From the NCBI RefSeq assembly GCF_900637055.1, contig NZ_LR134338.1:1994001-2058000 (forward strand): 64,000 bases of DNA. Reading direction: 5' to 3'. This document shows positions 1-64,000 of this stretch, in pieces. Below the pieces are notes generated by a model. That model did not search any database and was not told where the DNA came from. It saw only the letters and a list, made by a program, of their open reading frames with translations. Position numbers and translations under genes: made by a program. This DNA comes from Brevibacillus brevis (GTDB lineage Bacteria > Bacillota > Bacilli > Brevibacillales > Brevibacillaceae). Position 1 is the stretch's first letter. Every line of letters begins with the position of its first letter.

Positions 1-1
1 T

Positions 2-1850
2 GCTTGGATCGAACAAGCCATTCCTAAGGAAACCGAAGCTCCTGAATATGAACAGCATGTAGTGATGCTCTGCGAACTCGGTCATATTTCATGGGAAAGC
101 ATTTCATCTCAGATAAACGGTGCGAAATTCCTAGTGTTGCAATCCGATCAGCAAGGCATAGCGGAACGATTCCAAGCGTATGCTGTTCAGGCATTTGAAG
201 AAATAAAAGCCCTTCTTCAAGCAAAGCCAAAGGGGAAGGTCCTGATTCAGATCGTTACTCCTCTCCAATCGGAACAACGGCTGTTCGCTGGAATTGCGGG
301 TCTGTTGAAAACGGCACAGATCGAAAACCCGAAAGTAATCGGACAGTTAATCCAAATCGATTCAACCGGAGATTCAGCGGGATTGGCGGAGAAGCTGAAA
401 GCAAACAGTCTTTGCCCAACCGACAGCCAGATTCGCTATCAGTTCGGGAAAAGATATATGGCGGGATGGAGTGAAGTTGCAGTTCCACAGGATGAAGCAA
501 GCATGCCGTGGAAAGACAACGGGATTTACCTGATCACAGGCGGAGCAGGTGGCTTGGGACTTATTTTTGCCGAAGAAATGGCGGAGAAAGCCCGTGGCAT
601 CACCTTGATTCTGACGGGACGCTCTGAGCTGACTGAGGAGAAGCAAGCAAAGCTTCGCAAGCTTGCGGACAACGGGACCAGAGTCGAATATCGCCAAGTG
701 GATGTCACGCAGAAACAGGCCGTGGAGGATTTGATCCAAGGTATTCAATCCGAGTTTGGCGATCTTCACGGGATCATTCACAGTGCGGGCGTGACTCGCG
801 ACAACTTTATCCTGAAGAAAACCAAAGAAGAGGTACAAGCAGTTCTCGCGCCAAAGGTTGCGGGACTGATTCGTTTAGACGAAGCGACTAAGGGACTGAA
901 TCTGGATTTCTTTGTGCTCTTTTCTTCAGCGGCTGGTAGCTTGGGCAATATGGGCCAAGCAGATTATGCGACTGCCAACGCTTTTATGGATAACTACTCC
1001 GCTTACCGTAACGAACAAATCGCACGAGGCGAACGGCAGGGTCAGACCATCTCCATCAATTGGCCGCTGTGGAAAGAGGGCGGAATGCAGGTAGATGAAG
1101 AGACAGAAAAGAGATTGTGGGACGACCTTGGCATGGTGGCTATGCAGACGGCTTCGGGTATCAACTGCTTGTATCGGGGGTTAGCTTCGGGACAAGATCA
1201 GTTGATGGTCATGGAAGGTGATCTTGTACGAATGAAGCAAAGACTGATGGGGGCAACGGCAACCTCCTTGACCTCAACAGTTCATTCGAGCAGCTTGCAA
1301 AGCGAGGTTCAGGCGTCTTTGCTGAAAATGGTCGCTGAATTGCTCAAGGTTGATAGCGATGATATGGATATCCACGCTGAGCTCCATGAGTACGGCTTTG
1401 ACCAGATTAAGCTGACCGAATTTACAAACAAGCTGAATCAAGCCTATGAGCTTGAACTGACTCCCTCTGTATTGGTAGAGTACCCGACGCTTTTTGCTGT
1501 CTCGCAACACTTGATGGATGCATACCGGGATCGACTCATACAACAGTTCCAACCAGCAGAGAGCCCAAGTACCCCTGCAAAAATGGAGAAAGAACAGCTT
1601 GTTTCCGTTGGGCAACCAGATGTGCTTCGGGCAAAAGTAAGGGAGTATCTGAAAAAGGAAATTTCTGCTGTTCTCAAGCTCCCAGTTTATAAAATTGATG
1701 AGGATGCTCCGTTGGACAAATACGGGATCGATTCGGTCATGGCGATGCAATTGACCACTCAATTGGAAAAAGCATTCGGTTCACTGTCGAAAACGTTACT
1801 CTATGAATACCAAAACATTGGGGATTTGACAGACTATCTTTTTGCACATC
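2..1850 (+). other. PKS module remainder: KR-ACP*-ACP
   Basis: End of a module whose KS lies left of the window. The KR is complete with an RD residue pair at the position of the B-type LDD motif, predicting a beta-hydroxyl. The first ACP (about 1295-1530) has Gln at the phosphopantetheine position (near 1400); the second (about 1620-1860) has YGIDS. Confidence 0.85.
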
Positions 1851-4333
1851 ATCGAGACAAAATCATCGAGATCATGGGGGCTGGGAAAACCGCAGAGACA
1901 AGTACAGCAGTGAATGTTGCTAATGTACTGCCTACTTCTGCCTCCATCACAGACCATCGCCGTCGTTTCTCGCAGTTTGTTACGCGTGAACAGGCAAAGA
2001 AACAAACAACATCTGAGCTAGACATTGCCATTATTGGTGTTTCGGGTCGCTATCCGCAGGCTTCCCATATACAAGAGTTCTGGAACAATTTGCGGGAAGG
2101 CAAGGATTGCATTACAGAAATTCCGCAAGAGCGCTGGGATCACAGCTTGTATTTTGACGAGGCTCGGAACAGCCAAGGAAAAGCCTACAGCAAATGGGGC
2201 GGCTTCATTGACGGTGTCGATCAATTCGATCCGCTGTTCTTCCATATTTCTCCTCGGGAAGCGGAAATGATGGACCCTCAAGAACGCCTTTTCCTGGAAA
2301 CCGTGTGGAATCTGCTCGAAGAGGCAGGACACACGCGAGAGGTATTACAACGTCAATATGATAATCGAGTCGGCGTCTATGTAGGGGCGATGTATCAGCC
2401 GTATCACGCCTTTGATGCGGATATGGAAAAGGGCGCTATCATTTCCCTGTCTTCCTACCATTCGATTGCCAACCGAGTCTCTTACTTCTTTAATCTGCAA
2501 GGTCCAAGCATGGCGATTGATACAGCGTGTTCTTCATCTGCCATTGCCATTTATCATGCCTGCGAAAGCTTGATTAAGGGAGAAAGCTCGCTTGCTATCG
2601 CGGGTGGCGTGAATGTTTCGATTCATCCGAAGAAATACCTGGGCTTAAGTCAGGCCCAAATGATTGGAAGCCATGCGGACAGCAGAAGCTTTGGAGATGG
2701 AGACGGATATTTACCAGCAGAAGGCGTAGGCGCTGTACTATTGAAGCCTTTGGCCAAAGCGATGGAAGATGGAGATTCCATCTTAGCCGTCATCAAATCA
2801 GCTGCGACCAATCATGGCGGACGTACCAATGGGTTTTCCGTGCCTAATCCCCAAGCACAAGCGCAATTGATAGAAGAAAATTTTGCTAGAGCGGGCATTG
2901 ATCCCCGGACGATCAGTTATGTGGAAGCCGCCGCGAATGGTTCGCTGCTGGGAGATCCGATTGAGTTGAAGGCGTTAACGAATGCTTTTTCGAAGCAGAC
3001 GGACGATGTTCAGTTTTGTGCGATTGGGTCGGTGAAATCGAATATCGGTCACGCCGAGGCAGCTTCTGGTATTTCTCAGCTGACAAAGGTGATTTTGCAG
3101 CTACAGCATCAGGAGTTGGTTCCCTCTATAAAAGCGGAGCCGTTGAACCCGCATGTCAATTTTGCAGAAACGCCTTTTTATTTGCAAAAAGATCGACAAA
3201 AGTGGGATCGACCTGTGGTGAGAATCAATGGAGAAGAACGAGAGGTTCCACGCCGGGCGACGATCAGTTCGTTTGGAGCAGGCGGGTCAAATGTTCATTT
3301 GATTCTCGAAGAGTATATTCCGCCGCAGACAGAGATGAAATCCATTTCTTCTGCCACTTCACCTCAGATCGTGGTTTTCTCGGCAAAAAATACGGAGCGA
3401 TTGCGTGCCGTTGTCCAGCAGATGCTAGCATTTGCCAAGCAGCAAGCGTTTTCCTTGGCGGATTTTGCCTATACGCTTCAAGTGAAACGAGAAGCTATGG
3501 AATGCAGGCTGGCTATGGTGGTTCAAAATCGAGATGAACTGATTCATGGATTACAGGCGTATTTGGAAGCGGTCGAACAAGGCAGCGAGCCAACTGCATC
3601 GATTCCTATCTATACAGGAGATCTTGAAGAAGACCATGCAGGAGTGAGAAATCTTCTTTCAGGCAAAGTAGGAGATACCGTATTGCAGGTTCTTTTCGCA
3701 GAAAATAATCTGGAAAAGCTTGCCCTTCATTGGACGCAGGGAGGCAAAATTCCTTGGGAATCCTTGCATCCACAAGAGCGACGCACGCTATCTCTGCCTA
3801 CCTACCCTTTTGCCAGAGAACGCTATTGGCTCTCCACTTCCGAGGGTGAGCAGGCGCAGCTTGGATCTGAAGCGATCCGTCAACCTGTGGAAAAAGCGAC
3901 GTTAGCGATTGATATCGACCCGGACAGCCCAACAGAGGAAAACATTCTGCGTGATATGGCACAATTTATCTCACGGGAATTACACCTTTCTGAGGGGCAA
4001 ATCAAGATAAACAAATATTTCTTGGACTATGGCATGGATTCGATCATGGTTACCAAGTTGATTCGTCATTTAGAGCAGCGCTGGAACATCAAAATCAGAG
4101 GGCGGGAAGTGCTGGAGAACCCGACGATGAAGTCGTTGGCTCATCTACTGGCGATAAAAATAAAAGAGTGGAGTCATAAAGAGATCGCTTCCACTACAGA
4201 TTTCGAAACAATGTCTCCGGATAGCGGTGAACGGACAGAAAATCTCGCAGTCGATATGTTGCAGAAATTCAAAGAAGGCCTGCTAAGCTTAGAAGAGATC
4301 GAACAGTTAATCGACAAAGGAGGGATGATATGA
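2..4333 (+). CDS. Trans-AT polyketide synthase, 5'-partial: KR-ACP*-ACP-KS0-ACP-docking
   Basis: The reading frame is open to the left edge, and its first 20 codons match the start of the KR structural region found in other modules here, so the true start is upstream. 1443 residues are visible. Domains: KR about 20-415 (GGAGGLG NADPH loop; Lys, FSS Ser and QADY Tyr catalytic residues present); ACP-like 432-510 with GFDQ instead of GFDS, so no phosphopantetheine serine; a normal ACP 540-620 (YGIDS); KS 673-1105; a post-KS linker without AT; ACP 1310-1385 (YGMDS); and a C-terminal helical tail (KEGLLSLEEIEQL) resembling a four-helix-bundle docking domain. The KS keeps its cysteine (DTACSSS) and NIGH motif, but EAHGTGT has become EAAANGS, so it should pass the chain on without elongation. 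That fits its place before the NRPS module of the next protein. The stop codon overlaps the next start (ATGA). Confidence 0.95.
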   Translation, partial: AWIEQAIPKETEAPEYEQHVVMLCELGHISWESISSQINGAKFLVLQSDQQGIAERFQAYAVQAFEEIKALLQAKPKGKVLIQIVTPLQSEQRLFAGIAGLLKTAQIENPKVIGQLIQIDSTGDSAGLAEKLKANSLCPTDSQIRYQFGKRYMAGWSEVAVPQDEASMPWKDNGIYLITGGAGGLGLIFAEEMAEKARGITLILTGRSELTEEKQAKLRKLADNGTRVEYRQVDVTQKQAVEDLIQGIQSEFGDLHGIIHSAGVTRDNFILKKTKEEVQAVLAPKVAGLIRLDEATKGLNLDFFVLFSSAAGSLGNMGQADYATANAFMDNYSAYRNEQIARGERQGQTISINWPLWKEGGMQVDEETEKRLWDDLGMVAMQTASGINCLYRGLASGQDQLMVMEGDLVRMKQRLMGATATSLTSTVHSSSLQSEVQASLLKMVAELLKVDSDDMDIHAELHEYGFDQIKLTEFTNKLNQAYELELTPSVLVEYPTLFAVSQHLMDAYRDRLIQQFQPAESPSTPAKMEKEQLVSVGQPDVLRAKVREYLKKEISAVLKLPVYKIDEDAPLDKYGIDSVMAMQLTTQLEKAFGSLSKTLLYEYQNIGDLTDYLFAHHRDKIIEIMGAGKTAETSTAVNVANVLPTSASITDHRRRFSQFVTREQAKKQTTSELDIAIIGVSGRYPQASHIQEFWNNLREGKDCITEIPQERWDHSLYFDEARNSQGKAYSKWGGFIDGVDQFDPLFFHISPREAEMMDPQERLFLETVWNLLEEAGHTREVLQRQYDNRVGVYVGAMYQPYHAFDADMEKGAIISLSSYHSIANRVSYFFNLQGPSMAIDTACSSSAIAIYHACESLIKGESSLAIAGGVNVSIHPKKYLGLSQAQMIGSHADSRSFGDGDGYLPAEGVGAVLLKPLAKAMEDGDSILAVIKSAATNHGGRTNGFSVPNPQAQAQLIEENFARAGIDPRTISYVEAAANGSLLGDPIELKALTNAFSKQTDDVQFCAIGSVKSNIGHAEAASGISQLTKVILQLQHQELVPSIKAEPLNPHVNFAETPFYLQKDRQKWDRPVVRINGEEREVPRRATISSFGAGGSNVHLILEEYIPPQTEMKSISSATSPQIVVFSAKNTERLRAVVQQMLAFAKQQAFSLADFAYTLQVKREAMECRLAMVVQNRDELIHGLQAYLEAVEQGSEPTASIPIYTGDLEEDHAGVRNLLSGKVGDTVLQVLFAENNLEKLALHWTQGGKIPWESLHPQERRTLSLPTYPFARERYWLSTSEGEQAQLGSEAIRQPVEKATLAIDIDPDSPTEENILRDMAQFISRELHLSEGQIKINKYFLDYGMDSIMVTKLIRHLEQRWNIKIRGREVLENPTMKSLAHLLAIKIKEWSHKEIASTTDFETMSPDSGERTENLAVDMLQKFKEGLLSLEEIEQLIDKGGMI
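2014..4150 (+). other. PKS module: KS0-ACP (non-elongating)
   Basis: KS with the active Cys codon near 2528 but EAAANGS (about 2924-2944) in place of EAHGTGT. The missing His is needed for malonyl decarboxylation, so this module should only hand the chain to the downstream NRPS condensation domain. Confidence 0.85.
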
Positions 4334-7300
4334 TGCGACGGGAAATTCTCATGGCTTACAAAGAAGGTAAGCTGTCTGCTGTGGAAGTCCAAGAGAAGCT
4401 TCTGGAGCTGGAAAACCCATCGTTTACAAGTCCTCTGTCCATCGGGCAGCAGGGATTGTGGATGTTGCAAAAAATGTCTCCTACGATGAGTGCTTATAAT
4501 GTTCCGTTATGCTTTTGCATCCGCCAGAAATGGGACGTGGTCTTATTTAAACAGGCTTGCCACCTTGTACTTAAACAGCATCCGATTTTACAGAGTTCGA
4601 TTATGGAAAAGCATGGTGTTCCGTATCTGCTTCAACGCCTGGAGCAATCGCTTGCCATTGAGCAGGAGGACATCTCAAACCTAACGTCCCAGGATGTTTT
4701 GCCATATCTCAGGCAGAAAGTAAAAGAGCCCTTTTCATTGGAAAAGGGTTCTTTGCTTCGCATTCATCTATTGTCACGTTCGGAAGAAGAGCATTTTGTC
4801 CTGATTACGATCCATCATATGATATTTGACGGACATTCTTCCTTGCTATTACTACAAGCATTGGTCCATACATATATCGAGCTAGTTGAAGGAAAGCAGC
4901 CGAAAGCAACACCGGATTCAACCGTTTACGCTGACTTCGTAAAGTGGGAACAGGACATGATGGCGAGCCCGGAAGGTGGGGAACATCGTTCTTACTGGCT
5001 GGAGCAATTGTCAGGGACGCTACCGCAACTGGAGCTTCCTACTGATCGCCCGCGTTCTTCGGCACCAAGCTTTGAGGGGCAGGTTTTTACGCACGTATTT
5101 TCACGAGAATTGAGTCAACAGGTGAAGAAGCTCTCCAAGCATTACCGCATGAACCCATCTGTTCTCTTATTAGGGATATGTAAAGCCTTATTGTATCGCT
5201 ATACAGGTCAAACAGATGTGATTGTCGGCATGCCGACGATGGGACGTCCAGAAGAGAGATTCGATTCAGTAATCGGTTATTTTGTCAATATGATTCCCAT
5301 TCGCAGTCAGGTAACAGGAGAAAAGTCTTTCTCCCAGTTCATTCGAGAATTGCAGCTTACGCTGATTGACGGGATGGATCACGCTGTCTATCCTTTTCCA
5401 GCGATGGTTCGCGAGGCAAACATTCCTCGACTTCATGGAAATTCACCTGTATTCGATATCATCTTTACGTACCAAAATTTTCTGCAATCGCAAAATTTGC
5501 AGCGGTTTTATGATGAATGTCAAAACAAGCTTGCCATCGAATTAATTGAGGGTGTTCATCAAGAGGGTGAGTATGAATTTGAGTTAGAGGTGTTTGAGCA
5601 GGAAGCCGAGTTTGTATTGAATCTGAAATACAATCCGCACGTATTTGATCAAGCGACGATACAACGGATGGCAGAGCATTATCAAAATATCGCAAACGAA
5701 GTCATCAAAAATCCTGACATCGCTTTGGATGAGATACCACTTATTTCTGCTGAAGAAGGAAACATGCTGCTCGTTGAGTGGAATGCGACTGATGCGGCAT
5801 TCCCACAGGCTTTATGCATCCATGATTTGTTCGAGAAGCGAGTCCAACAAACACCAGATGCTGTGGCTGTTGTTTATGAAAAGCAGTCGTTGACCTACCG
5901 TGAACTGGATGAACGGATTACCAAGCTGGCGATCTATTTGCAGGCCAAGGGAGCAGTTCCTGAAGCTACAGTAGGGATTTGTGTCGAACGCTCCTTGGAA
6001 ATGGTCATCGGCATTTTAGGCATTCTGAAAGCTGGCGCAGCGTATGTTCCATTGGACCCAACCTATTCCACAGAGCGATTGGCATACATGGTGGAAGACA
6101 GCAAGATCACTTTGGTGCTTACGCAAGCTCGCCTTTTGGACAAGTTATCTTCAGCCGCAGGAGAAAATACGAAATGCATCGTGCTAGACAGGGATTGGGA
6201 AGAAGTTGAACAGACAGCCCAGCGACAAAAAACGCTCAACCGGATCGTAAATTCAACCCATCTAGCTTATGTGATTTATACATCCGGAAGCACAGGGAAA
6301 CCCAAAGGGGTCATGGTTAGTCATGAAAGTATCATCAACACCCTCTTTTTCCTTGAATCTCGTTATCCCGTTATGGAGAACGATGTTTATCTGCTGAAAA
6401 CCAACTATGTGTTTGATGTTTCTTTGTCCGAGCTGTTTGGTTGGTTCATTGGTAGAGGACATCTGGTCATTCTTCCGCCACATGGGGAGAAGTCACCAGA
6501 AATGTTAGCCGAATATATCGTGAAGCATCGCGTGACTCATGTCAATTTTGTTCCAGCGATGCTGAATGTCTTCGTCAACGGCGTTGAAGCGAATCAGCCA
6601 TTCTTGCAGCATTGTCCGCTAGAATATGTGATGGTTGCGGGTGAAGCCTTTCCAAAAGAGTTGGTGAAAAAGACGGTTGCTGCTTTTCCAAAGGCGAAGA
6701 TTGAAAATATTTACGGGCCAACAGAAGCTTCCATTTATGCAGCATGGTTTTCCTGCTCTGAAAATGAACTGGTCAGCAGCAATACACCGATTGGTAGACC
6801 TGTCGCAAATACGCAACTCTACATCGTTGATCGCCATATGAATCCCGTGCCAGTTGGGGTTCCAGGAGAGCTTTGCATTGCGGGAAAAGGCTTGGCTCGT
6901 GGGTACTTGAATCGCCCAGAGCTTACCGCAGAGAAGTTTGTAGATAACCCGTTTACACCCGGAACCAAGCTGTATAAAACAGGTGATGTAACACGTTGGC
7001 TGCCTGATGGAACGATTGAGTATTTAGGCCGAATCGATCATCAAGTAAAAATTCGAGGGTTTCGAATTGAATTGGGTGAGATCGAGAGCCAACTAATGGC
7101 TCATCCACAAATCCAAAGCGTTGTCGTGTTGGTGAAAGAAGAGGGAGATCATAAACGGTTGGTTGCGTATTATGTTCCGAAAGCAGGTGCGAACCACGAA
7201 CGGCTTGAGCCCTCAAAATTACGGGATTATTTGAGGAAGAATTTGCCAGAGTATATGCTCCCGGCATTTTTTGTTGCCATGGATAAAATCCCGTTAACCG

Positions 7301-10300
7301 CTAATGGAAAAGTGGATCGTACAGAGCTGCTGAATCAAAAGCTTGTGGTAACACAGCCGAAGAAACAGAGCCTCCCGCAATCTGATATTGAGCAAAGGAC
7401 CTTGAAAATTTGGCAGGATGTCCTGAATGTAGAGGGGATCAGTACAGAAGATGGCTTTTTCGATGTGGGCGGAGACTCGATTCTCGCTACTATGGTTGTC
7501 GCCAAAATGACGGAAGAGTTTCAGTGCGATCTAAATGTGACCACTCTATTTAAGTACGTCAATATTCGAGAGATTAGCGAATATATCGCAGCACGGAAAG
7601 AGAATGAATCGGATGAGCAAGCGGATTTTGCCAATCCGAGCCAGGCAACGTATAGTGAAGGACAAGTGGAGGAGACTTATCCTGAATACTATGAGGATAG
7701 CATCGCGATTATTGGAATCTCCTGCCACTTCCCGGGAGCGAAAAATCATAGAGAGTTTTGGGAGAATTTACGAAACGGCGTAGAAAGTGTACGTTTTTTT
7801 TCTGATGAGGAAATCGATCAATTACACCTGCCTGATGAATACTTGCAGAATCCGAACTTTATTCCGGTGCAGTCCACCATTGAAGGGAAGGATCACTTCG
7901 ATCCAGGATTTTTTCACCTTTCAGCCAGAGACGCAGAATTTATGGACCCGCAGTTTCGACTGCTATTGACCCATTCATGGAAAGCATTGGAGGATGCAGG
8001 GTATACACCGAAACAAGTACCGCAGACGGGTGTATTTATGTCGGCGAGCAATAGTTATTATCAAGCGCTCTTGCCGCATTTCACCAAGGAATCACCGAAT
8101 GTTATGAAAGACCCCAATGAATATGTCTCGTGGGTTTTGGCACAAGGTGGCACCATTCCCACGATGATTTCTCATAAAATGGGGCTGAAGGGACCGAGCT
8201 TTGCCGTCCATTCCAATTGTTCTTCCTCGCTGGTCGGATTGCATCTGGCTTATCGCAGCCTGCAATCGGGAGAATCGAAAGTGGCTTTAGTAGGGGGCGC
8301 AACTATTTTCCCTACGACTTATACAGGGTATATCTATCAAGCCGGATTGAACTTTTCCAGTGATGGTCACTGCAAGACGTTTGATGCGTCAGCAGACGGC
8401 ATGATCGGTGGAGAAGGAGTCGGCGTGGTTGTTCTCAAAAAAGCTTCCGATGCGATCAAGGACGGGGATCATATTTATGCCCTCATGAGAGGAATTCGCA
8501 TCAATAATGATGGGGCAGATAAAGTCGGATTTTATGCGCCAAGTATAAAAGGTCAGGCTGAGGTGATTCAGCAAGTATTAGATGACACCAAGGTTCATCC
8601 TGAAACGATCAGCTATATCGAAGCGCATGGAACGGGCACTTATTTAGGCGATCCGATAGAATTTGCGGCGCTCAATGAAGTGTATACAAGATACACCTCC
8701 AACAAACAGTACTGCGGACTTGGATCGGTGAAAACCAATATTGGACATCTCGATACAGCTGCAGGGTTAGCAGGTTGCATTAAAGTAGCATTAAGCTTAT
8801 ACCATAATGAAATTCCTCCATCGTTAAACTATGAAAAGCCGAATCCGAATATCAATTTGGATCAATCGCCGTTTTATGTGGTTGATACGCTCAAAAAATG
8901 GGAGGACGCACCTGTTCCCCACAGAGCGGCGTTAAGTTCATTTGGTCTTGGCGGGACGAATGCCCATGCCATTTTTGAACAATGGAAGGTTGGGGCAGAA
9001 GCTAAGCGTGTCAGCGTGAGCGATGATAACAGCCATCACGTTTATTTCGTGCCGTTATCAGCTCAAAAAGATGATCGAGTCCTGGCGTATGCCCAGCAAC
9101 TCGTTGATTTCCTGAGCAACAATCATGAACGAGTCCATATAGCAGATTTGGCCTATACTCTCCAAGTGGGAAGAGAACCGATGGAGAGCAGGGCTATTTT
9201 TATTGTCAAAGATACAGCGGAACTCATTCAAAAGCTGAGTGACTTTTTGAGCGGAGAGGAACAAACAGCAGGTAGCTTTAGAGGAAACGTAAAACAAGCA
9301 AACCATGAAGTCTCCCAATTGAAAAAGAATGGGACGAATCGTGAGCTATTTACCAAGCTGTTTGCAGAAGGCAAAGGAGAAAAAGCAGCCGAGTTGTGGA
9401 GCAAGGGTCTGGATATCGAGTGGGAGGTCCTGTACAACGATGCTAAACCGCGTCGTATCAGCCTGCCTACCTATCCTTTTGCGGAGGAGTCCTATGGGGT
9501 TCCTGAGATGCATACGAAAATGAACATGAATGTATACACGGAGTCGGGAGCGGCTTCTGTACAGATTTCGCCAATCCCTTCAACAACTCCAACGCCAGAA
9601 ACGCTTCTTCTCCAACCGTGCTGGAACGAGCAGGAGATCAGCCAAAAAGCTGGTTCACCTGCTTTTGCAGAGCATCTCGTGATCCTTTGTGAATGGGCAG
9701 AGGAATTCAGAGAGCGTATCAAATCCGAAATGAACGGAGTGCGCTGCCTGGTCCTACAACCACAATCACAGCAGGAAAATATAGCAGAACGGTTCCAAGC
9801 CTACACGGTCCAGGTATTCACGGAAATCCGGCGAATCCTTGCCAATAAACCAAAAGGAAAAGTTCTGCTTCAGCTTGTTGTGCCTGACAAAGAGGAACAG
9901 CGATGCTTCTCCGCTCTCTCAGGTTTGCTGAAAACGGCGCAATTGGAGAATCCCAAGCTGATTGGACAGCTTATTGAAGTCCAAGCAGAGGACAATCCAG
10001 CGGAATTGGTTCATAAGCTGCAGCAAAACAGCACCGATGAGAAAAATAAGCATATTCGTTATCGGGATGGCAAGCGATGGGTGAGCGGCTGGAAAGGGAT
10101 GGAATCCTCTCAGCCAGCGGAGCATGTATGGAAAGATGAAGGCATTTATCTGATTACTGGCGGTGCTGGCGGATTAGGCTTGATTTTTGCCAAGGAAATC
10201 GCACAGAGAACTGTGGGAGCGACTGTGATTATCACGGGTCGTTCTCCCTTGGATGAAGAAAAGACAGCCAAATGCAGCGAATTAAAAGCACGGGGAGCCA

Positions 10301-13300
10301 ATATTCAATATCGTCAAGCTGACATCACACAAAAGCAGGCGGTAGAGGACTTATTCCAAGCCATCAAGCAAGAGTTTGGAAGCCTCACGGGCATTATTCA
10401 TGGTGCGGGTGTCATTCGCGACAGTTTTATCATTAGAAAAACGGTGGACGAACTGGAGCAAGTGCTAGCGCCAAAAGTTTCGGGACTGGTGCATCTCGAT
10501 GAGGCAAGCAAGGATATGGCGCTTGATTTCTTTATTCTCTTCTCCTCTGGGGTGGGGTGCTTCGGGAATGCAGGGCAAGCCGATTATGCTGCTGCCAATG
10601 CCTTTATGGATCAATACGCCAAGTATCGCAATGGTTTGGTGAAAGCAGGCGAACGACAGGGCCAAACACTCTCCATCAATTGGCCGCTGTGGAAAGATGG
10701 CGGCATGCGTGTTGATGAAGCGACAGAGAGGATCATGGAGGCCAGAGGCATGATCGCGATGCCGACTGCAAGCGGCATTCAGGCGCTGTATCAAGGGGTG
10801 GCTTCTGGCTCTGTGCAGATGCTGGTTATCGAAGGCAATCTGCCAACACTCAAGGAACAGTTGCTAGGTACTCCTGCCGTGTCGCAGTTCGATGCCACAC
10901 CGATGCAGGATGCGAATCTTTCGGTCGATGCAGGTGTGTTAAAAGAGAAAACGCTCTATCAGCTAAAAGTGATGTTCGGTCAAGAAACAAGGATTGGAGC
11001 AGGTAAAATCGCTGTCGATGAACCGTTCGAAACATACGGAATCGATTCGATTATGGTGATCCAGCTGAATAAAAAGCTAGGGGATGTCTTTAGCGAATTG
11101 TCCAAGACCATCCTGTATGAATATCAGACTCTTGACACCCTTGCCGATTATCTCGTCGCGGATCATCTGCAGGAATGCATGAAATGGACGGGGCTGGACC
11201 GTCAGGGGGCGGTCAATCTCGGAGTTCCAACACCACTGGCGGGTAACGAACGTGATACAGCCACCCATGGACCGACTCGCAGTGTAGAGGTGCAATCAGG
11301 AAATCAGATAGCGCGGGAGCCGATTGCCATTATCGGCATGAGCGGACGTTATCCAAAAGCGCGATCGTTGAGCGAGTATTGGGAGAATCTGAAGTCTGGA
11401 AAGGATTGCATTACAGAAATTCCGGAAGAACGCTGGTCATTGGATGGCTTTTTCGAGCCTGATCCAGACAAAGCTGTGGCAGAAGGAAAAAGCTATGGCA
11501 AATGGGGCGGTTTTGTAGACGGATTCGCTGACTTTGACCCCCTCTTTTTCAATATGTCACCGTGGGAAGCGATGCATTTCGATCCGCAGGAACGGTTGTT
11601 TATGGAGTCTTGCTGGGAAGTGCTGGAGGATGCTGGTTATACGAGACAACTGCTTGCAGAAAAGTACAATCGACGAGTCGGAGTGTTTGGAGGGATTACA
11701 AAAACAGGGTTCAGCTTGTATGGACCTGATTTATGGAAGCAGGGTGAATGGATTTACCCGCACACGTCGTTTAGCTCGCTGACGAATCGTGTTTCCTATT
11801 TCCTCAATCTCCAAGGTCCGAGTATGCCGATTGATACGATGTGTTCCGCTTCGCTCACAGCGATACATGAAGCGTGCGAGCATCTGTATAACGGGGATTG
11901 TGAACTGGCGATTGCCGGCGGAGTCAACCTGTATCTGCATCCTTCCAGCTATGTCTTTTTGTCAGCACTGCATATGCTTTCCGTGGATGGACAATGCAAA
12001 AGCTTTGGGCAAGGCGGAAATGGTTTTGTACCGGGAGAAGGCGTAGGTACAGTGCTGCTCAAACCACTGTCAAAAGCCATTGCAGATGACGACCATATCT
12101 ATGGGGTGATTCGAGGAACCAGCGTGAATCACGGCGGAAAAACCAATGGCTATACCGTACCGAATCCCACTGCGCAAGGAGAGCTGATTCGCCAGGCACT
12201 GGATAAGGCAGGCGTTCATGCCAAAACCGTAAGCTATATAGAAGCGCACGGAACAGGCACAGAGCTTGGCGATCCAATTGAAATTACGGGTCTTATCCAA
12301 GCCTTCCGCAAGGATACGCAGGATACGGGATTTTGTGCAATTGGCTCCGTTAAATCCAATATTGGTCACTTGGAAGCGGCGGCTGGGATAGCAGGAGTGG
12401 CAAAAATATTGCTGCAAATGAAGCATCAGCAGCTGGTACCAAGTCTACATGCGAAAGAGTTGAATCCGAATATTCCGTTTTCGAAAACGCCTTTTGTCGT
12501 TCAGCAAGACTTGGCTGAGTGGAAACGACCGCTAATAGAAGTGAATGGAGAAAGGAGAGAATTCCCGAGAATTGCCGGAATTTCTTCTTTTGGTGCAGGA
12601 GGGTCCAATGCACACGTTGTGATTGAGGAATATATTCCTGAGGTCAAGGAACGCCCGTTGATCACGGTCAGTCCGCAAAATCCGGCGATCATCGTTCTGT
12701 CGGCGAAGAATAAGGAGCGTCTCGTCGAACAAGTGCAAAGACTGTTAGCGTCGATTGAGGAGCAATCATTTACAGATGCGGACCTGGCTGATATTGCTTA
12801 TACGCTCCAAGTGGGACGCGAGGCAATGGAAGAACGCCTGGCCCTGATGACGAGCTCGCTTGCAGAACTTGTGGAGAAGTTGCGTAGCTTTCTTGCAGGT
12901 GATGACAGCGTTGCCGACCTCTATCGTGGTCAGGTAAAACGCGGCAGAGAAACAGCAGACATCTTCGCAGGCGATGAAGAATTGCAAGAAGCGATTGAAA
13001 AATGGATACAACGCAAAAAATTCTCCAAGCTTCTCGATTTCTGGGCGAAGGGCTTGAATTTTGACTGGAATAAGCTTTATGACGACAAAAAGCCTCGTCG
13101 GATTAGCTTGCCGGCGTATCCTTTTGCCAGAGAGCATTACTGGCTGCCAAAACCGAAGATACAGCCGTCAACTAACACACAAGGTACGCTTGGTCTGACT
13201 GCTTCCCTTCATCCTTTGCTGCACCAAAATACTTCGGATCTCAGTGAGCAAAGATTCAGCTCTACTTTTGATGGTCAGGAATTCTTTTTATCGGATCATG

Positions 13301-16300
13301 TTGTAAAAGGAAAGAGAATCCTGCCTGGGGTTGCTTATCTTGAGATGGCTCGAGCTGCTGCCGATCTAGCAGCGGGAGCGTTGGAAGAAGAGCAATTCAC
13401 GATGGAGCTGAAAAATGTAGGTTGGGCGCAACCGATTGTGGTGGAAGACAAGCCTGTTCAGGTACACATCGGCATTTATCCTGAGGATAACGGCGACCTT
13501 CGTTATGAAATATACAGCGAACCGCAAGCAGAACAGGCTGAATCGGTAGTACACAGTCAAGGAAGTATAGTGTTTGCAGCGATTTCTGCTGCACCCACAC
13601 ATAATCTCGATGCGATCAAAGCACAATGCAGCAATCGGACGCTTCATGCAAGTGAGTGTTATGAAGCCTTTCAAACAATGGGACTTGTCTATGGTCCAGC
13701 CCAGCAAGGAATTGAGCAAGTGTACGTGGGAGAGGGACAAGTATTGGCCAAGTTAGCCATGCCTTCCAAAGTTGCCGAGACGCAAGGAGAATTCGTCTTG
13801 CATCCGAGCATGCTGGATTCGGCCTTACAATCCTCGATCGGATTATTGCTTGGCACAGGCGATACAGCGATTCTGAAGCCAATCCTGCCTTTTGCACTGG
13901 AGAAGCTGAGCATTTTTAGCCAGACTACATCCCAGATGTGGGTATGGATTCGACAGGCTGACGGCAGTAATACGGGAAACAAGGTACAGAAAGTAAATAT
14001 TGATTTGTGTGACGACCAAGGAACGGTTTGCGTACGTATGCAGGGCTTCTCGGCACGAGTGCTGGAAGGCGAAGTAGAGACGGTGGATTCCAAAGGGAAA
14101 CTCGGAACACTGCTGCTTCATCCTGCGTGGAAGGAACAAGCGGTTGTGAGCAACGCCGAAGCCCCTGACTATACACAGCGAGTCGTGATGATGGTTGAAC
14201 CGGATCCCGTTTCTTGGAATAATCTCCAAACCTATTTGAATGGAGTCCGTTGCATTTCTTTGCGATCCGCACAAGAAGGTATTGCCGCGCGTTTCATTGA
14301 TTATACGAAGCAGGTAGTTGAGGAAATTCAAGAGATTTTCAAGCAAAAAGTACGCGGCAAGGTATTGATTCAGCTTGTCGTTCCCTTGCGAACAGAACAG
14401 CCGTCTTTCACCGCTTTCTCTGGATTGCTGAAAACGGCCAAATTGGAGAATCCCAACCTGATTGGACAGGTAATAGAGATAGAATCGGGCAACGATGAAT
14501 TCGAGATTGCTGAAAAAATAAAGGAGAATGAACGCTGCCCATTTGATGTTCAAATACGATATCAAGCTGGAAAGAGATATGTATCTGACTGGGTAGAACT
14601 GGATGCTCCACAAGGGGCGAGCATTCCATGGAAAGACGGTGGGGTTTATCTCATCACTGGCGGAGCAGGCGGACTCGGTTATATTTTTGCCAACGAAATT
14701 GTACAGAAGGTTCAACATGCCAACCTGATTCTGACTGGACGTTCCCCATTGGATGAAGAGAAGCAAGGTAAACTCCAAGAATTGAAAAACTCGGGAGCAA
14801 GAGTTGAATACCGCCAAGTTGATGTGACGCAGAAACAGGAAATGGCAGATTTGATCCAGACGATTCAACAGGAATTTGGGTGTCTTCATGGCATTATTCA
14901 CAGTGCTGGCGTGCTCCGTGACAGCTATATCCTCAAGAAGAACAGGGAGGAAGTCCAAGCGGTTCTCGATCCGAAGGTTACGGGTCTCATCAATCTGGAT
15001 GAAGCCAGCAAAGATGTAGAACTGGATTTCCTGGTGCTGTTTTCCTCGGTGGCAGGCAGCTTGGGGAATATCGGACAAGCTGACTATGCTTGCGCCAACG
15101 CCTTTATGGACGGATTTGCCCACTATCGCAATGGATTGGTTGCGTTACAGCAACGTCACGGACAGACCTTGTCCATGAATTGGCCGTTGTGGAAAGAGGG
15201 CGGAATGCAGGCGGACGCAGAGGCTGGCGGCATGTTGGAGCATAGCAGGGGAGTAGTCGCTATGCAGACTTCGACGGGTATTGCAGCTATGTACCAGGGG
15301 TTAGCCTCCGGAAAAGCTCAGGTCATGGTGATGGAAGGCGATCTGGCTAAGCTCAAGCAAACACTGTTATTGCAAACACCAGTCAACAGTTCTCAATCGA
15401 AGCATGCTCCTGTCCGATCAGAAGCTTCGGTAACGGTGGATACCAGCAGCCTGTTGCATAAAGTGGAACTGGCTTTGATGCAAACCGTGTCAGAGCTGCT
15501 TCAGGTTCCTACCACGGATATTGATGTCAAAGTGGAGCTGCCTGAACTCGGATTTAATCAGGTACTCCTGACTGAATTCGCCAACAAGCTTAGTCAGCAA
15601 TATCACATTGGGCTGATTCCGACGATATTCGTGGAGTGTCCGACGCTTCAGGAGCTTGCTTCCTATTTACTCGAAGAATTTGAAGACATGCTGGTTAAAC
15701 AGATGCAGCCAGTGGTATCGATTACACCAACCAAGGTAGAGCAAAATGAAAAACAAGCGATCACCAGTGTGGAACATAATGTCCTCCAAGAGAAAGCGGC
15801 TCATTTTGTGAAAAAGGAATTTGCCGAGGTTCTGCAACTGCCCGTGAATCGAATCGAAGAAGATGCCTCGATGGAGACATACGGAATTGATTCGATTCTA
15901 TCCATGAAATTAACCAACCAATTAGAGAAAAGCTTTGGCTCGCTGCCGAAAACGTTATTTTTTGAGTACCAAACGATTCAAGAATTGATTGGATATTTCT
16001 TGGATTCCTATCGCGAAAAATTGATTGAAATCTTGGGGCTAAAGGAACAGCAGGAAACAGTTGTTATCGAAGAAACAGCATCCGTGACAAAAGAAGAAAA
16101 CACGTCGAAAAGGCAAAGGAACAGCCACCGCGGAAGCAGTCGCAAAGGCTCGCGGTTCATTTCGACACAGAAGGAAGCCCAACCAGTCAAAGGAGCTTTG
16201 GACATTGCGATCATTGGGGTTTCTGGACGTTATCCGAAAGCGCGGAATACGCAAGAGTTCTGGAACAATCTGCGCGATGGCAAGGATTGCATTACGGAAA

Positions 16301-19300
16301 TCCCCAAAGAGCGCTGGAACCACAGTCTGTATTTTGATGAGGATAAGAACAAACGAGGGAAAACCTACAGCAAATGGGGCGGATTCATAGACGGTGTTGA
16401 TCAATTCGATCCGCTGTTTTTCAACATTTCGCCTCTGGAAGCAGAAATCATGGACCCGCAGGAACGTTTATTCCTGGAGTGTGTGTATGAAACCTTAGAG
16501 GATGCAGGCTATACCCGCGAATCTCTCGGATCGTCTCAAGGCTTCGGACTGGGCGGTAATGTCGGTGTTTATGTGGGCATCATGTATGAAGAGTATCAAC
16601 TGTATGGCGCACAAGAAACCTTGATGGGCAGACCAATGGCCCTTGGCGGAAGCTTCTCATCTGTAGCGAACCGGGTTTCTTATTTCTTTAATTTCCATGG
16701 TCCTAGCGTAGCCGTTGATACCATGTGTTCCTCCTCTTTAACAGGCATCCATTTTGCCTGCCAAAGCTTGCAGCGCGGTGAATGCGAGGTTGCGATTGCG
16801 GGTGGTGTCAATGTTTCCATTCACCCGAATAAATATTTGATGCTCGGACAGGGAAAATTTGCTTCCAGCAAAGGGCGATGCGAAAGCTTTGGGCTTGGCG
16901 GTGACGGCTATGTGCCTGGCGAGGGTGTCGGAGCAGTACTGCTTAAACCTCTGGCGAAAGCAATTGCCGATGGAGATCAAATTTACGGTGTGATTAAAGG
17001 AAGCGCCATTAACCATGGCGGCAAAACAAATGGCTATACCGTACCTAACCCGAATGCACAAGCGAGCGTGATTGGGCGTGCCTTGAAGGAGGCAGGAATT
17101 GATCCACGGACGATTAGTTATTTGGAAGCGCACGGTACAGGCACTTCTTTAGGAGATCCCATAGAGATAGCGGGATTGACAAAAGCCTTCCAAGCGTACA
17201 CATCAGACAAGCAGTTCTGCTCCATCGGATCAGCGAAGTCCAATATCGGACATTGTGAGAGTGCAGCGGGAATTGCCGGGATAACGAAGATCCTGTTGCA
17301 GCTCAAACACGGACAACTAGTACCATCACTGCATGCGGAGGTGCTAAACCCAAATATTGATTTCAGCACGACTCCGTTTGTCGTACAGCAAGAGCTGGCG
17401 GAGTGGAAACGTCCTGTCATTGACGGTCAGGAAATGCCAAGACGCTCCGGTGTGAGCAGCTTTGGTGCGGGTGGCTCGAATGCTCATGTCGTTATTGAAG
17501 AATACATTCCAGAATATGAGAAACATCCAGCTATCCAAGTAAGTCACGCGAATCCAGCGATCATTCTCCTGTCAGCGAAGAACGAAAGCCAGCTCCACGA
17601 ACAGGCACAGCGTTTGTTAACTGCGATTAGGGATCAGTCCATTTCTGACCTGGACTTAGCAGATATTGCTTACACGCTTCAAATTGGGCGGGAAGCCATG
17701 GAAGAGCGCCTGGCTGTGATGGCCAGCTCCATGGAAGAGCTTCAGGAAAAGCTGACGCAATTTGTAGATGGACAGGAAAGCATCACAGATGTATTCCGAG
17801 GACAGGTGAAGAGCAATAAAAAGACAATCGCCGTGTTTGAAGCGGATAAAGATTTGCAAAAGGCAATCGATGCTTGGATAAGCAAAAGAAAATACGCCAA
17901 GCTGCTTGATCTGTGGGTAAGTGGAGGCGTGGTTGACTGGCACAAGCTCTACGGTGAGAAGAAGCCTCGTCGCATGAGCTTGCCTACGTATCCGTTTGCA
18001 AGAGAACGTTATTGGATTCCTCAGATGGATACGCAATTTGCACGCGAAGTGGCAGCAGCATCAGAAGGGACGCTCTTCCTTCACCCATTGCTCCAGAAAA
18101 ACACGTCTGAATTGTTGGAACAGCGGTATAGTTCTACCTTCCGTGGACAGGAATTTTTCTTGGCAGATCATGTTGTGAATGGACAGCAGCTCTTACCGGG
18201 AGTTGCCTATCTCGAAATGGCACGCGAGGCAATCGATCAGTCAGCGGGAGCCTTGAAAGCGGGACAGAATGGCATGACGCTCAAAAATATTGTGTGGGCC
18301 AAGCCGATTGCTGTCGATGATCAGCCAGTCGATGTTCACATTGGTCTTCAGCTGGAAGACAGTGGGGAGATTGGCTATCGAATCTACAGTGAGCCTACAG
18401 GAAATGAAGCAGAAGAGATTGTGCATAGTCAGGGAAGTGCCGTTTTCCATACGGTTGCCGAGACTCCAACGCTTGATCTTGCTATGTTGCAAGCCGCGTG
18501 CAGCCATCGTATTTTGAGTGGCAGCCAATGCTATGAGATTTATAAAGCAATGGGAATCCAGTATGGTCCAGCGCTGCAAGGAATTGAGCAAGTGCATAAG
18601 GGTACGGAGCAGGTGTTGGCAAAGCTGTCCATACCTTTCGCTGTTTTGGGGACAGAAGAACAGTTTTTACTGCATCCAAGTATGATGGATTCTGCTTTGC
18701 AGGCTGCGATTGGTTTATTTATGGGGGCAGATGACTGGAGTCTCTCCGATCATCTTGATTCACTAAAGCCAATCTTGCCTTTTGCGCTGGATGAGCTGGA
18801 AATCTTCAATCCATGCACGCCGCAGATGTGGGCGTATATTCGCTACAGTGATGGCAGCAACGCATCTGATCATGTGCAGAAGCTGGATATTGACTTATGT
18901 GACGAGCACGGAAACGTTTGTGTCAGAATGAAGCGATTTTCCTCTCGTAAGCTGGACGGTAAAGCGGTAGACTTCGAAGCTACAGAGAGACAAGGAATGC
19001 TGATGGTTCATCCTTGCTGGAAGGAACAAGCAGGTACTCAGGAAACAGAGACTCCTGCCTATGCACAGCATATCGTGATGATTGCGGAAGGCTTTGAATC
19101 GTCGCTTGCAAGCATATCAGCACAGATGAACGAAGTGCGCTTGATTCCTTTGCAATCCCAACAGGATGGCATTGCGGAGAGGTTCGAGACCTATGCTTCC
19201 CAATTATTTTTGGAAATCCAAAGCATTGTCCAACAAAAGATACATGGCAAGGTGCTGTTGCAGGTCGTCGTTCCCGACAAAGCGGAGCAGGCATACCTAA

Positions 19301-22300
19301 GCGGACTTTCTGGCTTGCTGAAAACAGCTCAGCAGGAGAATCCAAATCTAATCGGCCAATTCATTGAAATAAACCCAGGTGAACAAGCAGCTGAAATCGT
19401 AAACAAGCTGCAAGAGAATGCCTGCCATCCTATGGATGACCGAATTCGCTATCAAGCGGGCAAACGTTATGTACTGGGCTGGTGCGAAACCAAGCCATTG
19501 CATGATGAGGTGACCATTCCGTGGAAAGATCAAGGAACCTATCTGATTACGGGTGGAGCAGGCGGTTTAGGGTTGATTTTCGCAAGGGAAATCGTGAGTC
19601 AAGCGAAACAGGCAACCTTAATTCTCACAGGACGTTCTCCTTTGCCAGCAGATAAACAAGCGATGCTTCATGATTTGCAAAAGTCAGGGGCAAGGGTTGT
19701 CTACCGTCAAGTTGATGTGACGGACAAGCAGGAAGTACTCCAGCTCTTCCAAAGTATTCAACAGGAATTCGGAGGTCTTCACGGCATCATCCATAGCGCG
19801 GGTATCGTGCGAGATAACTTCATCCTCAAGAAAACGACAGAAGAATGGAACCAAGTGGTAGCGCCAAAAGTTGCCGGTCTCACGAATTTGGATGAGGCAA
19901 GTAAAGATCAGCCTCTCGATTTCTTCGTCCTTTTTTCTTCGATAGCAGGAAGTATAGGAAATGTTGGTCAGGCAGACTATGCTTGCGCGAATGCCTTTAT
20001 GGATGGCTATGCGAAAGATCGAAATGAACGGGTGCAGGCAAAGCAACGTCAGGGTCAAACAGTCTCCATCAACTGGCCGCTCTGGAAAGAGGGCGGGATG
20101 CAAGTAGATGAAGCGGTTGAGGAGATGGTGAAACAAAGGGTAGGAATGATCGCTTTGCAGACCGCGACGGGTATTCGCGCTTTTTACGAAGCCGTAGCTT
20201 CTCGAAAAGATCAGGTGATGGTAATGGAAGGAAATTTACAACGCCTCCGCGCAGCAGTGGTGGGAAGACCGCAGACAATGGAACAAGAAGTCAAAGCTTC
20301 TCCCGTCATACAACCATCAAGTAATCATTTGCCAAAGGAAAAAGCGATCTATTATTTCAAAAAGCTTGTCTCTTCCGTCATCAAGCTGCCAATAGACCGG
20401 ATCGAAGCAGACGCCTTGTTGGAAAAGTACGGAATTGACTCGATTATGGTCATGCAATTAACGAATGAATTAGAAAAAACGTTTGGTTCGTTGTCGAAAA
20501 CATTATTTTTCGAATATCAAACCATCGAAGAAATTGCAAAATACTTCCTGGCAGCGCACCCGGATCAAATGATGAGTATCTTTGGTTTGGATGAGAAAGA
20601 AGCACCAGCGGCATCCCCTGTTAAAAAGGCGAGCGTTGCACAAACGATGGTTGCAGCAACACCAAAACCGATCATCAACAACCGCAGGAGCAGAGGCAAC
20701 GCATTGATAGAAACGACGAGAGAAACCAAACCAGCAAACGACGCCTTAGACATTGCGATTATTGGGGTTTCCGGTCGTTATCCGAAAGCTAGAAATATGA
20801 ATGAGTTCTGGCGTAACCTGCGTGATGGCAAGGATTGTGTCACAGAAATTCCCGAAGAGCGTTGGGATCACAGCCTGTTTTTTGATGCAGATAAGAAAAA
20901 GCAAGGAAAAACCTACAGCAAGTGGGGAGGATTCCTGGACGGTGTTGATCAATTTGACCCGTTATTTTTCAATATCACACCAAGAGAGGCTGAAATCATG
21001 GACCCGCAAGAGCGCTTGTTCTTGGAATGCGTCTATGAAACGTTAGAGGATGCCGGGTATACTCGTGAATCTCTCGGCTCGACACCTGGCATGGGCCTGG
21101 GCGGTAATGTCGGGGTTTATGTCGGAGTCATGTACGAAGAATACCAGCTCTACGGAGCCCAAGAAACGATGCTTGGCAGACCGATGGCGCTGGCAGGAAG
21201 TCCAGCCTCCATTGCGAATCGGGTTTCTTATTTCTGCAACTTCCATGGACCTAGCATGGCGGTAGATACCATGTGTTCTTCTTCCCTGACAACCATTCAT
21301 TTGGCTTGCCAAAGTCTACAGCAAGGGGAATGTGAGGCTGCGATTGCAGGTGGTGTTAATGTATCGATTCACCCTAATAAATACTTGATGCTTGGACAAG
21401 GCAAATTCGCATCCAGCAAGGGACGATGCGAGAGCTTTGGCATCGGTGGCGACGGGTATGTTCCTGGCGAGGGGGTGGGAGCAGTCCTGCTCAAGCCTCT
21501 GGCGAAAGCGATTGCCGATGGAGATCAAATTTATGGTGTGATAAAAGGAACCGCCGTTAACCATGGAGGAAAAACGAATGGATACAATGTACCTAGCCCG
21601 AATGCCCAAGCTCGGGTTATTGGACGTGCTTTCCAAAAAGCCGGAATCGATCCGCGGACGATCAGCTATCTGGAAGCACACGGTACGGGGACCTCTTTAG
21701 GCGATCCCATTGAAATGACGGGCTTAACGAAGGCTTTCCAAGCGTATACAAATGACAAACAGTTTTGTGCCATTGGATCGGCGAAGTCGAATATCGGGCA
21801 TTGTGAGAGTGCAGCGGGCATTGCTGGGGTGACAAAGGTCTTATTGCAGCTCAAGCATGGACAATTAGCACCATCCCTGCATGCTGAAGTGCTCAATCCG
21901 AATATAGATTTCAGCGTGACGCCGTTTGTTGTTCAGCAAGAGCTGGCGGAGTGGAAACGCCCTGTCATTGACGGACGGGAAGTTCCACGACGTGCAGGTG
22001 TGAGCAGTTTTGGAGCGGGTGGATCGAATGCCCATGTAGTGATTGAAGAATATATTCCAAAAAGGCAAGAGCAGCCTACGGTAATGGCAAGTCCGAAAAA
22101 TCCTGCATTGATCCTCTTATCGGCTAAGAATGAAGAACAGCTTCATGAACGGGTACAACGACTGCTCAGAGCCATTGAAGAACAGGGATTGTCCGATGCG
22201 GATTTAGCTGAAATGGCGTATACCCTTCAAGTGGGACGAGAAGCGATGGAAGAACGTTTGGCTGTGATCGCGGGCTCGATGACTGAACTTGAAGAGAAAT

Positions 22301-25300
22301 TGAAGCAATTCATAGGAAGACAGAAGGACATTGAGGACCTGTATCACGGACAGGTAAAACGTCATAAAGAGACCTTGGCCATCTTTGCAGCAGATGATGA
22401 TATGCCGCAAATGATTGATTCCTGGATGAACAAAGGAAAATACGGCAAATTGTTGGACGTTTGGGTGAAAGGGCTGAACATTGATTGGAACAGCTTGTAT
22501 GGGGAGAGGAAGCCCCGACGGATTAGTCTTCCAACCTATCCATTTAGCAGAGAAGTGTATTGGGTGCCAGGTGGTTATACGTCATTTACAGGTGCAACAT
22601 CCCTATCCACCTATGAGGAGATTCCTGCTCAGCCAGACATGCGCATCGTGAAAAAGCAATGGAAGGCTTGCCCAGCGATGCCAACCAAGGTAGCTCATCG
22701 AACGATTGGTATTTTCACAACGGATGAAACGAAGCAATTGGCGATTCAACTGTCCAACCATTTCGCTCAGAGTGAAATCCTAGAGCTGAACGAGCTCGAA
22801 TCACGATTCCATCAGGATGAGACGGCGTGGAAAAACTATGATGGCATCGTAGATTTGGTCGGTTCTGGATATCAGCAGACCGATTTGCTGGGTTGGATTC
22901 CATGGCTGCAACAACTTATTGAGAATGGTCATAAGGAAGGCTTGAAGCTATTGGGTGTGACAAGAGGCTTGGAGTCTTTCGAGAATGACTCTGTCAATTT
23001 GGCGGGCGCCTCACGTGTTGGTTTGTACCGTATGCTGCAAAGTGAATATAAGCATCTGCAATCACGCCATGTGGATCTAGATCCATTGGCTGATGAAGAA
23101 CAACTTGCGCAACAGATTGCAGCAGAGTTTCTCATTGATGATCAGGAAACAGAGGTTTGCTATCGATCAGGTGGGCGTTATAGTGCTTATCTTCAGGAAG
23201 AGCTGGTAACAGACAGTCAGGAGCCAGCGCTTGTTTTCCCTGAGAACCATGTTCTATTGATCACTGGCGGTACACGAGGGCTTGGGTATTTATGTGCCAA
23301 GCATTTTGTAGAGCGCTATGGTGTCAAAAAACTGGTGCTCACAGGGCGAGAAAGTCTGCCGCCGCGCGAGCAATGGGAAGCCTATCAGCAGCAAGGTACT
23401 CCCGTAGCAAAGAAAATTCAGGCGATACAAGCTTTGGAAGCGCAAGGCGTACAGGTTCGAGTCTTAGCTGTATCCTTAACTGATGAAGAGGCTTGGCAAC
23501 GGCATTTGGACGAATTGAAACAGACGATGGGTCCGATTGGCGGGGTGATTCATTGCGCTGGTTTTAGCGATGATCAAAATCCTGCGTTTATTCGGAAATC
23601 GACGGATGGCATTCAGCAGGTCGTACAACCGAAAGTGGCTGGGCTGCATACGCTATACCAAATCTGCAAGGACGAGCCTTTACAATTTTTCGTTCTCTTT
23701 TCATCTGTTTCGGCAATCATTCCATCCTTGGCTGCGGGTCAGAGTGATTATGCGTTAGCCAATGCCTATATGGATTATTTTGCAGAAGCACATGCTGATT
23801 CTTGCCCGATCATTAGCATTCAATGGCCGAGCTGGAAGGAAACGGGAATCGGTGCAGTCGCGACCAAAGCCTATCAACAAACAGGACTCGTACACATCAC
23901 TGACGAGCAAGGACTGCGATTACTGGATCACATTCTTTTGAAAAAGATTGGTCCGGTTGTTTTCCCGGCAGCCATTAACGAAGAGCTGTGGGAACCCCAT
24001 CAGCTGATGCGACACAAAAAGCAAGAAGTTTCTGCTGCGAACCTGTCGTCTCATCGTTCAACAGCAGACAAGCCGACGCAAAACTTGGTGGATCTTGTGA
24101 AGACAGCGCAAACAAGATTGATTGAGCTGTTTGCGAAGGAGTTGAAAATAGATCCTGCCAGATTGGAGATAGACAAAGAGTTTCCAGACTATGGGATCGA
24201 TTCGGTGCTACTGGCTCAAGTCATGAATGAGATCAGTAAATGGCTGGGCAAGGACTTGGAGCCGACGATTTTATATGAATATCCCACCATCGAAACACTT
24301 GCAGAATGGCTGACCAGCAATCACGGCGATTCCATCGCTGACGATCTCGTGCTGACTTTTCCTAAAATGAACGACCATCCGAAGAGTCAGCCTATCAGTC
24401 GTGAAACTGTAAAAAGCCAGTTGGTGAGCAATCAGGCTACCCAATATCGGGAGGTAAATCCATCTGACATTGCAGTAGTGGGGCTCTCTTGCCGTTTTCC
24501 GGGTGCGCGTAACGTCGAAGAATATTGGAAGCTGTTAGCGGAGGGCCGTTCAGCCATTGGTGCTGTACCCAAGGAACGCTGGGGTTATGAAAATTCCTAT
24601 CATGCAGGACTTCTGGACAACATTACTGCTTTTGATCCTTCTTACTTCCTGATAGCAAAAGAAGATGCCAAGGCCATGGACCCGCAAGCCTTATTGGTAT
24701 TGGAGGAAAGTCTTCATCTATGGCATCAGGCAGGATACACACCGAAGGAAATCAAGGGAAAAGCGGTAGGCGTCTACATCGGGGCAAGAAGTAATCACCG
24801 CCCAAGCGAAGATCGTCTTCATCAAACACAAAACCCGATTATGACCGTGGGACAAAACTATTTGGCCACAAATATTTCCCAGTACTTCGATCTTAGAGGT
24901 CCTAGTATGGTCATCGATACCGCATGCTCTTCGGCGCTGGTCGGGATGAATATGGCGATTCATTCCCTTCGCAGTGGAGAGATTGAGGCTGCTATCGTAG
25001 GCGGGGTTAACGTGTTAAGTGGTGATGAAGCGCATCGGATGTTCCATCAAAGAGGAATTTTAAGCGAAGAGCCAGCCTTCCATATTTTTGACAAGCGTGC
25101 GGGCGGACTCGTATTGGGAGAAGGCGTAGGAATGGTTCTATTGAAGACCGTGGCGCAAGCACTGGCTGATGGTGATGAAATACATGCCGTCATCAAGGGA
25201 GTAGCGGTCAACAATGACGGACGAACGGCAGGTCCTGCCACTCCGAATTTGCAAGCCCAAAAAGAGGTTATGCAGTCAGCACTGGCTAAAGCTGGTGTGA

Positions 25301-25848
25301 AGCCGGAACAAATCAGCTATATTGAAGCAAATGGTTCGGGTTCAGAGGTTACAGATTTACTTGAGCTAAAAGCCATTCAGTCTGTCTATCGCTCATCTCA
25401 TACGGCCGCTTGCGGATTGGGATCGATCAAACCCAATATCGGTCATCCATTATGTGCAGAAGGGATTGCCAGTTTGATAAAAGTTGTGCTGATGCTCAAA
25501 CACCAACAATTGGTTCCGTTCCTGTCAGGGCAAGAGCCGATGACCCATTTCCATATGGAGTCAACGCCTTTTTATTTTCAGCGACAGCTTTCTGAATGGA
25601 ACGATTCGCCCAGAATAGCAGCGATTAATTGTTTTGCAGATGGGGGAACCAACGCCAACGTCGTTTTACAATCCTGGGAGGAGGCAGTCTCACGCCCGAA
25701 CAAACGACATTCGATTGCACCTCCGACGTTAAACCGATTTGACGTCTACCGTGAAGAGGCAGGTCGTTCAACAAAAACAATGACATTTCTGAGCCAGAAA
25801 CCAAATCATACGACCAGTATTTGGAAGCGACAAATAGTGGAGGGATAA
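4330..25848 (+). CDS. Hybrid NRPS/trans-AT PKS megasynthase, 7172 aa (C-A-PCP, then four full PKS modules and a terminal KS0)
   Basis: The ATG start overlaps the previous stop, with AAAGGAGGG just upstream. Approximate domains: C 36-470 (HHMIFDG), A 475-990 (YTSGSTGKPKG), PCP 1020-1087 (GGDS); KS 1121-1553, KR 1757-2177, ACP 2202-2280; KS 2327-2767, DH 2957-3243, KR 3260-3677, ACP* 3707-3787 (GFNQ, serine missing), ACP 3817-3897; KS 3957-4390, DH 4584-4877, KR 4894-5303, ACP 5334-5413; KS 5473-5907, KR 6104-6554, ACP 6589-6667; KS0 6711-7117. The four elongating KSs have Cys, EAHGTGT and NIGH. The last KS has EANGSGS, losing the His. Both DHs carry HxxxGxxxxP. There is no AT domain; each KS is followed by a linker containing a YTLQ(V/I)GRE-type motif, the usual trans-AT linker. 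The protein ends right after KS0, and its partner DH-ACP starts the next protein. It adds one amino acid and four ketide units. Product identity is unknown. Confidence 0.96.
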   Translation: MMRREILMAYKEGKLSAVEVQEKLLELENPSFTSPLSIGQQGLWMLQKMSPTMSAYNVPLCFCIRQKWDVVLFKQACHLVLKQHPILQSSIMEKHGVPYLLQRLEQSLAIEQEDISNLTSQDVLPYLRQKVKEPFSLEKGSLLRIHLLSRSEEEHFVLITIHHMIFDGHSSLLLLQALVHTYIELVEGKQPKATPDSTVYADFVKWEQDMMASPEGGEHRSYWLEQLSGTLPQLELPTDRPRSSAPSFEGQVFTHVFSRELSQQVKKLSKHYRMNPSVLLLGICKALLYRYTGQTDVIVGMPTMGRPEERFDSVIGYFVNMIPIRSQVTGEKSFSQFIRELQLTLIDGMDHAVYPFPAMVREANIPRLHGNSPVFDIIFTYQNFLQSQNLQRFYDECQNKLAIELIEGVHQEGEYEFELEVFEQEAEFVLNLKYNPHVFDQATIQRMAEHYQNIANEVIKNPDIALDEIPLISAEEGNMLLVEWNATDAAFPQALCIHDLFEKRVQQTPDAVAVVYEKQSLTYRELDERITKLAIYLQAKGAVPEATVGICVERSLEMVIGILGILKAGAAYVPLDPTYSTERLAYMVEDSKITLVLTQARLLDKLSSAAGENTKCIVLDRDWEEVEQTAQRQKTLNRIVNSTHLAYVIYTSGSTGKPKGVMVSHESIINTLFFLESRYPVMENDVYLLKTNYVFDVSLSELFGWFIGRGHLVILPPHGEKSPEMLAEYIVKHRVTHVNFVPAMLNVFVNGVEANQPFLQHCPLEYVMVAGEAFPKELVKKTVAAFPKAKIENIYGPTEASIYAAWFSCSENELVSSNTPIGRPVANTQLYIVDRHMNPVPVGVPGELCIAGKGLARGYLNRPELTAEKFVDNPFTPGTKLYKTGDVTRWLPDGTIEYLGRIDHQVKIRGFRIELGEIESQLMAHPQIQSVVVLVKEEGDHKRLVAYYVPKAGANHERLEPSKLRDYLRKNLPEYMLPAFFVAMDKIPLTANGKVDRTELLNQKLVVTQPKKQSLPQSDIEQRTLKIWQDVLNVEGISTEDGFFDVGGDSILATMVVAKMTEEFQCDLNVTTLFKYVNIREISEYIAARKENESDEQADFANPSQATYSEGQVEETYPEYYEDSIAIIGISCHFPGAKNHREFWENLRNGVESVRFFSDEEIDQLHLPDEYLQNPNFIPVQSTIEGKDHFDPGFFHLSARDAEFMDPQFRLLLTHSWKALEDAGYTPKQVPQTGVFMSASNSYYQALLPHFTKESPNVMKDPNEYVSWVLAQGGTIPTMISHKMGLKGPSFAVHSNCSSSLVGLHLAYRSLQSGESKVALVGGATIFPTTYTGYIYQAGLNFSSDGHCKTFDASADGMIGGEGVGVVVLKKASDAIKDGDHIYALMRGIRINNDGADKVGFYAPSIKGQAEVIQQVLDDTKVHPETISYIEAHGTGTYLGDPIEFAALNEVYTRYTSNKQYCGLGSVKTNIGHLDTAAGLAGCIKVALSLYHNEIPPSLNYEKPNPNINLDQSPFYVVDTLKKWEDAPVPHRAALSSFGLGGTNAHAIFEQWKVGAEAKRVSVSDDNSHHVYFVPLSAQKDDRVLAYAQQLVDFLSNNHERVHIADLAYTLQVGREPMESRAIFIVKDTAELIQKLSDFLSGEEQTAGSFRGNVKQANHEVSQLKKNGTNRELFTKLFAEGKGEKAAELWSKGLDIEWEVLYNDAKPRRISLPTYPFAEESYGVPEMHTKMNMNVYTESGAASVQISPIPSTTPTPETLLLQPCWNEQEISQKAGSPAFAEHLVILCEWAEEFRERIKSEMNGVRCLVLQPQSQQENIAERFQAYTVQVFTEIRRILANKPKGKVLLQLVVPDKEEQRCFSALSGLLKTAQLENPKLIGQLIEVQAEDNPAELVHKLQQNSTDEKNKHIRYRDGKRWVSGWKGMESSQPAEHVWKDEGIYLITGGAGGLGLIFAKEIAQRTVGATVIITGRSPLDEEKTAKCSELKARGANIQYRQADITQKQAVEDLFQAIKQEFGSLTGIIHGAGVIRDSFIIRKTVDELEQVLAPKVSGLVHLDEASKDMALDFFILFSSGVGCFGNAGQADYAAANAFMDQYAKYRNGLVKAGERQGQTLSINWPLWKDGGMRVDEATERIMEARGMIAMPTASGIQALYQGVASGSVQMLVIEGNLPTLKEQLLGTPAVSQFDATPMQDANLSVDAGVLKEKTLYQLKVMFGQETRIGAGKIAVDEPFETYGIDSIMVIQLNKKLGDVFSELSKTILYEYQTLDTLADYLVADHLQECMKWTGLDRQGAVNLGVPTPLAGNERDTATHGPTRSVEVQSGNQIAREPIAIIGMSGRYPKARSLSEYWENLKSGKDCITEIPEERWSLDGFFEPDPDKAVAEGKSYGKWGGFVDGFADFDPLFFNMSPWEAMHFDPQERLFMESCWEVLEDAGYTRQLLAEKYNRRVGVFGGITKTGFSLYGPDLWKQGEWIYPHTSFSSLTNRVSYFLNLQGPSMPIDTMCSASLTAIHEACEHLYNGDCELAIAGGVNLYLHPSSYVFLSALHMLSVDGQCKSFGQGGNGFVPGEGVGTVLLKPLSKAIADDDHIYGVIRGTSVNHGGKTNGYTVPNPTAQGELIRQALDKAGVHAKTVSYIEAHGTGTELGDPIEITGLIQAFRKDTQDTGFCAIGSVKSNIGHLEAAAGIAGVAKILLQMKHQQLVPSLHAKELNPNIPFSKTPFVVQQDLAEWKRPLIEVNGERREFPRIAGISSFGAGGSNAHVVIEEYIPEVKERPLITVSPQNPAIIVLSAKNKERLVEQVQRLLASIEEQSFTDADLADIAYTLQVGREAMEERLALMTSSLAELVEKLRSFLAGDDSVADLYRGQVKRGRETADIFAGDEELQEAIEKWIQRKKFSKLLDFWAKGLNFDWNKLYDDKKPRRISLPAYPFAREHYWLPKPKIQPSTNTQGTLGLTASLHPLLHQNTSDLSEQRFSSTFDGQEFFLSDHVVKGKRILPGVAYLEMARAAADLAAGALEEEQFTMELKNVGWAQPIVVEDKPVQVHIGIYPEDNGDLRYEIYSEPQAEQAESVVHSQGSIVFAAISAAPTHNLDAIKAQCSNRTLHASECYEAFQTMGLVYGPAQQGIEQVYVGEGQVLAKLAMPSKVAETQGEFVLHPSMLDSALQSSIGLLLGTGDTAILKPILPFALEKLSIFSQTTSQMWVWIRQADGSNTGNKVQKVNIDLCDDQGTVCVRMQGFSARVLEGEVETVDSKGKLGTLLLHPAWKEQAVVSNAEAPDYTQRVVMMVEPDPVSWNNLQTYLNGVRCISLRSAQEGIAARFIDYTKQVVEEIQEIFKQKVRGKVLIQLVVPLRTEQPSFTAFSGLLKTAKLENPNLIGQVIEIESGNDEFEIAEKIKENERCPFDVQIRYQAGKRYVSDWVELDAPQGASIPWKDGGVYLITGGAGGLGYIFANEIVQKVQHANLILTGRSPLDEEKQGKLQELKNSGARVEYRQVDVTQKQEMADLIQTIQQEFGCLHGIIHSAGVLRDSYILKKNREEVQAVLDPKVTGLINLDEASKDVELDFLVLFSSVAGSLGNIGQADYACANAFMDGFAHYRNGLVALQQRHGQTLSMNWPLWKEGGMQADAEAGGMLEHSRGVVAMQTSTGIAAMYQGLASGKAQVMVMEGDLAKLKQTLLLQTPVNSSQSKHAPVRSEASVTVDTSSLLHKVELALMQTVSELLQVPTTDIDVKVELPELGFNQVLLTEFANKLSQQYHIGLIPTIFVECPTLQELASYLLEEFEDMLVKQMQPVVSITPTKVEQNEKQAITSVEHNVLQEKAAHFVKKEFAEVLQLPVNRIEEDASMETYGIDSILSMKLTNQLEKSFGSLPKTLFFEYQTIQELIGYFLDSYREKLIEILGLKEQQETVVIEETASVTKEENTSKRQRNSHRGSSRKGSRFISTQKEAQPVKGALDIAIIGVSGRYPKARNTQEFWNNLRDGKDCITEIPKERWNHSLYFDEDKNKRGKTYSKWGGFIDGVDQFDPLFFNISPLEAEIMDPQERLFLECVYETLEDAGYTRESLGSSQGFGLGGNVGVYVGIMYEEYQLYGAQETLMGRPMALGGSFSSVANRVSYFFNFHGPSVAVDTMCSSSLTGIHFACQSLQRGECEVAIAGGVNVSIHPNKYLMLGQGKFASSKGRCESFGLGGDGYVPGEGVGAVLLKPLAKAIADGDQIYGVIKGSAINHGGKTNGYTVPNPNAQASVIGRALKEAGIDPRTISYLEAHGTGTSLGDPIEIAGLTKAFQAYTSDKQFCSIGSAKSNIGHCESAAGIAGITKILLQLKHGQLVPSLHAEVLNPNIDFSTTPFVVQQELAEWKRPVIDGQEMPRRSGVSSFGAGGSNAHVVIEEYIPEYEKHPAIQVSHANPAIILLSAKNESQLHEQAQRLLTAIRDQSISDLDLADIAYTLQIGREAMEERLAVMASSMEELQEKLTQFVDGQESITDVFRGQVKSNKKTIAVFEADKDLQKAIDAWISKRKYAKLLDLWVSGGVVDWHKLYGEKKPRRMSLPTYPFARERYWIPQMDTQFAREVAAASEGTLFLHPLLQKNTSELLEQRYSSTFRGQEFFLADHVVNGQQLLPGVAYLEMAREAIDQSAGALKAGQNGMTLKNIVWAKPIAVDDQPVDVHIGLQLEDSGEIGYRIYSEPTGNEAEEIVHSQGSAVFHTVAETPTLDLAMLQAACSHRILSGSQCYEIYKAMGIQYGPALQGIEQVHKGTEQVLAKLSIPFAVLGTEEQFLLHPSMMDSALQAAIGLFMGADDWSLSDHLDSLKPILPFALDELEIFNPCTPQMWAYIRYSDGSNASDHVQKLDIDLCDEHGNVCVRMKRFSSRKLDGKAVDFEATERQGMLMVHPCWKEQAGTQETETPAYAQHIVMIAEGFESSLASISAQMNEVRLIPLQSQQDGIAERFETYASQLFLEIQSIVQQKIHGKVLLQVVVPDKAEQAYLSGLSGLLKTAQQENPNLIGQFIEINPGEQAAEIVNKLQENACHPMDDRIRYQAGKRYVLGWCETKPLHDEVTIPWKDQGTYLITGGAGGLGLIFAREIVSQAKQATLILTGRSPLPADKQAMLHDLQKSGARVVYRQVDVTDKQEVLQLFQSIQQEFGGLHGIIHSAGIVRDNFILKKTTEEWNQVVAPKVAGLTNLDEASKDQPLDFFVLFSSIAGSIGNVGQADYACANAFMDGYAKDRNERVQAKQRQGQTVSINWPLWKEGGMQVDEAVEEMVKQRVGMIALQTATGIRAFYEAVASRKDQVMVMEGNLQRLRAAVVGRPQTMEQEVKASPVIQPSSNHLPKEKAIYYFKKLVSSVIKLPIDRIEADALLEKYGIDSIMVMQLTNELEKTFGSLSKTLFFEYQTIEEIAKYFLAAHPDQMMSIFGLDEKEAPAASPVKKASVAQTMVAATPKPIINNRRSRGNALIETTRETKPANDALDIAIIGVSGRYPKARNMNEFWRNLRDGKDCVTEIPEERWDHSLFFDADKKKQGKTYSKWGGFLDGVDQFDPLFFNITPREAEIMDPQERLFLECVYETLEDAGYTRESLGSTPGMGLGGNVGVYVGVMYEEYQLYGAQETMLGRPMALAGSPASIANRVSYFCNFHGPSMAVDTMCSSSLTTIHLACQSLQQGECEAAIAGGVNVSIHPNKYLMLGQGKFASSKGRCESFGIGGDGYVPGEGVGAVLLKPLAKAIADGDQIYGVIKGTAVNHGGKTNGYNVPSPNAQARVIGRAFQKAGIDPRTISYLEAHGTGTSLGDPIEMTGLTKAFQAYTNDKQFCAIGSAKSNIGHCESAAGIAGVTKVLLQLKHGQLAPSLHAEVLNPNIDFSVTPFVVQQELAEWKRPVIDGREVPRRAGVSSFGAGGSNAHVVIEEYIPKRQEQPTVMASPKNPALILLSAKNEEQLHERVQRLLRAIEEQGLSDADLAEMAYTLQVGREAMEERLAVIAGSMTELEEKLKQFIGRQKDIEDLYHGQVKRHKETLAIFAADDDMPQMIDSWMNKGKYGKLLDVWVKGLNIDWNSLYGERKPRRISLPTYPFSREVYWVPGGYTSFTGATSLSTYEEIPAQPDMRIVKKQWKACPAMPTKVAHRTIGIFTTDETKQLAIQLSNHFAQSEILELNELESRFHQDETAWKNYDGIVDLVGSGYQQTDLLGWIPWLQQLIENGHKEGLKLLGVTRGLESFENDSVNLAGASRVGLYRMLQSEYKHLQSRHVDLDPLADEEQLAQQIAAEFLIDDQETEVCYRSGGRYSAYLQEELVTDSQEPALVFPENHVLLITGGTRGLGYLCAKHFVERYGVKKLVLTGRESLPPREQWEAYQQQGTPVAKKIQAIQALEAQGVQVRVLAVSLTDEEAWQRHLDELKQTMGPIGGVIHCAGFSDDQNPAFIRKSTDGIQQVVQPKVAGLHTLYQICKDEPLQFFVLFSSVSAIIPSLAAGQSDYALANAYMDYFAEAHADSCPIISIQWPSWKETGIGAVATKAYQQTGLVHITDEQGLRLLDHILLKKIGPVVFPAAINEELWEPHQLMRHKKQEVSAANLSSHRSTADKPTQNLVDLVKTAQTRLIELFAKELKIDPARLEIDKEFPDYGIDSVLLAQVMNEISKWLGKDLEPTILYEYPTIETLAEWLTSNHGDSIADDLVLTFPKMNDHPKSQPISRETVKSQLVSNQATQYREVNPSDIAVVGLSCRFPGARNVEEYWKLLAEGRSAIGAVPKERWGYENSYHAGLLDNITAFDPSYFLIAKEDAKAMDPQALLVLEESLHLWHQAGYTPKEIKGKAVGVYIGARSNHRPSEDRLHQTQNPIMTVGQNYLATNISQYFDLRGPSMVIDTACSSALVGMNMAIHSLRSGEIEAAIVGGVNVLSGDEAHRMFHQRGILSEEPAFHIFDKRAGGLVLGEGVGMVLLKTVAQALADGDEIHAVIKGVAVNNDGRTAGPATPNLQAQKEVMQSALAKAGVKPEQISYIEANGSGSEVTDLLELKAIQSVYRSSHTAACGLGSIKPNIGHPLCAEGIASLIKVVLMLKHQQLVPFLSGQEPMTHFHMESTPFYFQRQLSEWNDSPRIAAINCFADGGTNANVVLQSWEEAVSRPNKRHSIAPPTLNRFDVYREEAGRSTKTMTFLSQKPNHTTSIWKRQIVEG
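4435..7590 (+). other. NRPS module: C-A-PCP, substrate unassigned
   Basis: HHMIFDG condensation motif, complete A-domain core motifs and a GGDS carrier. Hand alignment of the binding pocket gives D-V-S-N-M-A-I-I-Y, which does not match any signature I can name with confidence. No methyltransferase, epimerase or oxidase insert. Confidence 0.85.
7690..11170 (+). other. PKS module: KS-KR-ACP
   Basis: The KS follows an aminoacyl carrier and differs in sequence from the other KSs (HSNCSSS active site), as expected for amino-acid-accepting KSs. There is no DH between linker and KR. Predicts a beta-hydroxyl at the former amino-acid carbonyl. Confidence 0.85.
11310..16020 (+). other. PKS module: KS-DH-KR-ACP*-ACP
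   Basis: Full DH (HVVKGKRILP and HPSMLDSALQ) and KR, predicting a double bond. The first of the two ACPs reads LGFNQ, without the modifiable Ser; the second reads YGIDS. Confidence 0.85.
16198..20570 (+). other. PKS module: KS-DH-KR-ACP
   Basis: Complete motifs in all domains (DTMCSSS, EAHGTGT, HVVNGQQLLP, GGAGGLG, YGIDS). Predicts a double bond. The KS is very similar to that of the next module. Confidence 0.88.
20746..24330 (+). other. PKS module: KS-KR-ACP, first half of a dehydrating bimodule
   Basis: No DH of its own. The KR (GGTRGLG) is of a different subtype from the preceding ones and has QSDYALAN. The hydroxyl formed here is probably dehydrated by the DH that opens the next protein. 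Confidence 0.82.
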
Positions 25849-27020
25849 AAGTGCATGATCAGTTTCTCATAACGATCAACCATCCAATCCTCAAAAATCA
25901 TAAAGCGCACGGTCAGGAGCTGTTGCCCGGATTAGCCCATATTGATCTGTTGTATCAAATGTTTCGAGAAAATGGTCATGATTACAGCGAGCTTGAGCTT
26001 CGTAATCTAACGATCTATCATCCGATCATGGTGGGAAAAGATTATGATGTCATGCTGAGCATTTGGTGCACGCAAGGCAAAGCAGGACAGTGGCAGATTC
26101 GGATGGAGGGTCAGACACAGCGCAACGGCATTGTAGACTCGGAGAAAAAACTGTATGTCACTGCTGAAATGCATCAACGTGCCTCTACGCAGTTCGATGA
26201 AACGCTGGATCTTCTCATGCTAGAGCAGGCGGCAACCAAAAAGGTCAATCTGCATGACGTATATGAGCAATGCCGCCGTCAGGAATTGGTGCACACAGGT
26301 TTTATGAAGGCAGAAGGTACGATTTACGAAACAGATTCAGCGGCGGTAATGGAGATTTCACTCGGTAAACATGCCCTTCCCAGTGCGGAAGGGTTCATGT
26401 TTCACCCGACACTGATCGATGGGTCTGCGATCGGCTCGATGGTATTGTTCACCTCGGTAGTCCAAGAAGAACAACGGCTATTTTTGCCGCTTTTTTATGA
26501 ATCTTTTCGTGCTACAGCTCTATTACAGCAGCATTGCTTTGCCAGAGTACAAACTTCATCCATTCAACGAAAAAATGAACTGATGTATATGACGATGGAG
26601 TTCTTTGATCGATCAGGTAGAAAAATAGCACATTTGCAAAATTTTGCGGGCAAGTTAGTTCGTGATCCTGGTCTGATCAATCCCAATAAAAAAGAAGTAC
26701 CTCAGCTTCGAGCGGAGATCCAACCATCGAAGCAAACGGTATCTCTGTCAAAAGGAGCTGTTCAAGAGGCGAATGAATCGCAATCTGCCTTAGTGAGTAA
26801 AGCACAAACGTTTTTACAACAACTGCTGGCAGCTCGATTACAAGTTCCCGCCGCGTTGATTGATACGCAGATTGGTTACTATGAAATGGGGCTTAATTCA
26901 CCGGGCTTGTTGGAAGTTGTGAAGGCTGTCGAAGAGAAAGTAGGAACGCCGCTGGCTCCTACTTTATTGTTTGAATATACGAATATCGCTGAGTTGGCCG
27001 CCTATCTTGCTGAGAATCAT
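24460..27020 (+). other. PKS module split over two proteins: KS0 / DH-ACP
   Basis: KS0 (EANGSGS) ends one protein and DH-ACP starts the next. This matches the split dehydrating bimodule known from other trans-AT synthases: KR-ACP-KS0 on one chain, DH-ACP on the following one. Predicts a double bond without chain extension. Confidence 0.82.
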
Positions 27021-30000
27021 GCTTCCATATTCAGCGGGCTTGATTCGATGAAACAGGAAGGCAGACAAGAGCTGCCGCAACCTGCCAGGGTCGTAGATTC
27101 ATCAGCAACCTCTGAGAGTCATGCAGCGAATGCCGATGAAGAAATTGCGATCATTGGGATGGCAGGGCGTTATCCAGAGGCAAGAAATCTCCATGAATTC
27201 TGGATGAATTTAAAAGAGGGCAAAGACTGCATCAAAGAAGTCCCGAAATCTCGCTGGGATTGGCAGCAGTTTGGAGAACTCAAATCCCCATCTGGGAAGC
27301 AGATGTCGAGATGGGGAGGGTTTATTGAAGACCCTGATTGCTTTGATTCTCCCTTTTTCAGAATATCGCCGCGGGAAGCAGAAACGATGGACCCCCAGGA
27401 GCGTTTGTTTTTGGAAACATGCTGGGAAGCGATGGAAGATGCGGGTTATACGCCGAAGACGATTGTTCCGCCGCGGGGGAGCAGTAACAGGCGGCAGGTT
27501 GGTGTCTTTGTTGGCGTGATGCACAAGGATTATTCCCTCATCGGAGCGGAAGCGATGTCTCGGGGAGAAATGTTCCCGCTATCCTTGAACTATGCACCGA
27601 TTGCTAATCGCGTTTCGTATTTCTGCAATTTTCATGGTCCGAGCATGGCGATTGACACGGTATGCTCATCCTCGCTGACGGCTGTTCATTTGGCGCTGGA
27701 GAGCATCAAGCGCGGTGAATGTGAGGTAGCATTGGCGGGGGGCGTCAATTTATCCTTGCATCCTGGCAAATATTTGTCATACGGCATGATGGATATGCAC
27801 TCGAGTGATGGCTATTGTCATACCTTTGGCAAGGATGGCGATGGGTATGTTTCTGGAGAAGGCGTCGGTACGGTCGTGTTGAAGCCATTGCGCAAAGCGA
27901 TTGAGGATGGAGATCATATTTATGCCGTGGTAAAAGGAAGCAGTGTGAACCACGTCGGATCGGTGAGCGGGCCATCCGTACCAAGCCCTGTTGCTCAGGC
28001 AGAAGTGATTACAGCATGCCTGGAAAAGAGCGGTGTGGACGCGCGAACGATTCGTTATGTAGAGGCGCACGGGACTGGAACTTCTTTAGGCGATCCGATA
28101 GAAATTCAAGGATTGGTGAAAGCGTTTCGTCAATATACAGAGGATCAGCAGTTTTGCGCAATTGGCTCGGTGAAATCAAATATCGGGCATGCAGAATCTG
28201 CCGCGGGTATCAGCGGTCTGCAAAAAGCTGTTCTTCAGCTTCACCATAAAACGCTCGTTGCTTCCTTACATGCCAAGGAACTAAATCCGTTTATTGACTT
28301 TGCGCAATCACCCTTTTATGTACAGCAACAAACAGAAGAATGGAAATCGGTGATCATAGAAAACGGCCAAGAAGTCACCGTTCCGAGACGAGCAGGGGTA
28401 AGCTCGTTTGGTGCTTCGGGGTCCAATGCCCATATTATTTTGGAAGAATACATTCCAGCTGAAACAAAGCCGAAAGCGCAAGCCATTGGTGGTAGAAATA
28501 ACCCAGTGATGATTCCGCTATCTGCCAAAAATAAGGAACGATTGCAAGCTTATGCGCAAAAAGTAGCGGAGTTTCTAAAAGGGGCATCAACTGACAATCC
28601 CCCTCAACCAAGCGCGGAAGAGAAGCGAAATCAGCTTCAAGAAATGCTGGAGAAGAAGCTTCGCAATATTTTATCCAGTATTATTCATGTGGCAGAAAGC
28701 AGCATTGAGATCGAACAAGAGTGGCATGAATACGGAGTAGACCTCGTTCAACTCACACAGCTCAAGCAAAAAATGCAAGAGGAGCTGCAAATTCAGTTAG
28801 ATATCAAGGAGTTCGATCAAAGCAGCTCCATTGCTTCTGTTATCGCTTCTCTCATGGATAACCATCGAGATGATATAGAGGCAGAAGTTTTGTCTTTTGC
28901 TGATCCAGAAACGCAACTCGATCTGGAAAATGTGGCGTATACCCTGCAAGTTGGACGAGAAGGGATGAAAGAACGAGTAGCCTTTGTCGTCGAGAATATA
29001 CCAGAGCTGATCGGAAAATTGGAAGCTTATTCGAAAGGCGAGAATACGATCGATCATTGTTGGGAAGGAAGCTTGAAGCCGAACAACGACTCTCAACAGC
29101 TTATCCAAAGCTGGATTGCAGAAGGCAACATCAGAAAAATGGCTGAATTATGGGTGACAGGCTATGAAATGGATTGGGAGCAGCTTTACCTGAATCACAA
29201 ACCAAGACGTGTTCCCCTGCCGACGTACCCATTTGCGAAGAATCGTTATTGGATTCCAGAGAGCAAAAATAAATCTGTAAGCGGCAAGACAGCCACTCCA
29301 TTCACGAGCGAAACTGCGATTCATCCACTATTGCAGCGGAATACTTCTGACTTTTCTGAACAGAGGTTCAGTTCGACATTTACAGGTCAGGAGTTTTTCC
29401 TATCAGATCATGTTGTGAAGAATCAGAGAATCTTGCCGGGAGTTGCCTATCTGGAGATGGCAAGAGCAGCAGCAGAGCAAGCAACGGCTGCCTTGACAGA
29501 AGAACCAGCCAAGATTCAACTCAAAAACGTGGTTTGGACACGGCCAATGGTTGTGGGTGACCAACCTGCACAGATACATATCGGTCTTGTTCCCGAAGAG
29601 AATGGTGAGATTACTTTTGAAATCTATAGCGAGTGGGAGGCTATGGATGCAGAACCTGTCGTACACAGTCAGGGCAGCGTCATGCTTCATTCTGTTGCTG
29701 AGAAACATGTGTTGAATCTGCCGTCCTTACAAGCAGAGTGCAGTCAACGTGAGTTTTCATCCGAACAATGCTACAGCATTTTTCATTCAATAGGAATGGA
29801 TTATGGTTCGGCACATCAAGGAATTGACACCTTGTATGTAGGGGAGGGCAAAGTATTAGCCAAGCTGTCCATGCCAGCCTCCGTCTCCGAAATGGAGAAC
29901 TCTTTTGTCCTGCATCCAAGCCTAATGGATTCTGCATTGCAGGCATCTATCGGGATCATGATGGTCGGGGAAGATACACCATCAGCGGATGATCATTCCA

Positions 30001-33000
30001 GCCGCAAGCCCTCCTTGCCTTTTGCCATGGAGGAAGTCGAAATTCACGACAAGTGCACATCCTCGATGTGGGCGTACGTTCGCTACAGTGCCAACAGCAG
30101 CGCAGCTGACAAGGTGCAGAAGCTGGATATTGATTTGTGCGATGAAAAAGGAACTGTTTGTGTACGAATAAAGGGATATTCCATGCGAGTGCTGGAGGAC
30201 GGGAAGCCAGCGAGCCACGTCTCTTCAAGCAGCGCTTCCTCCGCAACCTCACTGGAACCTCCGGTGGGGAATCTCATGCTGTCCGCTGTGTGGGATGTGA
30301 CTCCAGTTGAGAAGGGGGAGCTTTTCCCTGCTGCTGATGAGCAGGTTGTCATTGTGGGCGGAAATGAAGAGAATGCGAGCGCCATTCAACAACACTATCC
30401 ACGAGCAAAAGTGTTGTCCATTCAGGCTGAGAATACGATTGAGGAAATCGTACACCGACTGGAAGAGCTTGATTCCATTGATCATATGGTGTGGATCGCT
30501 CCTTTTGATGCGATAGATTCCTTGGCGGATCATCGATTAATCGCAGGGCAAGATCAGGGAGTGATTCTATGCTTCCGAACGATTAAAGCCTTGCTTCGCT
30601 TGGGATACGGAAGTAAGGAGTTGGGGTGGAGTGTCATCACGGTTCAATCCCAGCCCATTCGTAAGACAGATGTTGTGAATCCTTGCCACGCCAGTATTCA
30701 TGGGTTGATTGGTTCGATGGCAAAGGAATATCCAAACTGGAAGATTCGACTCATGGATGTAGAGGACGAATCTGAATGGCCATTGGATGATATGTTGAGG
30801 ATGCCAAGAGATCGTCAGGGGCGTCCGTGGGTTTATCGCCAGGGTGAATGGTATCGCCAGCAGTTGCTTACCGTCGACCATCCTCCGATCAATCAGACTC
30901 GTATGAAGCAGGGTGGCATTTATTTGGTGATTGGCGGTGCTGGTGGCATCGGCGAAGCGTGGACCGAATATATGATTCGTACCTATCAAGCCCAGATCAT
31001 ATGGATGGGGCGTCGTCAAAAAAATGAAGAGATTCAAGCGAAGATTAATAGGCTTGCCGCTTTTGGGCCAGCACCAGACTATATAGCAGCGGATGCAACG
31101 CAGCAGAAAGCTTTGCAACAAGCTTATGAACAGATAAAACAAACGTATACACAGATTGACGGAGTTGTTCATTCTGCCATGGTCTTGGTTGAGGAAAGCT
31201 TGGAAACGATGCAAGAGGAAGGTTTCCGAGCAGTGCTTTCGTCTAAGGTAGATGTGAGTGTGAACATCGCTTTGGTGTTTGAGAAGGAGCCTTTGGGTTT
31301 TGTCTTATTCTTCTCATCGCTCATGGCAGTTACGAAAGCTCCGAAGCAAAGCAACTACGCGGCTGGATGTACCTTTAAGGATGCCTATGCTCATCAATTG
31401 ACCCAAGCATGGCCATGTGCGGTGAAACTGATCAATTGGGGATATTGGAGCAGTGGGCAAGTGGAAGAGTCTCATCAAGAGATGGTAGAAACGTATCGTC
31501 GTTTGGAGCAAATCGGCATTGGCCTTATTCAGCCTCCAGAAGCAATGCAAGCGATAGAGACACTTCTCGCAGGAGCCATGGATCACGTTGCTTTCATGAA
31601 GATCACAAAGCCTATTGTCATTGAAGGGATGAAGGTAGAAGAATGGGTGGATATTCACTCTGAACGTTATCCTTCCTTGCTACAGTTGTCCGCCCATGAA
31701 AATGAAGGGCTTCCTGATGTGGTGGCTGCCTTTATCAAGGAGAGATTGAAGCAGGATCCATCAGCGCGAATCCGGATTCTCGAAATCGGAGCAGGTACAG
31801 AATCTGCCAGTTCCTTGATTTTACAAAAATTACATGCCTATCAATCTTTTGTGAGCTTCCAAGTTTTTGATCCAGAAGCGGCGTTAGGTGAACAAGGAAT
31901 GAATGCTGGTGATTACGACCTGATTCTCACAGCTGATAAACTGCACACCGCTCAACAAATTCGCCAAACCCTGCGTAACTGCAAGAATCTCTTAAAAAGG
32001 AATGGCCTGCTTCTAGTAAAAGAGATGACCGCTCAAAACGTAGTGAAAGACCTCGCAGCAGGTCTTTCACTACCTCTGGAAGCTTGGCAGAAAGTATTGA
32101 GAGATGAGGGCTACCGAGTTGTCTCCTATCCACAGTTGATGATTGCTGAAAGTGACGGCGTTGTCCGCAAGTCCAAACAACAGCAGAAATCAATGGGGAC
32201 CTCAGCTTCTCCTCTACCCATTCCTTCAAATGCTGACAGAGGAACAAGCACAGAGGATATGCTTCGGGAGAAAAGCATAGCCTATTTCAAGCAATTGGTC
32301 GGAGAAACACTGAAAATTCCATTCGACCAGATCGATTCTTCTGCCGCCCTCGAGGAGTATGGCATTGATTCGATTATGATTGTGCAAATGACGAATGTCT
32401 TACGAAAAAAATTGCATCAGATCAGCACGACGCTCTTTTTTGAATATCAAACGATCGATGCGCTGGTCGAGCATTTCATGACAACACAAGCGGATGAATT
32501 GTTTGCATTAGTAGGAATAGATGAACAGCAGCCTGTTCAAAAGCAAATAACCAACGCAGCAGCTTCTGCAAAGCCAACCAGAGAGCAAGCCGGGTCGACA
32601 TTTCGAAAGGCAAAGTCCCGCCGTTTCCTGCAAGTTCTTGATACGGAAGCGGAAAAACAAACAGCGCCGTCCAGACAGGATGTCGCGATCATTGGTCTTG
32701 CAGGCCGTTATCCGCAAGCGGAGGATGTCTGGGAGTTTTGGTCTCGCCTGAAAGAAGGGAAGAATTGCATCACGGAAGTGCCGAAGGATCGTTGGAATTG
32801 GCAAGAATATTTCAGCGAAGAAAAAGGAAAAAGAGGATACATGTACACCAAATGGGGCGGTTTCATCGAGGATATGGATAAATTCGACCCGCTATTTTTC
32901 CAAATTTCGCCTAACGAAGCGGAGCAGATGGACCCTCAGGAGCGCTTATTTTTACAAACGGCATACGCCAGTATGGAAGATGCGGGCTACACTCCTGCCA

Positions 33001-36000
33001 CTTTAGGAGACAGCAGAAAAATTGGTGTGTTTGTTGGTGTCATGAACGGAAATTATCCAGCAGGAACGAGCTACTGGTCGATTGCGAATCGTCTTTCCTA
33101 CTTGTTCAATTTCCAAGGACCAAGTCTGGCAGTGGATACGGCGTGCTCCTCTTCTTTGACGGCGATTCATTTAGCCTTGGAAAGCCTGTACAGCGGTACA
33201 AGTGAATGTGCCATTGCTGGCGGGGTCAATTTCATTGTCGATCCGTTTCACTATATTCGACTGTCGGGAGCGACTATGCTATCTGCTGGTGACCGCTGCA
33301 AGTCGTTTGGCGATCAAGCGGATGGCTTTGTAGATGGGGAAGGTGTGGGAGCTATCGTATTGAAGCCTCTGCAAAAGGCGATTGCCGACGGAGACCACAT
33401 ATACGGCGTGATCAAGGGAAGCATGCTCAATGCAGGCGGCAAAACAAATGGATATACCGTACCAAACCCCATCGCGCAGTCGCAGGTAATCCACGAGGCA
33501 TTGCAGCGGGCGGGAGTGGATGCTCGTGCCGTCAGTTATATCGAAGCGCACGGTACAGGTACCGCTTTGGGCGATCCAATCGAAATTGCGGGACTGACTC
33601 GCGCATTTGGACAATATACGAAAGACAAACAATTCTGCGCCATCGGCTCGGCCAAGTCGAACATTGGACATACGGAGAGCGCGGCAGGAATTGCAGGCTT
33701 GACCAAAATACTGCTTCAGATGAAATATGGTCAAATCGCACCATCCTTGCACGCTGAGGTAATGAATCCAAACATTGATTTCAGTGATACCCCCTTTGAA
33801 GTTCAACAAAAGCTGGCAGAATGGAAACGACCCATCATTGAAAGCAACGGAGTAACCAAGGAGTATCCGAGAATCGCGGGGCTATCGTCATTCGGGGCGG
33901 GTGGAGCCAATGTCCATATCGTCATCGAAGAGTATCACGAAAAGGATAGACAGCCCGAGAGCAGCATTCAGCCACAGCAGCCTAAAATCATCGTGCTCTC
34001 AGCGAAGAACGAAGAGAGGCTGTTCGCTCAAGTGAATCGATTATTGAAGGCGATCACAGAAGAAGCATTCACCGATGCCCATTTGGGTGATATCGCCTTT
34101 ACGCTTCAAGTAGGGCGTGAAGCGCTGGAAGAACGCTTGGCTGTTATCGTCAGATCAGTGGGTGAGCTCGCGGAAAAGCTAACGCATTTTGCAGAAGGCG
34201 CAGAGAACATTGCCGAGCTGTATCGTGGGCGAGTGAAACGCAACCATGACACGGTAGCTCTTTTTGCTGATGAAGATATGAAGAAAACCGTGGAGACATG
34301 GATTGCCAAGGGGAAATATGCAAAACTGATGAACCTTTGGGTCAAAGGCGTCTCTTTTGATTGGAATAAGCTATATAGTAACGAAAAGCCGCGTCGCATC
34401 AGTTTGCCTACCTATCCTTTTGCCAAGGAGCGTTACTGGATAGACGTTCAAAAGCCAATGGCAACAGGTATGCCCGAAGCATCTTCGATTAGAGGGGATA
34501 TCCTCCATCCATTGCTTCACAAGAACACCTCTGACCTCTATGAACTGAGATACAGTTCAAGTTTCACAGGGCAAGAGCCGTTCTTGGCTGACCCTCTTGG
34601 AAACGGGCAGCGCTTCTTTCCACTCACTGCTTATCTGGAAATGGCACGGGCGGCAGTGAAACAGGCAGCAGGAGATAGAGAGAGGAGTTTATCTGGAATT
34701 CGAATGACCCATGTTGCGACAGATCATCCACTATTTGTGGGCGATGATCTGGTTCACGTACATCTAGGTATCTATCCAAAGGACACTGGCGTGCTTGCTT
34801 ATGAAATCTACAGCGAATCGAATGAAGATGATACCAAGTCTGTACATAGCCAAGGTATGGTCGAATTCACTTCGCTTGTTGAAGCACCAATTTTGGATCT
34901 GCCTGCCTTGCAAGCCGAGAGCAGCGAGATGCTTACTGCCCGACAATGCTACGAGCTGTTAAAAGAACGTGGAATGGATGATCATCCGAATTTTCAAGGG
35001 ATTGACCAAGTATACAGGGCGCGGGGACAAGTTCTGGTAAAACTCTCCTTGCCTTCGATTGCCATGGAGACAGCAGAACAATTCGTTCTCCATCCAAGCC
35101 TGCTGGAGTCTCTGATGCAGTCATCTCGTTATCTCATCACGGAGGCTACATCATCTGACAGCATCAGCTCCATCCAACCAGATGGTAGTTTTACGCTTGA
35201 AGAGCTGGAGATCTTCGAGAATCATCCTGCTGTGATGTATGCTCTCATTCGATCCAGTGATAAAGCGGAGGCGGAGGCAGCTAAAGTAGATATCGATTTA
35301 TGTGATGAGACAGGCAGAATAGGCGTGAGGATGAAAGGTTTTGCAGTTGGAAGTGAAAAATTGGGTGTAACGGTGAGAGAGACCCAGGAAACAGTGACTT
35401 CCACTCCTTCGCTGATGGGAACCACGATGCTCACTCCAGTATGGAACGCCGTGTCTGTAGAAAAAGGGGAAGTCATTCCAGCAACAAGTGATAAGGTAGT
35501 CATCGTTTGCGCCGAAGAAGGGGACAGAAGTCTCCTTCAACGTCATTACCCTCAAGCTGCTGTTTTGCCGCTTCAGTCAAAGGATTCTATCGAGGTAATC
35601 ACAAGAAAGCTGGAAGAGCAGGGTGTGATCGATCATATCATGTGGGTGGCTCCTGACAGCTCTGTGGAATCCGTAAAAGAGGAGTCCTTGATGATCGAGC
35701 AGGAACGGGGCGTTATTCAAGCTTTCCGCTTGATCAAGGCTTTGCTTGCGTTGGGGTATCAGACGAGAGACTTGGGCTGGACGATCATTACTGTTCAGGC
35801 GCAGGCTATCTCCAAAAAAGATACGGTCCGTCCAACGCATGCCAGCATCCACGGATTGATCGGATCGATGGCGAAGGAATATCCGAACTGGAAGGTACGA
35901 CTCGTCGATTTGGAGGCGCATGCCGAGTGGCCGCTTCGTGATATTGTTGCTTTGCCTGCCGACGCTCATGGAAACGCTTGGGCATATCGTGGACACGCGT

Positions 36001-37181
36001 GGTATCGCCAACAGCTGATGCCCGTGCAGAGTCCTTCTATCAGTCAAACGGTTTATAAGCAACATGGAGTCTATGTTGTGATTGGAGGCGCGGGCGGTAT
36101 TGGACAAGCGTGGAGCGAATACATGATCCGCACCTATCAAGCACAAATCATTTGGATCGGTCGCCGCAACAAAGATGAGTCGATTCAGAACAAAATAAAT
36201 CAACTTGCTGCCCTAGGACCTGCACCGCTCTACATCAAAGCCGATGCTACGGATCGCGAGTCGCTGCAATCTGCTTGCGAAGAGAGCAAGAAGCGATTTG
36301 GCAAGATTAACGGGGTGATTCATTCCGCCATTGTTCTCCTTGATAGAAGTCTGGCGAATATGGACGAGACGACCTTCCGAGCTGGACTTGTACCAAAAGT
36401 AGAGGTAAGTGTGCGGATGAGCCAAGTGTTTGGTGAGGAGCCATTGGATTTCGTCCTGTTTTTCTCCTCGATTAACTCGTTTACGAAATCGCCTGGACAA
36501 AGCAATTATGCTTCAGGCTGCGCCTTTAAAGATGCTTTCGCCCATCAGCTTGCCAAGGAATGGACGTGTGCGGTGAAAGTAATGAACTGGGGATATTGGG
36601 GCAGTGTTGGAATCGTTGCGTCCAAAGGCTATCAGGAACGAATGGAACAGATCGGCATTGGCTCGATTGAACCTTCAGAAGGGATGGAGGCATTGGAAGC
36701 CTTGTTATCAGGTCCGATGAATCAAGTGGCGCTGATGAAAACGACCAAGCCACTCGAGATGGACGGAATCAATACAAGTGAATCTGTTGCAGTCGTTTCA
36801 AACAAAATTCCCTCCAGCATGGCAAGCATTAAAAATAAATTAAAAGTAAAAGATTTGCCCAAAGCAGCCTATTTTGCATCAGAAATGGATACGGACAGCT
36901 TGTTTGATGACGTACAAGCAACGATCATTCAACTCGCCTCTCTAATCCTGAAGGTAGAGAGCGAAGAAATCGATACGGATATTGAACTAAAGGAGTACGG
37001 ATTCGACCCAGTCAAGCTCACCGAGTTTTCTACCAAAATCAATCAGAAGTACCAGCTTGAACTGACACCTGCTGTGATGATGGACTATCCAACGCTTAAG
37101 CACATCACTGAATTTCTAGTCAATACCACCCTGAAATCTCAATCAGCAAGAGAACAGGACAAACCGGTTCTATACGTGTAA
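25851..37181 (+). CDS. Trans-AT polyketide synthase, 3776 aa (DH-ACP; KS-DH-KR-cMT remnant-ACP; KS-DH0-KR-ACP*)
   Basis: GTG at 25851 is chosen because GGAGGG lies 6 bases upstream. An in-frame TTG at 25821 overlaps the previous gene and has no good ribosome binding site. Domains: DH 1-270 (HKAHGQELLP keeps HxxxGxxxxP; FHPTLID lacks the usual Gln/His four residues after Asp), ACP 320-395 (MGLNS); KS 430-866 (DTVCSSS, EAHGTGT, NIGH), a linker split by a serine-less ACP-like insert 917-1017, DH 1154-1443 (HVVKN, Gly to Asn), KR 1474-1926, shortened C-methyltransferase 1950-2107, ACP 2140-2217; KS 2278-2697, DH0 2884-3164 (catalytic His to Pro, Asp to Glu), KR 3190-3647, ACP-like 3684-3760 with GFDP instead of GFDS. 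The first DH-ACP completes the KS0 at the end of the previous protein. The last module is finished by the cMT-ACP of the next protein. Confidence 0.96.
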   Translation: MHDQFLITINHPILKNHKAHGQELLPGLAHIDLLYQMFRENGHDYSELELRNLTIYHPIMVGKDYDVMLSIWCTQGKAGQWQIRMEGQTQRNGIVDSEKKLYVTAEMHQRASTQFDETLDLLMLEQAATKKVNLHDVYEQCRRQELVHTGFMKAEGTIYETDSAAVMEISLGKHALPSAEGFMFHPTLIDGSAIGSMVLFTSVVQEEQRLFLPLFYESFRATALLQQHCFARVQTSSIQRKNELMYMTMEFFDRSGRKIAHLQNFAGKLVRDPGLINPNKKEVPQLRAEIQPSKQTVSLSKGAVQEANESQSALVSKAQTFLQQLLAARLQVPAALIDTQIGYYEMGLNSPGLLEVVKAVEEKVGTPLAPTLLFEYTNIAELAAYLAENHASIFSGLDSMKQEGRQELPQPARVVDSSATSESHAANADEEIAIIGMAGRYPEARNLHEFWMNLKEGKDCIKEVPKSRWDWQQFGELKSPSGKQMSRWGGFIEDPDCFDSPFFRISPREAETMDPQERLFLETCWEAMEDAGYTPKTIVPPRGSSNRRQVGVFVGVMHKDYSLIGAEAMSRGEMFPLSLNYAPIANRVSYFCNFHGPSMAIDTVCSSSLTAVHLALESIKRGECEVALAGGVNLSLHPGKYLSYGMMDMHSSDGYCHTFGKDGDGYVSGEGVGTVVLKPLRKAIEDGDHIYAVVKGSSVNHVGSVSGPSVPSPVAQAEVITACLEKSGVDARTIRYVEAHGTGTSLGDPIEIQGLVKAFRQYTEDQQFCAIGSVKSNIGHAESAAGISGLQKAVLQLHHKTLVASLHAKELNPFIDFAQSPFYVQQQTEEWKSVIIENGQEVTVPRRAGVSSFGASGSNAHIILEEYIPAETKPKAQAIGGRNNPVMIPLSAKNKERLQAYAQKVAEFLKGASTDNPPQPSAEEKRNQLQEMLEKKLRNILSSIIHVAESSIEIEQEWHEYGVDLVQLTQLKQKMQEELQIQLDIKEFDQSSSIASVIASLMDNHRDDIEAEVLSFADPETQLDLENVAYTLQVGREGMKERVAFVVENIPELIGKLEAYSKGENTIDHCWEGSLKPNNDSQQLIQSWIAEGNIRKMAELWVTGYEMDWEQLYLNHKPRRVPLPTYPFAKNRYWIPESKNKSVSGKTATPFTSETAIHPLLQRNTSDFSEQRFSSTFTGQEFFLSDHVVKNQRILPGVAYLEMARAAAEQATAALTEEPAKIQLKNVVWTRPMVVGDQPAQIHIGLVPEENGEITFEIYSEWEAMDAEPVVHSQGSVMLHSVAEKHVLNLPSLQAECSQREFSSEQCYSIFHSIGMDYGSAHQGIDTLYVGEGKVLAKLSMPASVSEMENSFVLHPSLMDSALQASIGIMMVGEDTPSADDHSSRKPSLPFAMEEVEIHDKCTSSMWAYVRYSANSSAADKVQKLDIDLCDEKGTVCVRIKGYSMRVLEDGKPASHVSSSSASSATSLEPPVGNLMLSAVWDVTPVEKGELFPAADEQVVIVGGNEENASAIQQHYPRAKVLSIQAENTIEEIVHRLEELDSIDHMVWIAPFDAIDSLADHRLIAGQDQGVILCFRTIKALLRLGYGSKELGWSVITVQSQPIRKTDVVNPCHASIHGLIGSMAKEYPNWKIRLMDVEDESEWPLDDMLRMPRDRQGRPWVYRQGEWYRQQLLTVDHPPINQTRMKQGGIYLVIGGAGGIGEAWTEYMIRTYQAQIIWMGRRQKNEEIQAKINRLAAFGPAPDYIAADATQQKALQQAYEQIKQTYTQIDGVVHSAMVLVEESLETMQEEGFRAVLSSKVDVSVNIALVFEKEPLGFVLFFSSLMAVTKAPKQSNYAAGCTFKDAYAHQLTQAWPCAVKLINWGYWSSGQVEESHQEMVETYRRLEQIGIGLIQPPEAMQAIETLLAGAMDHVAFMKITKPIVIEGMKVEEWVDIHSERYPSLLQLSAHENEGLPDVVAAFIKERLKQDPSARIRILEIGAGTESASSLILQKLHAYQSFVSFQVFDPEAALGEQGMNAGDYDLILTADKLHTAQQIRQTLRNCKNLLKRNGLLLVKEMTAQNVVKDLAAGLSLPLEAWQKVLRDEGYRVVSYPQLMIAESDGVVRKSKQQQKSMGTSASPLPIPSNADRGTSTEDMLREKSIAYFKQLVGETLKIPFDQIDSSAALEEYGIDSIMIVQMTNVLRKKLHQISTTLFFEYQTIDALVEHFMTTQADELFALVGIDEQQPVQKQITNAAASAKPTREQAGSTFRKAKSRRFLQVLDTEAEKQTAPSRQDVAIIGLAGRYPQAEDVWEFWSRLKEGKNCITEVPKDRWNWQEYFSEEKGKRGYMYTKWGGFIEDMDKFDPLFFQISPNEAEQMDPQERLFLQTAYASMEDAGYTPATLGDSRKIGVFVGVMNGNYPAGTSYWSIANRLSYLFNFQGPSLAVDTACSSSLTAIHLALESLYSGTSECAIAGGVNFIVDPFHYIRLSGATMLSAGDRCKSFGDQADGFVDGEGVGAIVLKPLQKAIADGDHIYGVIKGSMLNAGGKTNGYTVPNPIAQSQVIHEALQRAGVDARAVSYIEAHGTGTALGDPIEIAGLTRAFGQYTKDKQFCAIGSAKSNIGHTESAAGIAGLTKILLQMKYGQIAPSLHAEVMNPNIDFSDTPFEVQQKLAEWKRPIIESNGVTKEYPRIAGLSSFGAGGANVHIVIEEYHEKDRQPESSIQPQQPKIIVLSAKNEERLFAQVNRLLKAITEEAFTDAHLGDIAFTLQVGREALEERLAVIVRSVGELAEKLTHFAEGAENIAELYRGRVKRNHDTVALFADEDMKKTVETWIAKGKYAKLMNLWVKGVSFDWNKLYSNEKPRRISLPTYPFAKERYWIDVQKPMATGMPEASSIRGDILHPLLHKNTSDLYELRYSSSFTGQEPFLADPLGNGQRFFPLTAYLEMARAAVKQAAGDRERSLSGIRMTHVATDHPLFVGDDLVHVHLGIYPKDTGVLAYEIYSESNEDDTKSVHSQGMVEFTSLVEAPILDLPALQAESSEMLTARQCYELLKERGMDDHPNFQGIDQVYRARGQVLVKLSLPSIAMETAEQFVLHPSLLESLMQSSRYLITEATSSDSISSIQPDGSFTLEELEIFENHPAVMYALIRSSDKAEAEAAKVDIDLCDETGRIGVRMKGFAVGSEKLGVTVRETQETVTSTPSLMGTTMLTPVWNAVSVEKGEVIPATSDKVVIVCAEEGDRSLLQRHYPQAAVLPLQSKDSIEVITRKLEEQGVIDHIMWVAPDSSVESVKEESLMIEQERGVIQAFRLIKALLALGYQTRDLGWTIITVQAQAISKKDTVRPTHASIHGLIGSMAKEYPNWKVRLVDLEAHAEWPLRDIVALPADAHGNAWAYRGHAWYRQQLMPVQSPSISQTVYKQHGVYVVIGGAGGIGQAWSEYMIRTYQAQIIWIGRRNKDESIQNKINQLAALGPAPLYIKADATDRESLQSACEESKKRFGKINGVIHSAIVLLDRSLANMDETTFRAGLVPKVEVSVRMSQVFGEEPLDFVLFFSSINSFTKSPGQSNYASGCAFKDAFAHQLAKEWTCAVKVMNWGYWGSVGIVASKGYQERMEQIGIGSIEPSEGMEALEALLSGPMNQVALMKTTKPLEMDGINTSESVAVVSNKIPSSMASIKNKLKVKDLPKAAYFASEMDTDSLFDDVQATIIQLASLILKVESEEIDTDIELKEYGFDPVKLTEFSTKINQKYQLELTPAVMMDYPTLKHITEFLVNTTLKSQSAREQDKPVLYV
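28600..28905 (+). other. Serine-less ACP-like domain inserted in a post-KS linker
   Basis: About 100 residues with ACP-like helices (EYGVDLVQLTQL) sit between two halves of the standard linker: SAKNKERLQAYAQ before and VAYTLQVGREGM after. In all other modules here the gap between these motifs is only a short loop. Asp-Leu stands where Asp-Ser is expected. Confidence 0.75.
31700..32175 (+). other. Degenerate C-methyltransferase domain
   Basis: Aligns with the intact cMT at 37200-38280 (shared IRILEIGAGT, IRQT and ESDGV blocks). It lacks about 150 N-terminal residues, the segment following SAM motif I (YCYTDLSKAFF region) and the WWLYEDPELRLSGCP segment, and GAGTGGTS has become GAGTESAS. All losses keep the frame. 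Expected to be inactive. Confidence 0.8.
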
Positions 37182-38600
37182 GCCGAAGGAGTGCCTAGGA
37201 TGAACAAAATGGACGAGCTTCTCTTAAAGTTACTGTGGGGTCAAATGCAGTCGCTCGGCTGCTTTACGGAAAAGAATCAAGCGCTCAGCGATCTCAAAAG
37301 ACAAGGCGGTCTGCTTGACTTATATGACATGTGGCTCGAAGAAACGGCTTCTGTTTTGGCCCGGAATGATTATCTCGTTTACGATAGCGCAACATCTACC
37401 GTGATCGATACTGCTCCCGTTTCTAGTGCTGCTGCCTGGCAGGAATGGGAGCAAGAAAAAGAAGTCTGGCTAAAAATTGCGGATACGAATGCGCAAGTCA
37501 AGCTAGTCGAGGCAACCCTGCGTGCTTTACCACAAATTCTCACTGGAAAAGTGCGGGCCACGGAGGTCATCTTTCCCAATTCGTCGATGGCATTAGTCGA
37601 GAAGGTCTACAAAAATAACACGGTCTCCGACTACTTCAATGAAGTGCTTGCTGATACAGTGGTTGCTTTTGTTGAGGAACGGCTGAACCAAGATTCTGCG
37701 GCCCGAATTCGCATTCTCGAGATTGGTGCAGGTACGGGAGGAACGAGTGCCGTCGTTTTCCAAAAAATAAAGGCGTATCAAGAGCATATCCAGGAATATT
37801 GCTACACTGACCTCTCCAAAGCCTTTTTCATGCATGCAGAAAAAGAGTATGGCCCAAGCAATCCTTATTTGACCTATCAGATTTTTAACGTAGAAGAGCC
37901 GTTGACGGGACAAGGAATTGATCTTGGCGGCTATGATATTGTCATTGCAGCAAATGTCCTGCACGCCACCAAAAATATTCGCCAGACCGTACGTAATGCG
38001 AAAGCCGTTCTAAAGAAGAACGGCTTGCTTCTTCTAAATGAAATGAGTAAAAACACCCTCTTCCTCCATCTTACCTTTGGTTTGCTGGAGGGATGGTGGC
38101 TGTACGAAGACCCAGAGCTGCGCCTTTCAGGCTGCCCTGGGTTATCTTCGTCAACGTGGCAGAGAGTATTGGAGGAAGAAGGGTTTCAGTCGGTCTTTTT
38201 CCCGACAGAAGAGGCGCACGCGATGGGACAGCAGATTATTGTTACCGAAAGCGACGGCGTGATCCGCCAACAGCAAATAAAACAGCCTAAACCTAAGCCG
38301 AGCGTACATGCTGAACAATCAAAAGCAAAGAGAGTGGAAATACCTTCCGCTCCTGAAGGAAGGGCAATCCAGGATGTACTGCGCGAAAAAAGTACGGAAT
38401 ACATCAAACAGCTGATCGCTGAAACGCTAAAAATGCCGAGTAACCGATTGGATGCCTCCGAACCTTTAGAGGCATATGGTATGGATTCCATTTTATCTGT
38501 ACAACTGATCAATCAATTTCGGAAAATTTTCGGCGAAACCATCAGCGGTACTTTGTTGTTTGAATATCAGACGGTAGAGGACTTAGTCGAGCATTTACTA
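32683..38600 (+). other. PKS module split over two proteins: KS-DH0-KR-ACP* / cMT-ACP
   Basis: KS intact (DTACSSS, EAHGTGT, NIGH). The DH has DPLGNG for DHxxxG and HPSLLES for HPxxLDS, so both catalytic residues are gone. KR intact (SNYASGC). The first protein ends in a GFDP pseudo-ACP; the cMT and real ACP are on the next protein. Predicts an alpha-methyl, beta-hydroxy unit. Confidence 0.82.
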
Positions 38601-41600
38601 GAGACACAAAGAGAAGCGCTGATTTCACTCACAGGATTGGATAATCACAAGCAGGAGCCAAATCGAACGGAAGATCATGTTGAGGTTGCCCCATTGCCGA
38701 AAACCGAAGGGAAACAAAGTCCAAGAAAAACAAGAGCATTTGCGTCATCTGCTCATTCGCAAATGACGGCGTCCAAGCCCGCGTCCTCCGGTAAAATAGC
38801 GATTATTGGCATGAGTGGGCGCTTTGCTCAAGCGAACACCTTGGACGAGTTTTGGGAGAATTTGGTACAGGGTAAAAAGTCTATTTCAGAAATTCCAGCC
38901 GAGCGTTGGGATTGGACAGAGTATTATCATCCAAATCGGGAGGAAGCCATTTCCCAAGGAAAAAGCTATAGTAAATGGGGTGCTTTCTTAGAGGAATTTG
39001 ATCAGTTTGATCCGTTATTTTTTCAGATGACTCCGCGAGAAGCGGAAAACATAGACCCCCAAGAGCGGCTGTATTTAGAAGAGTGTTGGAAGGCGTTAGA
39101 AGATGCAGGCTATGCCTCATCGAAGATGCCTGCGGAGCTGCGCAAGCGAACAGGGGTATTTGGTGGCATTACGAAACAAGGATTTCATTTGTACAGCACG
39201 GAAACCACCCATCACTTTCCGACAACCTCGTATTCATCGATGGTAAATCGGGCTTCGTACTATCTAAACTTGCAGGGTCCGAGTATCCCGATCGATACGA
39301 TGTGTTCCTCAGCATTAGTAGCGATACATGAAGCATGTGAATACATCCGAAACGGGAAGGGAAGCATGGCGATTGCTGGTGGAGTGAATCTGTACACCCA
39401 TCCGCTTACCTACTTTGGGCTGACAGTGGGACAGCTCATCTCTCATACTTCAGACAGTGCTGCCTTTGGGAAGGGCGGAATAGGTTTTGTGCCTGGAGAG
39501 GGAGTGGGTGCTGTTGTTCTCAAGGATTACGATCAGGCAGAGCGGGATGGAGACTATATCTATGCCGTGATACGCGGAACTGCTGTCAATCATAAGGGCA
39601 AAGCCAATAGCTACATGACACCAAGCCCCAACCCAATTGCAGATGTGATTGGAGAGGCGTTGGAAGAAAACGGACTGGACCCTCGAACCATTAGTTATCT
39701 GGAAGCTTCTGCCTATGGGTCAGATATAGTCGATGCCGTGGAAATGACAGCGGTCACGAAAGCTTTTCATAATCGTCAAGGAGCAGATGGGGATTATCGA
39801 CTCGGTTCGGTCAAACCGAATATCGGGCATTGTGAATCGGCTTCCGGCATGTCGCAGCTGATGAAAGTGATATTGTCCTTACAGCATCAGACGCTGGTTC
39901 CAACCCTGATTCCTGACGAATGGAATCCGAATATTCATTTTGATCAACTCCCGTTTCAATTGCAGCGAGAGGTATCGGAATGGAAGCAGGTCACAGTAGA
40001 TGGGCAGACAGTCCCCCGACGAGCAGGCATTACCAGCTTTGGCGGCGGTGGAGTGAATGCCCATCTTATCGTTGAGGAATACAACCGAATTTCACGAAGC
40101 AGTGTAAATGATTCAGAGCCTCAGCTGTTTGTCTTTTCGGCAAAGAATAAAGAGAGATTGCAAGCGTACATTCATCGCTGGATTGGTTATTTGCATAAGA
40201 ACCGGCATATCGATGTAGCGAATACAGCCTACACCCTTCAAAACGGAAGAGAAGAAATGCCTTGCCGTTTGGCTGTTATCACCGATAGTCAAACAGAGCT
40301 TTTACAGCAACTAGAGCGCTGGTTGGAACATCAAGCAGAGACGGAGCATTGCTTTTTTGGCGATCTCAAAGAAAACAAAGAATTGTTGTCAGACCGGGTA
40401 ACGCGGGCAATCGAATCAAAAGATGTAGGTGAACTGGCAAAATTATGGGTTCTAGGCAATCCTATCCCTTGGCAGAAGCTGCATGAAGGGAAGGAGTTAT
40501 CCCGAGTCGCTAAGCTCCCAACCTATCCATTTAAGAGGAGAACGTGCTGGATAGAACGCAATCAAACGAATCGCTCTAGGAGGGAGACGAGCATGACATC
40601 CGCTCATCCAGAATTCGAAAACAAAGCTGTTGAGATTTACACATATAGCGCCAACAGCAGCGAAGCGGAGTTTTCAGAGGATTACTTGACCGTATGTCCA
40701 TTTGAAAGGAAGATTCCAGGCTTTTCAATGAGCCGTGTCATATTGAACCCTGAAAAATATCCGTTGGAAAGAGAAATGGTAAGAGAGAAGCAAGTAGAGA
40801 TGCGCCAAGTACTATTTTGCAAAGAAAATTTCTCTCGTGTGCAAAAAGTGTTGGACTTCGGATGCGGTCATGGGACAGATGTGATTCAAATAGCAGAGCT
40901 CTATCCGCATATTGAAACCCATGGATTTACGATTACCAAGGCGCAAGCAGAGCTTGGCAATCAACGAATCGCACAGAAAAACCTGGGGGCTCGTGCGAAA
41001 ATTTTCAACAAAGACAGCTCCAAGGATGCCTTTCCCGCTCTCTACGACATTATCGTCGGAATTGAAGTGAGCTTTCATATTCGAAATAAACATGGATTAT
41101 TTCAAAATATCTCCTCTTCTCTGAACGAAGAGGGAACCGTTCTGCTGATCGATTACATAGCCAATACGCGAGGACCGATCGTAGACCAGAACGTAGAAGT
41201 CAGCATTCCCACCGTGCAGGAATGGATTGAGCTTTTAGCGGAGCATCAGTTAGTGATCGATGAAATCATCGACGTATCGCCACAGATTGCGAACGCCTTG
41301 CATGATCCTGACGTGGAACAGTACATTAAGCATCTGCCTAAAGCCGTTCAAGATTTGTATATCAATACGGTGAATCAGTCCATCTCTCTTGAAAGAGGGT
41401 GGATCAGCTATTGCTTGTTTAAGCTGAAAAAAGCTCCGCATCTTGCGTACACGAAGCGTTGTGAATGGAACGCCAGCAAAATAGCGAAGAAAAGACCATA
41501 TCCAGAAGCATTAGCGGAAATGGTAAACAGCGGTTATATTCCTTATCCGAAAAAGCAAACGAGAACTCTCCCGAATCCAAATCAGCCTGACCACAGCTTT

Positions 41601-44561
41601 CATTGGAATAGGGAAACAATCAAAGAATCCTTGGTCGAGTCTTTTGCCGCCGTTTTAGGTATTCAACCAGAAGAACTGGAAGAAGTAGAGACCTTGAAGG
41701 ATATAGGAATTGGCTCACTTAACGCTGTTGCCTTATCCGAAATGATTAACAGCAAATTCAATCTGAAACTACCGACCAGCGTTGTGTTTGAACATCATAC
41801 GTTAGATGCTTTGGCAAGTTATATTGCTAGCCATTTGCAGCAAGTCGAGCCTAGCCAGCTCCATTCAAGTAAACCATTCATGTCGGATGCTCAAAATCAA
41901 CCACTGTCATCTAAATATTCTGAACCAAAACGCAATTTGGCAGCAGATCAGTCCATTCCAGATCGGACAAAAATCAAAGCGAGCCTGATCGAGGTCTTTT
42001 CTACTGTTTTAGGCTTGAGACAAGAAGAGTTGGAAGAAGTGGAGTCCCTAAAGGATTTGGGAATCGGCTCTCTCAATGCCGTTCAATTGTCCGAAGCCAT
42101 CAATAGCAAGTTCCATCTGAAACTGCCGACAAGCGTTGTATTTGAACATAATACGCTAGAAGCATTGGCGAGCTACATCGCTACTCATCTGCCAGAGCGA
42201 CAGGTAGAGCAAACAGAATCGTTTAACCAAAATCATAGAATCGGAAATCTTGAAGAGAAGCCTGTATATACAGAGAGAGTCCCAACGCCAAATATTGCCT
42301 ACGAGCCGCCTAAAGTAGCTCCTGATGATATCGCGATCATTGGGATTTCCTGCCGCACAGCAGGTGCGAAGGGGCAAGATGAGTTCTGGGAGCTTGTCAG
42401 TCAGGGCAAAGATTGCATCAAAGAAGTGACCAACCCAGACTGGCGCGCCTTTTTCAAAGAAAATGCACTCGTCGATATTCCAATTAAATACGGGGCGATG
42501 GAGGATATTGAATATTTTGATCCAGCGTTTTTCAAAATTTCTCCTACTGAAGCCCAGTCGATGGATGTCACGCAGCGCATCCTTTTACAAGAGAGCTATA
42601 AAGCATTAGAGGACGCAGGCTACACCCCATCCATGCTGAGAGGGCAACCGGTTGGAACTATCATTGGCGCTATGGCGGGAATGACGGTAGAACAAGATTT
42701 CTCTCATTTTGGCATGCTCGGATCGGATACGAGTATACTTGCTTCGCGCATCGCTTATTTCCTTGATCTAAAAGGACCAGCTTTGGCTGTTAACACTGCT
42801 TGCTCATCCTCTTTGGTTGCGATTGATATTGCTTGCCAAAAGCTGAAGACAGAAGAGGTCAATCTGGCCATCGCCGGAGGAATTACGATTTATTCCCATC
42901 CTGCTCCGTTTATCTCGATGAGTAACGCAAAGATGCTTTCTCCTACAGGAGAGTGTCGTCCGTTTGACAATGGTGCCAATGGCATTGTCGTTGGGGATGG
43001 CGTTGGCGTTGTGATTTTAAAAAGATTGCAAGATGCATTACGGGATAACGACAACATCTATGGTGTTATCCGTGGCAGTGGAACCAATCAGGATGGACGG
43101 ACATTGGGCATTACCGTGCCTAGCTTCCAAGCGCAAAGCGACCTTCAAAAATCTATTTACGCGAAGAAACAGATTGATGTGGAAGACATTCAATATATCG
43201 AGGCGCACGGAACCGCAACCAAATTAGGGGACCCTGTAGAGATTCATGCGCTTAGCGAATCGTTCCGCCAATTCACGCCGAAGAAACGATTCTGCGCAAT
43301 TGGTTCTTTAAAGGCCAATATCGGGCATACCACAGCAGCGGCTGGGGTGTTGAGTGTCATCAAGGTTTTGCTCAGCATGAAAAACAAGAAGATGGCCCCT
43401 TCGATCCATTTTGTCAAAGAGAATGAACACATTGATTTTGAAAACAGCCCTGTTTATGTGAATACCAAGCTGCAAGATTGGCAGACCAATTCCAAAGGCT
43501 CTCGTTTGGCTGCGGTCAGCTCTTTTGGCTTCAGTGGCACCAATGCTCATCTGGTGATCGAAGAGTTGGATAGAAGCAAGACCAGATCCGCTGCTCCTGT
43601 TGAGGGGCAAGAGATAACGACGGGAGTCTTCGTGCTGTCAGCCGAATCTCGCGAGCAATTAGTGGCCTATGCCAAGAAAACAAAGGCATTTATAGAAAGG
43701 CATCATGATGTGAAACTGGCAGATTTCCTTTATACCTATCAGACTGCAAGGGAATCCATGTCTCATCGATTAGCAGTCGTGATCAACAGGAAAGAACAGT
43801 TGATTGGGCTTCTAGAGCAATTCATACAAGGTAATGGGGCAAAAACGGCAGATATGTTTATCGGAGAAATAAACAAAACGGGCGGAATCAAGATCGGCGA
43901 TACAGAAGAGGGAAGAGATTTTATCCGCAATCTCGCTCTGAACAAGAAGATCAAAAAGCTGGCGGAGCTATGGGTTCATGGCAACGAAATAGAGTGGGAA
44001 GCTCTCTATTCAAAAGGAATGGTGAGCCGTCTATCAGGTCTGCCAAGCTATCCTTTTGCCAAGGAACGATACCGTTTACCCAAAGTTGTCATAGGCAACC
44101 GTACCCATCAAGAAGCAGCCGCCACCTCCGAACTGACAGCAGAAAAAGAACACAGAGCAGCAGACATAGCCAAATCAACGGAGGTACCTCGTGTCCAGAC
44201 AGAAGAAGCTGATGGGAGGGAGACAGAAATCCAAAACTCCATTATCCATCATGATGCCATACAGGCTGACGAAGACGATACACCACGTAACGAGCTAGTG
44301 AGAAAAATTGCTGCTGCTTGGGAAGAGGTACTTGGAGTGAAAAAGGTTGACATCCACAAAAACTTCCAAGACCTGGGCGGTGATTCAATCATGGCCACTC
44401 AGATTATTTCCAGATTGAAGAATAGCTTCCCGGTTGATTTGAATCTAGACAATCTCTTTTCGGCGCCAACCGTTGCAGGAATGGCGGAGCTGATTGAAGA
44501 GGAACTGATTGCTGTTATTGATGAACTTCCGGAAGAGGCAATTTTGGAGCTATTAAGCTGA
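37200..44561 (+). CDS. Trans-AT polyketide synthase, 2453 aa (cMT-ACP; KS0-oMT-ACP-ACP; KS-carrier)
   Basis: ATG 37200 is preceded by GAAGGAG at 8 bases; the upstream in-frame GTG at 37191 overlaps that site. Domains: C-methyltransferase 1-365 (EIGAGTGGTS SAM loop), ACP 388-467 (YGMDS), KS 532-960 with EASAYGS for EAHGTGT (Cys and NIGH kept, so non-elongating), linker, a second methyltransferase 1134-1411 (LDFGCGHGTD), two nearly identical ACPs 1474-1548 and 1591-1664 (both GIGSLNAV), KS 1709-2124 (NTACSSS, EAHGTAT, NIGH), linker, and a PCP-like carrier 2364-2437 (LGGDS). KS0-methyltransferase-ACP is the arrangement known from other trans-AT systems for O-methylating a beta-hydroxyl; assigning oMT here rests on that position. 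The last module has no KR, so a beta-ketone should reach the next protein. An internal AGGAGGG-ATG sits exactly at the start of the oMT. Confidence 0.95.
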   Translation: MNKMDELLLKLLWGQMQSLGCFTEKNQALSDLKRQGGLLDLYDMWLEETASVLARNDYLVYDSATSTVIDTAPVSSAAAWQEWEQEKEVWLKIADTNAQVKLVEATLRALPQILTGKVRATEVIFPNSSMALVEKVYKNNTVSDYFNEVLADTVVAFVEERLNQDSAARIRILEIGAGTGGTSAVVFQKIKAYQEHIQEYCYTDLSKAFFMHAEKEYGPSNPYLTYQIFNVEEPLTGQGIDLGGYDIVIAANVLHATKNIRQTVRNAKAVLKKNGLLLLNEMSKNTLFLHLTFGLLEGWWLYEDPELRLSGCPGLSSSTWQRVLEEEGFQSVFFPTEEAHAMGQQIIVTESDGVIRQQQIKQPKPKPSVHAEQSKAKRVEIPSAPEGRAIQDVLREKSTEYIKQLIAETLKMPSNRLDASEPLEAYGMDSILSVQLINQFRKIFGETISGTLLFEYQTVEDLVEHLLETQREALISLTGLDNHKQEPNRTEDHVEVAPLPKTEGKQSPRKTRAFASSAHSQMTASKPASSGKIAIIGMSGRFAQANTLDEFWENLVQGKKSISEIPAERWDWTEYYHPNREEAISQGKSYSKWGAFLEEFDQFDPLFFQMTPREAENIDPQERLYLEECWKALEDAGYASSKMPAELRKRTGVFGGITKQGFHLYSTETTHHFPTTSYSSMVNRASYYLNLQGPSIPIDTMCSSALVAIHEACEYIRNGKGSMAIAGGVNLYTHPLTYFGLTVGQLISHTSDSAAFGKGGIGFVPGEGVGAVVLKDYDQAERDGDYIYAVIRGTAVNHKGKANSYMTPSPNPIADVIGEALEENGLDPRTISYLEASAYGSDIVDAVEMTAVTKAFHNRQGADGDYRLGSVKPNIGHCESASGMSQLMKVILSLQHQTLVPTLIPDEWNPNIHFDQLPFQLQREVSEWKQVTVDGQTVPRRAGITSFGGGGVNAHLIVEEYNRISRSSVNDSEPQLFVFSAKNKERLQAYIHRWIGYLHKNRHIDVANTAYTLQNGREEMPCRLAVITDSQTELLQQLERWLEHQAETEHCFFGDLKENKELLSDRVTRAIESKDVGELAKLWVLGNPIPWQKLHEGKELSRVAKLPTYPFKRRTCWIERNQTNRSRRETSMTSAHPEFENKAVEIYTYSANSSEAEFSEDYLTVCPFERKIPGFSMSRVILNPEKYPLEREMVREKQVEMRQVLFCKENFSRVQKVLDFGCGHGTDVIQIAELYPHIETHGFTITKAQAELGNQRIAQKNLGARAKIFNKDSSKDAFPALYDIIVGIEVSFHIRNKHGLFQNISSSLNEEGTVLLIDYIANTRGPIVDQNVEVSIPTVQEWIELLAEHQLVIDEIIDVSPQIANALHDPDVEQYIKHLPKAVQDLYINTVNQSISLERGWISYCLFKLKKAPHLAYTKRCEWNASKIAKKRPYPEALAEMVNSGYIPYPKKQTRTLPNPNQPDHSFHWNRETIKESLVESFAAVLGIQPEELEEVETLKDIGIGSLNAVALSEMINSKFNLKLPTSVVFEHHTLDALASYIASHLQQVEPSQLHSSKPFMSDAQNQPLSSKYSEPKRNLAADQSIPDRTKIKASLIEVFSTVLGLRQEELEEVESLKDLGIGSLNAVQLSEAINSKFHLKLPTSVVFEHNTLEALASYIATHLPERQVEQTESFNQNHRIGNLEEKPVYTERVPTPNIAYEPPKVAPDDIAIIGISCRTAGAKGQDEFWELVSQGKDCIKEVTNPDWRAFFKENALVDIPIKYGAMEDIEYFDPAFFKISPTEAQSMDVTQRILLQESYKALEDAGYTPSMLRGQPVGTIIGAMAGMTVEQDFSHFGMLGSDTSILASRIAYFLDLKGPALAVNTACSSSLVAIDIACQKLKTEEVNLAIAGGITIYSHPAPFISMSNAKMLSPTGECRPFDNGANGIVVGDGVGVVILKRLQDALRDNDNIYGVIRGSGTNQDGRTLGITVPSFQAQSDLQKSIYAKKQIDVEDIQYIEAHGTATKLGDPVEIHALSESFRQFTPKKRFCAIGSLKANIGHTTAAAGVLSVIKVLLSMKNKKMAPSIHFVKENEHIDFENSPVYVNTKLQDWQTNSKGSRLAAVSSFGFSGTNAHLVIEELDRSKTRSAAPVEGQEITTGVFVLSAESREQLVAYAKKTKAFIERHHDVKLADFLYTYQTARESMSHRLAVVINRKEQLIGLLEQFIQGNGAKTADMFIGEINKTGGIKIGDTEEGRDFIRNLALNKKIKKLAELWVHGNEIEWEALYSKGMVSRLSGLPSYPFAKERYRLPKVVIGNRTHQEAAATSELTAEKEHRAADIAKSTEVPRVQTEEADGRETEIQNSIIHHDAIQADEDDTPRNELVRKIAAAWEEVLGVKKVDIHKNFQDLGGDSIMATQIISRLKNSFPVDLNLDNLFSAPTVAGMAELIEEELIAVIDELPEEAILELLS
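38795..42190 (+). other. PKS module: KS0-oMT-ACP-ACP
   Basis: EASAYGS replaces EAHGTGT, and a methyltransferase follows the linker. Known KS0-oMT modules methylate the beta-hydroxyl made by the previous module. The tandem ACPs (about 41620-41840 and 41970-42190) are near copies, as seen for many recently duplicated carrier pairs. Confidence 0.78.
40578..40595 (+). promoter_or_regulatory. Internal ribosome binding site and ATG inside the PKS gene
   Basis: AGGAGGGAG at 40578-40586 is followed by an in-frame ATG at 40593, exactly between the KS0 linker and the O-methyltransferase. It could start a shorter protein (oMT-ACP-ACP-KS-carrier), or it may be the scar of a fusion of two genes. Confidence 0.5.
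42325..44510 (+). other. PKS module: KS-carrier, no reduction
   Basis: Elongating KS and a PCP-like carrier (LGGDS) with no KR, DH or MT between them. Predicts that a beta-ketoacyl thioester is passed to the NRPS. Confidence 0.82.
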
Positions 44562-44615
44562 TGCATTCATCTCTAAGAAAGGCAACAGAATCAACATGTG
44601 GGAAGGAGCAATCCG

Positions 44616-47600
44616 ATGATCAACGATAAGGAATCATCTAAATCAAGAGATGAGATACTTGCCGAGAGCAGATCGAAGCTTTCCGAGAAGAAACTGGCAT
44701 TGCTGGAGAAACTGAAAGGCTCAAAATTGGAGACGAAAAAGACTGGTATTCCGCGGCGTTCAAGAGAGGGCTTCGTGCCCCTCTCTTTTGCCCAGCAGAG
44801 ATTATGGTTCTTAGACCAATTGGTACCAAACAGTCCAGCCTATAATGTGGTTGCCGCCTTCCATCTATCGGGTGAGCTTCACACAAACATCATGCAGCGG
44901 TGCGTTAATGAGATAGTGAAGCGCCATGAAGCCCTGCGAACCACCTTTCAAGTCGCGAACGGAGAGCCGTATCAGCTCATTGCTCCTGCCTTGCAAATTC
45001 CTTTTCCCATTGTCGATCTTACAGGCCATCCGGAGGCGGAGAGGGAAGATGAGTTTCGCCGACTCGCGAAAGAGGAAAGCACGTATGTGTTCGATCTAAC
45101 CAAGGGACCCTTGCTGCGTGTTACTTTATTCAAACTCGGCGAGGATTTGAATATTCTGCTGTTGAACGTTCACCATATCATCATCGATGGATGGTCAGTC
45201 GGAGTTTTCTTTAGAGAAATGGTTCTGCTTTATCAGGCCTATCTCGCGGACAAGCCGTCACCATTGCCTGAGCTTCCGATCCAGTATGCTGATTTTTCCA
45301 TTTGGCAACGGGAGTGGCTTCAAGGTGAAGTGCTTGAGAAACAGCTTTCTTACTGGAGAGAAACCCTTGGAAAAGAAAGCAGTGCGTTAGAGCTGCCAGT
45401 AGACCGTACACGACCTCCCATCCAAACGTTTCAAGGAGGGAGCCTAAAACTACAAATTCCCTCTTCCCTTTCTCATGCCATAAAAGCGCTGAGCGAGCAA
45501 GAAAACGCCACCCTGTATATGGTGATGATCACCGCATTAAAGATATTGCTGCATCGTTACAGCGGGCAAAATGATATCCGGGTGGGAGTGCCTGTAGCGA
45601 ACCGCAACCGAGTGGAAATGGAGAATTTGGTCGGCTTTTTTGTAAACACGTTGGTCCTCAAAACAGATGTTTCCGGCAATCGAAGCTTTAGAGAGCTGCT
45701 GTCACGTGTGAGAGAAACGGCGAACAGCGCATACAGGCATCAAGACGTACCGTTTGAACGATTGGTGGATGAATTGCAGCCTGAACGTAATATGAGTCAA
45801 AACCCACTGTTTGAAGTCTGCTTTGTGTTGCAGAACTTCCCTATGCCGAAAAAATCGGACATGTCTGCATTGGGCTTTTCCTTGGTCAAATTTGAAGAGT
45901 TCCGTAACAACACATCCAAGTTTGACCTCTGGATTCAGGTTGTAGAAAAAGGAGATATCCTTGACCTAGACGTTGAGTTCAATTCCGATATTTTTAATGA
46001 ATCGACAATCAGTCGTATGTTAGAAAGTTTTACAATCGTGCTGGCAGGGATTGTCGCGAATCCGGACAAGCCGATTTCAGATCTGCCGATTTTGACCGCT
46101 GCTGAAGAGCAAAAGCTGTTAGTTGAATGGAACGATACGAAGACGTACTACCCACAGCAAGATATGTGCCTTCATCAAATTATTGAAGCGCAGGCTGCCA
46201 AAACACCAGATGCCCCAGCCGTTATTTTTGAAGAGGAGCAACTCACTTACCGTGAATTGGATCAACGGTCGAATCAACTGGCTAATTATCTCCGGAAAAT
46301 GGGTGTAAGAGCGGAAACGCTTGTGGGCATTTATATGGAGCGCTCCTTTGAGATGGTCATCGGCCTGTTAGGTATCCTCAAAGCAGGCGGCGCCTACGTT
46401 CCCCTAGACCCAAGCTATCCGCAAGATCGGGTCGCCTTTATGATCACGGATGCGAATCCTTCTTTCCTCTTGACTGCGGTAGGGCTGAAGAACACGCTCC
46501 CTGAATACGGTGGCCAACTCATTTGCCTCGATTCAGATTGGGAGACAATCAGCATAGAGAGCCGTGTGGCACCTGCAAGTGGAGTCAACAGCGACAATTT
46601 GGCGTACATGATTTACACCTCAGGCTCTACTGGCAAGCCAAAAGGTGCGATGAATGTTCATCGCGGTATCGTCAACCGACTTTTATGGATGCAGGAACAA
46701 TATCAGCTGAATGAAACCGATCGAGTGATGCAAAAGACGCCTTTCAGCTTTGATGTGTCGGTTTGGGAATTTTTCTGGCCGTTAATGACGGGGGCCTGCA
46801 TGGTAGTAGCTCGTCCAGAAGGTCATAAAGATACGACTTATCTGGCACGCCTGATCAAAAAAGAGAAAATCACCACCATGCACTTTGTTCCTTCGATGCT
46901 TCAAGTATTCCTGGAGGAGACGGAAATTAACGGCTGCGATACGCTACGACGAGTCATTTGCAGTGGGGAAGCCTTATCGTATTCAACACAGGAGCGCTTT
47001 TTCGAGTGTCTCGATGCGGAATTGCACAACCTGTATGGTCCTACAGAAGCGGCGATTGATGTCACGTACTGGGCGTGTCAAAAAGGAAGCAAGCTTAGAT
47101 CTGTGCCGATTGGACGCCCTGTGGCAAACACCCAAATCTATCTGTTAGACGAGCATCTGAATCCTGTTCCCGTGGGTGTTGCCGGCGAGCTGCACATCGG
47201 TGGTGTACAACTGGCTCGCGGATACTATAACCGACCTGAGCTGACAGAAGAGAAATTCATCCCTGATCCGTTCAGCAAAATAGAGGGAGCGCGCCTTTAT
47301 AAAACAGGGGACTTGGCACGTTACATGCCGGATGGAACAATCGAGTATCTGGGCCGAATTGATTTTATGGTCAAACTAAGAGGGTTCCGTATCGAGCTGG
47401 GTGAGATTGAAGCTGTATTAGATGAACATCCACATGTACAAAAATCGGCTGTGATCGTTCATGAATCCGAGCAGAGGCCAGGGCATAAGCAGTTGGTATC
47501 TTATATCGTGCCCGATTCACAGTCCAAGGAAAAACTGAAAAAGGCAACAGAAGAAGCACTTCCTGCGGAACAGGTATCTGAATGGCAGGATGTCTTTGAT

Positions 47601-50600
47601 AAAGCCTATGATGATGAAAATAAATATGAGGCCGATTTCAACATTACCAGCTGGAACAGCAGTTATACGGGTCAGCCTCTTTTCGCGGAAGAAATGCGTG
47701 AATGGGTCAATTCGACGGTGGATCGTATCCTTGCCTTGCAGCCGAAAAAGGTACTCGAAATCGGGTGCGGTACAGGGCTGTTACTATCTCGAATTGCGCC
47801 TCATTGTGAACAATATTGGGGAACGGATTTTTCGTCGATGGCGTTGGATTATATTACGGAGAAACTGATCAACCAAAGAGAGGATTTATCCAATGTAACA
47901 CTGCGTAAGAGCTATGCGGATGATTTTAGTGGACTAAAGGGACAGAAGTTCGATGTGATCGTGCTCAACTCTGTGGTGCAGTATTTCCCGGATGCGACCT
48001 ACCTGCTGGATGTGCTGAAAAAGGCCATACACGCCTTGAATGACAAAGGAGCAATCTTTGTCGGGGATGTTCGTAATCTTTCTTTACTGCAAACCTTCCT
48101 TACTGAGGTTGAGATGGAAAAGTCACCGGCTACGCTGACCGCCGATCAATTGCAGCGTCGCGTACAGAAGCGAATGAGACAAGAGCAGGAGCTGGTTATC
48201 GATCCTGCATTTTTCTATGCACTTCAAGCGCAGCTGCATCAAATCAGCCATGTAGAAATCAAGTTGAAGCGTGGAAGTCATCATAACGAATTAACCCGAT
48301 ATCGCTATGACGTGGTTCTTCATCTCGGCAAAAAAGTGCAGACGATTGAGGATTTTTCATGGCTGGATTGGCAGGAGGAGGGCTTCCAAAATATTGAGGG
48401 ACTTCGTCAAATCATGACCAAGTATAAACCGCAAATCTTAGGGCTTACGAATATCCCTAATTTGCGGTTGGACAAGGCGAATCGATACCAGTCGTTGCTT
48501 GCTGACAGAGATGTTCTCAAAACCAAAACCGTGGAAGAACTGAGAACAGATCAGAACCATGCAGGCACTGGAATAGACCCGGAGGAGCTTTGGAAGTTGG
48601 GTGCTGAGCTTCGATACAGCGTGGATATCACTTGGATGGGTGATAGACAGGATGGCAACTATGAAGCTGTGCTCCGATCTGAGCATTTACTAGAAAAAAG
48701 ACAGCGTAACACAGTGGTCACCGCGTGGCACCGTCCAGCGAAAAACTACCAGCCGATTGAAACGTATGCGAACGATCCTTTGACAGATAGAGTTGCTCGC
48801 CAGTTCATTCCAGAGCTGCGCAGTTATTTGCGGGATAAGCTGCCAGATTACATGGTTCCGTCTATCTTTGAGTTTATCAAGGAAATGCCAGTGAACATGA
48901 ATGGAAAATTGGATCGAAAAGCGCTTCCTACGCCGCTTATGGAAGTGCCAGAGATGGAAGGAGATTTTGTACCGCCAACGACGGAGACGGAAAAAATTCT
49001 TGCCGATGTCTGGGCTGAGATATTGGGCTTGGATAAGGTTGGCATACATAATAACTTCTTCGGATTGGGCGGCGACTCCATTCATACTATTCGAGTGGTT
49101 GCGAGGGCAAAACAACTCGGTTTGGAAATGACTCCTCAGCAAATTTTCCAATTCCAGACCATCGCTGATCTGGCAGAGGTTGTAGGTGGGGTTTCCACCC
49201 AAAGTGCGAAGCGAACGGCAACAGCAGTAGAGTTACCAACTCTTGATAAGCATCTGCTGGATCGGATAAAAGCAGACAACCCATACATGGAGGATGTTTA
49301 TCCGCTGACGATCATGCAAGAGAATATGCTTTATCGATACAAACATCATCCAGAGCCTGGTTTGAATGTGGTTCATCATGCTTTTCGCATCGAGGGTGGC
49401 CCTTTCCATGTATCTGCTTTTGAGCAAGCATGGCAGCATCTCATCCAACAATTCCCTGCCTTGCGAACATCCTTCATCACGGAAGAGCTGGATGAACCGA
49501 TGCAGATCGTGCATGAGAAAGTGGATATCCACATCAAACAGGAAGATTGGCGTGGCATTCCGGAAGAAAATCAACATGAACAATTGCAATCCTATATTCA
49601 AAAGCTTAGACAACAAGGATTTGTGATGGGCCAAGCACCCCATGCGCATCTTGCTCTGCTTCAAGTAGGAGAGGATGTGTACTACTTTATTTATGTCTTC
49701 AACCTGATGTTGCAGGATGGCTGGAGCTATACGTTGATCGTTAAGAGACTATTCGAATATTATCAAGCGTTTTCCCAAGGGAAGGCAATTGATATTGTGC
49801 CTGTATATCCTTATCGGGATTATGTTGCGCTACAAAAACAGCAGGACTTAGCGAATGCTGAGTTGTTTTGGAAGAAAAATCTGAAAGGAATGACCAGCTC
49901 CACTCTTGAATGGGCGCAAGCGAGCCGGAAGAATATTTCTGCCGAGGAGCCTCCCTATTCTCAAGAAAGGTTCATCGTATCGCCAGAAGTCTCCTCGGCG
50001 CTGTTATCTTTGTCGAAGAAGTATCATCTGACGCCATATACATTGGTACAAGGGGCTTGGGCATTGCTGCTCCATCATTACAGCGGCAAGGAAGACGTTG
50101 TATTTGGTACGATCTTCTCTGGCCGCAGCATAGCGATGATGGAGGTCGAACATTCTGTCGGGCTTTTCTTCAATATTCTGCCCATTCGCGTGAGCATCGA
50201 GCAAAACATGAGGTTCTTGTCTTGGCTCCAAAACATGCAGTCCAAGGTAGTAGAGACGAGTCAGTACGAATACACACCGCTGAAAAAAATATACGAGTGG
50301 TGCGATATCCCACGAGATCGGCTTTTATTTGACAGTTATCTGGTCAGCGAACAGCTCCCTGATTTCTCTTCCGTGTTTAGAGGATTTAATGATGTCCTCG
50401 GCGCTACCATCTATGATTCTATCGCGCAGACGGAGCATCCATTACGAGTGGAAATCCTTTTCTATGAACAAGTGCTGGTTCTGCATATCAACTACTATCG
50501 ACGTTTTTTCAACGATAAGGAGATTAGCAGTATGCTGCAGCACTTGAACACTCTTTTAGAAGGATTGGTAGCGAATCCAGAGCAAAAGGTAAGCGAGTTA

Positions 50601-50633
50601 GTCAATGCGATAACGTATCATCCTCAACACTAA
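44616..50633 (+). CDS. Non-ribosomal peptide synthetase C-A-nMT-PCP-C, 2005 aa, predicted N-methylserine module
   Basis: ATG 44616 has GGAAGGAG at 7 bases; the longer GTG start at 44598 overlaps that site. Domains: N-terminal helix, C 50-480 (HHIIIDG), A from about 490 (YTSGSTGKPKG), an N-methyltransferase of roughly 400 residues (969-1382, LEIGCGTG) inserted between A8 (RGFRIELGEIE) and A10 (NGKLDRKAL), PCP about 1450-1525 (LGGDS), then a second condensation-type domain 1552-1995. Hand alignment to the GrsA pocket gives D-V-W-H-I-S-L-I-D, the serine signature. The terminal C domain has NLMLQDG where HHxxxDG is expected, so both histidines are missing. No thioesterase or reductase follows; chain release must use this domain or a separate enzyme. 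As the last synthetase of the row it should condense the beta-ketoacyl chain with serine and N-methylate it. Confidence 0.95.
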   Translation: MINDKESSKSRDEILAESRSKLSEKKLALLEKLKGSKLETKKTGIPRRSREGFVPLSFAQQRLWFLDQLVPNSPAYNVVAAFHLSGELHTNIMQRCVNEIVKRHEALRTTFQVANGEPYQLIAPALQIPFPIVDLTGHPEAEREDEFRRLAKEESTYVFDLTKGPLLRVTLFKLGEDLNILLLNVHHIIIDGWSVGVFFREMVLLYQAYLADKPSPLPELPIQYADFSIWQREWLQGEVLEKQLSYWRETLGKESSALELPVDRTRPPIQTFQGGSLKLQIPSSLSHAIKALSEQENATLYMVMITALKILLHRYSGQNDIRVGVPVANRNRVEMENLVGFFVNTLVLKTDVSGNRSFRELLSRVRETANSAYRHQDVPFERLVDELQPERNMSQNPLFEVCFVLQNFPMPKKSDMSALGFSLVKFEEFRNNTSKFDLWIQVVEKGDILDLDVEFNSDIFNESTISRMLESFTIVLAGIVANPDKPISDLPILTAAEEQKLLVEWNDTKTYYPQQDMCLHQIIEAQAAKTPDAPAVIFEEEQLTYRELDQRSNQLANYLRKMGVRAETLVGIYMERSFEMVIGLLGILKAGGAYVPLDPSYPQDRVAFMITDANPSFLLTAVGLKNTLPEYGGQLICLDSDWETISIESRVAPASGVNSDNLAYMIYTSGSTGKPKGAMNVHRGIVNRLLWMQEQYQLNETDRVMQKTPFSFDVSVWEFFWPLMTGACMVVARPEGHKDTTYLARLIKKEKITTMHFVPSMLQVFLEETEINGCDTLRRVICSGEALSYSTQERFFECLDAELHNLYGPTEAAIDVTYWACQKGSKLRSVPIGRPVANTQIYLLDEHLNPVPVGVAGELHIGGVQLARGYYNRPELTEEKFIPDPFSKIEGARLYKTGDLARYMPDGTIEYLGRIDFMVKLRGFRIELGEIEAVLDEHPHVQKSAVIVHESEQRPGHKQLVSYIVPDSQSKEKLKKATEEALPAEQVSEWQDVFDKAYDDENKYEADFNITSWNSSYTGQPLFAEEMREWVNSTVDRILALQPKKVLEIGCGTGLLLSRIAPHCEQYWGTDFSSMALDYITEKLINQREDLSNVTLRKSYADDFSGLKGQKFDVIVLNSVVQYFPDATYLLDVLKKAIHALNDKGAIFVGDVRNLSLLQTFLTEVEMEKSPATLTADQLQRRVQKRMRQEQELVIDPAFFYALQAQLHQISHVEIKLKRGSHHNELTRYRYDVVLHLGKKVQTIEDFSWLDWQEEGFQNIEGLRQIMTKYKPQILGLTNIPNLRLDKANRYQSLLADRDVLKTKTVEELRTDQNHAGTGIDPEELWKLGAELRYSVDITWMGDRQDGNYEAVLRSEHLLEKRQRNTVVTAWHRPAKNYQPIETYANDPLTDRVARQFIPELRSYLRDKLPDYMVPSIFEFIKEMPVNMNGKLDRKALPTPLMEVPEMEGDFVPPTTETEKILADVWAEILGLDKVGIHNNFFGLGGDSIHTIRVVARAKQLGLEMTPQQIFQFQTIADLAEVVGGVSTQSAKRTATAVELPTLDKHLLDRIKADNPYMEDVYPLTIMQENMLYRYKHHPEPGLNVVHHAFRIEGGPFHVSAFEQAWQHLIQQFPALRTSFITEELDEPMQIVHEKVDIHIKQEDWRGIPEENQHEQLQSYIQKLRQQGFVMGQAPHAHLALLQVGEDVYYFIYVFNLMLQDGWSYTLIVKRLFEYYQAFSQGKAIDIVPVYPYRDYVALQKQQDLANAELFWKKNLKGMTSSTLEWAQASRKNISAEEPPYSQERFIVSPEVSSALLSLSKKYHLTPYTLVQGAWALLLHHYSGKEDVVFGTIFSGRSIAMMEVEHSVGLFFNILPIRVSIEQNMRFLSWLQNMQSKVVETSQYEYTPLKKIYEWCDIPRDRLLFDSYLVSEQLPDFSSVFRGFNDVLGATIYDSIAQTEHPLRVEILFYEQVLVLHINYYRRFFNDKEISSMLQHLNTLLEGLVANPEQKVSELVNAITYHPQH
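44770..49190 (+). other. NRPS module: C-A(Ser)-nMT-PCP
   Basis: Serine-type pocket (D-V-W-H-I-S-L-I-D by hand alignment) and an N-methyltransferase in the A8-A10 gap. Predicts N-methylserine, amide-linked to the polyketide. Confidence 0.82.
49270..50600 (+). other. Terminal condensation-like domain without catalytic histidines
   Basis: Starts with the C-domain motif VYPLTIMQENML. Where HHxxxDG is expected the sequence at about 49701-49721 encodes NLMLQDG. The rest of the fold is full length (HHYSGKEDVVFGT region), so it is not a truncated remnant. Confidence 0.8.
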
Positions 50634-50659
50634 ATTTGCGAACAAGAGGAGAGGTTACT

Positions 50660-52477
50660 ATGTGTGGAATCGTGGGATGGCTTGATTGGGATGACGATTT
50701 GTCATCCCAGCATGCTATTTTGCAGAAAATGGCTCAAGCGATCCAACATCGCGGGCCAGACGAAGAAGGATATTGGTTGTCTCCCCGGGCAGCGATTGCG
50801 CATCGGCGCCTGATCGTAATCGACCCGGAAGGCGGCAAACAGCCAATGATCTACCGAGAAGGAGATCAGACGTGTGTCTTATCGTTTAACGGCGAAATCT
50901 ACAATTATTTGGAACTGCGCCGCCAGTTAGAGATGCTTGGACATTCCTTTCAAACCAACTCTGACACAGAAGTATTACTGCACGCTTTTTTGGAATGGAG
51001 AGAGGAATGTGTCCGCCATCTCAATGGAATTTTTGCATTCGCCATTTGGGACGAAAAAAATCATCGATTGTTTTTAGCGCGTGACCACTTAGGTGTAAAA
51101 CCATTGTTTTATTGTCAACGAGGGAGCTCGTTCTTGTTCGGCTCCGAACTGAAAGCCTTGCTTGCCCATCCAAAAGTGAAGCCTGAAGTAGAAGCGGATG
51201 GGTTAGCAGATATTATCGGACTCGGTCCGGCGAGAACGCCTGGATTTGGCATTTTCCGCAATGTAAATGAGGTTCGAGCTGGACATTGTGTAACAGTCAC
51301 GAAGGATCAAATCAGGACAAGGCCATACTGGAAACTGGAAAGTAAAGCGCATACCGATGATATGGATACAACGACAGAAAGGATACGCGCTCTGTTACAA
51401 GACACGGTACAACGTCAGTTAATCTCTGACTTGCCATTGGTGAGTATGCTGTCTGGCGGCTTGGACTCTAGTGGCTTGGTGGCTTTAGCCGCTGAAGAGC
51501 TTCGTAAAAAAGGGAAGACGCTGCAAACCTATTCGGTTGATTTTGTTGACAATGATCAGCATTTTGAAGAAGGATTACTGCACATTAGCTTGGATGCGCC
51601 ATGGGCGAAATCAGTTTCAGAGCATGTACAAACGAAGCATCAAGAGATTACCTTCAACGCCCAAGATTTGATTTCTCATTTTCATATGCCGTTGAGAGCA
51701 CGTGATCTCCCGGGATTAGGGGAGACGGATACCTCGCTCTATTTGTTCTGCCGGGAAATGAAGAAAAAAGCGACCGTTTCGCTATCAGGTGAATCGGCAG
51801 ACGAAGTATTTAATGGGTATCCTTGGTTTCAGAAAGAGAAATTCTTGAATTCAGGCAAATTTCCTTGGATGGAGCATGACGGGTGGAGTTCATTTTTAAA
51901 TGAAGAAGCCATCGAAAAGATTCGCCCACAAGAATATCTTCGCAGGCGGTATGAAGAAGGGATTGCAGAGGTACACCCTTTGGAAGGGGAGACAGTTTTG
52001 GAAGCTCAACAGCGCAAAATGTCGTACCTCTTTATCACACGCTTTCTTCCATTGCTATTGGATCGCAAGGATCGAATGAGCATGTATACGGGGTTTGAAG
52101 TGCGTGTTCCGTATTGTGATTACCGTCTGGTTGAATATTTATGGAATGTTCCATGGAAAGTAAAAAATATTGATCAAATCGAAAAAGGCTTGCTTCGCAG
52201 AGCGTACAAAGGATATTTGCCGCATGAAGTATTGTACCGCAACAAAAGCGCATATCCGATGACCTATCATCCGGAGTATTACCATGCGATTTTGGACCAT
52301 ATGAAACAAATTTTAGCGAATCCGAATGCGCCTCTAGTACCATTGATTAATAAGTCTGTGATCCAATTTGTGCTGGATGGCAAAGCACCTATGAATCTCG
52401 CTCAATCAACGAAGCTGATCGAATACCTCGTTCAGATAAATATGTGGTTAGAGGAATACAAGATTTCCATTCGATAG
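50660..52477 (+). CDS. Asparagine-synthetase-like glutamine amidotransferase
   Basis: Begins MCGIVGW. The start is fixed by the need for Cys2 as the N-terminal nucleophile and by GAGGAG 8 bases upstream of ATG 50660. 605 residues. The N-terminal class II glutaminase domain shows Cys2, HRGPD and FNGEIYN. The C-terminal ATP-pyrophosphatase domain shows LSGGLDSSG and SGESADEVFNGY. The family frees ammonia from glutamine and uses it to amidate an AMP-activated carboxylate. It starts only 26 bases after the NRPS stop and so belongs to the biosynthetic operon. It is more likely a tailoring enzyme making a carboxamide, as its relatives do in several polyketide pathways, than a housekeeping asparagine synthetase. 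Which carboxylate it amidates cannot be read from the sequence. A strong terminator follows. Confidence 0.9.
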   Translation: MCGIVGWLDWDDDLSSQHAILQKMAQAIQHRGPDEEGYWLSPRAAIAHRRLIVIDPEGGKQPMIYREGDQTCVLSFNGEIYNYLELRRQLEMLGHSFQTNSDTEVLLHAFLEWREECVRHLNGIFAFAIWDEKNHRLFLARDHLGVKPLFYCQRGSSFLFGSELKALLAHPKVKPEVEADGLADIIGLGPARTPGFGIFRNVNEVRAGHCVTVTKDQIRTRPYWKLESKAHTDDMDTTTERIRALLQDTVQRQLISDLPLVSMLSGGLDSSGLVALAAEELRKKGKTLQTYSVDFVDNDQHFEEGLLHISLDAPWAKSVSEHVQTKHQEITFNAQDLISHFHMPLRARDLPGLGETDTSLYLFCREMKKKATVSLSGESADEVFNGYPWFQKEKFLNSGKFPWMEHDGWSSFLNEEAIEKIRPQEYLRRRYEEGIAEVHPLEGETVLEAQQRKMSYLFITRFLPLLLDRKDRMSMYTGFEVRVPYCDYRLVEYLWNVPWKVKNIDQIEKGLLRRAYKGYLPHEVLYRNKSAYPMTYHPEYYHAILDHMKQILANPNAPLVPLINKSVIQFVLDGKAPMNLAQSTKLIEYLVQINMWLEEYKISIR

Positions 52478-52504
52478 AAGCCCATGGATTTGCTGATAAA
52501 AAGG

Positions 52505-52535
52505 ACAGTCAGGATGTTTTTTCCTGACTGTTTTT
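52505..52535 (+). terminator. Rho-independent terminator after the amidotransferase gene
   Basis: A perfect 10-bp stem ACAGTCAGGA / TCCTGACTGT with a 7-base loop, followed by T5 and a T-rich tail. It separates the synthetase operon from the acyltransferase and P450 genes, so these may be expressed at a lower level or separately. Confidence 0.85.
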
Positions 52536-52570
52536 CTTTCAAAAATTGTAGTTGAAGGGGTGTGTAGGAA

Positions 52571-53887
52571 ATGAATGTCAGTGAGGTAAATCAGAACAGG
52601 GCAATTCCACAAAGACTGCCTGCTAATGGAAGTGACAGGTTTAATTACATGGTCAGCTATCTTTCCGATTGCCAACTTCAAATGGTTTTGGAAATGGACG
52701 GACATGTGAATCAACAGCGATTGCTTCAAGCGATGGAGGCAAGCACCGTTGCTGAACCGATCATTGGCTGCCGCTTTATGAAAGATTCAGTCCGCCCCTA
52801 TTGGGAGCGACGCAGCGATTTGGCGTCAAGCGGTTGGTGTTCCTTGCAACTTCTCAGTGAGTCTGATTCCGAAGAGAAAGCCATACAGGATTGGCTGTCG
52901 AGCCCAATAGACATCGATGCTGATGCGATGGTCAAAGTTCGCATACTGCGGACCTCGACCAAAGATATCATATGCATCAAATTGAATCATCTATGCAGTG
53001 ATGGTGCGGGGTTGATAGAGTATGTTCACTTGTTAGCTTCGTTATATAGTGAGCTTGCCAAAAACCCTCGCTACGTTCCCAAGTCAAACCCTGAGGGCAG
53101 GGATCAGAGCCGTTTGTTCAAGGAGATGGATATCCCAAATGGCGGGATGCCGCAAGCTCCAGAACCCCAGGGACCAACGCTTCCTTTTACGCCTGGAGAA
53201 CCAGCTAAAAGGAGACATGCCATTCGCAGAATACCGCGCGAAGAGTGGAGGGAGCTGGCGCAAGGATTTAAACAAAAAGGATTCACCGTAAATGATGTGT
53301 TATTGGCTGCCTACATGCGAGCTTTATATCAACAAATGGAGAATGTTCCGGCTGAGCAAATCAAAGTTATGGTGACTGTCAATGTAAGAAAATTCTTGCC
53401 CACGGGCAAGGCAGACGCCATTTACAACCTGTCTGGCGTTGTTCACGCCTCCATGAATCAAGCAGCAGGGACATTTGCAGATCAGGTGAAAGAAGTAGCC
53501 GGATTCATGAAGAATCAACGCGATAATAAAGAGATTCTGCATGATGCGGTAAACACTTTTGTCTTTGTGGAAAACTTAGAGTTTCATCACACATTGAAGA
53601 TCATACAGGATGTAAGAAAACAAATTGTAGAAAATGGAAAAAGCACGCCAATACTATCAAATTTTGGTATGATTAGTACGAGCCAGATAACATTCGATGA
53701 TGTGAATGTCGCAGGTGCGTATATCGTCTCTCCAGCCTATTACGCACCAGGACTGATGCTTGGAGTCAGTACGTATCAAGATTGCATGACCCTCAACATT
53801 TCCTTCTATGAATCGAATACAGACGTTGAGTTGATAGAAAAACTCCTGGATACCATGCTAGAGGAAATCAAGTCATACCGAGAGTAG
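52571..53887 (+). CDS. Stand-alone condensation-domain-like acyltransferase
   Basis: 438 residues with the fold signature of the condensation / CoA-dependent acyltransferase superfamily. NHLCSDG near residue 138 corresponds to HHxxxDG, keeping the second (catalytic) His and the DG. There is no attached A, carrier or TE domain. Relatives of this type move an acyl group from a carrier protein or CoA to a free alcohol or amine, and in some trans-AT pathways they release the finished chain. Here it could esterify a hydroxyl of the product or carry out release, which the terminal domain of the last synthetase may not be able to do. GAAGGGG lies about 10 bases before the ATG. It follows a terminator but stays on the same strand as the cluster, so readthrough or its own promoter is needed. 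Confidence 0.8.
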   Translation: MNVSEVNQNRAIPQRLPANGSDRFNYMVSYLSDCQLQMVLEMDGHVNQQRLLQAMEASTVAEPIIGCRFMKDSVRPYWERRSDLASSGWCSLQLLSESDSEEKAIQDWLSSPIDIDADAMVKVRILRTSTKDIICIKLNHLCSDGAGLIEYVHLLASLYSELAKNPRYVPKSNPEGRDQSRLFKEMDIPNGGMPQAPEPQGPTLPFTPGEPAKRRHAIRRIPREEWRELAQGFKQKGFTVNDVLLAAYMRALYQQMENVPAEQIKVMVTVNVRKFLPTGKADAIYNLSGVVHASMNQAAGTFADQVKEVAGFMKNQRDNKEILHDAVNTFVFVENLEFHHTLKIIQDVRKQIVENGKSTPILSNFGMISTSQITFDDVNVAGAYIVSPAYYAPGLMLGVSTYQDCMTLNISFYESNTDVELIEKLLDTMLEEIKSYRE

Positions 53888-53935
53888 TAGCATTTTGCAG
53901 CAATTACCCACCCATTTAGATAAGGAGTGAATGAA

Positions 53936-55102
53936 ATGAATAAAGTAGTTTTCCCTAATGAAATATCGGGTGCCGAGAATCTGCAACAACAGTTTGAACC
54001 CTACGGCTGGTATGCAGAAATGAGAAAAAATAGCCCAGTCCATTACGATGAAAAGCAACAGGTTTGGAATGTATTTCTGTATTCGGATGTAGAGCGAGTG
54101 CTGACCGATTATCACCTTTTTTCAAGCGATACAGGCAAACGAATCGCTGGTTCCCTCGCATTGAAAGAAAAGGGCATCACAGAGATGGACCCGCCTGATC
54201 ACGGAAAAAGGAGAGCGCTCTATACAAAGGCATTCTCAACCAGAACACTCCAGGAGTGGGAGCCGCGTATTCAAGAAATTTCACGGCATTTGCTAGAGGA
54301 AGTAAAAGAAAAGCAAAGCATCAGAATTTTAGGTGATCTCGCAACCCCGATGCCGGTGATTGTCATAGCCGATTTGCTTGGTGTACCGTCCAGTGATTGG
54401 ATGCTGTTCAAGCAATGGTCCGATGTTCTCATCGCTTCCGGGACCCGTGAAACGTATGAGGATATTAACCTCAAAAAGGAAGAAATTATGAAGGAAATGG
54501 CCGTTTATCTCTCTCCTATTATTCAAGAAAAAAGAGAGAACCCGAAAAAAGATTTCCTTTCCGATTTAACGCAAACAGAATATAAAGGCCAAAAACTATC
54601 TGACCGCGAGATTATTGATATTGCAATCAGCTTGCTGCTTGCCGGCAATGTAACGACAAGTACGCTCTTGTTCAGTGTTTTCTACTGCTTTTTACTGGAT
54701 CGACCAGGCGTATATCGTGAATTAAGAGAGAATCCGCAGCTGGTAGATCAAGCGATCGAGGAAGTATTGCGCTTCCGTCCGCCAGCACAGGTCTTGATGC
54801 GCAAGGTTCAAGAAGATACGGATATGTTCGGAAGTCTGATGAAAAAAGGCGAAATCGTCATGGCATGGCTCGGTTCTGCCAATCGTGATGAAAATACCTT
54901 TGCACAGGGAGATCAATTCGATATCCATCGACCGAATAGCAATAAGCATTTGTCATTTGGAAAAGGCTGCCACTTATGCCTGGGCGCACCATTATCCAGA
55001 CTGGAAGCAAAGGTAATGCTAACAGAAATGATTAAGTGCTATTCTGACATCTCAATCGGTGGATTTGATAACGATCTGATCCTCAATGTAACGAGAGGCT
55101 AA
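53936..55102 (+). CDS. Cytochrome P450, probable tailoring oxidase
   Basis: ATG 53936 is placed 8 bases after AAGGAG; a GTG at 53927 is in frame but overlaps the site. 388 residues, a normal soluble bacterial P450 length. Visible motifs: I-helix AGNVTT, ExxR in EEVLRF followed by RPP, and the heme loop FGKGCHLCLG with the thiolate Cys. The usual acidic residue of the I-helix (AGxE/DT) is Val, which may alter proton delivery. It needs a ferredoxin or flavodoxin partner, not encoded nearby. Last gene of the cluster, 48 bases after the acyltransferase gene and directly before a strong terminator. The probable role is hydroxylation or epoxidation of the polyketide; the site is unknown. Confidence 0.9.
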   Translation: MNKVVFPNEISGAENLQQQFEPYGWYAEMRKNSPVHYDEKQQVWNVFLYSDVERVLTDYHLFSSDTGKRIAGSLALKEKGITEMDPPDHGKRRALYTKAFSTRTLQEWEPRIQEISRHLLEEVKEKQSIRILGDLATPMPVIVIADLLGVPSSDWMLFKQWSDVLIASGTRETYEDINLKKEEIMKEMAVYLSPIIQEKRENPKKDFLSDLTQTEYKGQKLSDREIIDIAISLLLAGNVTTSTLLFSVFYCFLLDRPGVYRELRENPQLVDQAIEEVLRFRPPAQVLMRKVQEDTDMFGSLMKKGEIVMAWLGSANRDENTFAQGDQFDIHRPNSNKHLSFGKGCHLCLGAPLSRLEAKVMLTEMIKCYSDISIGGFDNDLILNVTRG

Positions 55103-55114
55103 CTTTTCTTATAA

Positions 55115-55157
55115 AGCAGTTGAGCAGGAAGCTTATCCTGTTCGACTGCTTTTTTTA
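55115..55157 (+). terminator. Rho-independent terminator ending the biosynthetic cluster
   Basis: Stem AAGCAGTTGAGCAGGA / TCCTGTTCGACTGCTT (two non-Watson-Crick positions), short loop, then a run of T. It starts 13 bases after the P450 stop. Confidence 0.85.
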
Positions 55158-55185
55158 TATCGGAAAGAAAAGCCCCTAATCGAAT

Positions 55186-55213
55186 TGTTACGAAATGGGA
55201 GAAAGACTATAGC
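55186..55213 (+). promoter_or_regulatory. Possible promoter of a short transcript
   Basis: TTGTTA (55186-55191), 16 bases, TATAGC (55208-55213). It is followed within 80 bases by a hairpin terminator and no ORF. A small RNA of about 70 bases is possible; weak evidence. Confidence 0.25.
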
Positions 55214-55260
55214 CTAAAGCTGGCTAGATGTGGGAGAGAGATCGGAAGAGAAACAGCCGG

Positions 55261-55291
55261 TTGCCTCGTGTCTAGCGAGGCAATTGTTTTT
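55261..55291 (+). terminator. Hairpin terminator in the gene-free gap
   Basis: Perfect 8-bp stem TTGCCTCG / CGAGGCAA with a 7-base loop, then TTGTTTTT. It is not directly behind any gene, so it either backs up the cluster terminator or ends a short transcript. Confidence 0.55.
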
Positions 55292-55339
55292 GAGAATGGT
55301 TTGTTAAAGTCTACAACGTTGGTATTGAGCAAGAAACTT

Positions 55340-55516
55340 TTACTTTATCTGATCCACAGTTCGGGCAGTGAAAAAAGACATATCAACCATAAGTAAATCC
55401 GGTAGGGGGTCAGAAGCATCACGTTGGTTAGAAAGATCCGACGGATTGATTACTTCGGATTGAACCTTGCATTTATAGCAATCAAATCTATAGACCCATC
55501 TTACAAGATTGGCCAC
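55340..55516 (-). CDS. Possible small protein, 58 aa, with a CxxC pair
   Basis: GTG start with AGGGG 8 bases upstream; a longer GTG start at 55525 is too close to that site. The protein carries FDCYKCKV near its N-terminus and no hydrophobic segment. I do not recognise a family. It fills most of the otherwise empty 55292-55580 gap, on the strand opposite to the cluster. Codon content is unremarkable, so it could also be a chance frame. Confidence 0.35.
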   Translation of the reverse strand: MANLVRWVYRFDCYKCKVQSEVINPSDLSNQRDASDPLPDLLMVDMSFFTARTVDQIK

Positions 55517-55580
55517 AACACTCACCCCTGAGTCTCATGTCGTTTTTCTTAATCGAAATGGACTTTCGATAGAATGCAAC

Positions 55581-55805
55581 TCAAAACTTATCTTTCCGAA
55601 TCACCAAATAAACAATCAACCCAATAATCGGAAAAAACAAGCAAGCAACAAGCCCGATGATTGAGAATTCCTTGCTATTCCCTCGTCTCCTTGCATCGCG
55701 GTATACCCAAATACTGATGACAATGTTAATAATATTCAAAAATAAAAATAGCAGTAACGGGAGAAATACAATAAAGCTAGAGGAAACATCGCCTACCTGA
55801 ACCAA
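55581..55805 (-). CDS. Small two-helix membrane protein (PLD N-terminal-like)
   Basis: 74 residues from a TTG with AGGTGAT just upstream. Two hydrophobic segments (about 10-33 and 48-69) flank a basic loop VYRDARRRG. This layout resembles the short membrane modules found at the N-terminus of phospholipase D/cardiolipin synthase-type proteins and in free-standing small proteins. Function unknown. A TATAAT on the minus strand (55844-55849) with a weak TTCACA-like -35 could be its promoter. Confidence 0.7.
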   Translation of the reverse strand: MVQVGDVSSSFIVFLPLLLFLFLNIINIVISIWVYRDARRRGNSKEFSIIGLVACLFFPIIGLIVYLVIRKDKF

Positions 55806-55902
55806 AGGATCACCTGCTTTTGAATATTTTCAAGACTTTCCCAATTATATATTAAAGAGGAGAGGATTGTGAAATCGATTTATTGAGCCATTTTCATAAC
55901 GA

Positions 55903-56790
55903 TCACCGCGATGGAAACTTCCCCCGAACCTCCTCCAAAAAAGCCTGCACCGCCGGGGCCAAATAACGGTTTTTCATATACGCCAAATAAACCGTCCGCT
56001 CCAACGCAGGCGAATCAATCGTTTTCCGAACAAGCGAAGTATCTGTTGATCCAGACAAATAGTTCTCAGGAATGATCGTAAGCCCCAGATTTTCCCTCAC
56101 CAACGTTAACGCGGTTTCAAATCGCTCAATCTCAAATTTAATTTGCGGGTTCACTTGTTCAAGCGAAAAGGCCGTTAAAATATCCTCCCTCGTCTGAAAT
56201 CCCTCTGTACTAATGATGAAAGTCTCGCTAGCCAAGTCTTTCAATTGAACCGATTCCTTTTCCGCCAGCGGATGATCTTTGTGTAGCACCAGCATTAAGC
56301 GCTCATCATACAGAGGAAAGGATTCGATATCTTCTTCCTCGATGAATTGATTGGTTATGAGTAAATGCGTATGATACTTCCGCAGTGATTCCTTTACAGC
56401 TTTCCCGCTCAGCACTTCGATTAGCTTGATGTTAATGGAGGGAAAACGCCGCTGGTATTCGCGAATAACTTTTGGAATCCAATGCTTCACAGACTCAATG
56501 ATGCCGATGATAAGATCTCCGCTGCCAGTCAGCTTTACTTCTTCCATCTCTTTTTTCAGCATGTTCATTTGAGAGAGAAGCAGCAACGATTTCTGATACA
56601 AAATTTTACCAGCGTCCGTCAATTCCATTTTTCTCGTGTTCCTCTCGAGCAATGGAGAGCCGACTTCTTGCTCCAGATTTTTAATCGCGTTACTTAAGGA
56701 AGGCTGTGAAATATGCAGCTTTTGTGCGGCTTTGGAGTAGCTCAACTGATCGCAAACTGTCACAAAATAGTGCAAATGTTTGATGTCCAA
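55903..56790 (-). CDS. LysR-family transcriptional regulator
   Basis: 295 residues. N-terminal winged helix-turn-helix (LHYFVTVCDQLSYSKAAQKL, then SQPSLSNAIKNLE) and a C-terminal substrate-binding domain from about 90 to 290. TTG start with GGGGAGG 8 bases upstream. It is divergent from the formimidoylglutamase/glutamate transporter pair, and a LysR-type palindrome lies in the shared intergenic region. It is therefore probably the activator of that operon and its own repressor, the usual LysR arrangement. The inducer is unknown; a histidine-degradation intermediate or glutamate is a guess from context. Confidence 0.92.
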   Translation of the reverse strand: MDIKHLHYFVTVCDQLSYSKAAQKLHISQPSLSNAIKNLEQEVGSPLLERNTRKMELTDAGKILYQKSLLLLSQMNMLKKEMEEVKLTGSGDLIIGIIESVKHWIPKVIREYQRRFPSINIKLIEVLSGKAVKESLRKYHTHLLITNQFIEEEDIESFPLYDERLMLVLHKDHPLAEKESVQLKDLASETFIISTEGFQTREDILTAFSLEQVNPQIKFEIERFETALTLVRENLGLTIIPENYLSGSTDTSLVRKTIDSPALERTVYLAYMKNRYLAPAVQAFLEEVRGKFPSR

Positions 56791-56811
56791 CTGGATCGCC
56801 TCCCCTCATTT

Positions 56812-56826
56812 ATAGCTTCAAGCTAT
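56812..56826. promoter_or_regulatory. Probable LysR operator
   Basis: ATAGCTTCAAGCTAT is a palindrome with 7-bp arms around a single base and fits the T-N11-A pattern of LysR boxes. It lies between the regulator and the divergent operon, about 45 bases upstream of a TATAAT. Confidence 0.65.
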
Positions 56827-56870
56827 CAATTTATTTAAATTATATATTAGAAATAATAAGTTTGTCATTA

Positions 56871-56876
56871 TATAAT
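56871..56876 (+). promoter_or_regulatory. Probable -10 element of the hutG-gltS operon
   Basis: TATAAT 24 bases before the ATG. No good -35 hexamer is found 16-18 bases upstream, which suits an activator-dependent promoter. Confidence 0.5.
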
Positions 56877-56900
56877 CAATAAACAAAAGGTTCAGAAAGG

Positions 56901-57869
56901 ATGAATAGCTTGCCAAAGAATGTATCAGCAGATTTGTGGACCGGCCGGACTGACCATACGGAGAGAAGAAGCAGTTTTCGCTACCATCAGATTGTAGAAA
57001 TAACGGATTTGGATACATTGCAAGCTGCCAAGGATCGCACAGTCGCTATCATTGGGTTTGAATGTGAAGAGGGAGTGAGGCGCAATCAAGGACGATTAGG
57101 TGCAGCCAAAGCTCCAAACGCAATTCGGCAAGCGCTTGCAAGCCTTCCTTGGAAAGTGGAGGAAGGAAAACGGCTTGTAGATGTGGGGAATGTTGCTTGT
57201 CCAAACGAAGAGCTAGAAGCTGCCCAGGAAGAATTGGGGAACGCTGTCTCTGCACTCTTTTCTAAATCCATGACGCCCATTATTTTAGGTGGAGGCCATG
57301 AGACATTGTATGGACATTACGTAGGTGTCCGAAAGCATATTGGAAAAGAGGCTTCCTTGGGAATCATCAATATTGACGCTCACTTCGATCTGCGTTCCTA
57401 TGAAGTTCAGCCTTCATCGGGGACGATGTTTCGGCAAATACTAGAGCATGACAAACATAGCAGCTATTTTGTGCTGGGGATTCAGCGTTTCGGAAATACG
57501 CAGGAGCTATTTGATAAAGCAGATGAGCTCGGTGTCCGTTATGTGTATGAAGAAGAAATGACAGACGCACAAATGGATGAAATTACATTATCTGTAAGAG
57601 AATTCATCGAAAAACACGATCATGTCATGCTGACGCTGTGTACAGATGTTTTAAACGCAGCTTTTGCACCGGGAGTAAGTGCTCCATCTCCTTTTGGCTT
57701 AACACCAATGGTTGTCCGCACTTTGATCCGTACCGTTGCCGCTCATAAGAAAACGCTTTCTTTTGATATTTGTGAAGTGAATCCGGTTCTAGATGAAAAC
57801 GGAAGAACAGTAAAGTTAGGTGCTTACTTGACGAATGAAGCCATCATGGGATTACTAGAGAACAACTAA
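56901..57869 (+). CDS. hutG: Formimidoylglutamase (arginase/ureohydrolase family)
   Basis: 322 residues of the ureohydrolase fold. Manganese-binding motifs are GGGHETLYGH and NIDAHFDLR, and the C-terminal APGVSAPSPFG block is the one typical of formimidoylglutamases. That family hydrolyses N-formimidoyl-glutamate to glutamate and formamide, the last step of histidine breakdown. The place of the second metal motif reads LCTDVLN, with one expected Asp not obvious by eye. AGAAAGG directly abuts the ATG; a TTG at 56910 would have a better spacing and may be the real start. Twelve bases separate it from gltS. No other hut genes are near, so agmatinase-like alternatives cannot be fully excluded. 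Confidence 0.82.
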   Translation: MNSLPKNVSADLWTGRTDHTERRSSFRYHQIVEITDLDTLQAAKDRTVAIIGFECEEGVRRNQGRLGAAKAPNAIRQALASLPWKVEEGKRLVDVGNVACPNEELEAAQEELGNAVSALFSKSMTPIILGGGHETLYGHYVGVRKHIGKEASLGIINIDAHFDLRSYEVQPSSGTMFRQILEHDKHSSYFVLGIQRFGNTQELFDKADELGVRYVYEEEMTDAQMDEITLSVREFIEKHDHVMLTLCTDVLNAAFAPGVSAPSPFGLTPMVVRTLIRTVAAHKKTLSFDICEVNPVLDENGRTVKLGAYLTNEAIMGLLENN

Positions 57870-57881
57870 GGGGAGACAACT

Positions 57882-59069
57882 ATGACGTTAGCACTTAATC
57901 AAGTAACGACGATTTTTCTCGCAGTAGCACTTCTCGTATTAGGTACATTCCTCGTAAAAAAGGCTAGTTTCTTGCAAAAGTTTTGTATCCCGGCACCAGT
58001 GGTTGGGGGCTTGTTGTTCGCTGTCATTGCAACGGCTTTGAAAGCGACCGGAATTTTACAAATTACATTGGATACTTCCTTGCAAAGCTTGTTCATGCTC
58101 ACGTTTTTTACTACCGTTGGATTGGGAGCGAGCTTCAAGCTGATCAAGCTTGGTGGTAAGCTGCTCGTTATTTACTGGATCGCCTGTGGATTTCTGGCTT
58201 TGGCACAAAACGTAATCGGTGTGTCTTTGGCTTCCGTATTCGGCATTCATCCATTGATCGGGATGATGGCAGGGGCTGTTTCCATGGAAGGTGGACATGG
58301 AGCGGCTGGGGCTTTTGGACAAACGCTTGAGGACATGGGCATTCAATCTGCGTTGGCGATTGGGATCGCAGCAGCTACCTTTGGTCTCGTGGCAGGGGGC
58401 TTGGTTGGCGGACCGACTGTGAAATATTTAATTGCCAAATACGATCTGAAACCGACGGAAACGGAAGAAGTAGTAGAGACAGTAGAAGAAAAAGGACAAC
58501 CGATTCACTCGAATACCTTCTTCGTCCAAGTCCTGTTGATTACATTCTGTATGGCATTGGGAACGTATTTGGGAGAGCTGTTCTCGACTGCAACCGGATT
58601 TGTTCTGCCGGGTTATGTGGGAGCGATGTTTGTAGCGGTGATTGTCCGTAACATCGTAGACAAACTCAATCCAAAGGCAATCGACATGAAGAGCATCAAC
58701 CTGATCAGTGACGTGACGCTGGGAATTTTCCTGTCCATGGCACTGATGAGCATCAAGCTGTGGGAAGTTGCGGATCTTGCTCTTCCAATGCTCGTGATCG
58801 TTTTTGTTCAAGTAGTATTCATCGTTTTGTTCGGGATTTTGGTCCTGTTCCGTTTGCTTGGCAAAAATTACGATGCTGCAGTCATGGTCGCAGGCTTTAC
58901 AGGACATGGTCTGGGCGCTACACCAAACGCAATGGCGAATATGGCGGCAGTAACGGGAAGATTTGGTCCTTCGAGAAAAGCATACCTGGTCGTTCCGATC
59001 GTAGGTGCCTTCCTGATTGACGTGTTCGCGATGCCGATTATTATTACCACGATTAATTTGTTTAAATAA
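57882..59069 (+). CDS. gltS: Sodium/glutamate symporter
   Basis: 395 residues with about ten or more hydrophobic segments and the GltS family signatures GGLLFA, the re-entrant loop region SMEGGHGAAGAFG and its C-terminal counterpart GFTGHGLGATPNAMANM. It imports glutamate with sodium across the cytoplasmic membrane. AAGGGGAG lies 6 bases upstream of the ATG. Co-transcribed with the formimidoylglutamase gene, whose product is glutamate. The pair may serve glutamate acquisition or histidine/glutamate catabolism under the LysR regulator. A hydrophilic acidic loop (about residues 185-205) divides the two halves. Confidence 0.93.
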   Translation: MTLALNQVTTIFLAVALLVLGTFLVKKASFLQKFCIPAPVVGGLLFAVIATALKATGILQITLDTSLQSLFMLTFFTTVGLGASFKLIKLGGKLLVIYWIACGFLALAQNVIGVSLASVFGIHPLIGMMAGAVSMEGGHGAAGAFGQTLEDMGIQSALAIGIAAATFGLVAGGLVGGPTVKYLIAKYDLKPTETEEVVETVEEKGQPIHSNTFFVQVLLITFCMALGTYLGELFSTATGFVLPGYVGAMFVAVIVRNIVDKLNPKAIDMKSINLISDVTLGIFLSMALMSIKLWEVADLALPMLVIVFVQVVFIVLFGILVLFRLLGKNYDAAVMVAGFTGHGLGATPNAMANMAAVTGRFGPSRKAYLVVPIVGAFLIDVFAMPIIITTINLFK

Positions 59070-59078
59070 AGACGATTC

Positions 59079-59122
59079 AAAATCCCTTCATGCTGGAGAT
59101 AGTCGAGCTGGAGGGATTTTTT
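59079..59122 (+). terminator. Probable terminator after gltS
   Basis: AAAATCCCT / AGGGATTTT stem of 9 bp with a long (about 24-base) loop, ending in T6. The long loop makes it less typical. Confidence 0.6.
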
Positions 59123-59185
59123 GTGCTTACATGCTTTCTGCCGTCTGGGTTCTTGCAAAAATTAGAAAGAAAAGGGAATAATTTC

Positions 59186-59215
59186 TTGACTGTTCGCATC
59201 ATGTTCGTATATATT
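59186..59215 (+). promoter_or_regulatory. Promoter upstream of the FAD oxidoreductase region
   Basis: TTGACT (59186-59191) with TATATA/TATATT at 16-18 bases (59208-59215). The best promoter match in this gap; the LexA-type box begins just after the -10. Confidence 0.65.
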
Positions 59216-59222
59216 TAAATAA

Positions 59223-59234
59223 GAACATACGTTC
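59223..59234. promoter_or_regulatory. Candidate LexA (SOS) box
   Basis: GAACATACGTTC, within AGAACATACGTTCC, matches the Bacillus-type consensus CGAACRNRYGTTYC at every position but the first. Its location at the expected transcription start would block RNA polymerase. Confidence 0.6.
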
Positions 59235-59292
59235 CTATTTCGGTATCTTTGCAAAGACAATCTCACTCCAAAACACAAGTTTTAGGGTGGAG

Positions 59293-59400
59293 ATGTGGAA
59301 ATCTGGTTTGGTAGGAGACAGCAGGAAGGGGATGAAAAGGGGCATCAACTCCGAAGGCAAATTTGAGGCCCTGATACAGAGTCAAAGTTTGCACAAGTAG
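59293..59400 (+). CDS. Possible 35-aa leader peptide
   Basis: ATG with AGGGTGGAG close upstream, ending in TAG. The peptide is basic (MWKSGLVGDSRKG...) with no known motif. It is the first ORF after the LexA-type promoter. A second in-frame ATG at 59332 follows GGAAGGGG. It may be a short SOS-controlled peptide, a translated leader, or chance. Confidence 0.3.
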   Translation: MWKSGLVGDSRKGMKRGINSEGKFEALIQSQSLHK

Positions 59401-59513
59401 AAGGTAATGGAAAAAATATTTAGTATTTTCCGCGAAATTTGTAACGTATTGTCATTTTATGCGTATTAATTGGTAGAAACAACCAAAAAGTAGAAAATGT
59501 GGAGGGAAGTAGA

Positions 59514-61088
59514 ATGAGAGAACTTCATGCGGATGTGGTGATTATTGGGGGAGGTACTGGTGGCTGCGCAGCAGCACTGGCAGCAGCGAAATCAGGGAAG
59601 TCGGTCATTATGACGGAAGAAACCGATTGGATTGGCGGTCAATTTACGAGCCAAGCGGTACCGCCAGACGAGCATCCATGGATCGAACAGTTTGGTTGCA
59701 CGCGAAGCTATCGCACATTCCGTGACAGCGTGCGTGACTATTATCGCAACCATTATCCAATGACGGCAGAAGCACGCGTCATCCCGAATCTTGACCCTGG
59801 TAACGGTTCCGTAAGTCGCCTTTGCCACGAACCAAAAGTAGCGCTCGCTGTTTTTTATCAGATGCTTGCTCCTTATATTAATAGTGGTAGACTTACTATT
59901 CTGACGAATCACAAGCTGCATGCCGTTCGCATGGCTGGCGATAATGTACTGTCGATCACAGTAGAAGATCGGAAGCATCATGATTTTCATGAGCTGGTAG
60001 CACCTTATTTCTTGGACGCGACAGAATGTGGAGATGTACTCCCGCAAGCCGGCGTAGAATACGTACTTGGCGCTGAATCAGTCGATCAAACCGGAGAGCC
60101 AAATGCTGTTGTCGGACCCCCGCAGCCAAATGATATTCAGGCGTTTACGTATGTCTTTGCCATGGACTATTTGGAGGGAGAGAATCATACGATTGCCAAG
60201 CCGGAAACGTATGACTTCTGGCGAAACTACAAAGCAGATTTCTGGCCGGACAAGTTGCTCAGCTGGACAGGCTCCAATCCGCGAAATACTGCTGAATCAG
60301 TACGATATGAGCTATTCCCAGGTACTAAATATTTCCCGCTCTTCACGTATCGTCAGGTTGCTGACCCGAAAAACTTCCAAACCGGCTTGTACAAGAGTGG
60401 CGTATCACTCGTTAACTGGCCGCAAAATGATTACTGGTTGGGCTCGATCATTGATGTGCCAGAGGAAGAGCGTCAGCGTCACCTTTACGGCGGTAAACAG
60501 TTGAGCCTCTCCCTTCTGTATTGGATGCAAACAGAGGCCCCTCGCCCAGATGGGGGACAAGGGTATCCAGGACTACGACTGCGCAAGGATGTAGTGGGAA
60601 CAGAGGATGGACTAGCGATGTATCCGTATATTCGTGAATCCCGCCGGATCAAAGCGGAATTCACCGTATTGGAGCAACATGTGAGTGCATTTGTCCGTAA
60701 TACAGGCAAGGCAGAAGCCTTCGAAGATTCCGTTGGAGTGGGCAGCTACCGGATCGACCTGCATCCGAGCACTGCGAATCGCAATTACGTCGATGTGTCT
60801 ACCTATCCCTTCCAGATTCCGTTGGGCAGCTTAATCCCTGTGCGTGTAAATAACCTGCTGCCGGCGGGCAAAAACCTTGGGGTTACGCATATTACGAATG
60901 GTTGCTTCCGTCTCCATCCAGTAGAGTGGAACGTCGGTGAAGTAGCTGGTTATTTGACAGCTTATTGCTTGCAATATGGCCTGACTCCTCGCGCTGTCCG
61001 AAATACTCCTGACGAGCTGAAAAAGTTCCAAGCGTTCTTGTACGCGGAAGGCGTAGAGTACTTCTGGCCAACGATGTACGCAGTGTAA
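59514..61088 (+). CDS. FAD-dependent oxidoreductase of unknown substrate
   Basis: 524 residues from ATG 59514, with GGAGGGAAG upstream; the in-frame GTG at 59499 overlaps that site. The N-terminus has a classic FAD Rossmann motif (VVIIGGGTGGCAAALAAAK) followed by MTEETDWIGGQ. Near residue 445 a second FAD-contacting stretch (LLPAGKNLGVTHIT) is present. It resembles the FAD_oxidored group found near sugar- or xenobiotic-metabolism genes, whose substrates are mostly unknown. It stands alone between terminators, about 280 bases downstream of a LexA-like controlled promoter. No signal peptide, so cytoplasmic. Confidence 0.8.
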   Translation: MRELHADVVIIGGGTGGCAAALAAAKSGKSVIMTEETDWIGGQFTSQAVPPDEHPWIEQFGCTRSYRTFRDSVRDYYRNHYPMTAEARVIPNLDPGNGSVSRLCHEPKVALAVFYQMLAPYINSGRLTILTNHKLHAVRMAGDNVLSITVEDRKHHDFHELVAPYFLDATECGDVLPQAGVEYVLGAESVDQTGEPNAVVGPPQPNDIQAFTYVFAMDYLEGENHTIAKPETYDFWRNYKADFWPDKLLSWTGSNPRNTAESVRYELFPGTKYFPLFTYRQVADPKNFQTGLYKSGVSLVNWPQNDYWLGSIIDVPEEERQRHLYGGKQLSLSLLYWMQTEAPRPDGGQGYPGLRLRKDVVGTEDGLAMYPYIRESRRIKAEFTVLEQHVSAFVRNTGKAEAFEDSVGVGSYRIDLHPSTANRNYVDVSTYPFQIPLGSLIPVRVNNLLPAGKNLGVTHITNGCFRLHPVEWNVGEVAGYLTAYCLQYGLTPRAVRNTPDELKKFQAFLYAEGVEYFWPTMYAV

Positions 61089-61108
61089 GCAGTTAGACGA
61101 TCTGGTTG

Positions 61109-61143
61109 CCTGAGTTCGGGATTTCACCGAACTCAGGTTTTTT
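61109..61143 (+). terminator. Strong terminator after the FAD oxidoreductase
   Basis: Perfect 11-bp stem CCTGAGTTCGG / CCGAACTCAGG with a 7-base loop and T6. It overlaps the last codons of the converging minus-strand kinase gene. Confidence 0.9.
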
Positions 61144-61717
61144 CATGGAGAGCGGGAGATCCAGATTCAGAAAAAGCACTTCGCAAGATTTCCTCGACAG
61201 TTTCCTGAGGCGTCTGCTCGGAAGAATCGATCCACATGCCGAGCTTTGGTGTCTCTGTCTGCAAGATTTTATTGAGGTGGGGAATCGTCCAAGCACCATA
61301 CCCTGTTTTGGGACGGGAAGCTTCTCTCTCTTCAACCGCTTTTTCGCTTGGCGTGAGTACGACAACATACAACGGACGGTTCCGAATCATTTCAACAAAT
61401 TCGCCCAATAAGGGGCCGATCACAACATCCTGTACAACGACATTAAATCCTTCCTCAAAAAAAGTGTCTGCCGTAGAGGCTGTTATTTTGTAGCGCAACC
61501 GCAACTGGCGAATGGCTTCTTCTGACGGTTCAGGCATAAATTCCTCTCTGCCATTTACAATCATTCGTCGGAACGAATCACCTCGCAGATGAACGCTTCG
61601 ATTCAGTTTTTCAGCAAGTAACTGAGCTACTGTTGATTTTCCGGAAGCCATAATCCCAGTAACGAGAAATATACATCTGTCTGGAGCGTGAAGATTGACA
61701 TTCTCTTGCAACATCAT
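61133..61717 (-). CDS. P-loop kinase / phosphotransferase (AAA_33-like)
   Basis: 194 residues with a Walker A motif GIMASGKST near residue 21 and RGDSFRR after it, as in small nucleotide or antibiotic kinases (chloramphenicol phosphotransferase-like, gluconate kinase-like). The substrate cannot be named. AAGGTGGG lies before two consecutive ATG codons; either could be the start. Convergent with the FAD oxidoreductase gene, whose terminator overlaps its 3' end. Confidence 0.75.
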   Translation of the reverse strand: MMLQENVNLHAPDRCIFLVTGIMASGKSTVAQLLAEKLNRSVHLRGDSFRRMIVNGREEFMPEPSEEAIRQLRLRYKITASTADTFFEEGFNVVVQDVVIGPLLGEFVEMIRNRPLYVVVLTPSEKAVEEREASRPKTGYGAWTIPHLNKILQTETPKLGMWIDSSEQTPQETVEEILRSAFSESGSPALHEKT

Positions 61718-61899
61718 TATCCCACCTTACTCATTCGATGTTTTCTGAATTCAAATATGGCAATCATTGGAATATTGTCGTCTTTTTGAATCATAACATG
61801 GCGGCCATGAAAACGCGATTAAGAAAATGAGGGGGACTTGATCATGATAGGTCCTATTTTTTGTGCGGAGAATTAATAGAGAGATTTAGGGAGCATCTA

Positions 61900-62031
61900 T
61901 TGAACGTGCCTTATTATCAGGTGATGCATCAAGGAATAAGCTGCGTTGACAACGAAATGAAGAAGGTAAGCACGGATAAAGTAAATGAGATCATCACACA
62001 TTTTGTCCATGCTCGTTTTCCTATTGTTTGA
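61900..62031 (+). CDS. Possible small ORF or gene remnant, 43 aa
   Basis: TTG with AGGGAG 6 bases upstream, ending in TGA. The same frame is open back to 61831 (reading GELIERFREHLL), while a different frame starts at ATG 61844 and stops after ten codons. The overlap could mean a frameshifted relic of a longer gene. No family recognised. The remaining sequence of the 61718-62121 gap shows nothing else clear. Confidence 0.25.
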   Translation: MNVPYYQVMHQGISCVDNEMKKVSTDKVNEIITHFVHARFPIV

Positions 62032-62121
62032 ACCAAAGCAAGATCCTTGTAGAAAAGCGTTCCTCACCAAAACATCACATATTTGTCTTAGAAGAACAAT
62101 CACATATGGAGGTGCCAAGCT

Positions 62122-62709
62122 ATGGTGAACCTGATCAAAATCAGAGCGAGTGTATTTATCCCCCTGTCATGGACAGAACCTAAGACCGATCCACAAACAG
62201 GAAAAATCATTCAATTTGAAGGCGATTCGCGTGAATTCTCCCCCTATGCGGTTAATTCGATGCGTTCCAGAGTGGAGCAAGAGGTCGTCGTAGACTTTAT
62301 GAAAAAAGAAATTTTTACCTATCAGAACACGGGGATCACAACAGAGAAGATCACGAATCTTGATGGCTCGATTCAGCTGCGAAAAGGAAAAGCGAGTACA
62401 GAGGGAATATTGTGCAGGAAGATGGTATGGAAATCGGATGAAGAAGTGAGTTTTGAAATGAGCGCAAGTGCGAGTAATCCCTTGAATGAGCATGCTCCCC
62501 CGGTTGACTACTTATTATCGGTGACTGCGAAAAGGGATGGTCTTGTACAAATCGAAGGAGCGCATGATGGCTTCCCTTGCTTTGAATTTTATAAGCAAGC
62601 AGATTTTGGGGCGTTTGAAACGATTTATACCCATGATTTCCGCAAAACGGGCGATACTCCGGCGGCGTTAGCGGGAGAGATGGAGTATCAATTCCGTAAG
62701 ATTCTGTAG
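62122..62709 (+). CDS. DUF3238-like protein
   Basis: 195 residues with no signal peptide or membrane segment, rich in beta-type alternation. The start (IKIRASVFIPLSW), the NTGITTEK region and the SASASNPL / YLLSVTA blocks recall DUF3238 proteins of bacilli, whose role is unknown. An excellent ribosome binding site, GGAGGTG, lies 9 bases before the ATG. It stands alone on its strand. Confidence 0.6.
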   Translation: MVNLIKIRASVFIPLSWTEPKTDPQTGKIIQFEGDSREFSPYAVNSMRSRVEQEVVVDFMKKEIFTYQNTGITTEKITNLDGSIQLRKGKASTEGILCRKMVWKSDEEVSFEMSASASNPLNEHAPPVDYLLSVTAKRDGLVQIEGAHDGFPCFEFYKQADFGAFETIYTHDFRKTGDTPAALAGEMEYQFRKIL

Positions 62710-62737
62710 TCCGAACGTATTTTCTTCATGGAAATGT

Positions 62738-62836
62738 TCAGCTATCAGTACCTTTCACTCTGCTTTCCTTCCACCAGTAGAACAGAGTTGTCACGACAAA
62801 AATACTGATCAATACCATCGTCAAAAAAGGAGTCAT
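62738..62836 (-). CDS. Single-helix membrane peptide, 32 aa
   Basis: ATG preceded by AGGAGG at 9 bases on the minus strand. The sequence has one hydrophobic helix of about 20 residues (PFLTMVLISIFVVTTLFYWW) followed by a charged tail. Lies 25 bases behind the DoxX-like gene, so probably in one transcript. Similar in build to the small accessory subunits of membrane complexes such as KdpF or CydX, but no specific identity is claimed. Confidence 0.6.
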   Translation of the reverse strand: MTPFLTMVLISIFVVTTLFYWWKESRVKGTDS

Positions 62837-62861
62837 AGCTACGAGCCTCCTGATCTGTTAT

Positions 62862-63290
62862 TTATTTCGCGAGCAGACCAACTAATTTTTTTCGATCTAC
62901 CCAGAGCAATAGACCGCACATAACGGTGAGAAGCAGACTATAATTTTGAGCCGAAATATCAAATGCAAAATTGACGATTGTAATATTCAAGGTAATGGGA
63001 AATAGACAGACTGCCGCGATAGTTTTCGTCCTCGGAAAAAGAAGCAGCAACGCACAGGCCAACTCCGCAATTCCAATGAATATCTCATAAAACCGCGAGT
63101 AGCCAAAAAAGTGCCACGCCAAAATAAGAGGCTCATCTTGACTGGGATCAAACGTAAATGTTTTGGGCGGGCTGAATTGACCAGGTATCTTCACTATCCC
63201 ATAAAGGAAGAAAGAAAAAGCCAAATAAAGCCGCATAGTAGCTGGAATGCTCTTTGAGAAAATGCGCTTCCACCTGTTAGCTGTGTCCAT
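62862..63290 (-). CDS. DoxX-like four-helix membrane protein
   Basis: 142 residues from ATG 63290 (AAGGTAGG, 8 bases upstream); an in-frame GTG at 63299 lies on that site. Four hydrophobic segments (roughly 20-35, 65-90, 90-110 and 115-135). The pattern AFSFFLYGIVKIPGQF ... YEIFIGIAELACALLLLFPRT matches the DoxX/MauE-type family of small membrane proteins. Functions in that family are poorly defined and include redox-linked roles. Followed by the 32-residue membrane peptide. Confidence 0.7.
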   Translation of the reverse strand: MDTANRWKRIFSKSIPATMRLYLAFSFFLYGIVKIPGQFSPPKTFTFDPSQDEPLILAWHFFGYSRFYEIFIGIAELACALLLLFPRTKTIAAVCLFPITLNITIVNFAFDISAQNYSLLLTVMCGLLLWVDRKKLVGLLAK

Positions 63291-63376
63291 GCCAATCACC
63301 TACCTTTTCACTCTCTCATCAAAAGGTAGAAACGCTGAAAAAACTCCCATCCTACGTTTGCAAGGAGGTTCTTATC

Positions 63377-63946
63377 GTGAGTAATCCGACTATGTTCGAT
63401 CCATTCCCTGTCATCGAAACAGACAGATTGATCCTTCGACAACCTGATCAACAAGACATAGAAGATATTTTTGAAGTGTTGTCACATGAAGAGGTGGCGA
63501 GATATGTAGGGATAGCGAGGTTTCAATCGATTGCAGATGCTGAAAATGAACTTCGCTGGTATCGAGACTTATTTGAACAAAAACAGGGACTCAGGTGGGC
63601 GGTCACGGATCGTTCCACTGGAAAATTTCTTGGCAGCTGCGGCTACAAACATTATCATGCTGTACATAACAAAGCGGAGATTGGGTATGATCTGAATTTT
63701 TCGTGGTGGAATAAGGGGATCATGTCAGAAGCACTGCGGCCCATTATCGCGTACGGGTTTACACATATGCATGTAAACAGAATAGAAGCTGACGCAGATA
63801 CGCGAAATACGGCATCCATCCATTTGCTCCAAAAATTTGGCTTTCAAGTGGAAGGAATCCATCGGGAAACGGAATTTGAAAATGGGATGTACATTGATCT
63901 TGTGAAGCTGGCGCTACTTAGAAAAGAATATGAGTGGAATTCGTAA
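63377..63946 (+). CDS. GNAT N-acetyltransferase, RimJ/RimL type
   Basis: 189 residues from a GTG with AAGGAGG 8 bases upstream. The N-terminal ETDRLILRQPDQQD and the central GYDLNFSWWNKGIMSEALRPI block, which binds acetyl-CoA, followed by NRIEADADTRNTASIHLLQKFGF, are typical of the RimJ/RimL branch. It transfers acetyl from acetyl-CoA to an amine of a protein N-terminus or small molecule. The specific substrate is not readable. Last gene of the window; no clear terminator seen in the remaining 54 bases. Confidence 0.88.
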   Translation: MSNPTMFDPFPVIETDRLILRQPDQQDIEDIFEVLSHEEVARYVGIARFQSIADAENELRWYRDLFEQKQGLRWAVTDRSTGKFLGSCGYKHYHAVHNKAEIGYDLNFSWWNKGIMSEALRPIIAYGFTHMHVNRIEADADTRNTASIHLLQKFGFQVEGIHRETEFENGMYIDLVKLALLRKEYEWNS

Positions 63947-64000
63947 AAGAATCGGATTCCACAAGAGGCGGGGGAATGTACGGAATCTTTCATCGTACAG

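Follow-up and report, generated by a model that had tools for sequence, protein, structure and literature searches.

The window analyzed here, a stretch of 64,000 nucleotides of Brevibacillus brevis DNA, holds the 3' part of a complete trans-AT PKS/NRPS assembly line, with giant and then smaller open reading frames that are all open and run in the same direction (Table 1). Its KS, DH, KR, MT, ACP, C, and A domains score above curated cut-offs, with the degenerate MT of module 11 as the exception. No AT Pfam family was found in the 20 pieces scanned, which amount to 19 of the 20 inter-KS segments (all but the 45-aa tail of O3), and a free-standing AT lies upstream in a 1085-aa protein of the type AT-AT-PfaD-type ER (93–94% identity in 5/5 relatives with contig coverage). 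The trans-AT PKS/NRPS line that an earlier note had placed at positions 2–55102 is therefore real by its reading frames, its domains, and its AT-less modules, but these coordinates truncate it on the 5' side: The first base of the window falls within the O2 protein, only 10 of 14 ketosynthases are inside the window, and the line begins approximately 16–22 kb upstream, where KS1–KS4, the AT-AT-ER protein, an alpha/beta hydrolase, a methyltransferase, and a PPTase-like gene are found.

Table 1. Features of the assembly line within the window (positions counted from the first base of the window).
Feature	Position	Strand	Observations
O2, 3' part	2..4333	+	KR4, pseudo-ACP, ACP, KS5, ACP; full protein 3981 aa, start L002:12388
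KS5, predicted non-elongating	2024-3349	+	EAAANG replaces EAHGTG in 7/7 species
O3, 7172 aa	4330..25848	+	C-A(Ala)-PCP-KS6-KR-ACP-KS7-DH-KR-pseudoACP-ACP-KS8-DH-KR-ACP-KS9-KR-ACP-KS10(KS0)
A domain 1, predicted alanine	5830..7311	+	code DVSNMAIIY
KS6, predicted to accept aminoacyl unit	7702..9018	+	clusters with two bacillaene KSs after Gly and Ala modules, 100/100
KS7	11323..12666	+	near-identical to solved structure 4z37, 1015 bits over 448 residues
KS10, KS0 of dehydrating bimodule	24469..25710	+	partner DH at O4 start; with two bacillaene C-terminal KS0s, 100/100; EANGSG, 7/7
O4, 3786 aa	25821..37181	+	DH-ACP-KS11-pseudoACP-DH-KR-MT(degenerate)-ACP-KS12-DH(degenerate)-KR-pseudoACP
Degenerate C-methyltransferase, module 11	31686..32165	+	partial Pfam matches below cut-off; altered motifs
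Degenerate DH12, would leave hydroxyl for O-methylation	34506..35345	+	motif changes
O5, 2456 aa	37191..44561	+	MT-ACP-KS13(KS0)-O-MT-ACP-ACP-KS14-ACP
O-methyltransferase domain, would give beta-methoxy	40758..41510 (approximate)	+	Pfam Methyltransf_12/CMAS/Methyltransf_2; Methyltransf_12 match 40851-41138
O6, 2011 aa	44598..50633	+	C-A(Ser)-nMT-PCP-C(terminal, His-less)
A domain 2, predicted serine	46185..47588	+	code DVWHISLID
N-methyltransferase domain, flanked by A domain 2 and PCP	47685..48197 (approximate)	+	motif VLEIGCGTG
Terminal condensation-like domain	49290..50600	+	HHxxxDG changed to NLMLQDG
Asparagine-synthetase-like amidotransferase	50660..52477 (ORF 50636-52477)	+	TIGR01536 516.7 bits, cut-off 267.1; MCGIVG start with nucleophile Cys, 7/7
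Free-standing condensation/WS-DGAT-like acyltransferase	52571..53887	+	motif NHLCSDG, second His retained
Cytochrome P450	53927..55102	+	PF00067 144 bits; heme motif

All 12 cluster genes tested are present in 6 other Brevibacillus genomes at 88–99% identity. This conservation is far above chance, and the cluster is kept in at least 7 Brevibacillus species. One of the contigs (G018) starts within the hydrolase gene, leaving the AT out of view and the hydrolase partial, and this genome does not enter the AT comparison or the comparisons of hydrolase motif and dN/dS.

The cluster itself is already known: In the accessible text of PMC4397504, Aleti et al. 2015 name an uncharacterized polyketide cluster of Brevibacillus brevis NBRC 100599 for which that text gives no product, with KS = 14, cMT = 3, oMT = 1, nMT = 1, KR = 8, and A domains for ala and ser. 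Likened by these domain counts, the line described here agrees in KS, cMT, oMT, nMT, KR, and A domains and differs in its ACPs (20 there; 23 here, of which 4 lack the serine). The combination of modules that the earlier note had left unmatched was thus already in print as an orphan, and parts of it have PDB matches: Chains 7zma/7zm9/7zmc and 4z37 closely match pieces of the cluster, with KS3-DH-ACP-KS4 of O2 reaching 3195 bits across 1497 residues against 7zma. Both 4z37 and 7zma presumably originate from B. brevis, and we take 7zma to be the structure from Tittes 2022. That study is cited in the accessible part of PMC11907408. No published product was found in the literature searched, nor did our searches turn up a closely similar cluster whose product is established, which the earlier note had named as a finding that would refute its reading; a line conserved across Brevibacillus species is still without a product in these papers despite PDB chains that closely match parts of it.

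The genes upstream of the window suggest a malonyl-methyl-ester starter. The line opens with ACP-ACP-KS, no A or formyl domain was found upstream of O3, and the stand-alone methyltransferase at the 5' end of the cluster has exactly one match in each genome (E<=1e-20), with 96–99% identity in 6 relatives and a single, 99% identical match in B. formosus NRRL NRS-863. In an assay described in the accessible text of PMC8302727, a homologue, Brf335 of B. formosus (DSM 9885), methylates malonyl-ACP. By analogy, the first ACPs would be loaded with malonyl and the stand-alone methyltransferase would form the methyl ester. The hydrolase gene (266 aa, L002:2510-3310; nucleophile motif GHSMGG, family matches below cut-offs) immediately precedes and overlaps the methyltransferase gene, which fits the role of a BioH-like methylesterase in methyl-ester initiation (PMC8302727, accessible text). 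What the earlier note called simply "acyl" can thus be sharpened to four upstream KS modules and a probable malonyl-methyl-ester starter; these four PKS modules would yield an alpha-methyl-beta-keto, methylated diene/triene acyl chain.

The code of A domain 1 is identical in 9/9 positions to that of the A domain of bacillaene BaeN, which takes Ala (PMC4397504, accessible text), so the amino acid that the earlier note had left as X is, by predicted specificity, alanine, in agreement with the KS6 clade and the published ala call. Glycine, toward which an early comparison with LgrA2 had leaned, was dropped since the code matches the bacillaene Ala module at every position and differs from the Gly module of that cluster (DILQLGMIW). 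Our KS tree combined the 14 KSs of the line with 14 of bacillaene, the sole reference cluster. KS11 groups with post-bimodule KSs (100/100), KS3 and KS12 group with a KS after a DH-KR-MT module (100/100), and KS4, KS8, and KS9 group with one KS after a DH-KR module (100/99). The check by KS phylogeny that the earlier note had proposed therefore came out mixed: The clades agree with the amino acid and with the tetraene, but module 3 has no KR and yet KS4 sits in the olefin clade, so that co-linearity fails there, upstream of the window, and within the window KS12 falls into the alpha-methyl clade though MT11 appears dead. Three other bacillaene KSs after DH-KR modules sit in another clade, and KS clade and chemistry are hence not linked one-to-one. 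KS7 pairs with KS13 alone (89/98), and KS13 is on a long branch. KS1, KS2, and KS14 have no resolved place in the tree, and no conclusion was drawn from the positions of KS1, KS2, KS14, KS7, KS13, b13, and b14. According to a warning of the tree tool, a false joining of the long KS6 and KS10 groups at the base is possible.

By domain order, motifs, and KS clades, the acyl chain is predicted to be joined to alanine, given a hydroxyl by KR6, and extended to a tetraene by modules 7, 8, 9/10, and 11. Module 12 would then leave an alpha-methyl-beta-hydroxyl that the O-methyltransferase after KS13 would methylate, and module 14 would give a beta-ketone before N-methyl-serine is added. In the methoxy section, DH12 has Glu in place of Asp in 7/7 species, and its His is changed to Pro in this genome only (the other 6 keep His). 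Of 398 Bacilli genomes, in each of which the best two candidates were scored, only 7, all of them Brevibacillus, match the KS13-OMT-ACP-ACP block over its full length. Domain order and motifs thus support the hydroxyl, the four or so double bonds, the alpha-methyl/beta-methoxy unit, the beta-keto group, and the N-methylserine of the earlier note, joined by the KS clades for the double bonds and by the decay of DH12 (dN/dS 0.343 compared to 0.037 for the O-methyltransferase) for the methoxy.

The end unit is, as read from the A code and the embedded nMT domain, N-methylserine, and ala and ser are also the residues named for the B. brevis cluster in the accessible text of PMC4397504. No thioesterase was found in the line. 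Instead, O6 ends in a condensation-like domain without both catalytic histidines in 7/7 Brevibacillus species, yet under strong purifying selection (dN/dS 0.077), and the same His-less domain is found in G671, a Firmicute of another class (genome searches with the best two or best four candidates scored per genome). We could rule out a dead, decaying domain because this value is far below those of DH12, MT11 (0.356), and the three pseudo-ACPs tested (0.20–0.61). Since there is no thioesterase, we infer a ring-forming release, in which the N-(beta-ketoacyl)-N-methyl-seryl thioester would close into a five-membered N-heterocycle, either a tetramate or an oxazolomycin-like spiro-beta-lactone/gamma-lactam, by or on the terminal C domain and perhaps with the alpha/beta hydrolase. 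Of these two ring types, a beta-lactone reacts with a cysteine probe (PMC12297239, accessible text), and a tetramate should not.

The same hydrolase might alternatively act as an external thioesterase that releases a linear N-methylserine acid, with the terminal C domain as a scaffold. Its GHSMGG motif is retained in the 6 genomes compared, and in G671 a 49% identical hydrolase lies close to this release module, while the search there gave no close match to the starter methyltransferase (an unrelated methyltransferase is present on the contig), so this hydrolase may serve release and not ester cleavage. We nevertheless consider hydrolytic release rather unlikely, given that the hydrolase gene precedes and overlaps the methyltransferase gene as suits a methylesterase (PMC8302727, accessible text) and that the terminal C domain is constrained like catalytic domains.

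Another role for such a domain is known from glycopeptide synthetases, whose X domain is C-like and recruits a P450. A comparable platform that recruits the P450 or the acyltransferase without itself releasing the chain would agree with the loss of both histidines under sequence constraint and with the P450 and C-like acyltransferase encoded downstream. However, a PDB sequence search at E<=1e-20 gave 11 distinct sequences, of which none bears the name of a glycopeptide X domain, and no P450 turned up when six more proteins of the G671 contig (which is cut at both ends) were scanned, so that we regard recruitment as improbable. As a tentative and more specific form of the ring-forming release, the His-less terminal C domain could be a distinct offloading domain that accompanies N-methylserine modules and an alpha/beta hydrolase in two Firmicutes classes, and with it Brevibacillus would make an oxazolomycin-like warhead, carried by an alanyl tetraene with an amide end. 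If the domain does form the ring, this would explain how the chain exits without a thioesterase, a question that could then also be put to oxazolomycin-type lines.

The oxazolomycin/lajollamycin synthetases (ozm, laj) are likewise trans-AT PKS/NRPS systems with a polyene and a terminal NRPS. OzmL has the order C-A-MT-PCP-C without a TE, which is also the architecture of the terminal serine module of O6. Our analogy in release is based on published size and product: Laj10 comprises 2004 aa (O6, 2011 aa) and probably takes Ser or Thr (PMC10831120, accessible text), and OzmM carries tandem AT domains (PMC5764310, accessible text). In contrast to oxazolomycin synthesis, no formyl-glycine loading NRPS or oxazole cyclase is present in our line (ACP-ACP-KS start, as above), the methoxy would come from an O-methyltransferase and not from methoxymalonyl-ACP genes, and an amidotransferase is encoded; the accessible description of the ozm cluster shows no P450, whereas one is present here. 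Four stretches with OzmL-like proteins in plasmid records, examined among the matches listed (two Streptomyces, one Nostoc, one Eleftheria), contain related KSs, and no Ser-nMT-PCP-C end was seen in them.

The amidotransferase, the acyltransferase-like protein, and the P450 of the earlier note are backed by family matches and motifs. The starter ester would be turned into an acid or an amide by the hydrolase or the amidotransferase, the C-like acyltransferase may acylate the hydroxyl, and the P450 would oxidize the product. The amidotransferase could also target the serine end to give a serinamide, or the early malonyl starter instead of the deprotected methyl ester, and its gene at the far 3' end does adjoin the release module; on-line starter transamidation has been proposed for glutarimide compounds (PMC8302727, accessible text). 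We consider such other targets rather doubtful, because a starter methyltransferase that forms a methyl ester would have no use if amidation of malonyl came first.

Among known systems, bacillaene synthase (bae/pksX) shares the module types, several KS clades, the split DH-KR//MT-ACP module, the dehydrating bimodule, and an Ala module with identical A code and matching KS clade. It differs by its N-terminal NRPS loading module, which is absent here, by its HMGS beta-branching genes, none of which lies between the PPTase and P450 genes here, and by lacking the O-MT block and the N-methylserine module with terminal C domain. Aurantinin synthase (art), by its description in PMC8302727 (accessible text), has a stand-alone malonyl-ACP O-methyltransferase and a BioH-like esterase, of which our cluster encodes putative counterparts. 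Similarity labels of antiSMASH suggest aurantinin or an aurantinin-like polycycle for Brevibacillus, and surveys name "aurantinin" clusters in Brevibacillus (PMC10753013 and PMC12654256, accessible parts) that we would link to this one; trans-AT logic is shared, and methyl-ester initiation is probable. However, the chain is different: Two A domains, the N-methylserine module, and the order of the tetraene do not fit the pathway described in the accessible text of PMC8302727, with its proposed succinyl-started second chain and the HMGS named in the pathway legend. No such second chain was seen here, and no HMGS-type beta-branching genes lie between the PPTase and P450 genes (AT-ER, hydrolase, MT, PKS/NRPS, AsnB, C-like, and P450). 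Aurantinin, disfavored by domain order, is thus very improbable as the product.

Taken as a whole, an orphan line that follows the steps proposed above, including ring-forming release, is in our view the likely explanation of the cluster. Its tetraene would, by our estimate, absorb at about 300–320 nm, and an ion near m/z 683.354 is among those expected. With module 3 counted as an olefin and before acylation or oxidation, the cyclized core would be C36H48N2O10 as the acid ([M+H]+ 669.338) or C36H49N3O9 as the amide (668.354), so that the prediction supplies exact masses together with a UV signature.

The giant-protein line O1 to O6 (successive PKS/NRPS proteins, with ketosynthases KS1-KS14 numbered along it) is real, complete and conserved, and it is an orphan. 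It lies on a single 6.73 Mb contig (window at bases 1994001-2058000), and terminal-domain matches (93-96%) were found in three named loci of B. porteri, B. formosus and B. fortis. Gene order was read from the window, whose first bases already fall within a PKS gene, and 40 kb upstream; the genes downstream of the P450 (LysR regulator, formimidoylglutamase, glutamate symporter) have no evident relation to the cluster.

Cluster genes in order, serine-less ACP-like folds and the related protein of another class
Feature	Position	Description
PPTase-like gene	upstream, first in cluster order	279 aa; family matches below cut-offs
AT-AT-PfaD-type ER	upstream, after PPTase-like gene	1085 aa
Alpha/beta hydrolase	upstream, after AT-AT-PfaD-type ER	266 aa
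Stand-alone methyltransferase	upstream, between hydrolase and O1	278 aa
O1		2747 aa; ACP-ACP-KS1-MT-ACP-KS2-DH-KR
O2		3981 aa; MT-ACP-KS3-DH-ACP-KS4-DH-KR-psiACP-ACP-KS5-ACP
O3		7172 aa; C-A-PCP-KS6-KR-ACP-KS7-DH-KR-psiACP-ACP-KS8-DH-KR-ACP-KS9-KR-ACP-KS10
O4		3786 aa; DH-ACP-KS11-psiACP-DH-KR-(MT)-ACP-KS12-(DH)-KR-psiACP
O5		2456 aa; MT-ACP-KS13-OMT-ACP-ACP-KS14-ACP
O6		2011 aa; C-A-nMT-PCP-C
Amidotransferase	after O6, first	asparagine-synthetase-like
Acyltransferase	after O6, second	condensation-like
P450	after O6, third	
ACP-like fold	window 1316-1516	O2 aa 2977-3043; no carrier serine
ACP-like fold	window 15475-15675	O3 aa 3716-3782; no carrier serine
ACP-like fold	window 28659-28814	O4 aa 947-998; no carrier serine
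ACP-like fold	window 36921-37121	O4 aa 3701-3767; no carrier serine
O6-like protein	G671 contig 36, L051:7711-13854, minus	C-A(Ser)-nMT-PCP-C

The cluster itself is already in print: for a novel polyketide of B. brevis NBRC 100599, the published account (PMC4397504) gives 14 KS, three cMT, one oMT, one nMT, eight KR and 20 ACP domains with A domains for Ala and Ser, counts that agree with ours except for the ACPs (23 here, four of them serine-less). "Aurantinin-like" clusters, a label that we infer denotes the present cluster, have been reported in Brevibacillus by a later survey, with products not detected (PMC10753013). Among the matches listed, no product of the cluster was found in the open-licence literature. 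PDB 7zma, presumably the "bimodule core" of Tittes 2022, matches KS3-DH-ACP-KS4 of O2 with 3195 bits over 1497 residues, and PDB 4z37 shows few differences from KS7 over 448 residues.

An HMM built from six of the cluster's own KSs found 14 KSs, 10 of them in the window, and a Pfam search of the genome returned the same 14 places. The HGTG histidine is absent from KS5 (EAAANG), KS10 (EANGSG) and KS13 (EASAYG), each in 7/7 species, so these three are probably non-elongating. The reference set for a maximum-likelihood tree was the 14 KSs from the bacillaene cluster in G189 (Bacilli), whose domain order was obtained with the same HMMs and three of whose proteins share 91-94% identity with a B. 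velezensis record across the main matches. KS6 grouped with the KSs following Gly and Ala, KS10 with both dehydrating-bimodule KS0s, KS11 with the KSs following such KS0s, and KS3 and KS12 with the KS following a DH-KR-MT module (100/100 each), while KS4, KS8 and KS9 joined one KS following a DH-KR module (100/99), the three other KSs of that kind lying in a different clade. KS7 had KS13 as its only partner (89/98), KS13 and two bacillaene KSs formed long branches, KS1, KS2 and KS14 had no resolved place, and the tree tool flagged a possible false join at the base between the long groups holding KS6 and KS10.

The earlier note had predicted the chain acyl - amino acid X - hydroxyl - about four double bonds - alpha-methyl/beta-methoxy - beta-keto - N-methylserine, which we judge a good prediction. 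Four double bonds fit because of the clades of KS8, KS9, KS11 and KS12 and the DH and KR motifs present in modules 7, 8, 9/10 and 11 (in DH11 the motif Gly is replaced by Asn or Lys); for the hydroxyl and beta-keto steps, the domain order is the one line of support. Co-linearity fails at module 3 (L002:14032-17004, upstream in O2), which is KS-DH-ACP without a KR, yet KS4 falls in the olefin clade, so the KR may be supplied from elsewhere.

Constraint on the domains was weighed by dN/dS (Nei-Gojobori; six comparisons per domain, five for the hydrolase). In DH12, the catalytic Asp is Glu in 7/7 species, the His is absent in our genome and retained in the other six, and dN/dS is 0.343 (0.356 for the broken MT11), against 0.04-0.16 for the active-looking O4/O5/O6 domains tested (KS11 0.056, KS12 0.062, KR12 0.131, DH10 0.146, DH11 0.159, OMT 0.037). 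On this sequence evidence, an alpha-methyl unit that keeps its hydroxyl is expected from module 12, and the O-MT block following KS13 should then make the methoxy, in line with the predicted unit. Among 398 Bacilli (best two candidates per genome), full-length matches to this block occur only in the seven Brevibacillus, the remaining matches covering the KS part alone. The four serine-less ACP folds read GFDQ, GFNQ, GVDL and GFDP in 7/7 species, with dN/dS of 0.20-0.61 for the three tested; one of them sits between KS11 and its linker.

The code of A2 in O6, DVWHISLID, is by consensus that of serine, and the A domain is accompanied by an N-methyltransferase domain. That of A1 in O3, DVSNMAIIY, is identical at 9/9 positions to the code of BaeN, an Ala-incorporating protein according to PMC4397504; the bacillaene Gly domain has DILQLGMIW.

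The testable point left by this orphan line is its His-less release domain. A domain scan found no thioesterase domain in the line, and the last C domain of O6 has NLMLQDG at the expected HHxxxDG in 7/7 Brevibacillus; the first retains HHIIIDG. At E<=1e-95, the terminal C domain occurs among 398 Bacilli (best four candidates per genome) only in the seven Brevibacillus, and a search of 398 evenly sampled Bacillota (two best-scoring candidates per genome) gave a single match beyond our genome, G671, a Firmicute of another class and the only one of the 46 genomes of its class to have the domain (E<=1e-95). The G671 open frame (2048 aa) and O6 share 60% identity across 2008 residues; the A domain in G671 is of the Ser type, and the terminal C domain there is 54% identical and has the same FNLMLQDGWS. 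We dropped decay of the terminal C domain in view of its dN/dS of 0.077 (adjoining C 0.059, A 0.082), the uniform motif and the recurrence in G671; the low dN/dS and this recurrence make the module look like a conserved release cassette. The same contig of G671 carries a hydrolase 49% identical to that of Brevibacillus, along with a KS-DH protein and a methyltransferase unlike the one in the cluster. Laj10 of the lajollamycin synthetase (2004 aa, likely Ser or Thr) ends an oxazolomycin-type line, and O6 resembles it in published size and likely specificity (PMC10831120). Given the conserved His-less cassette, the missing thioesterase domain and this parallel, the N-methylserine unit would be closed to a ring on release, as a tetramate or spiro-beta-lactone/gamma-lactam, which are isomers and therefore indistinguishable by mass alone. 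Two live rivals to this proposal are hydrolytic release by the alpha/beta hydrolase and a recruiting, X-domain-like role for the His-less domain.

At the other end, polyketides can begin as methyl esters, formed by malonyl-ACP O-methyltransferases and cut later by a BioH-like esterase, and methyltransferase activity has been shown for Brf335 of B. formosus DSM 9885 (both PMC8302727). The cluster methyltransferase has one match per genome in 7/7 genomes (E<=1e-20), the B. formosus copy being 99% identical and at the 5' end of the cluster, and the hydrolase adjoining it would take the esterase role. The amidotransferase retains its nucleophile (MCGIVG in 7/7), and five genes in the genome exceed the asparagine-synthetase cut-off, this one among them, so that it is probably not the housekeeping copy. 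The starter end is predicted to pass from ester to acid to amide.

A weakly AgrB-like gene (L001:15281-15823, upstream; 47.9 bits, below cut-off) precedes the PPTase-like gene by about 2.5 kb, and the P450 (window 53927-55102) has AGNVTTS at the expected I-helix acid-alcohol pair. A further PKS/KS gene set 0.6-0.8 Mb downstream (G000:C1:2642736-2863195, own genome) holds 10 of the 31 genome KS matches. In another genome of the family, a KS-containing match with three in-frame TGA codons (G034:C1:934239-936089) is perhaps a decayed PKS.
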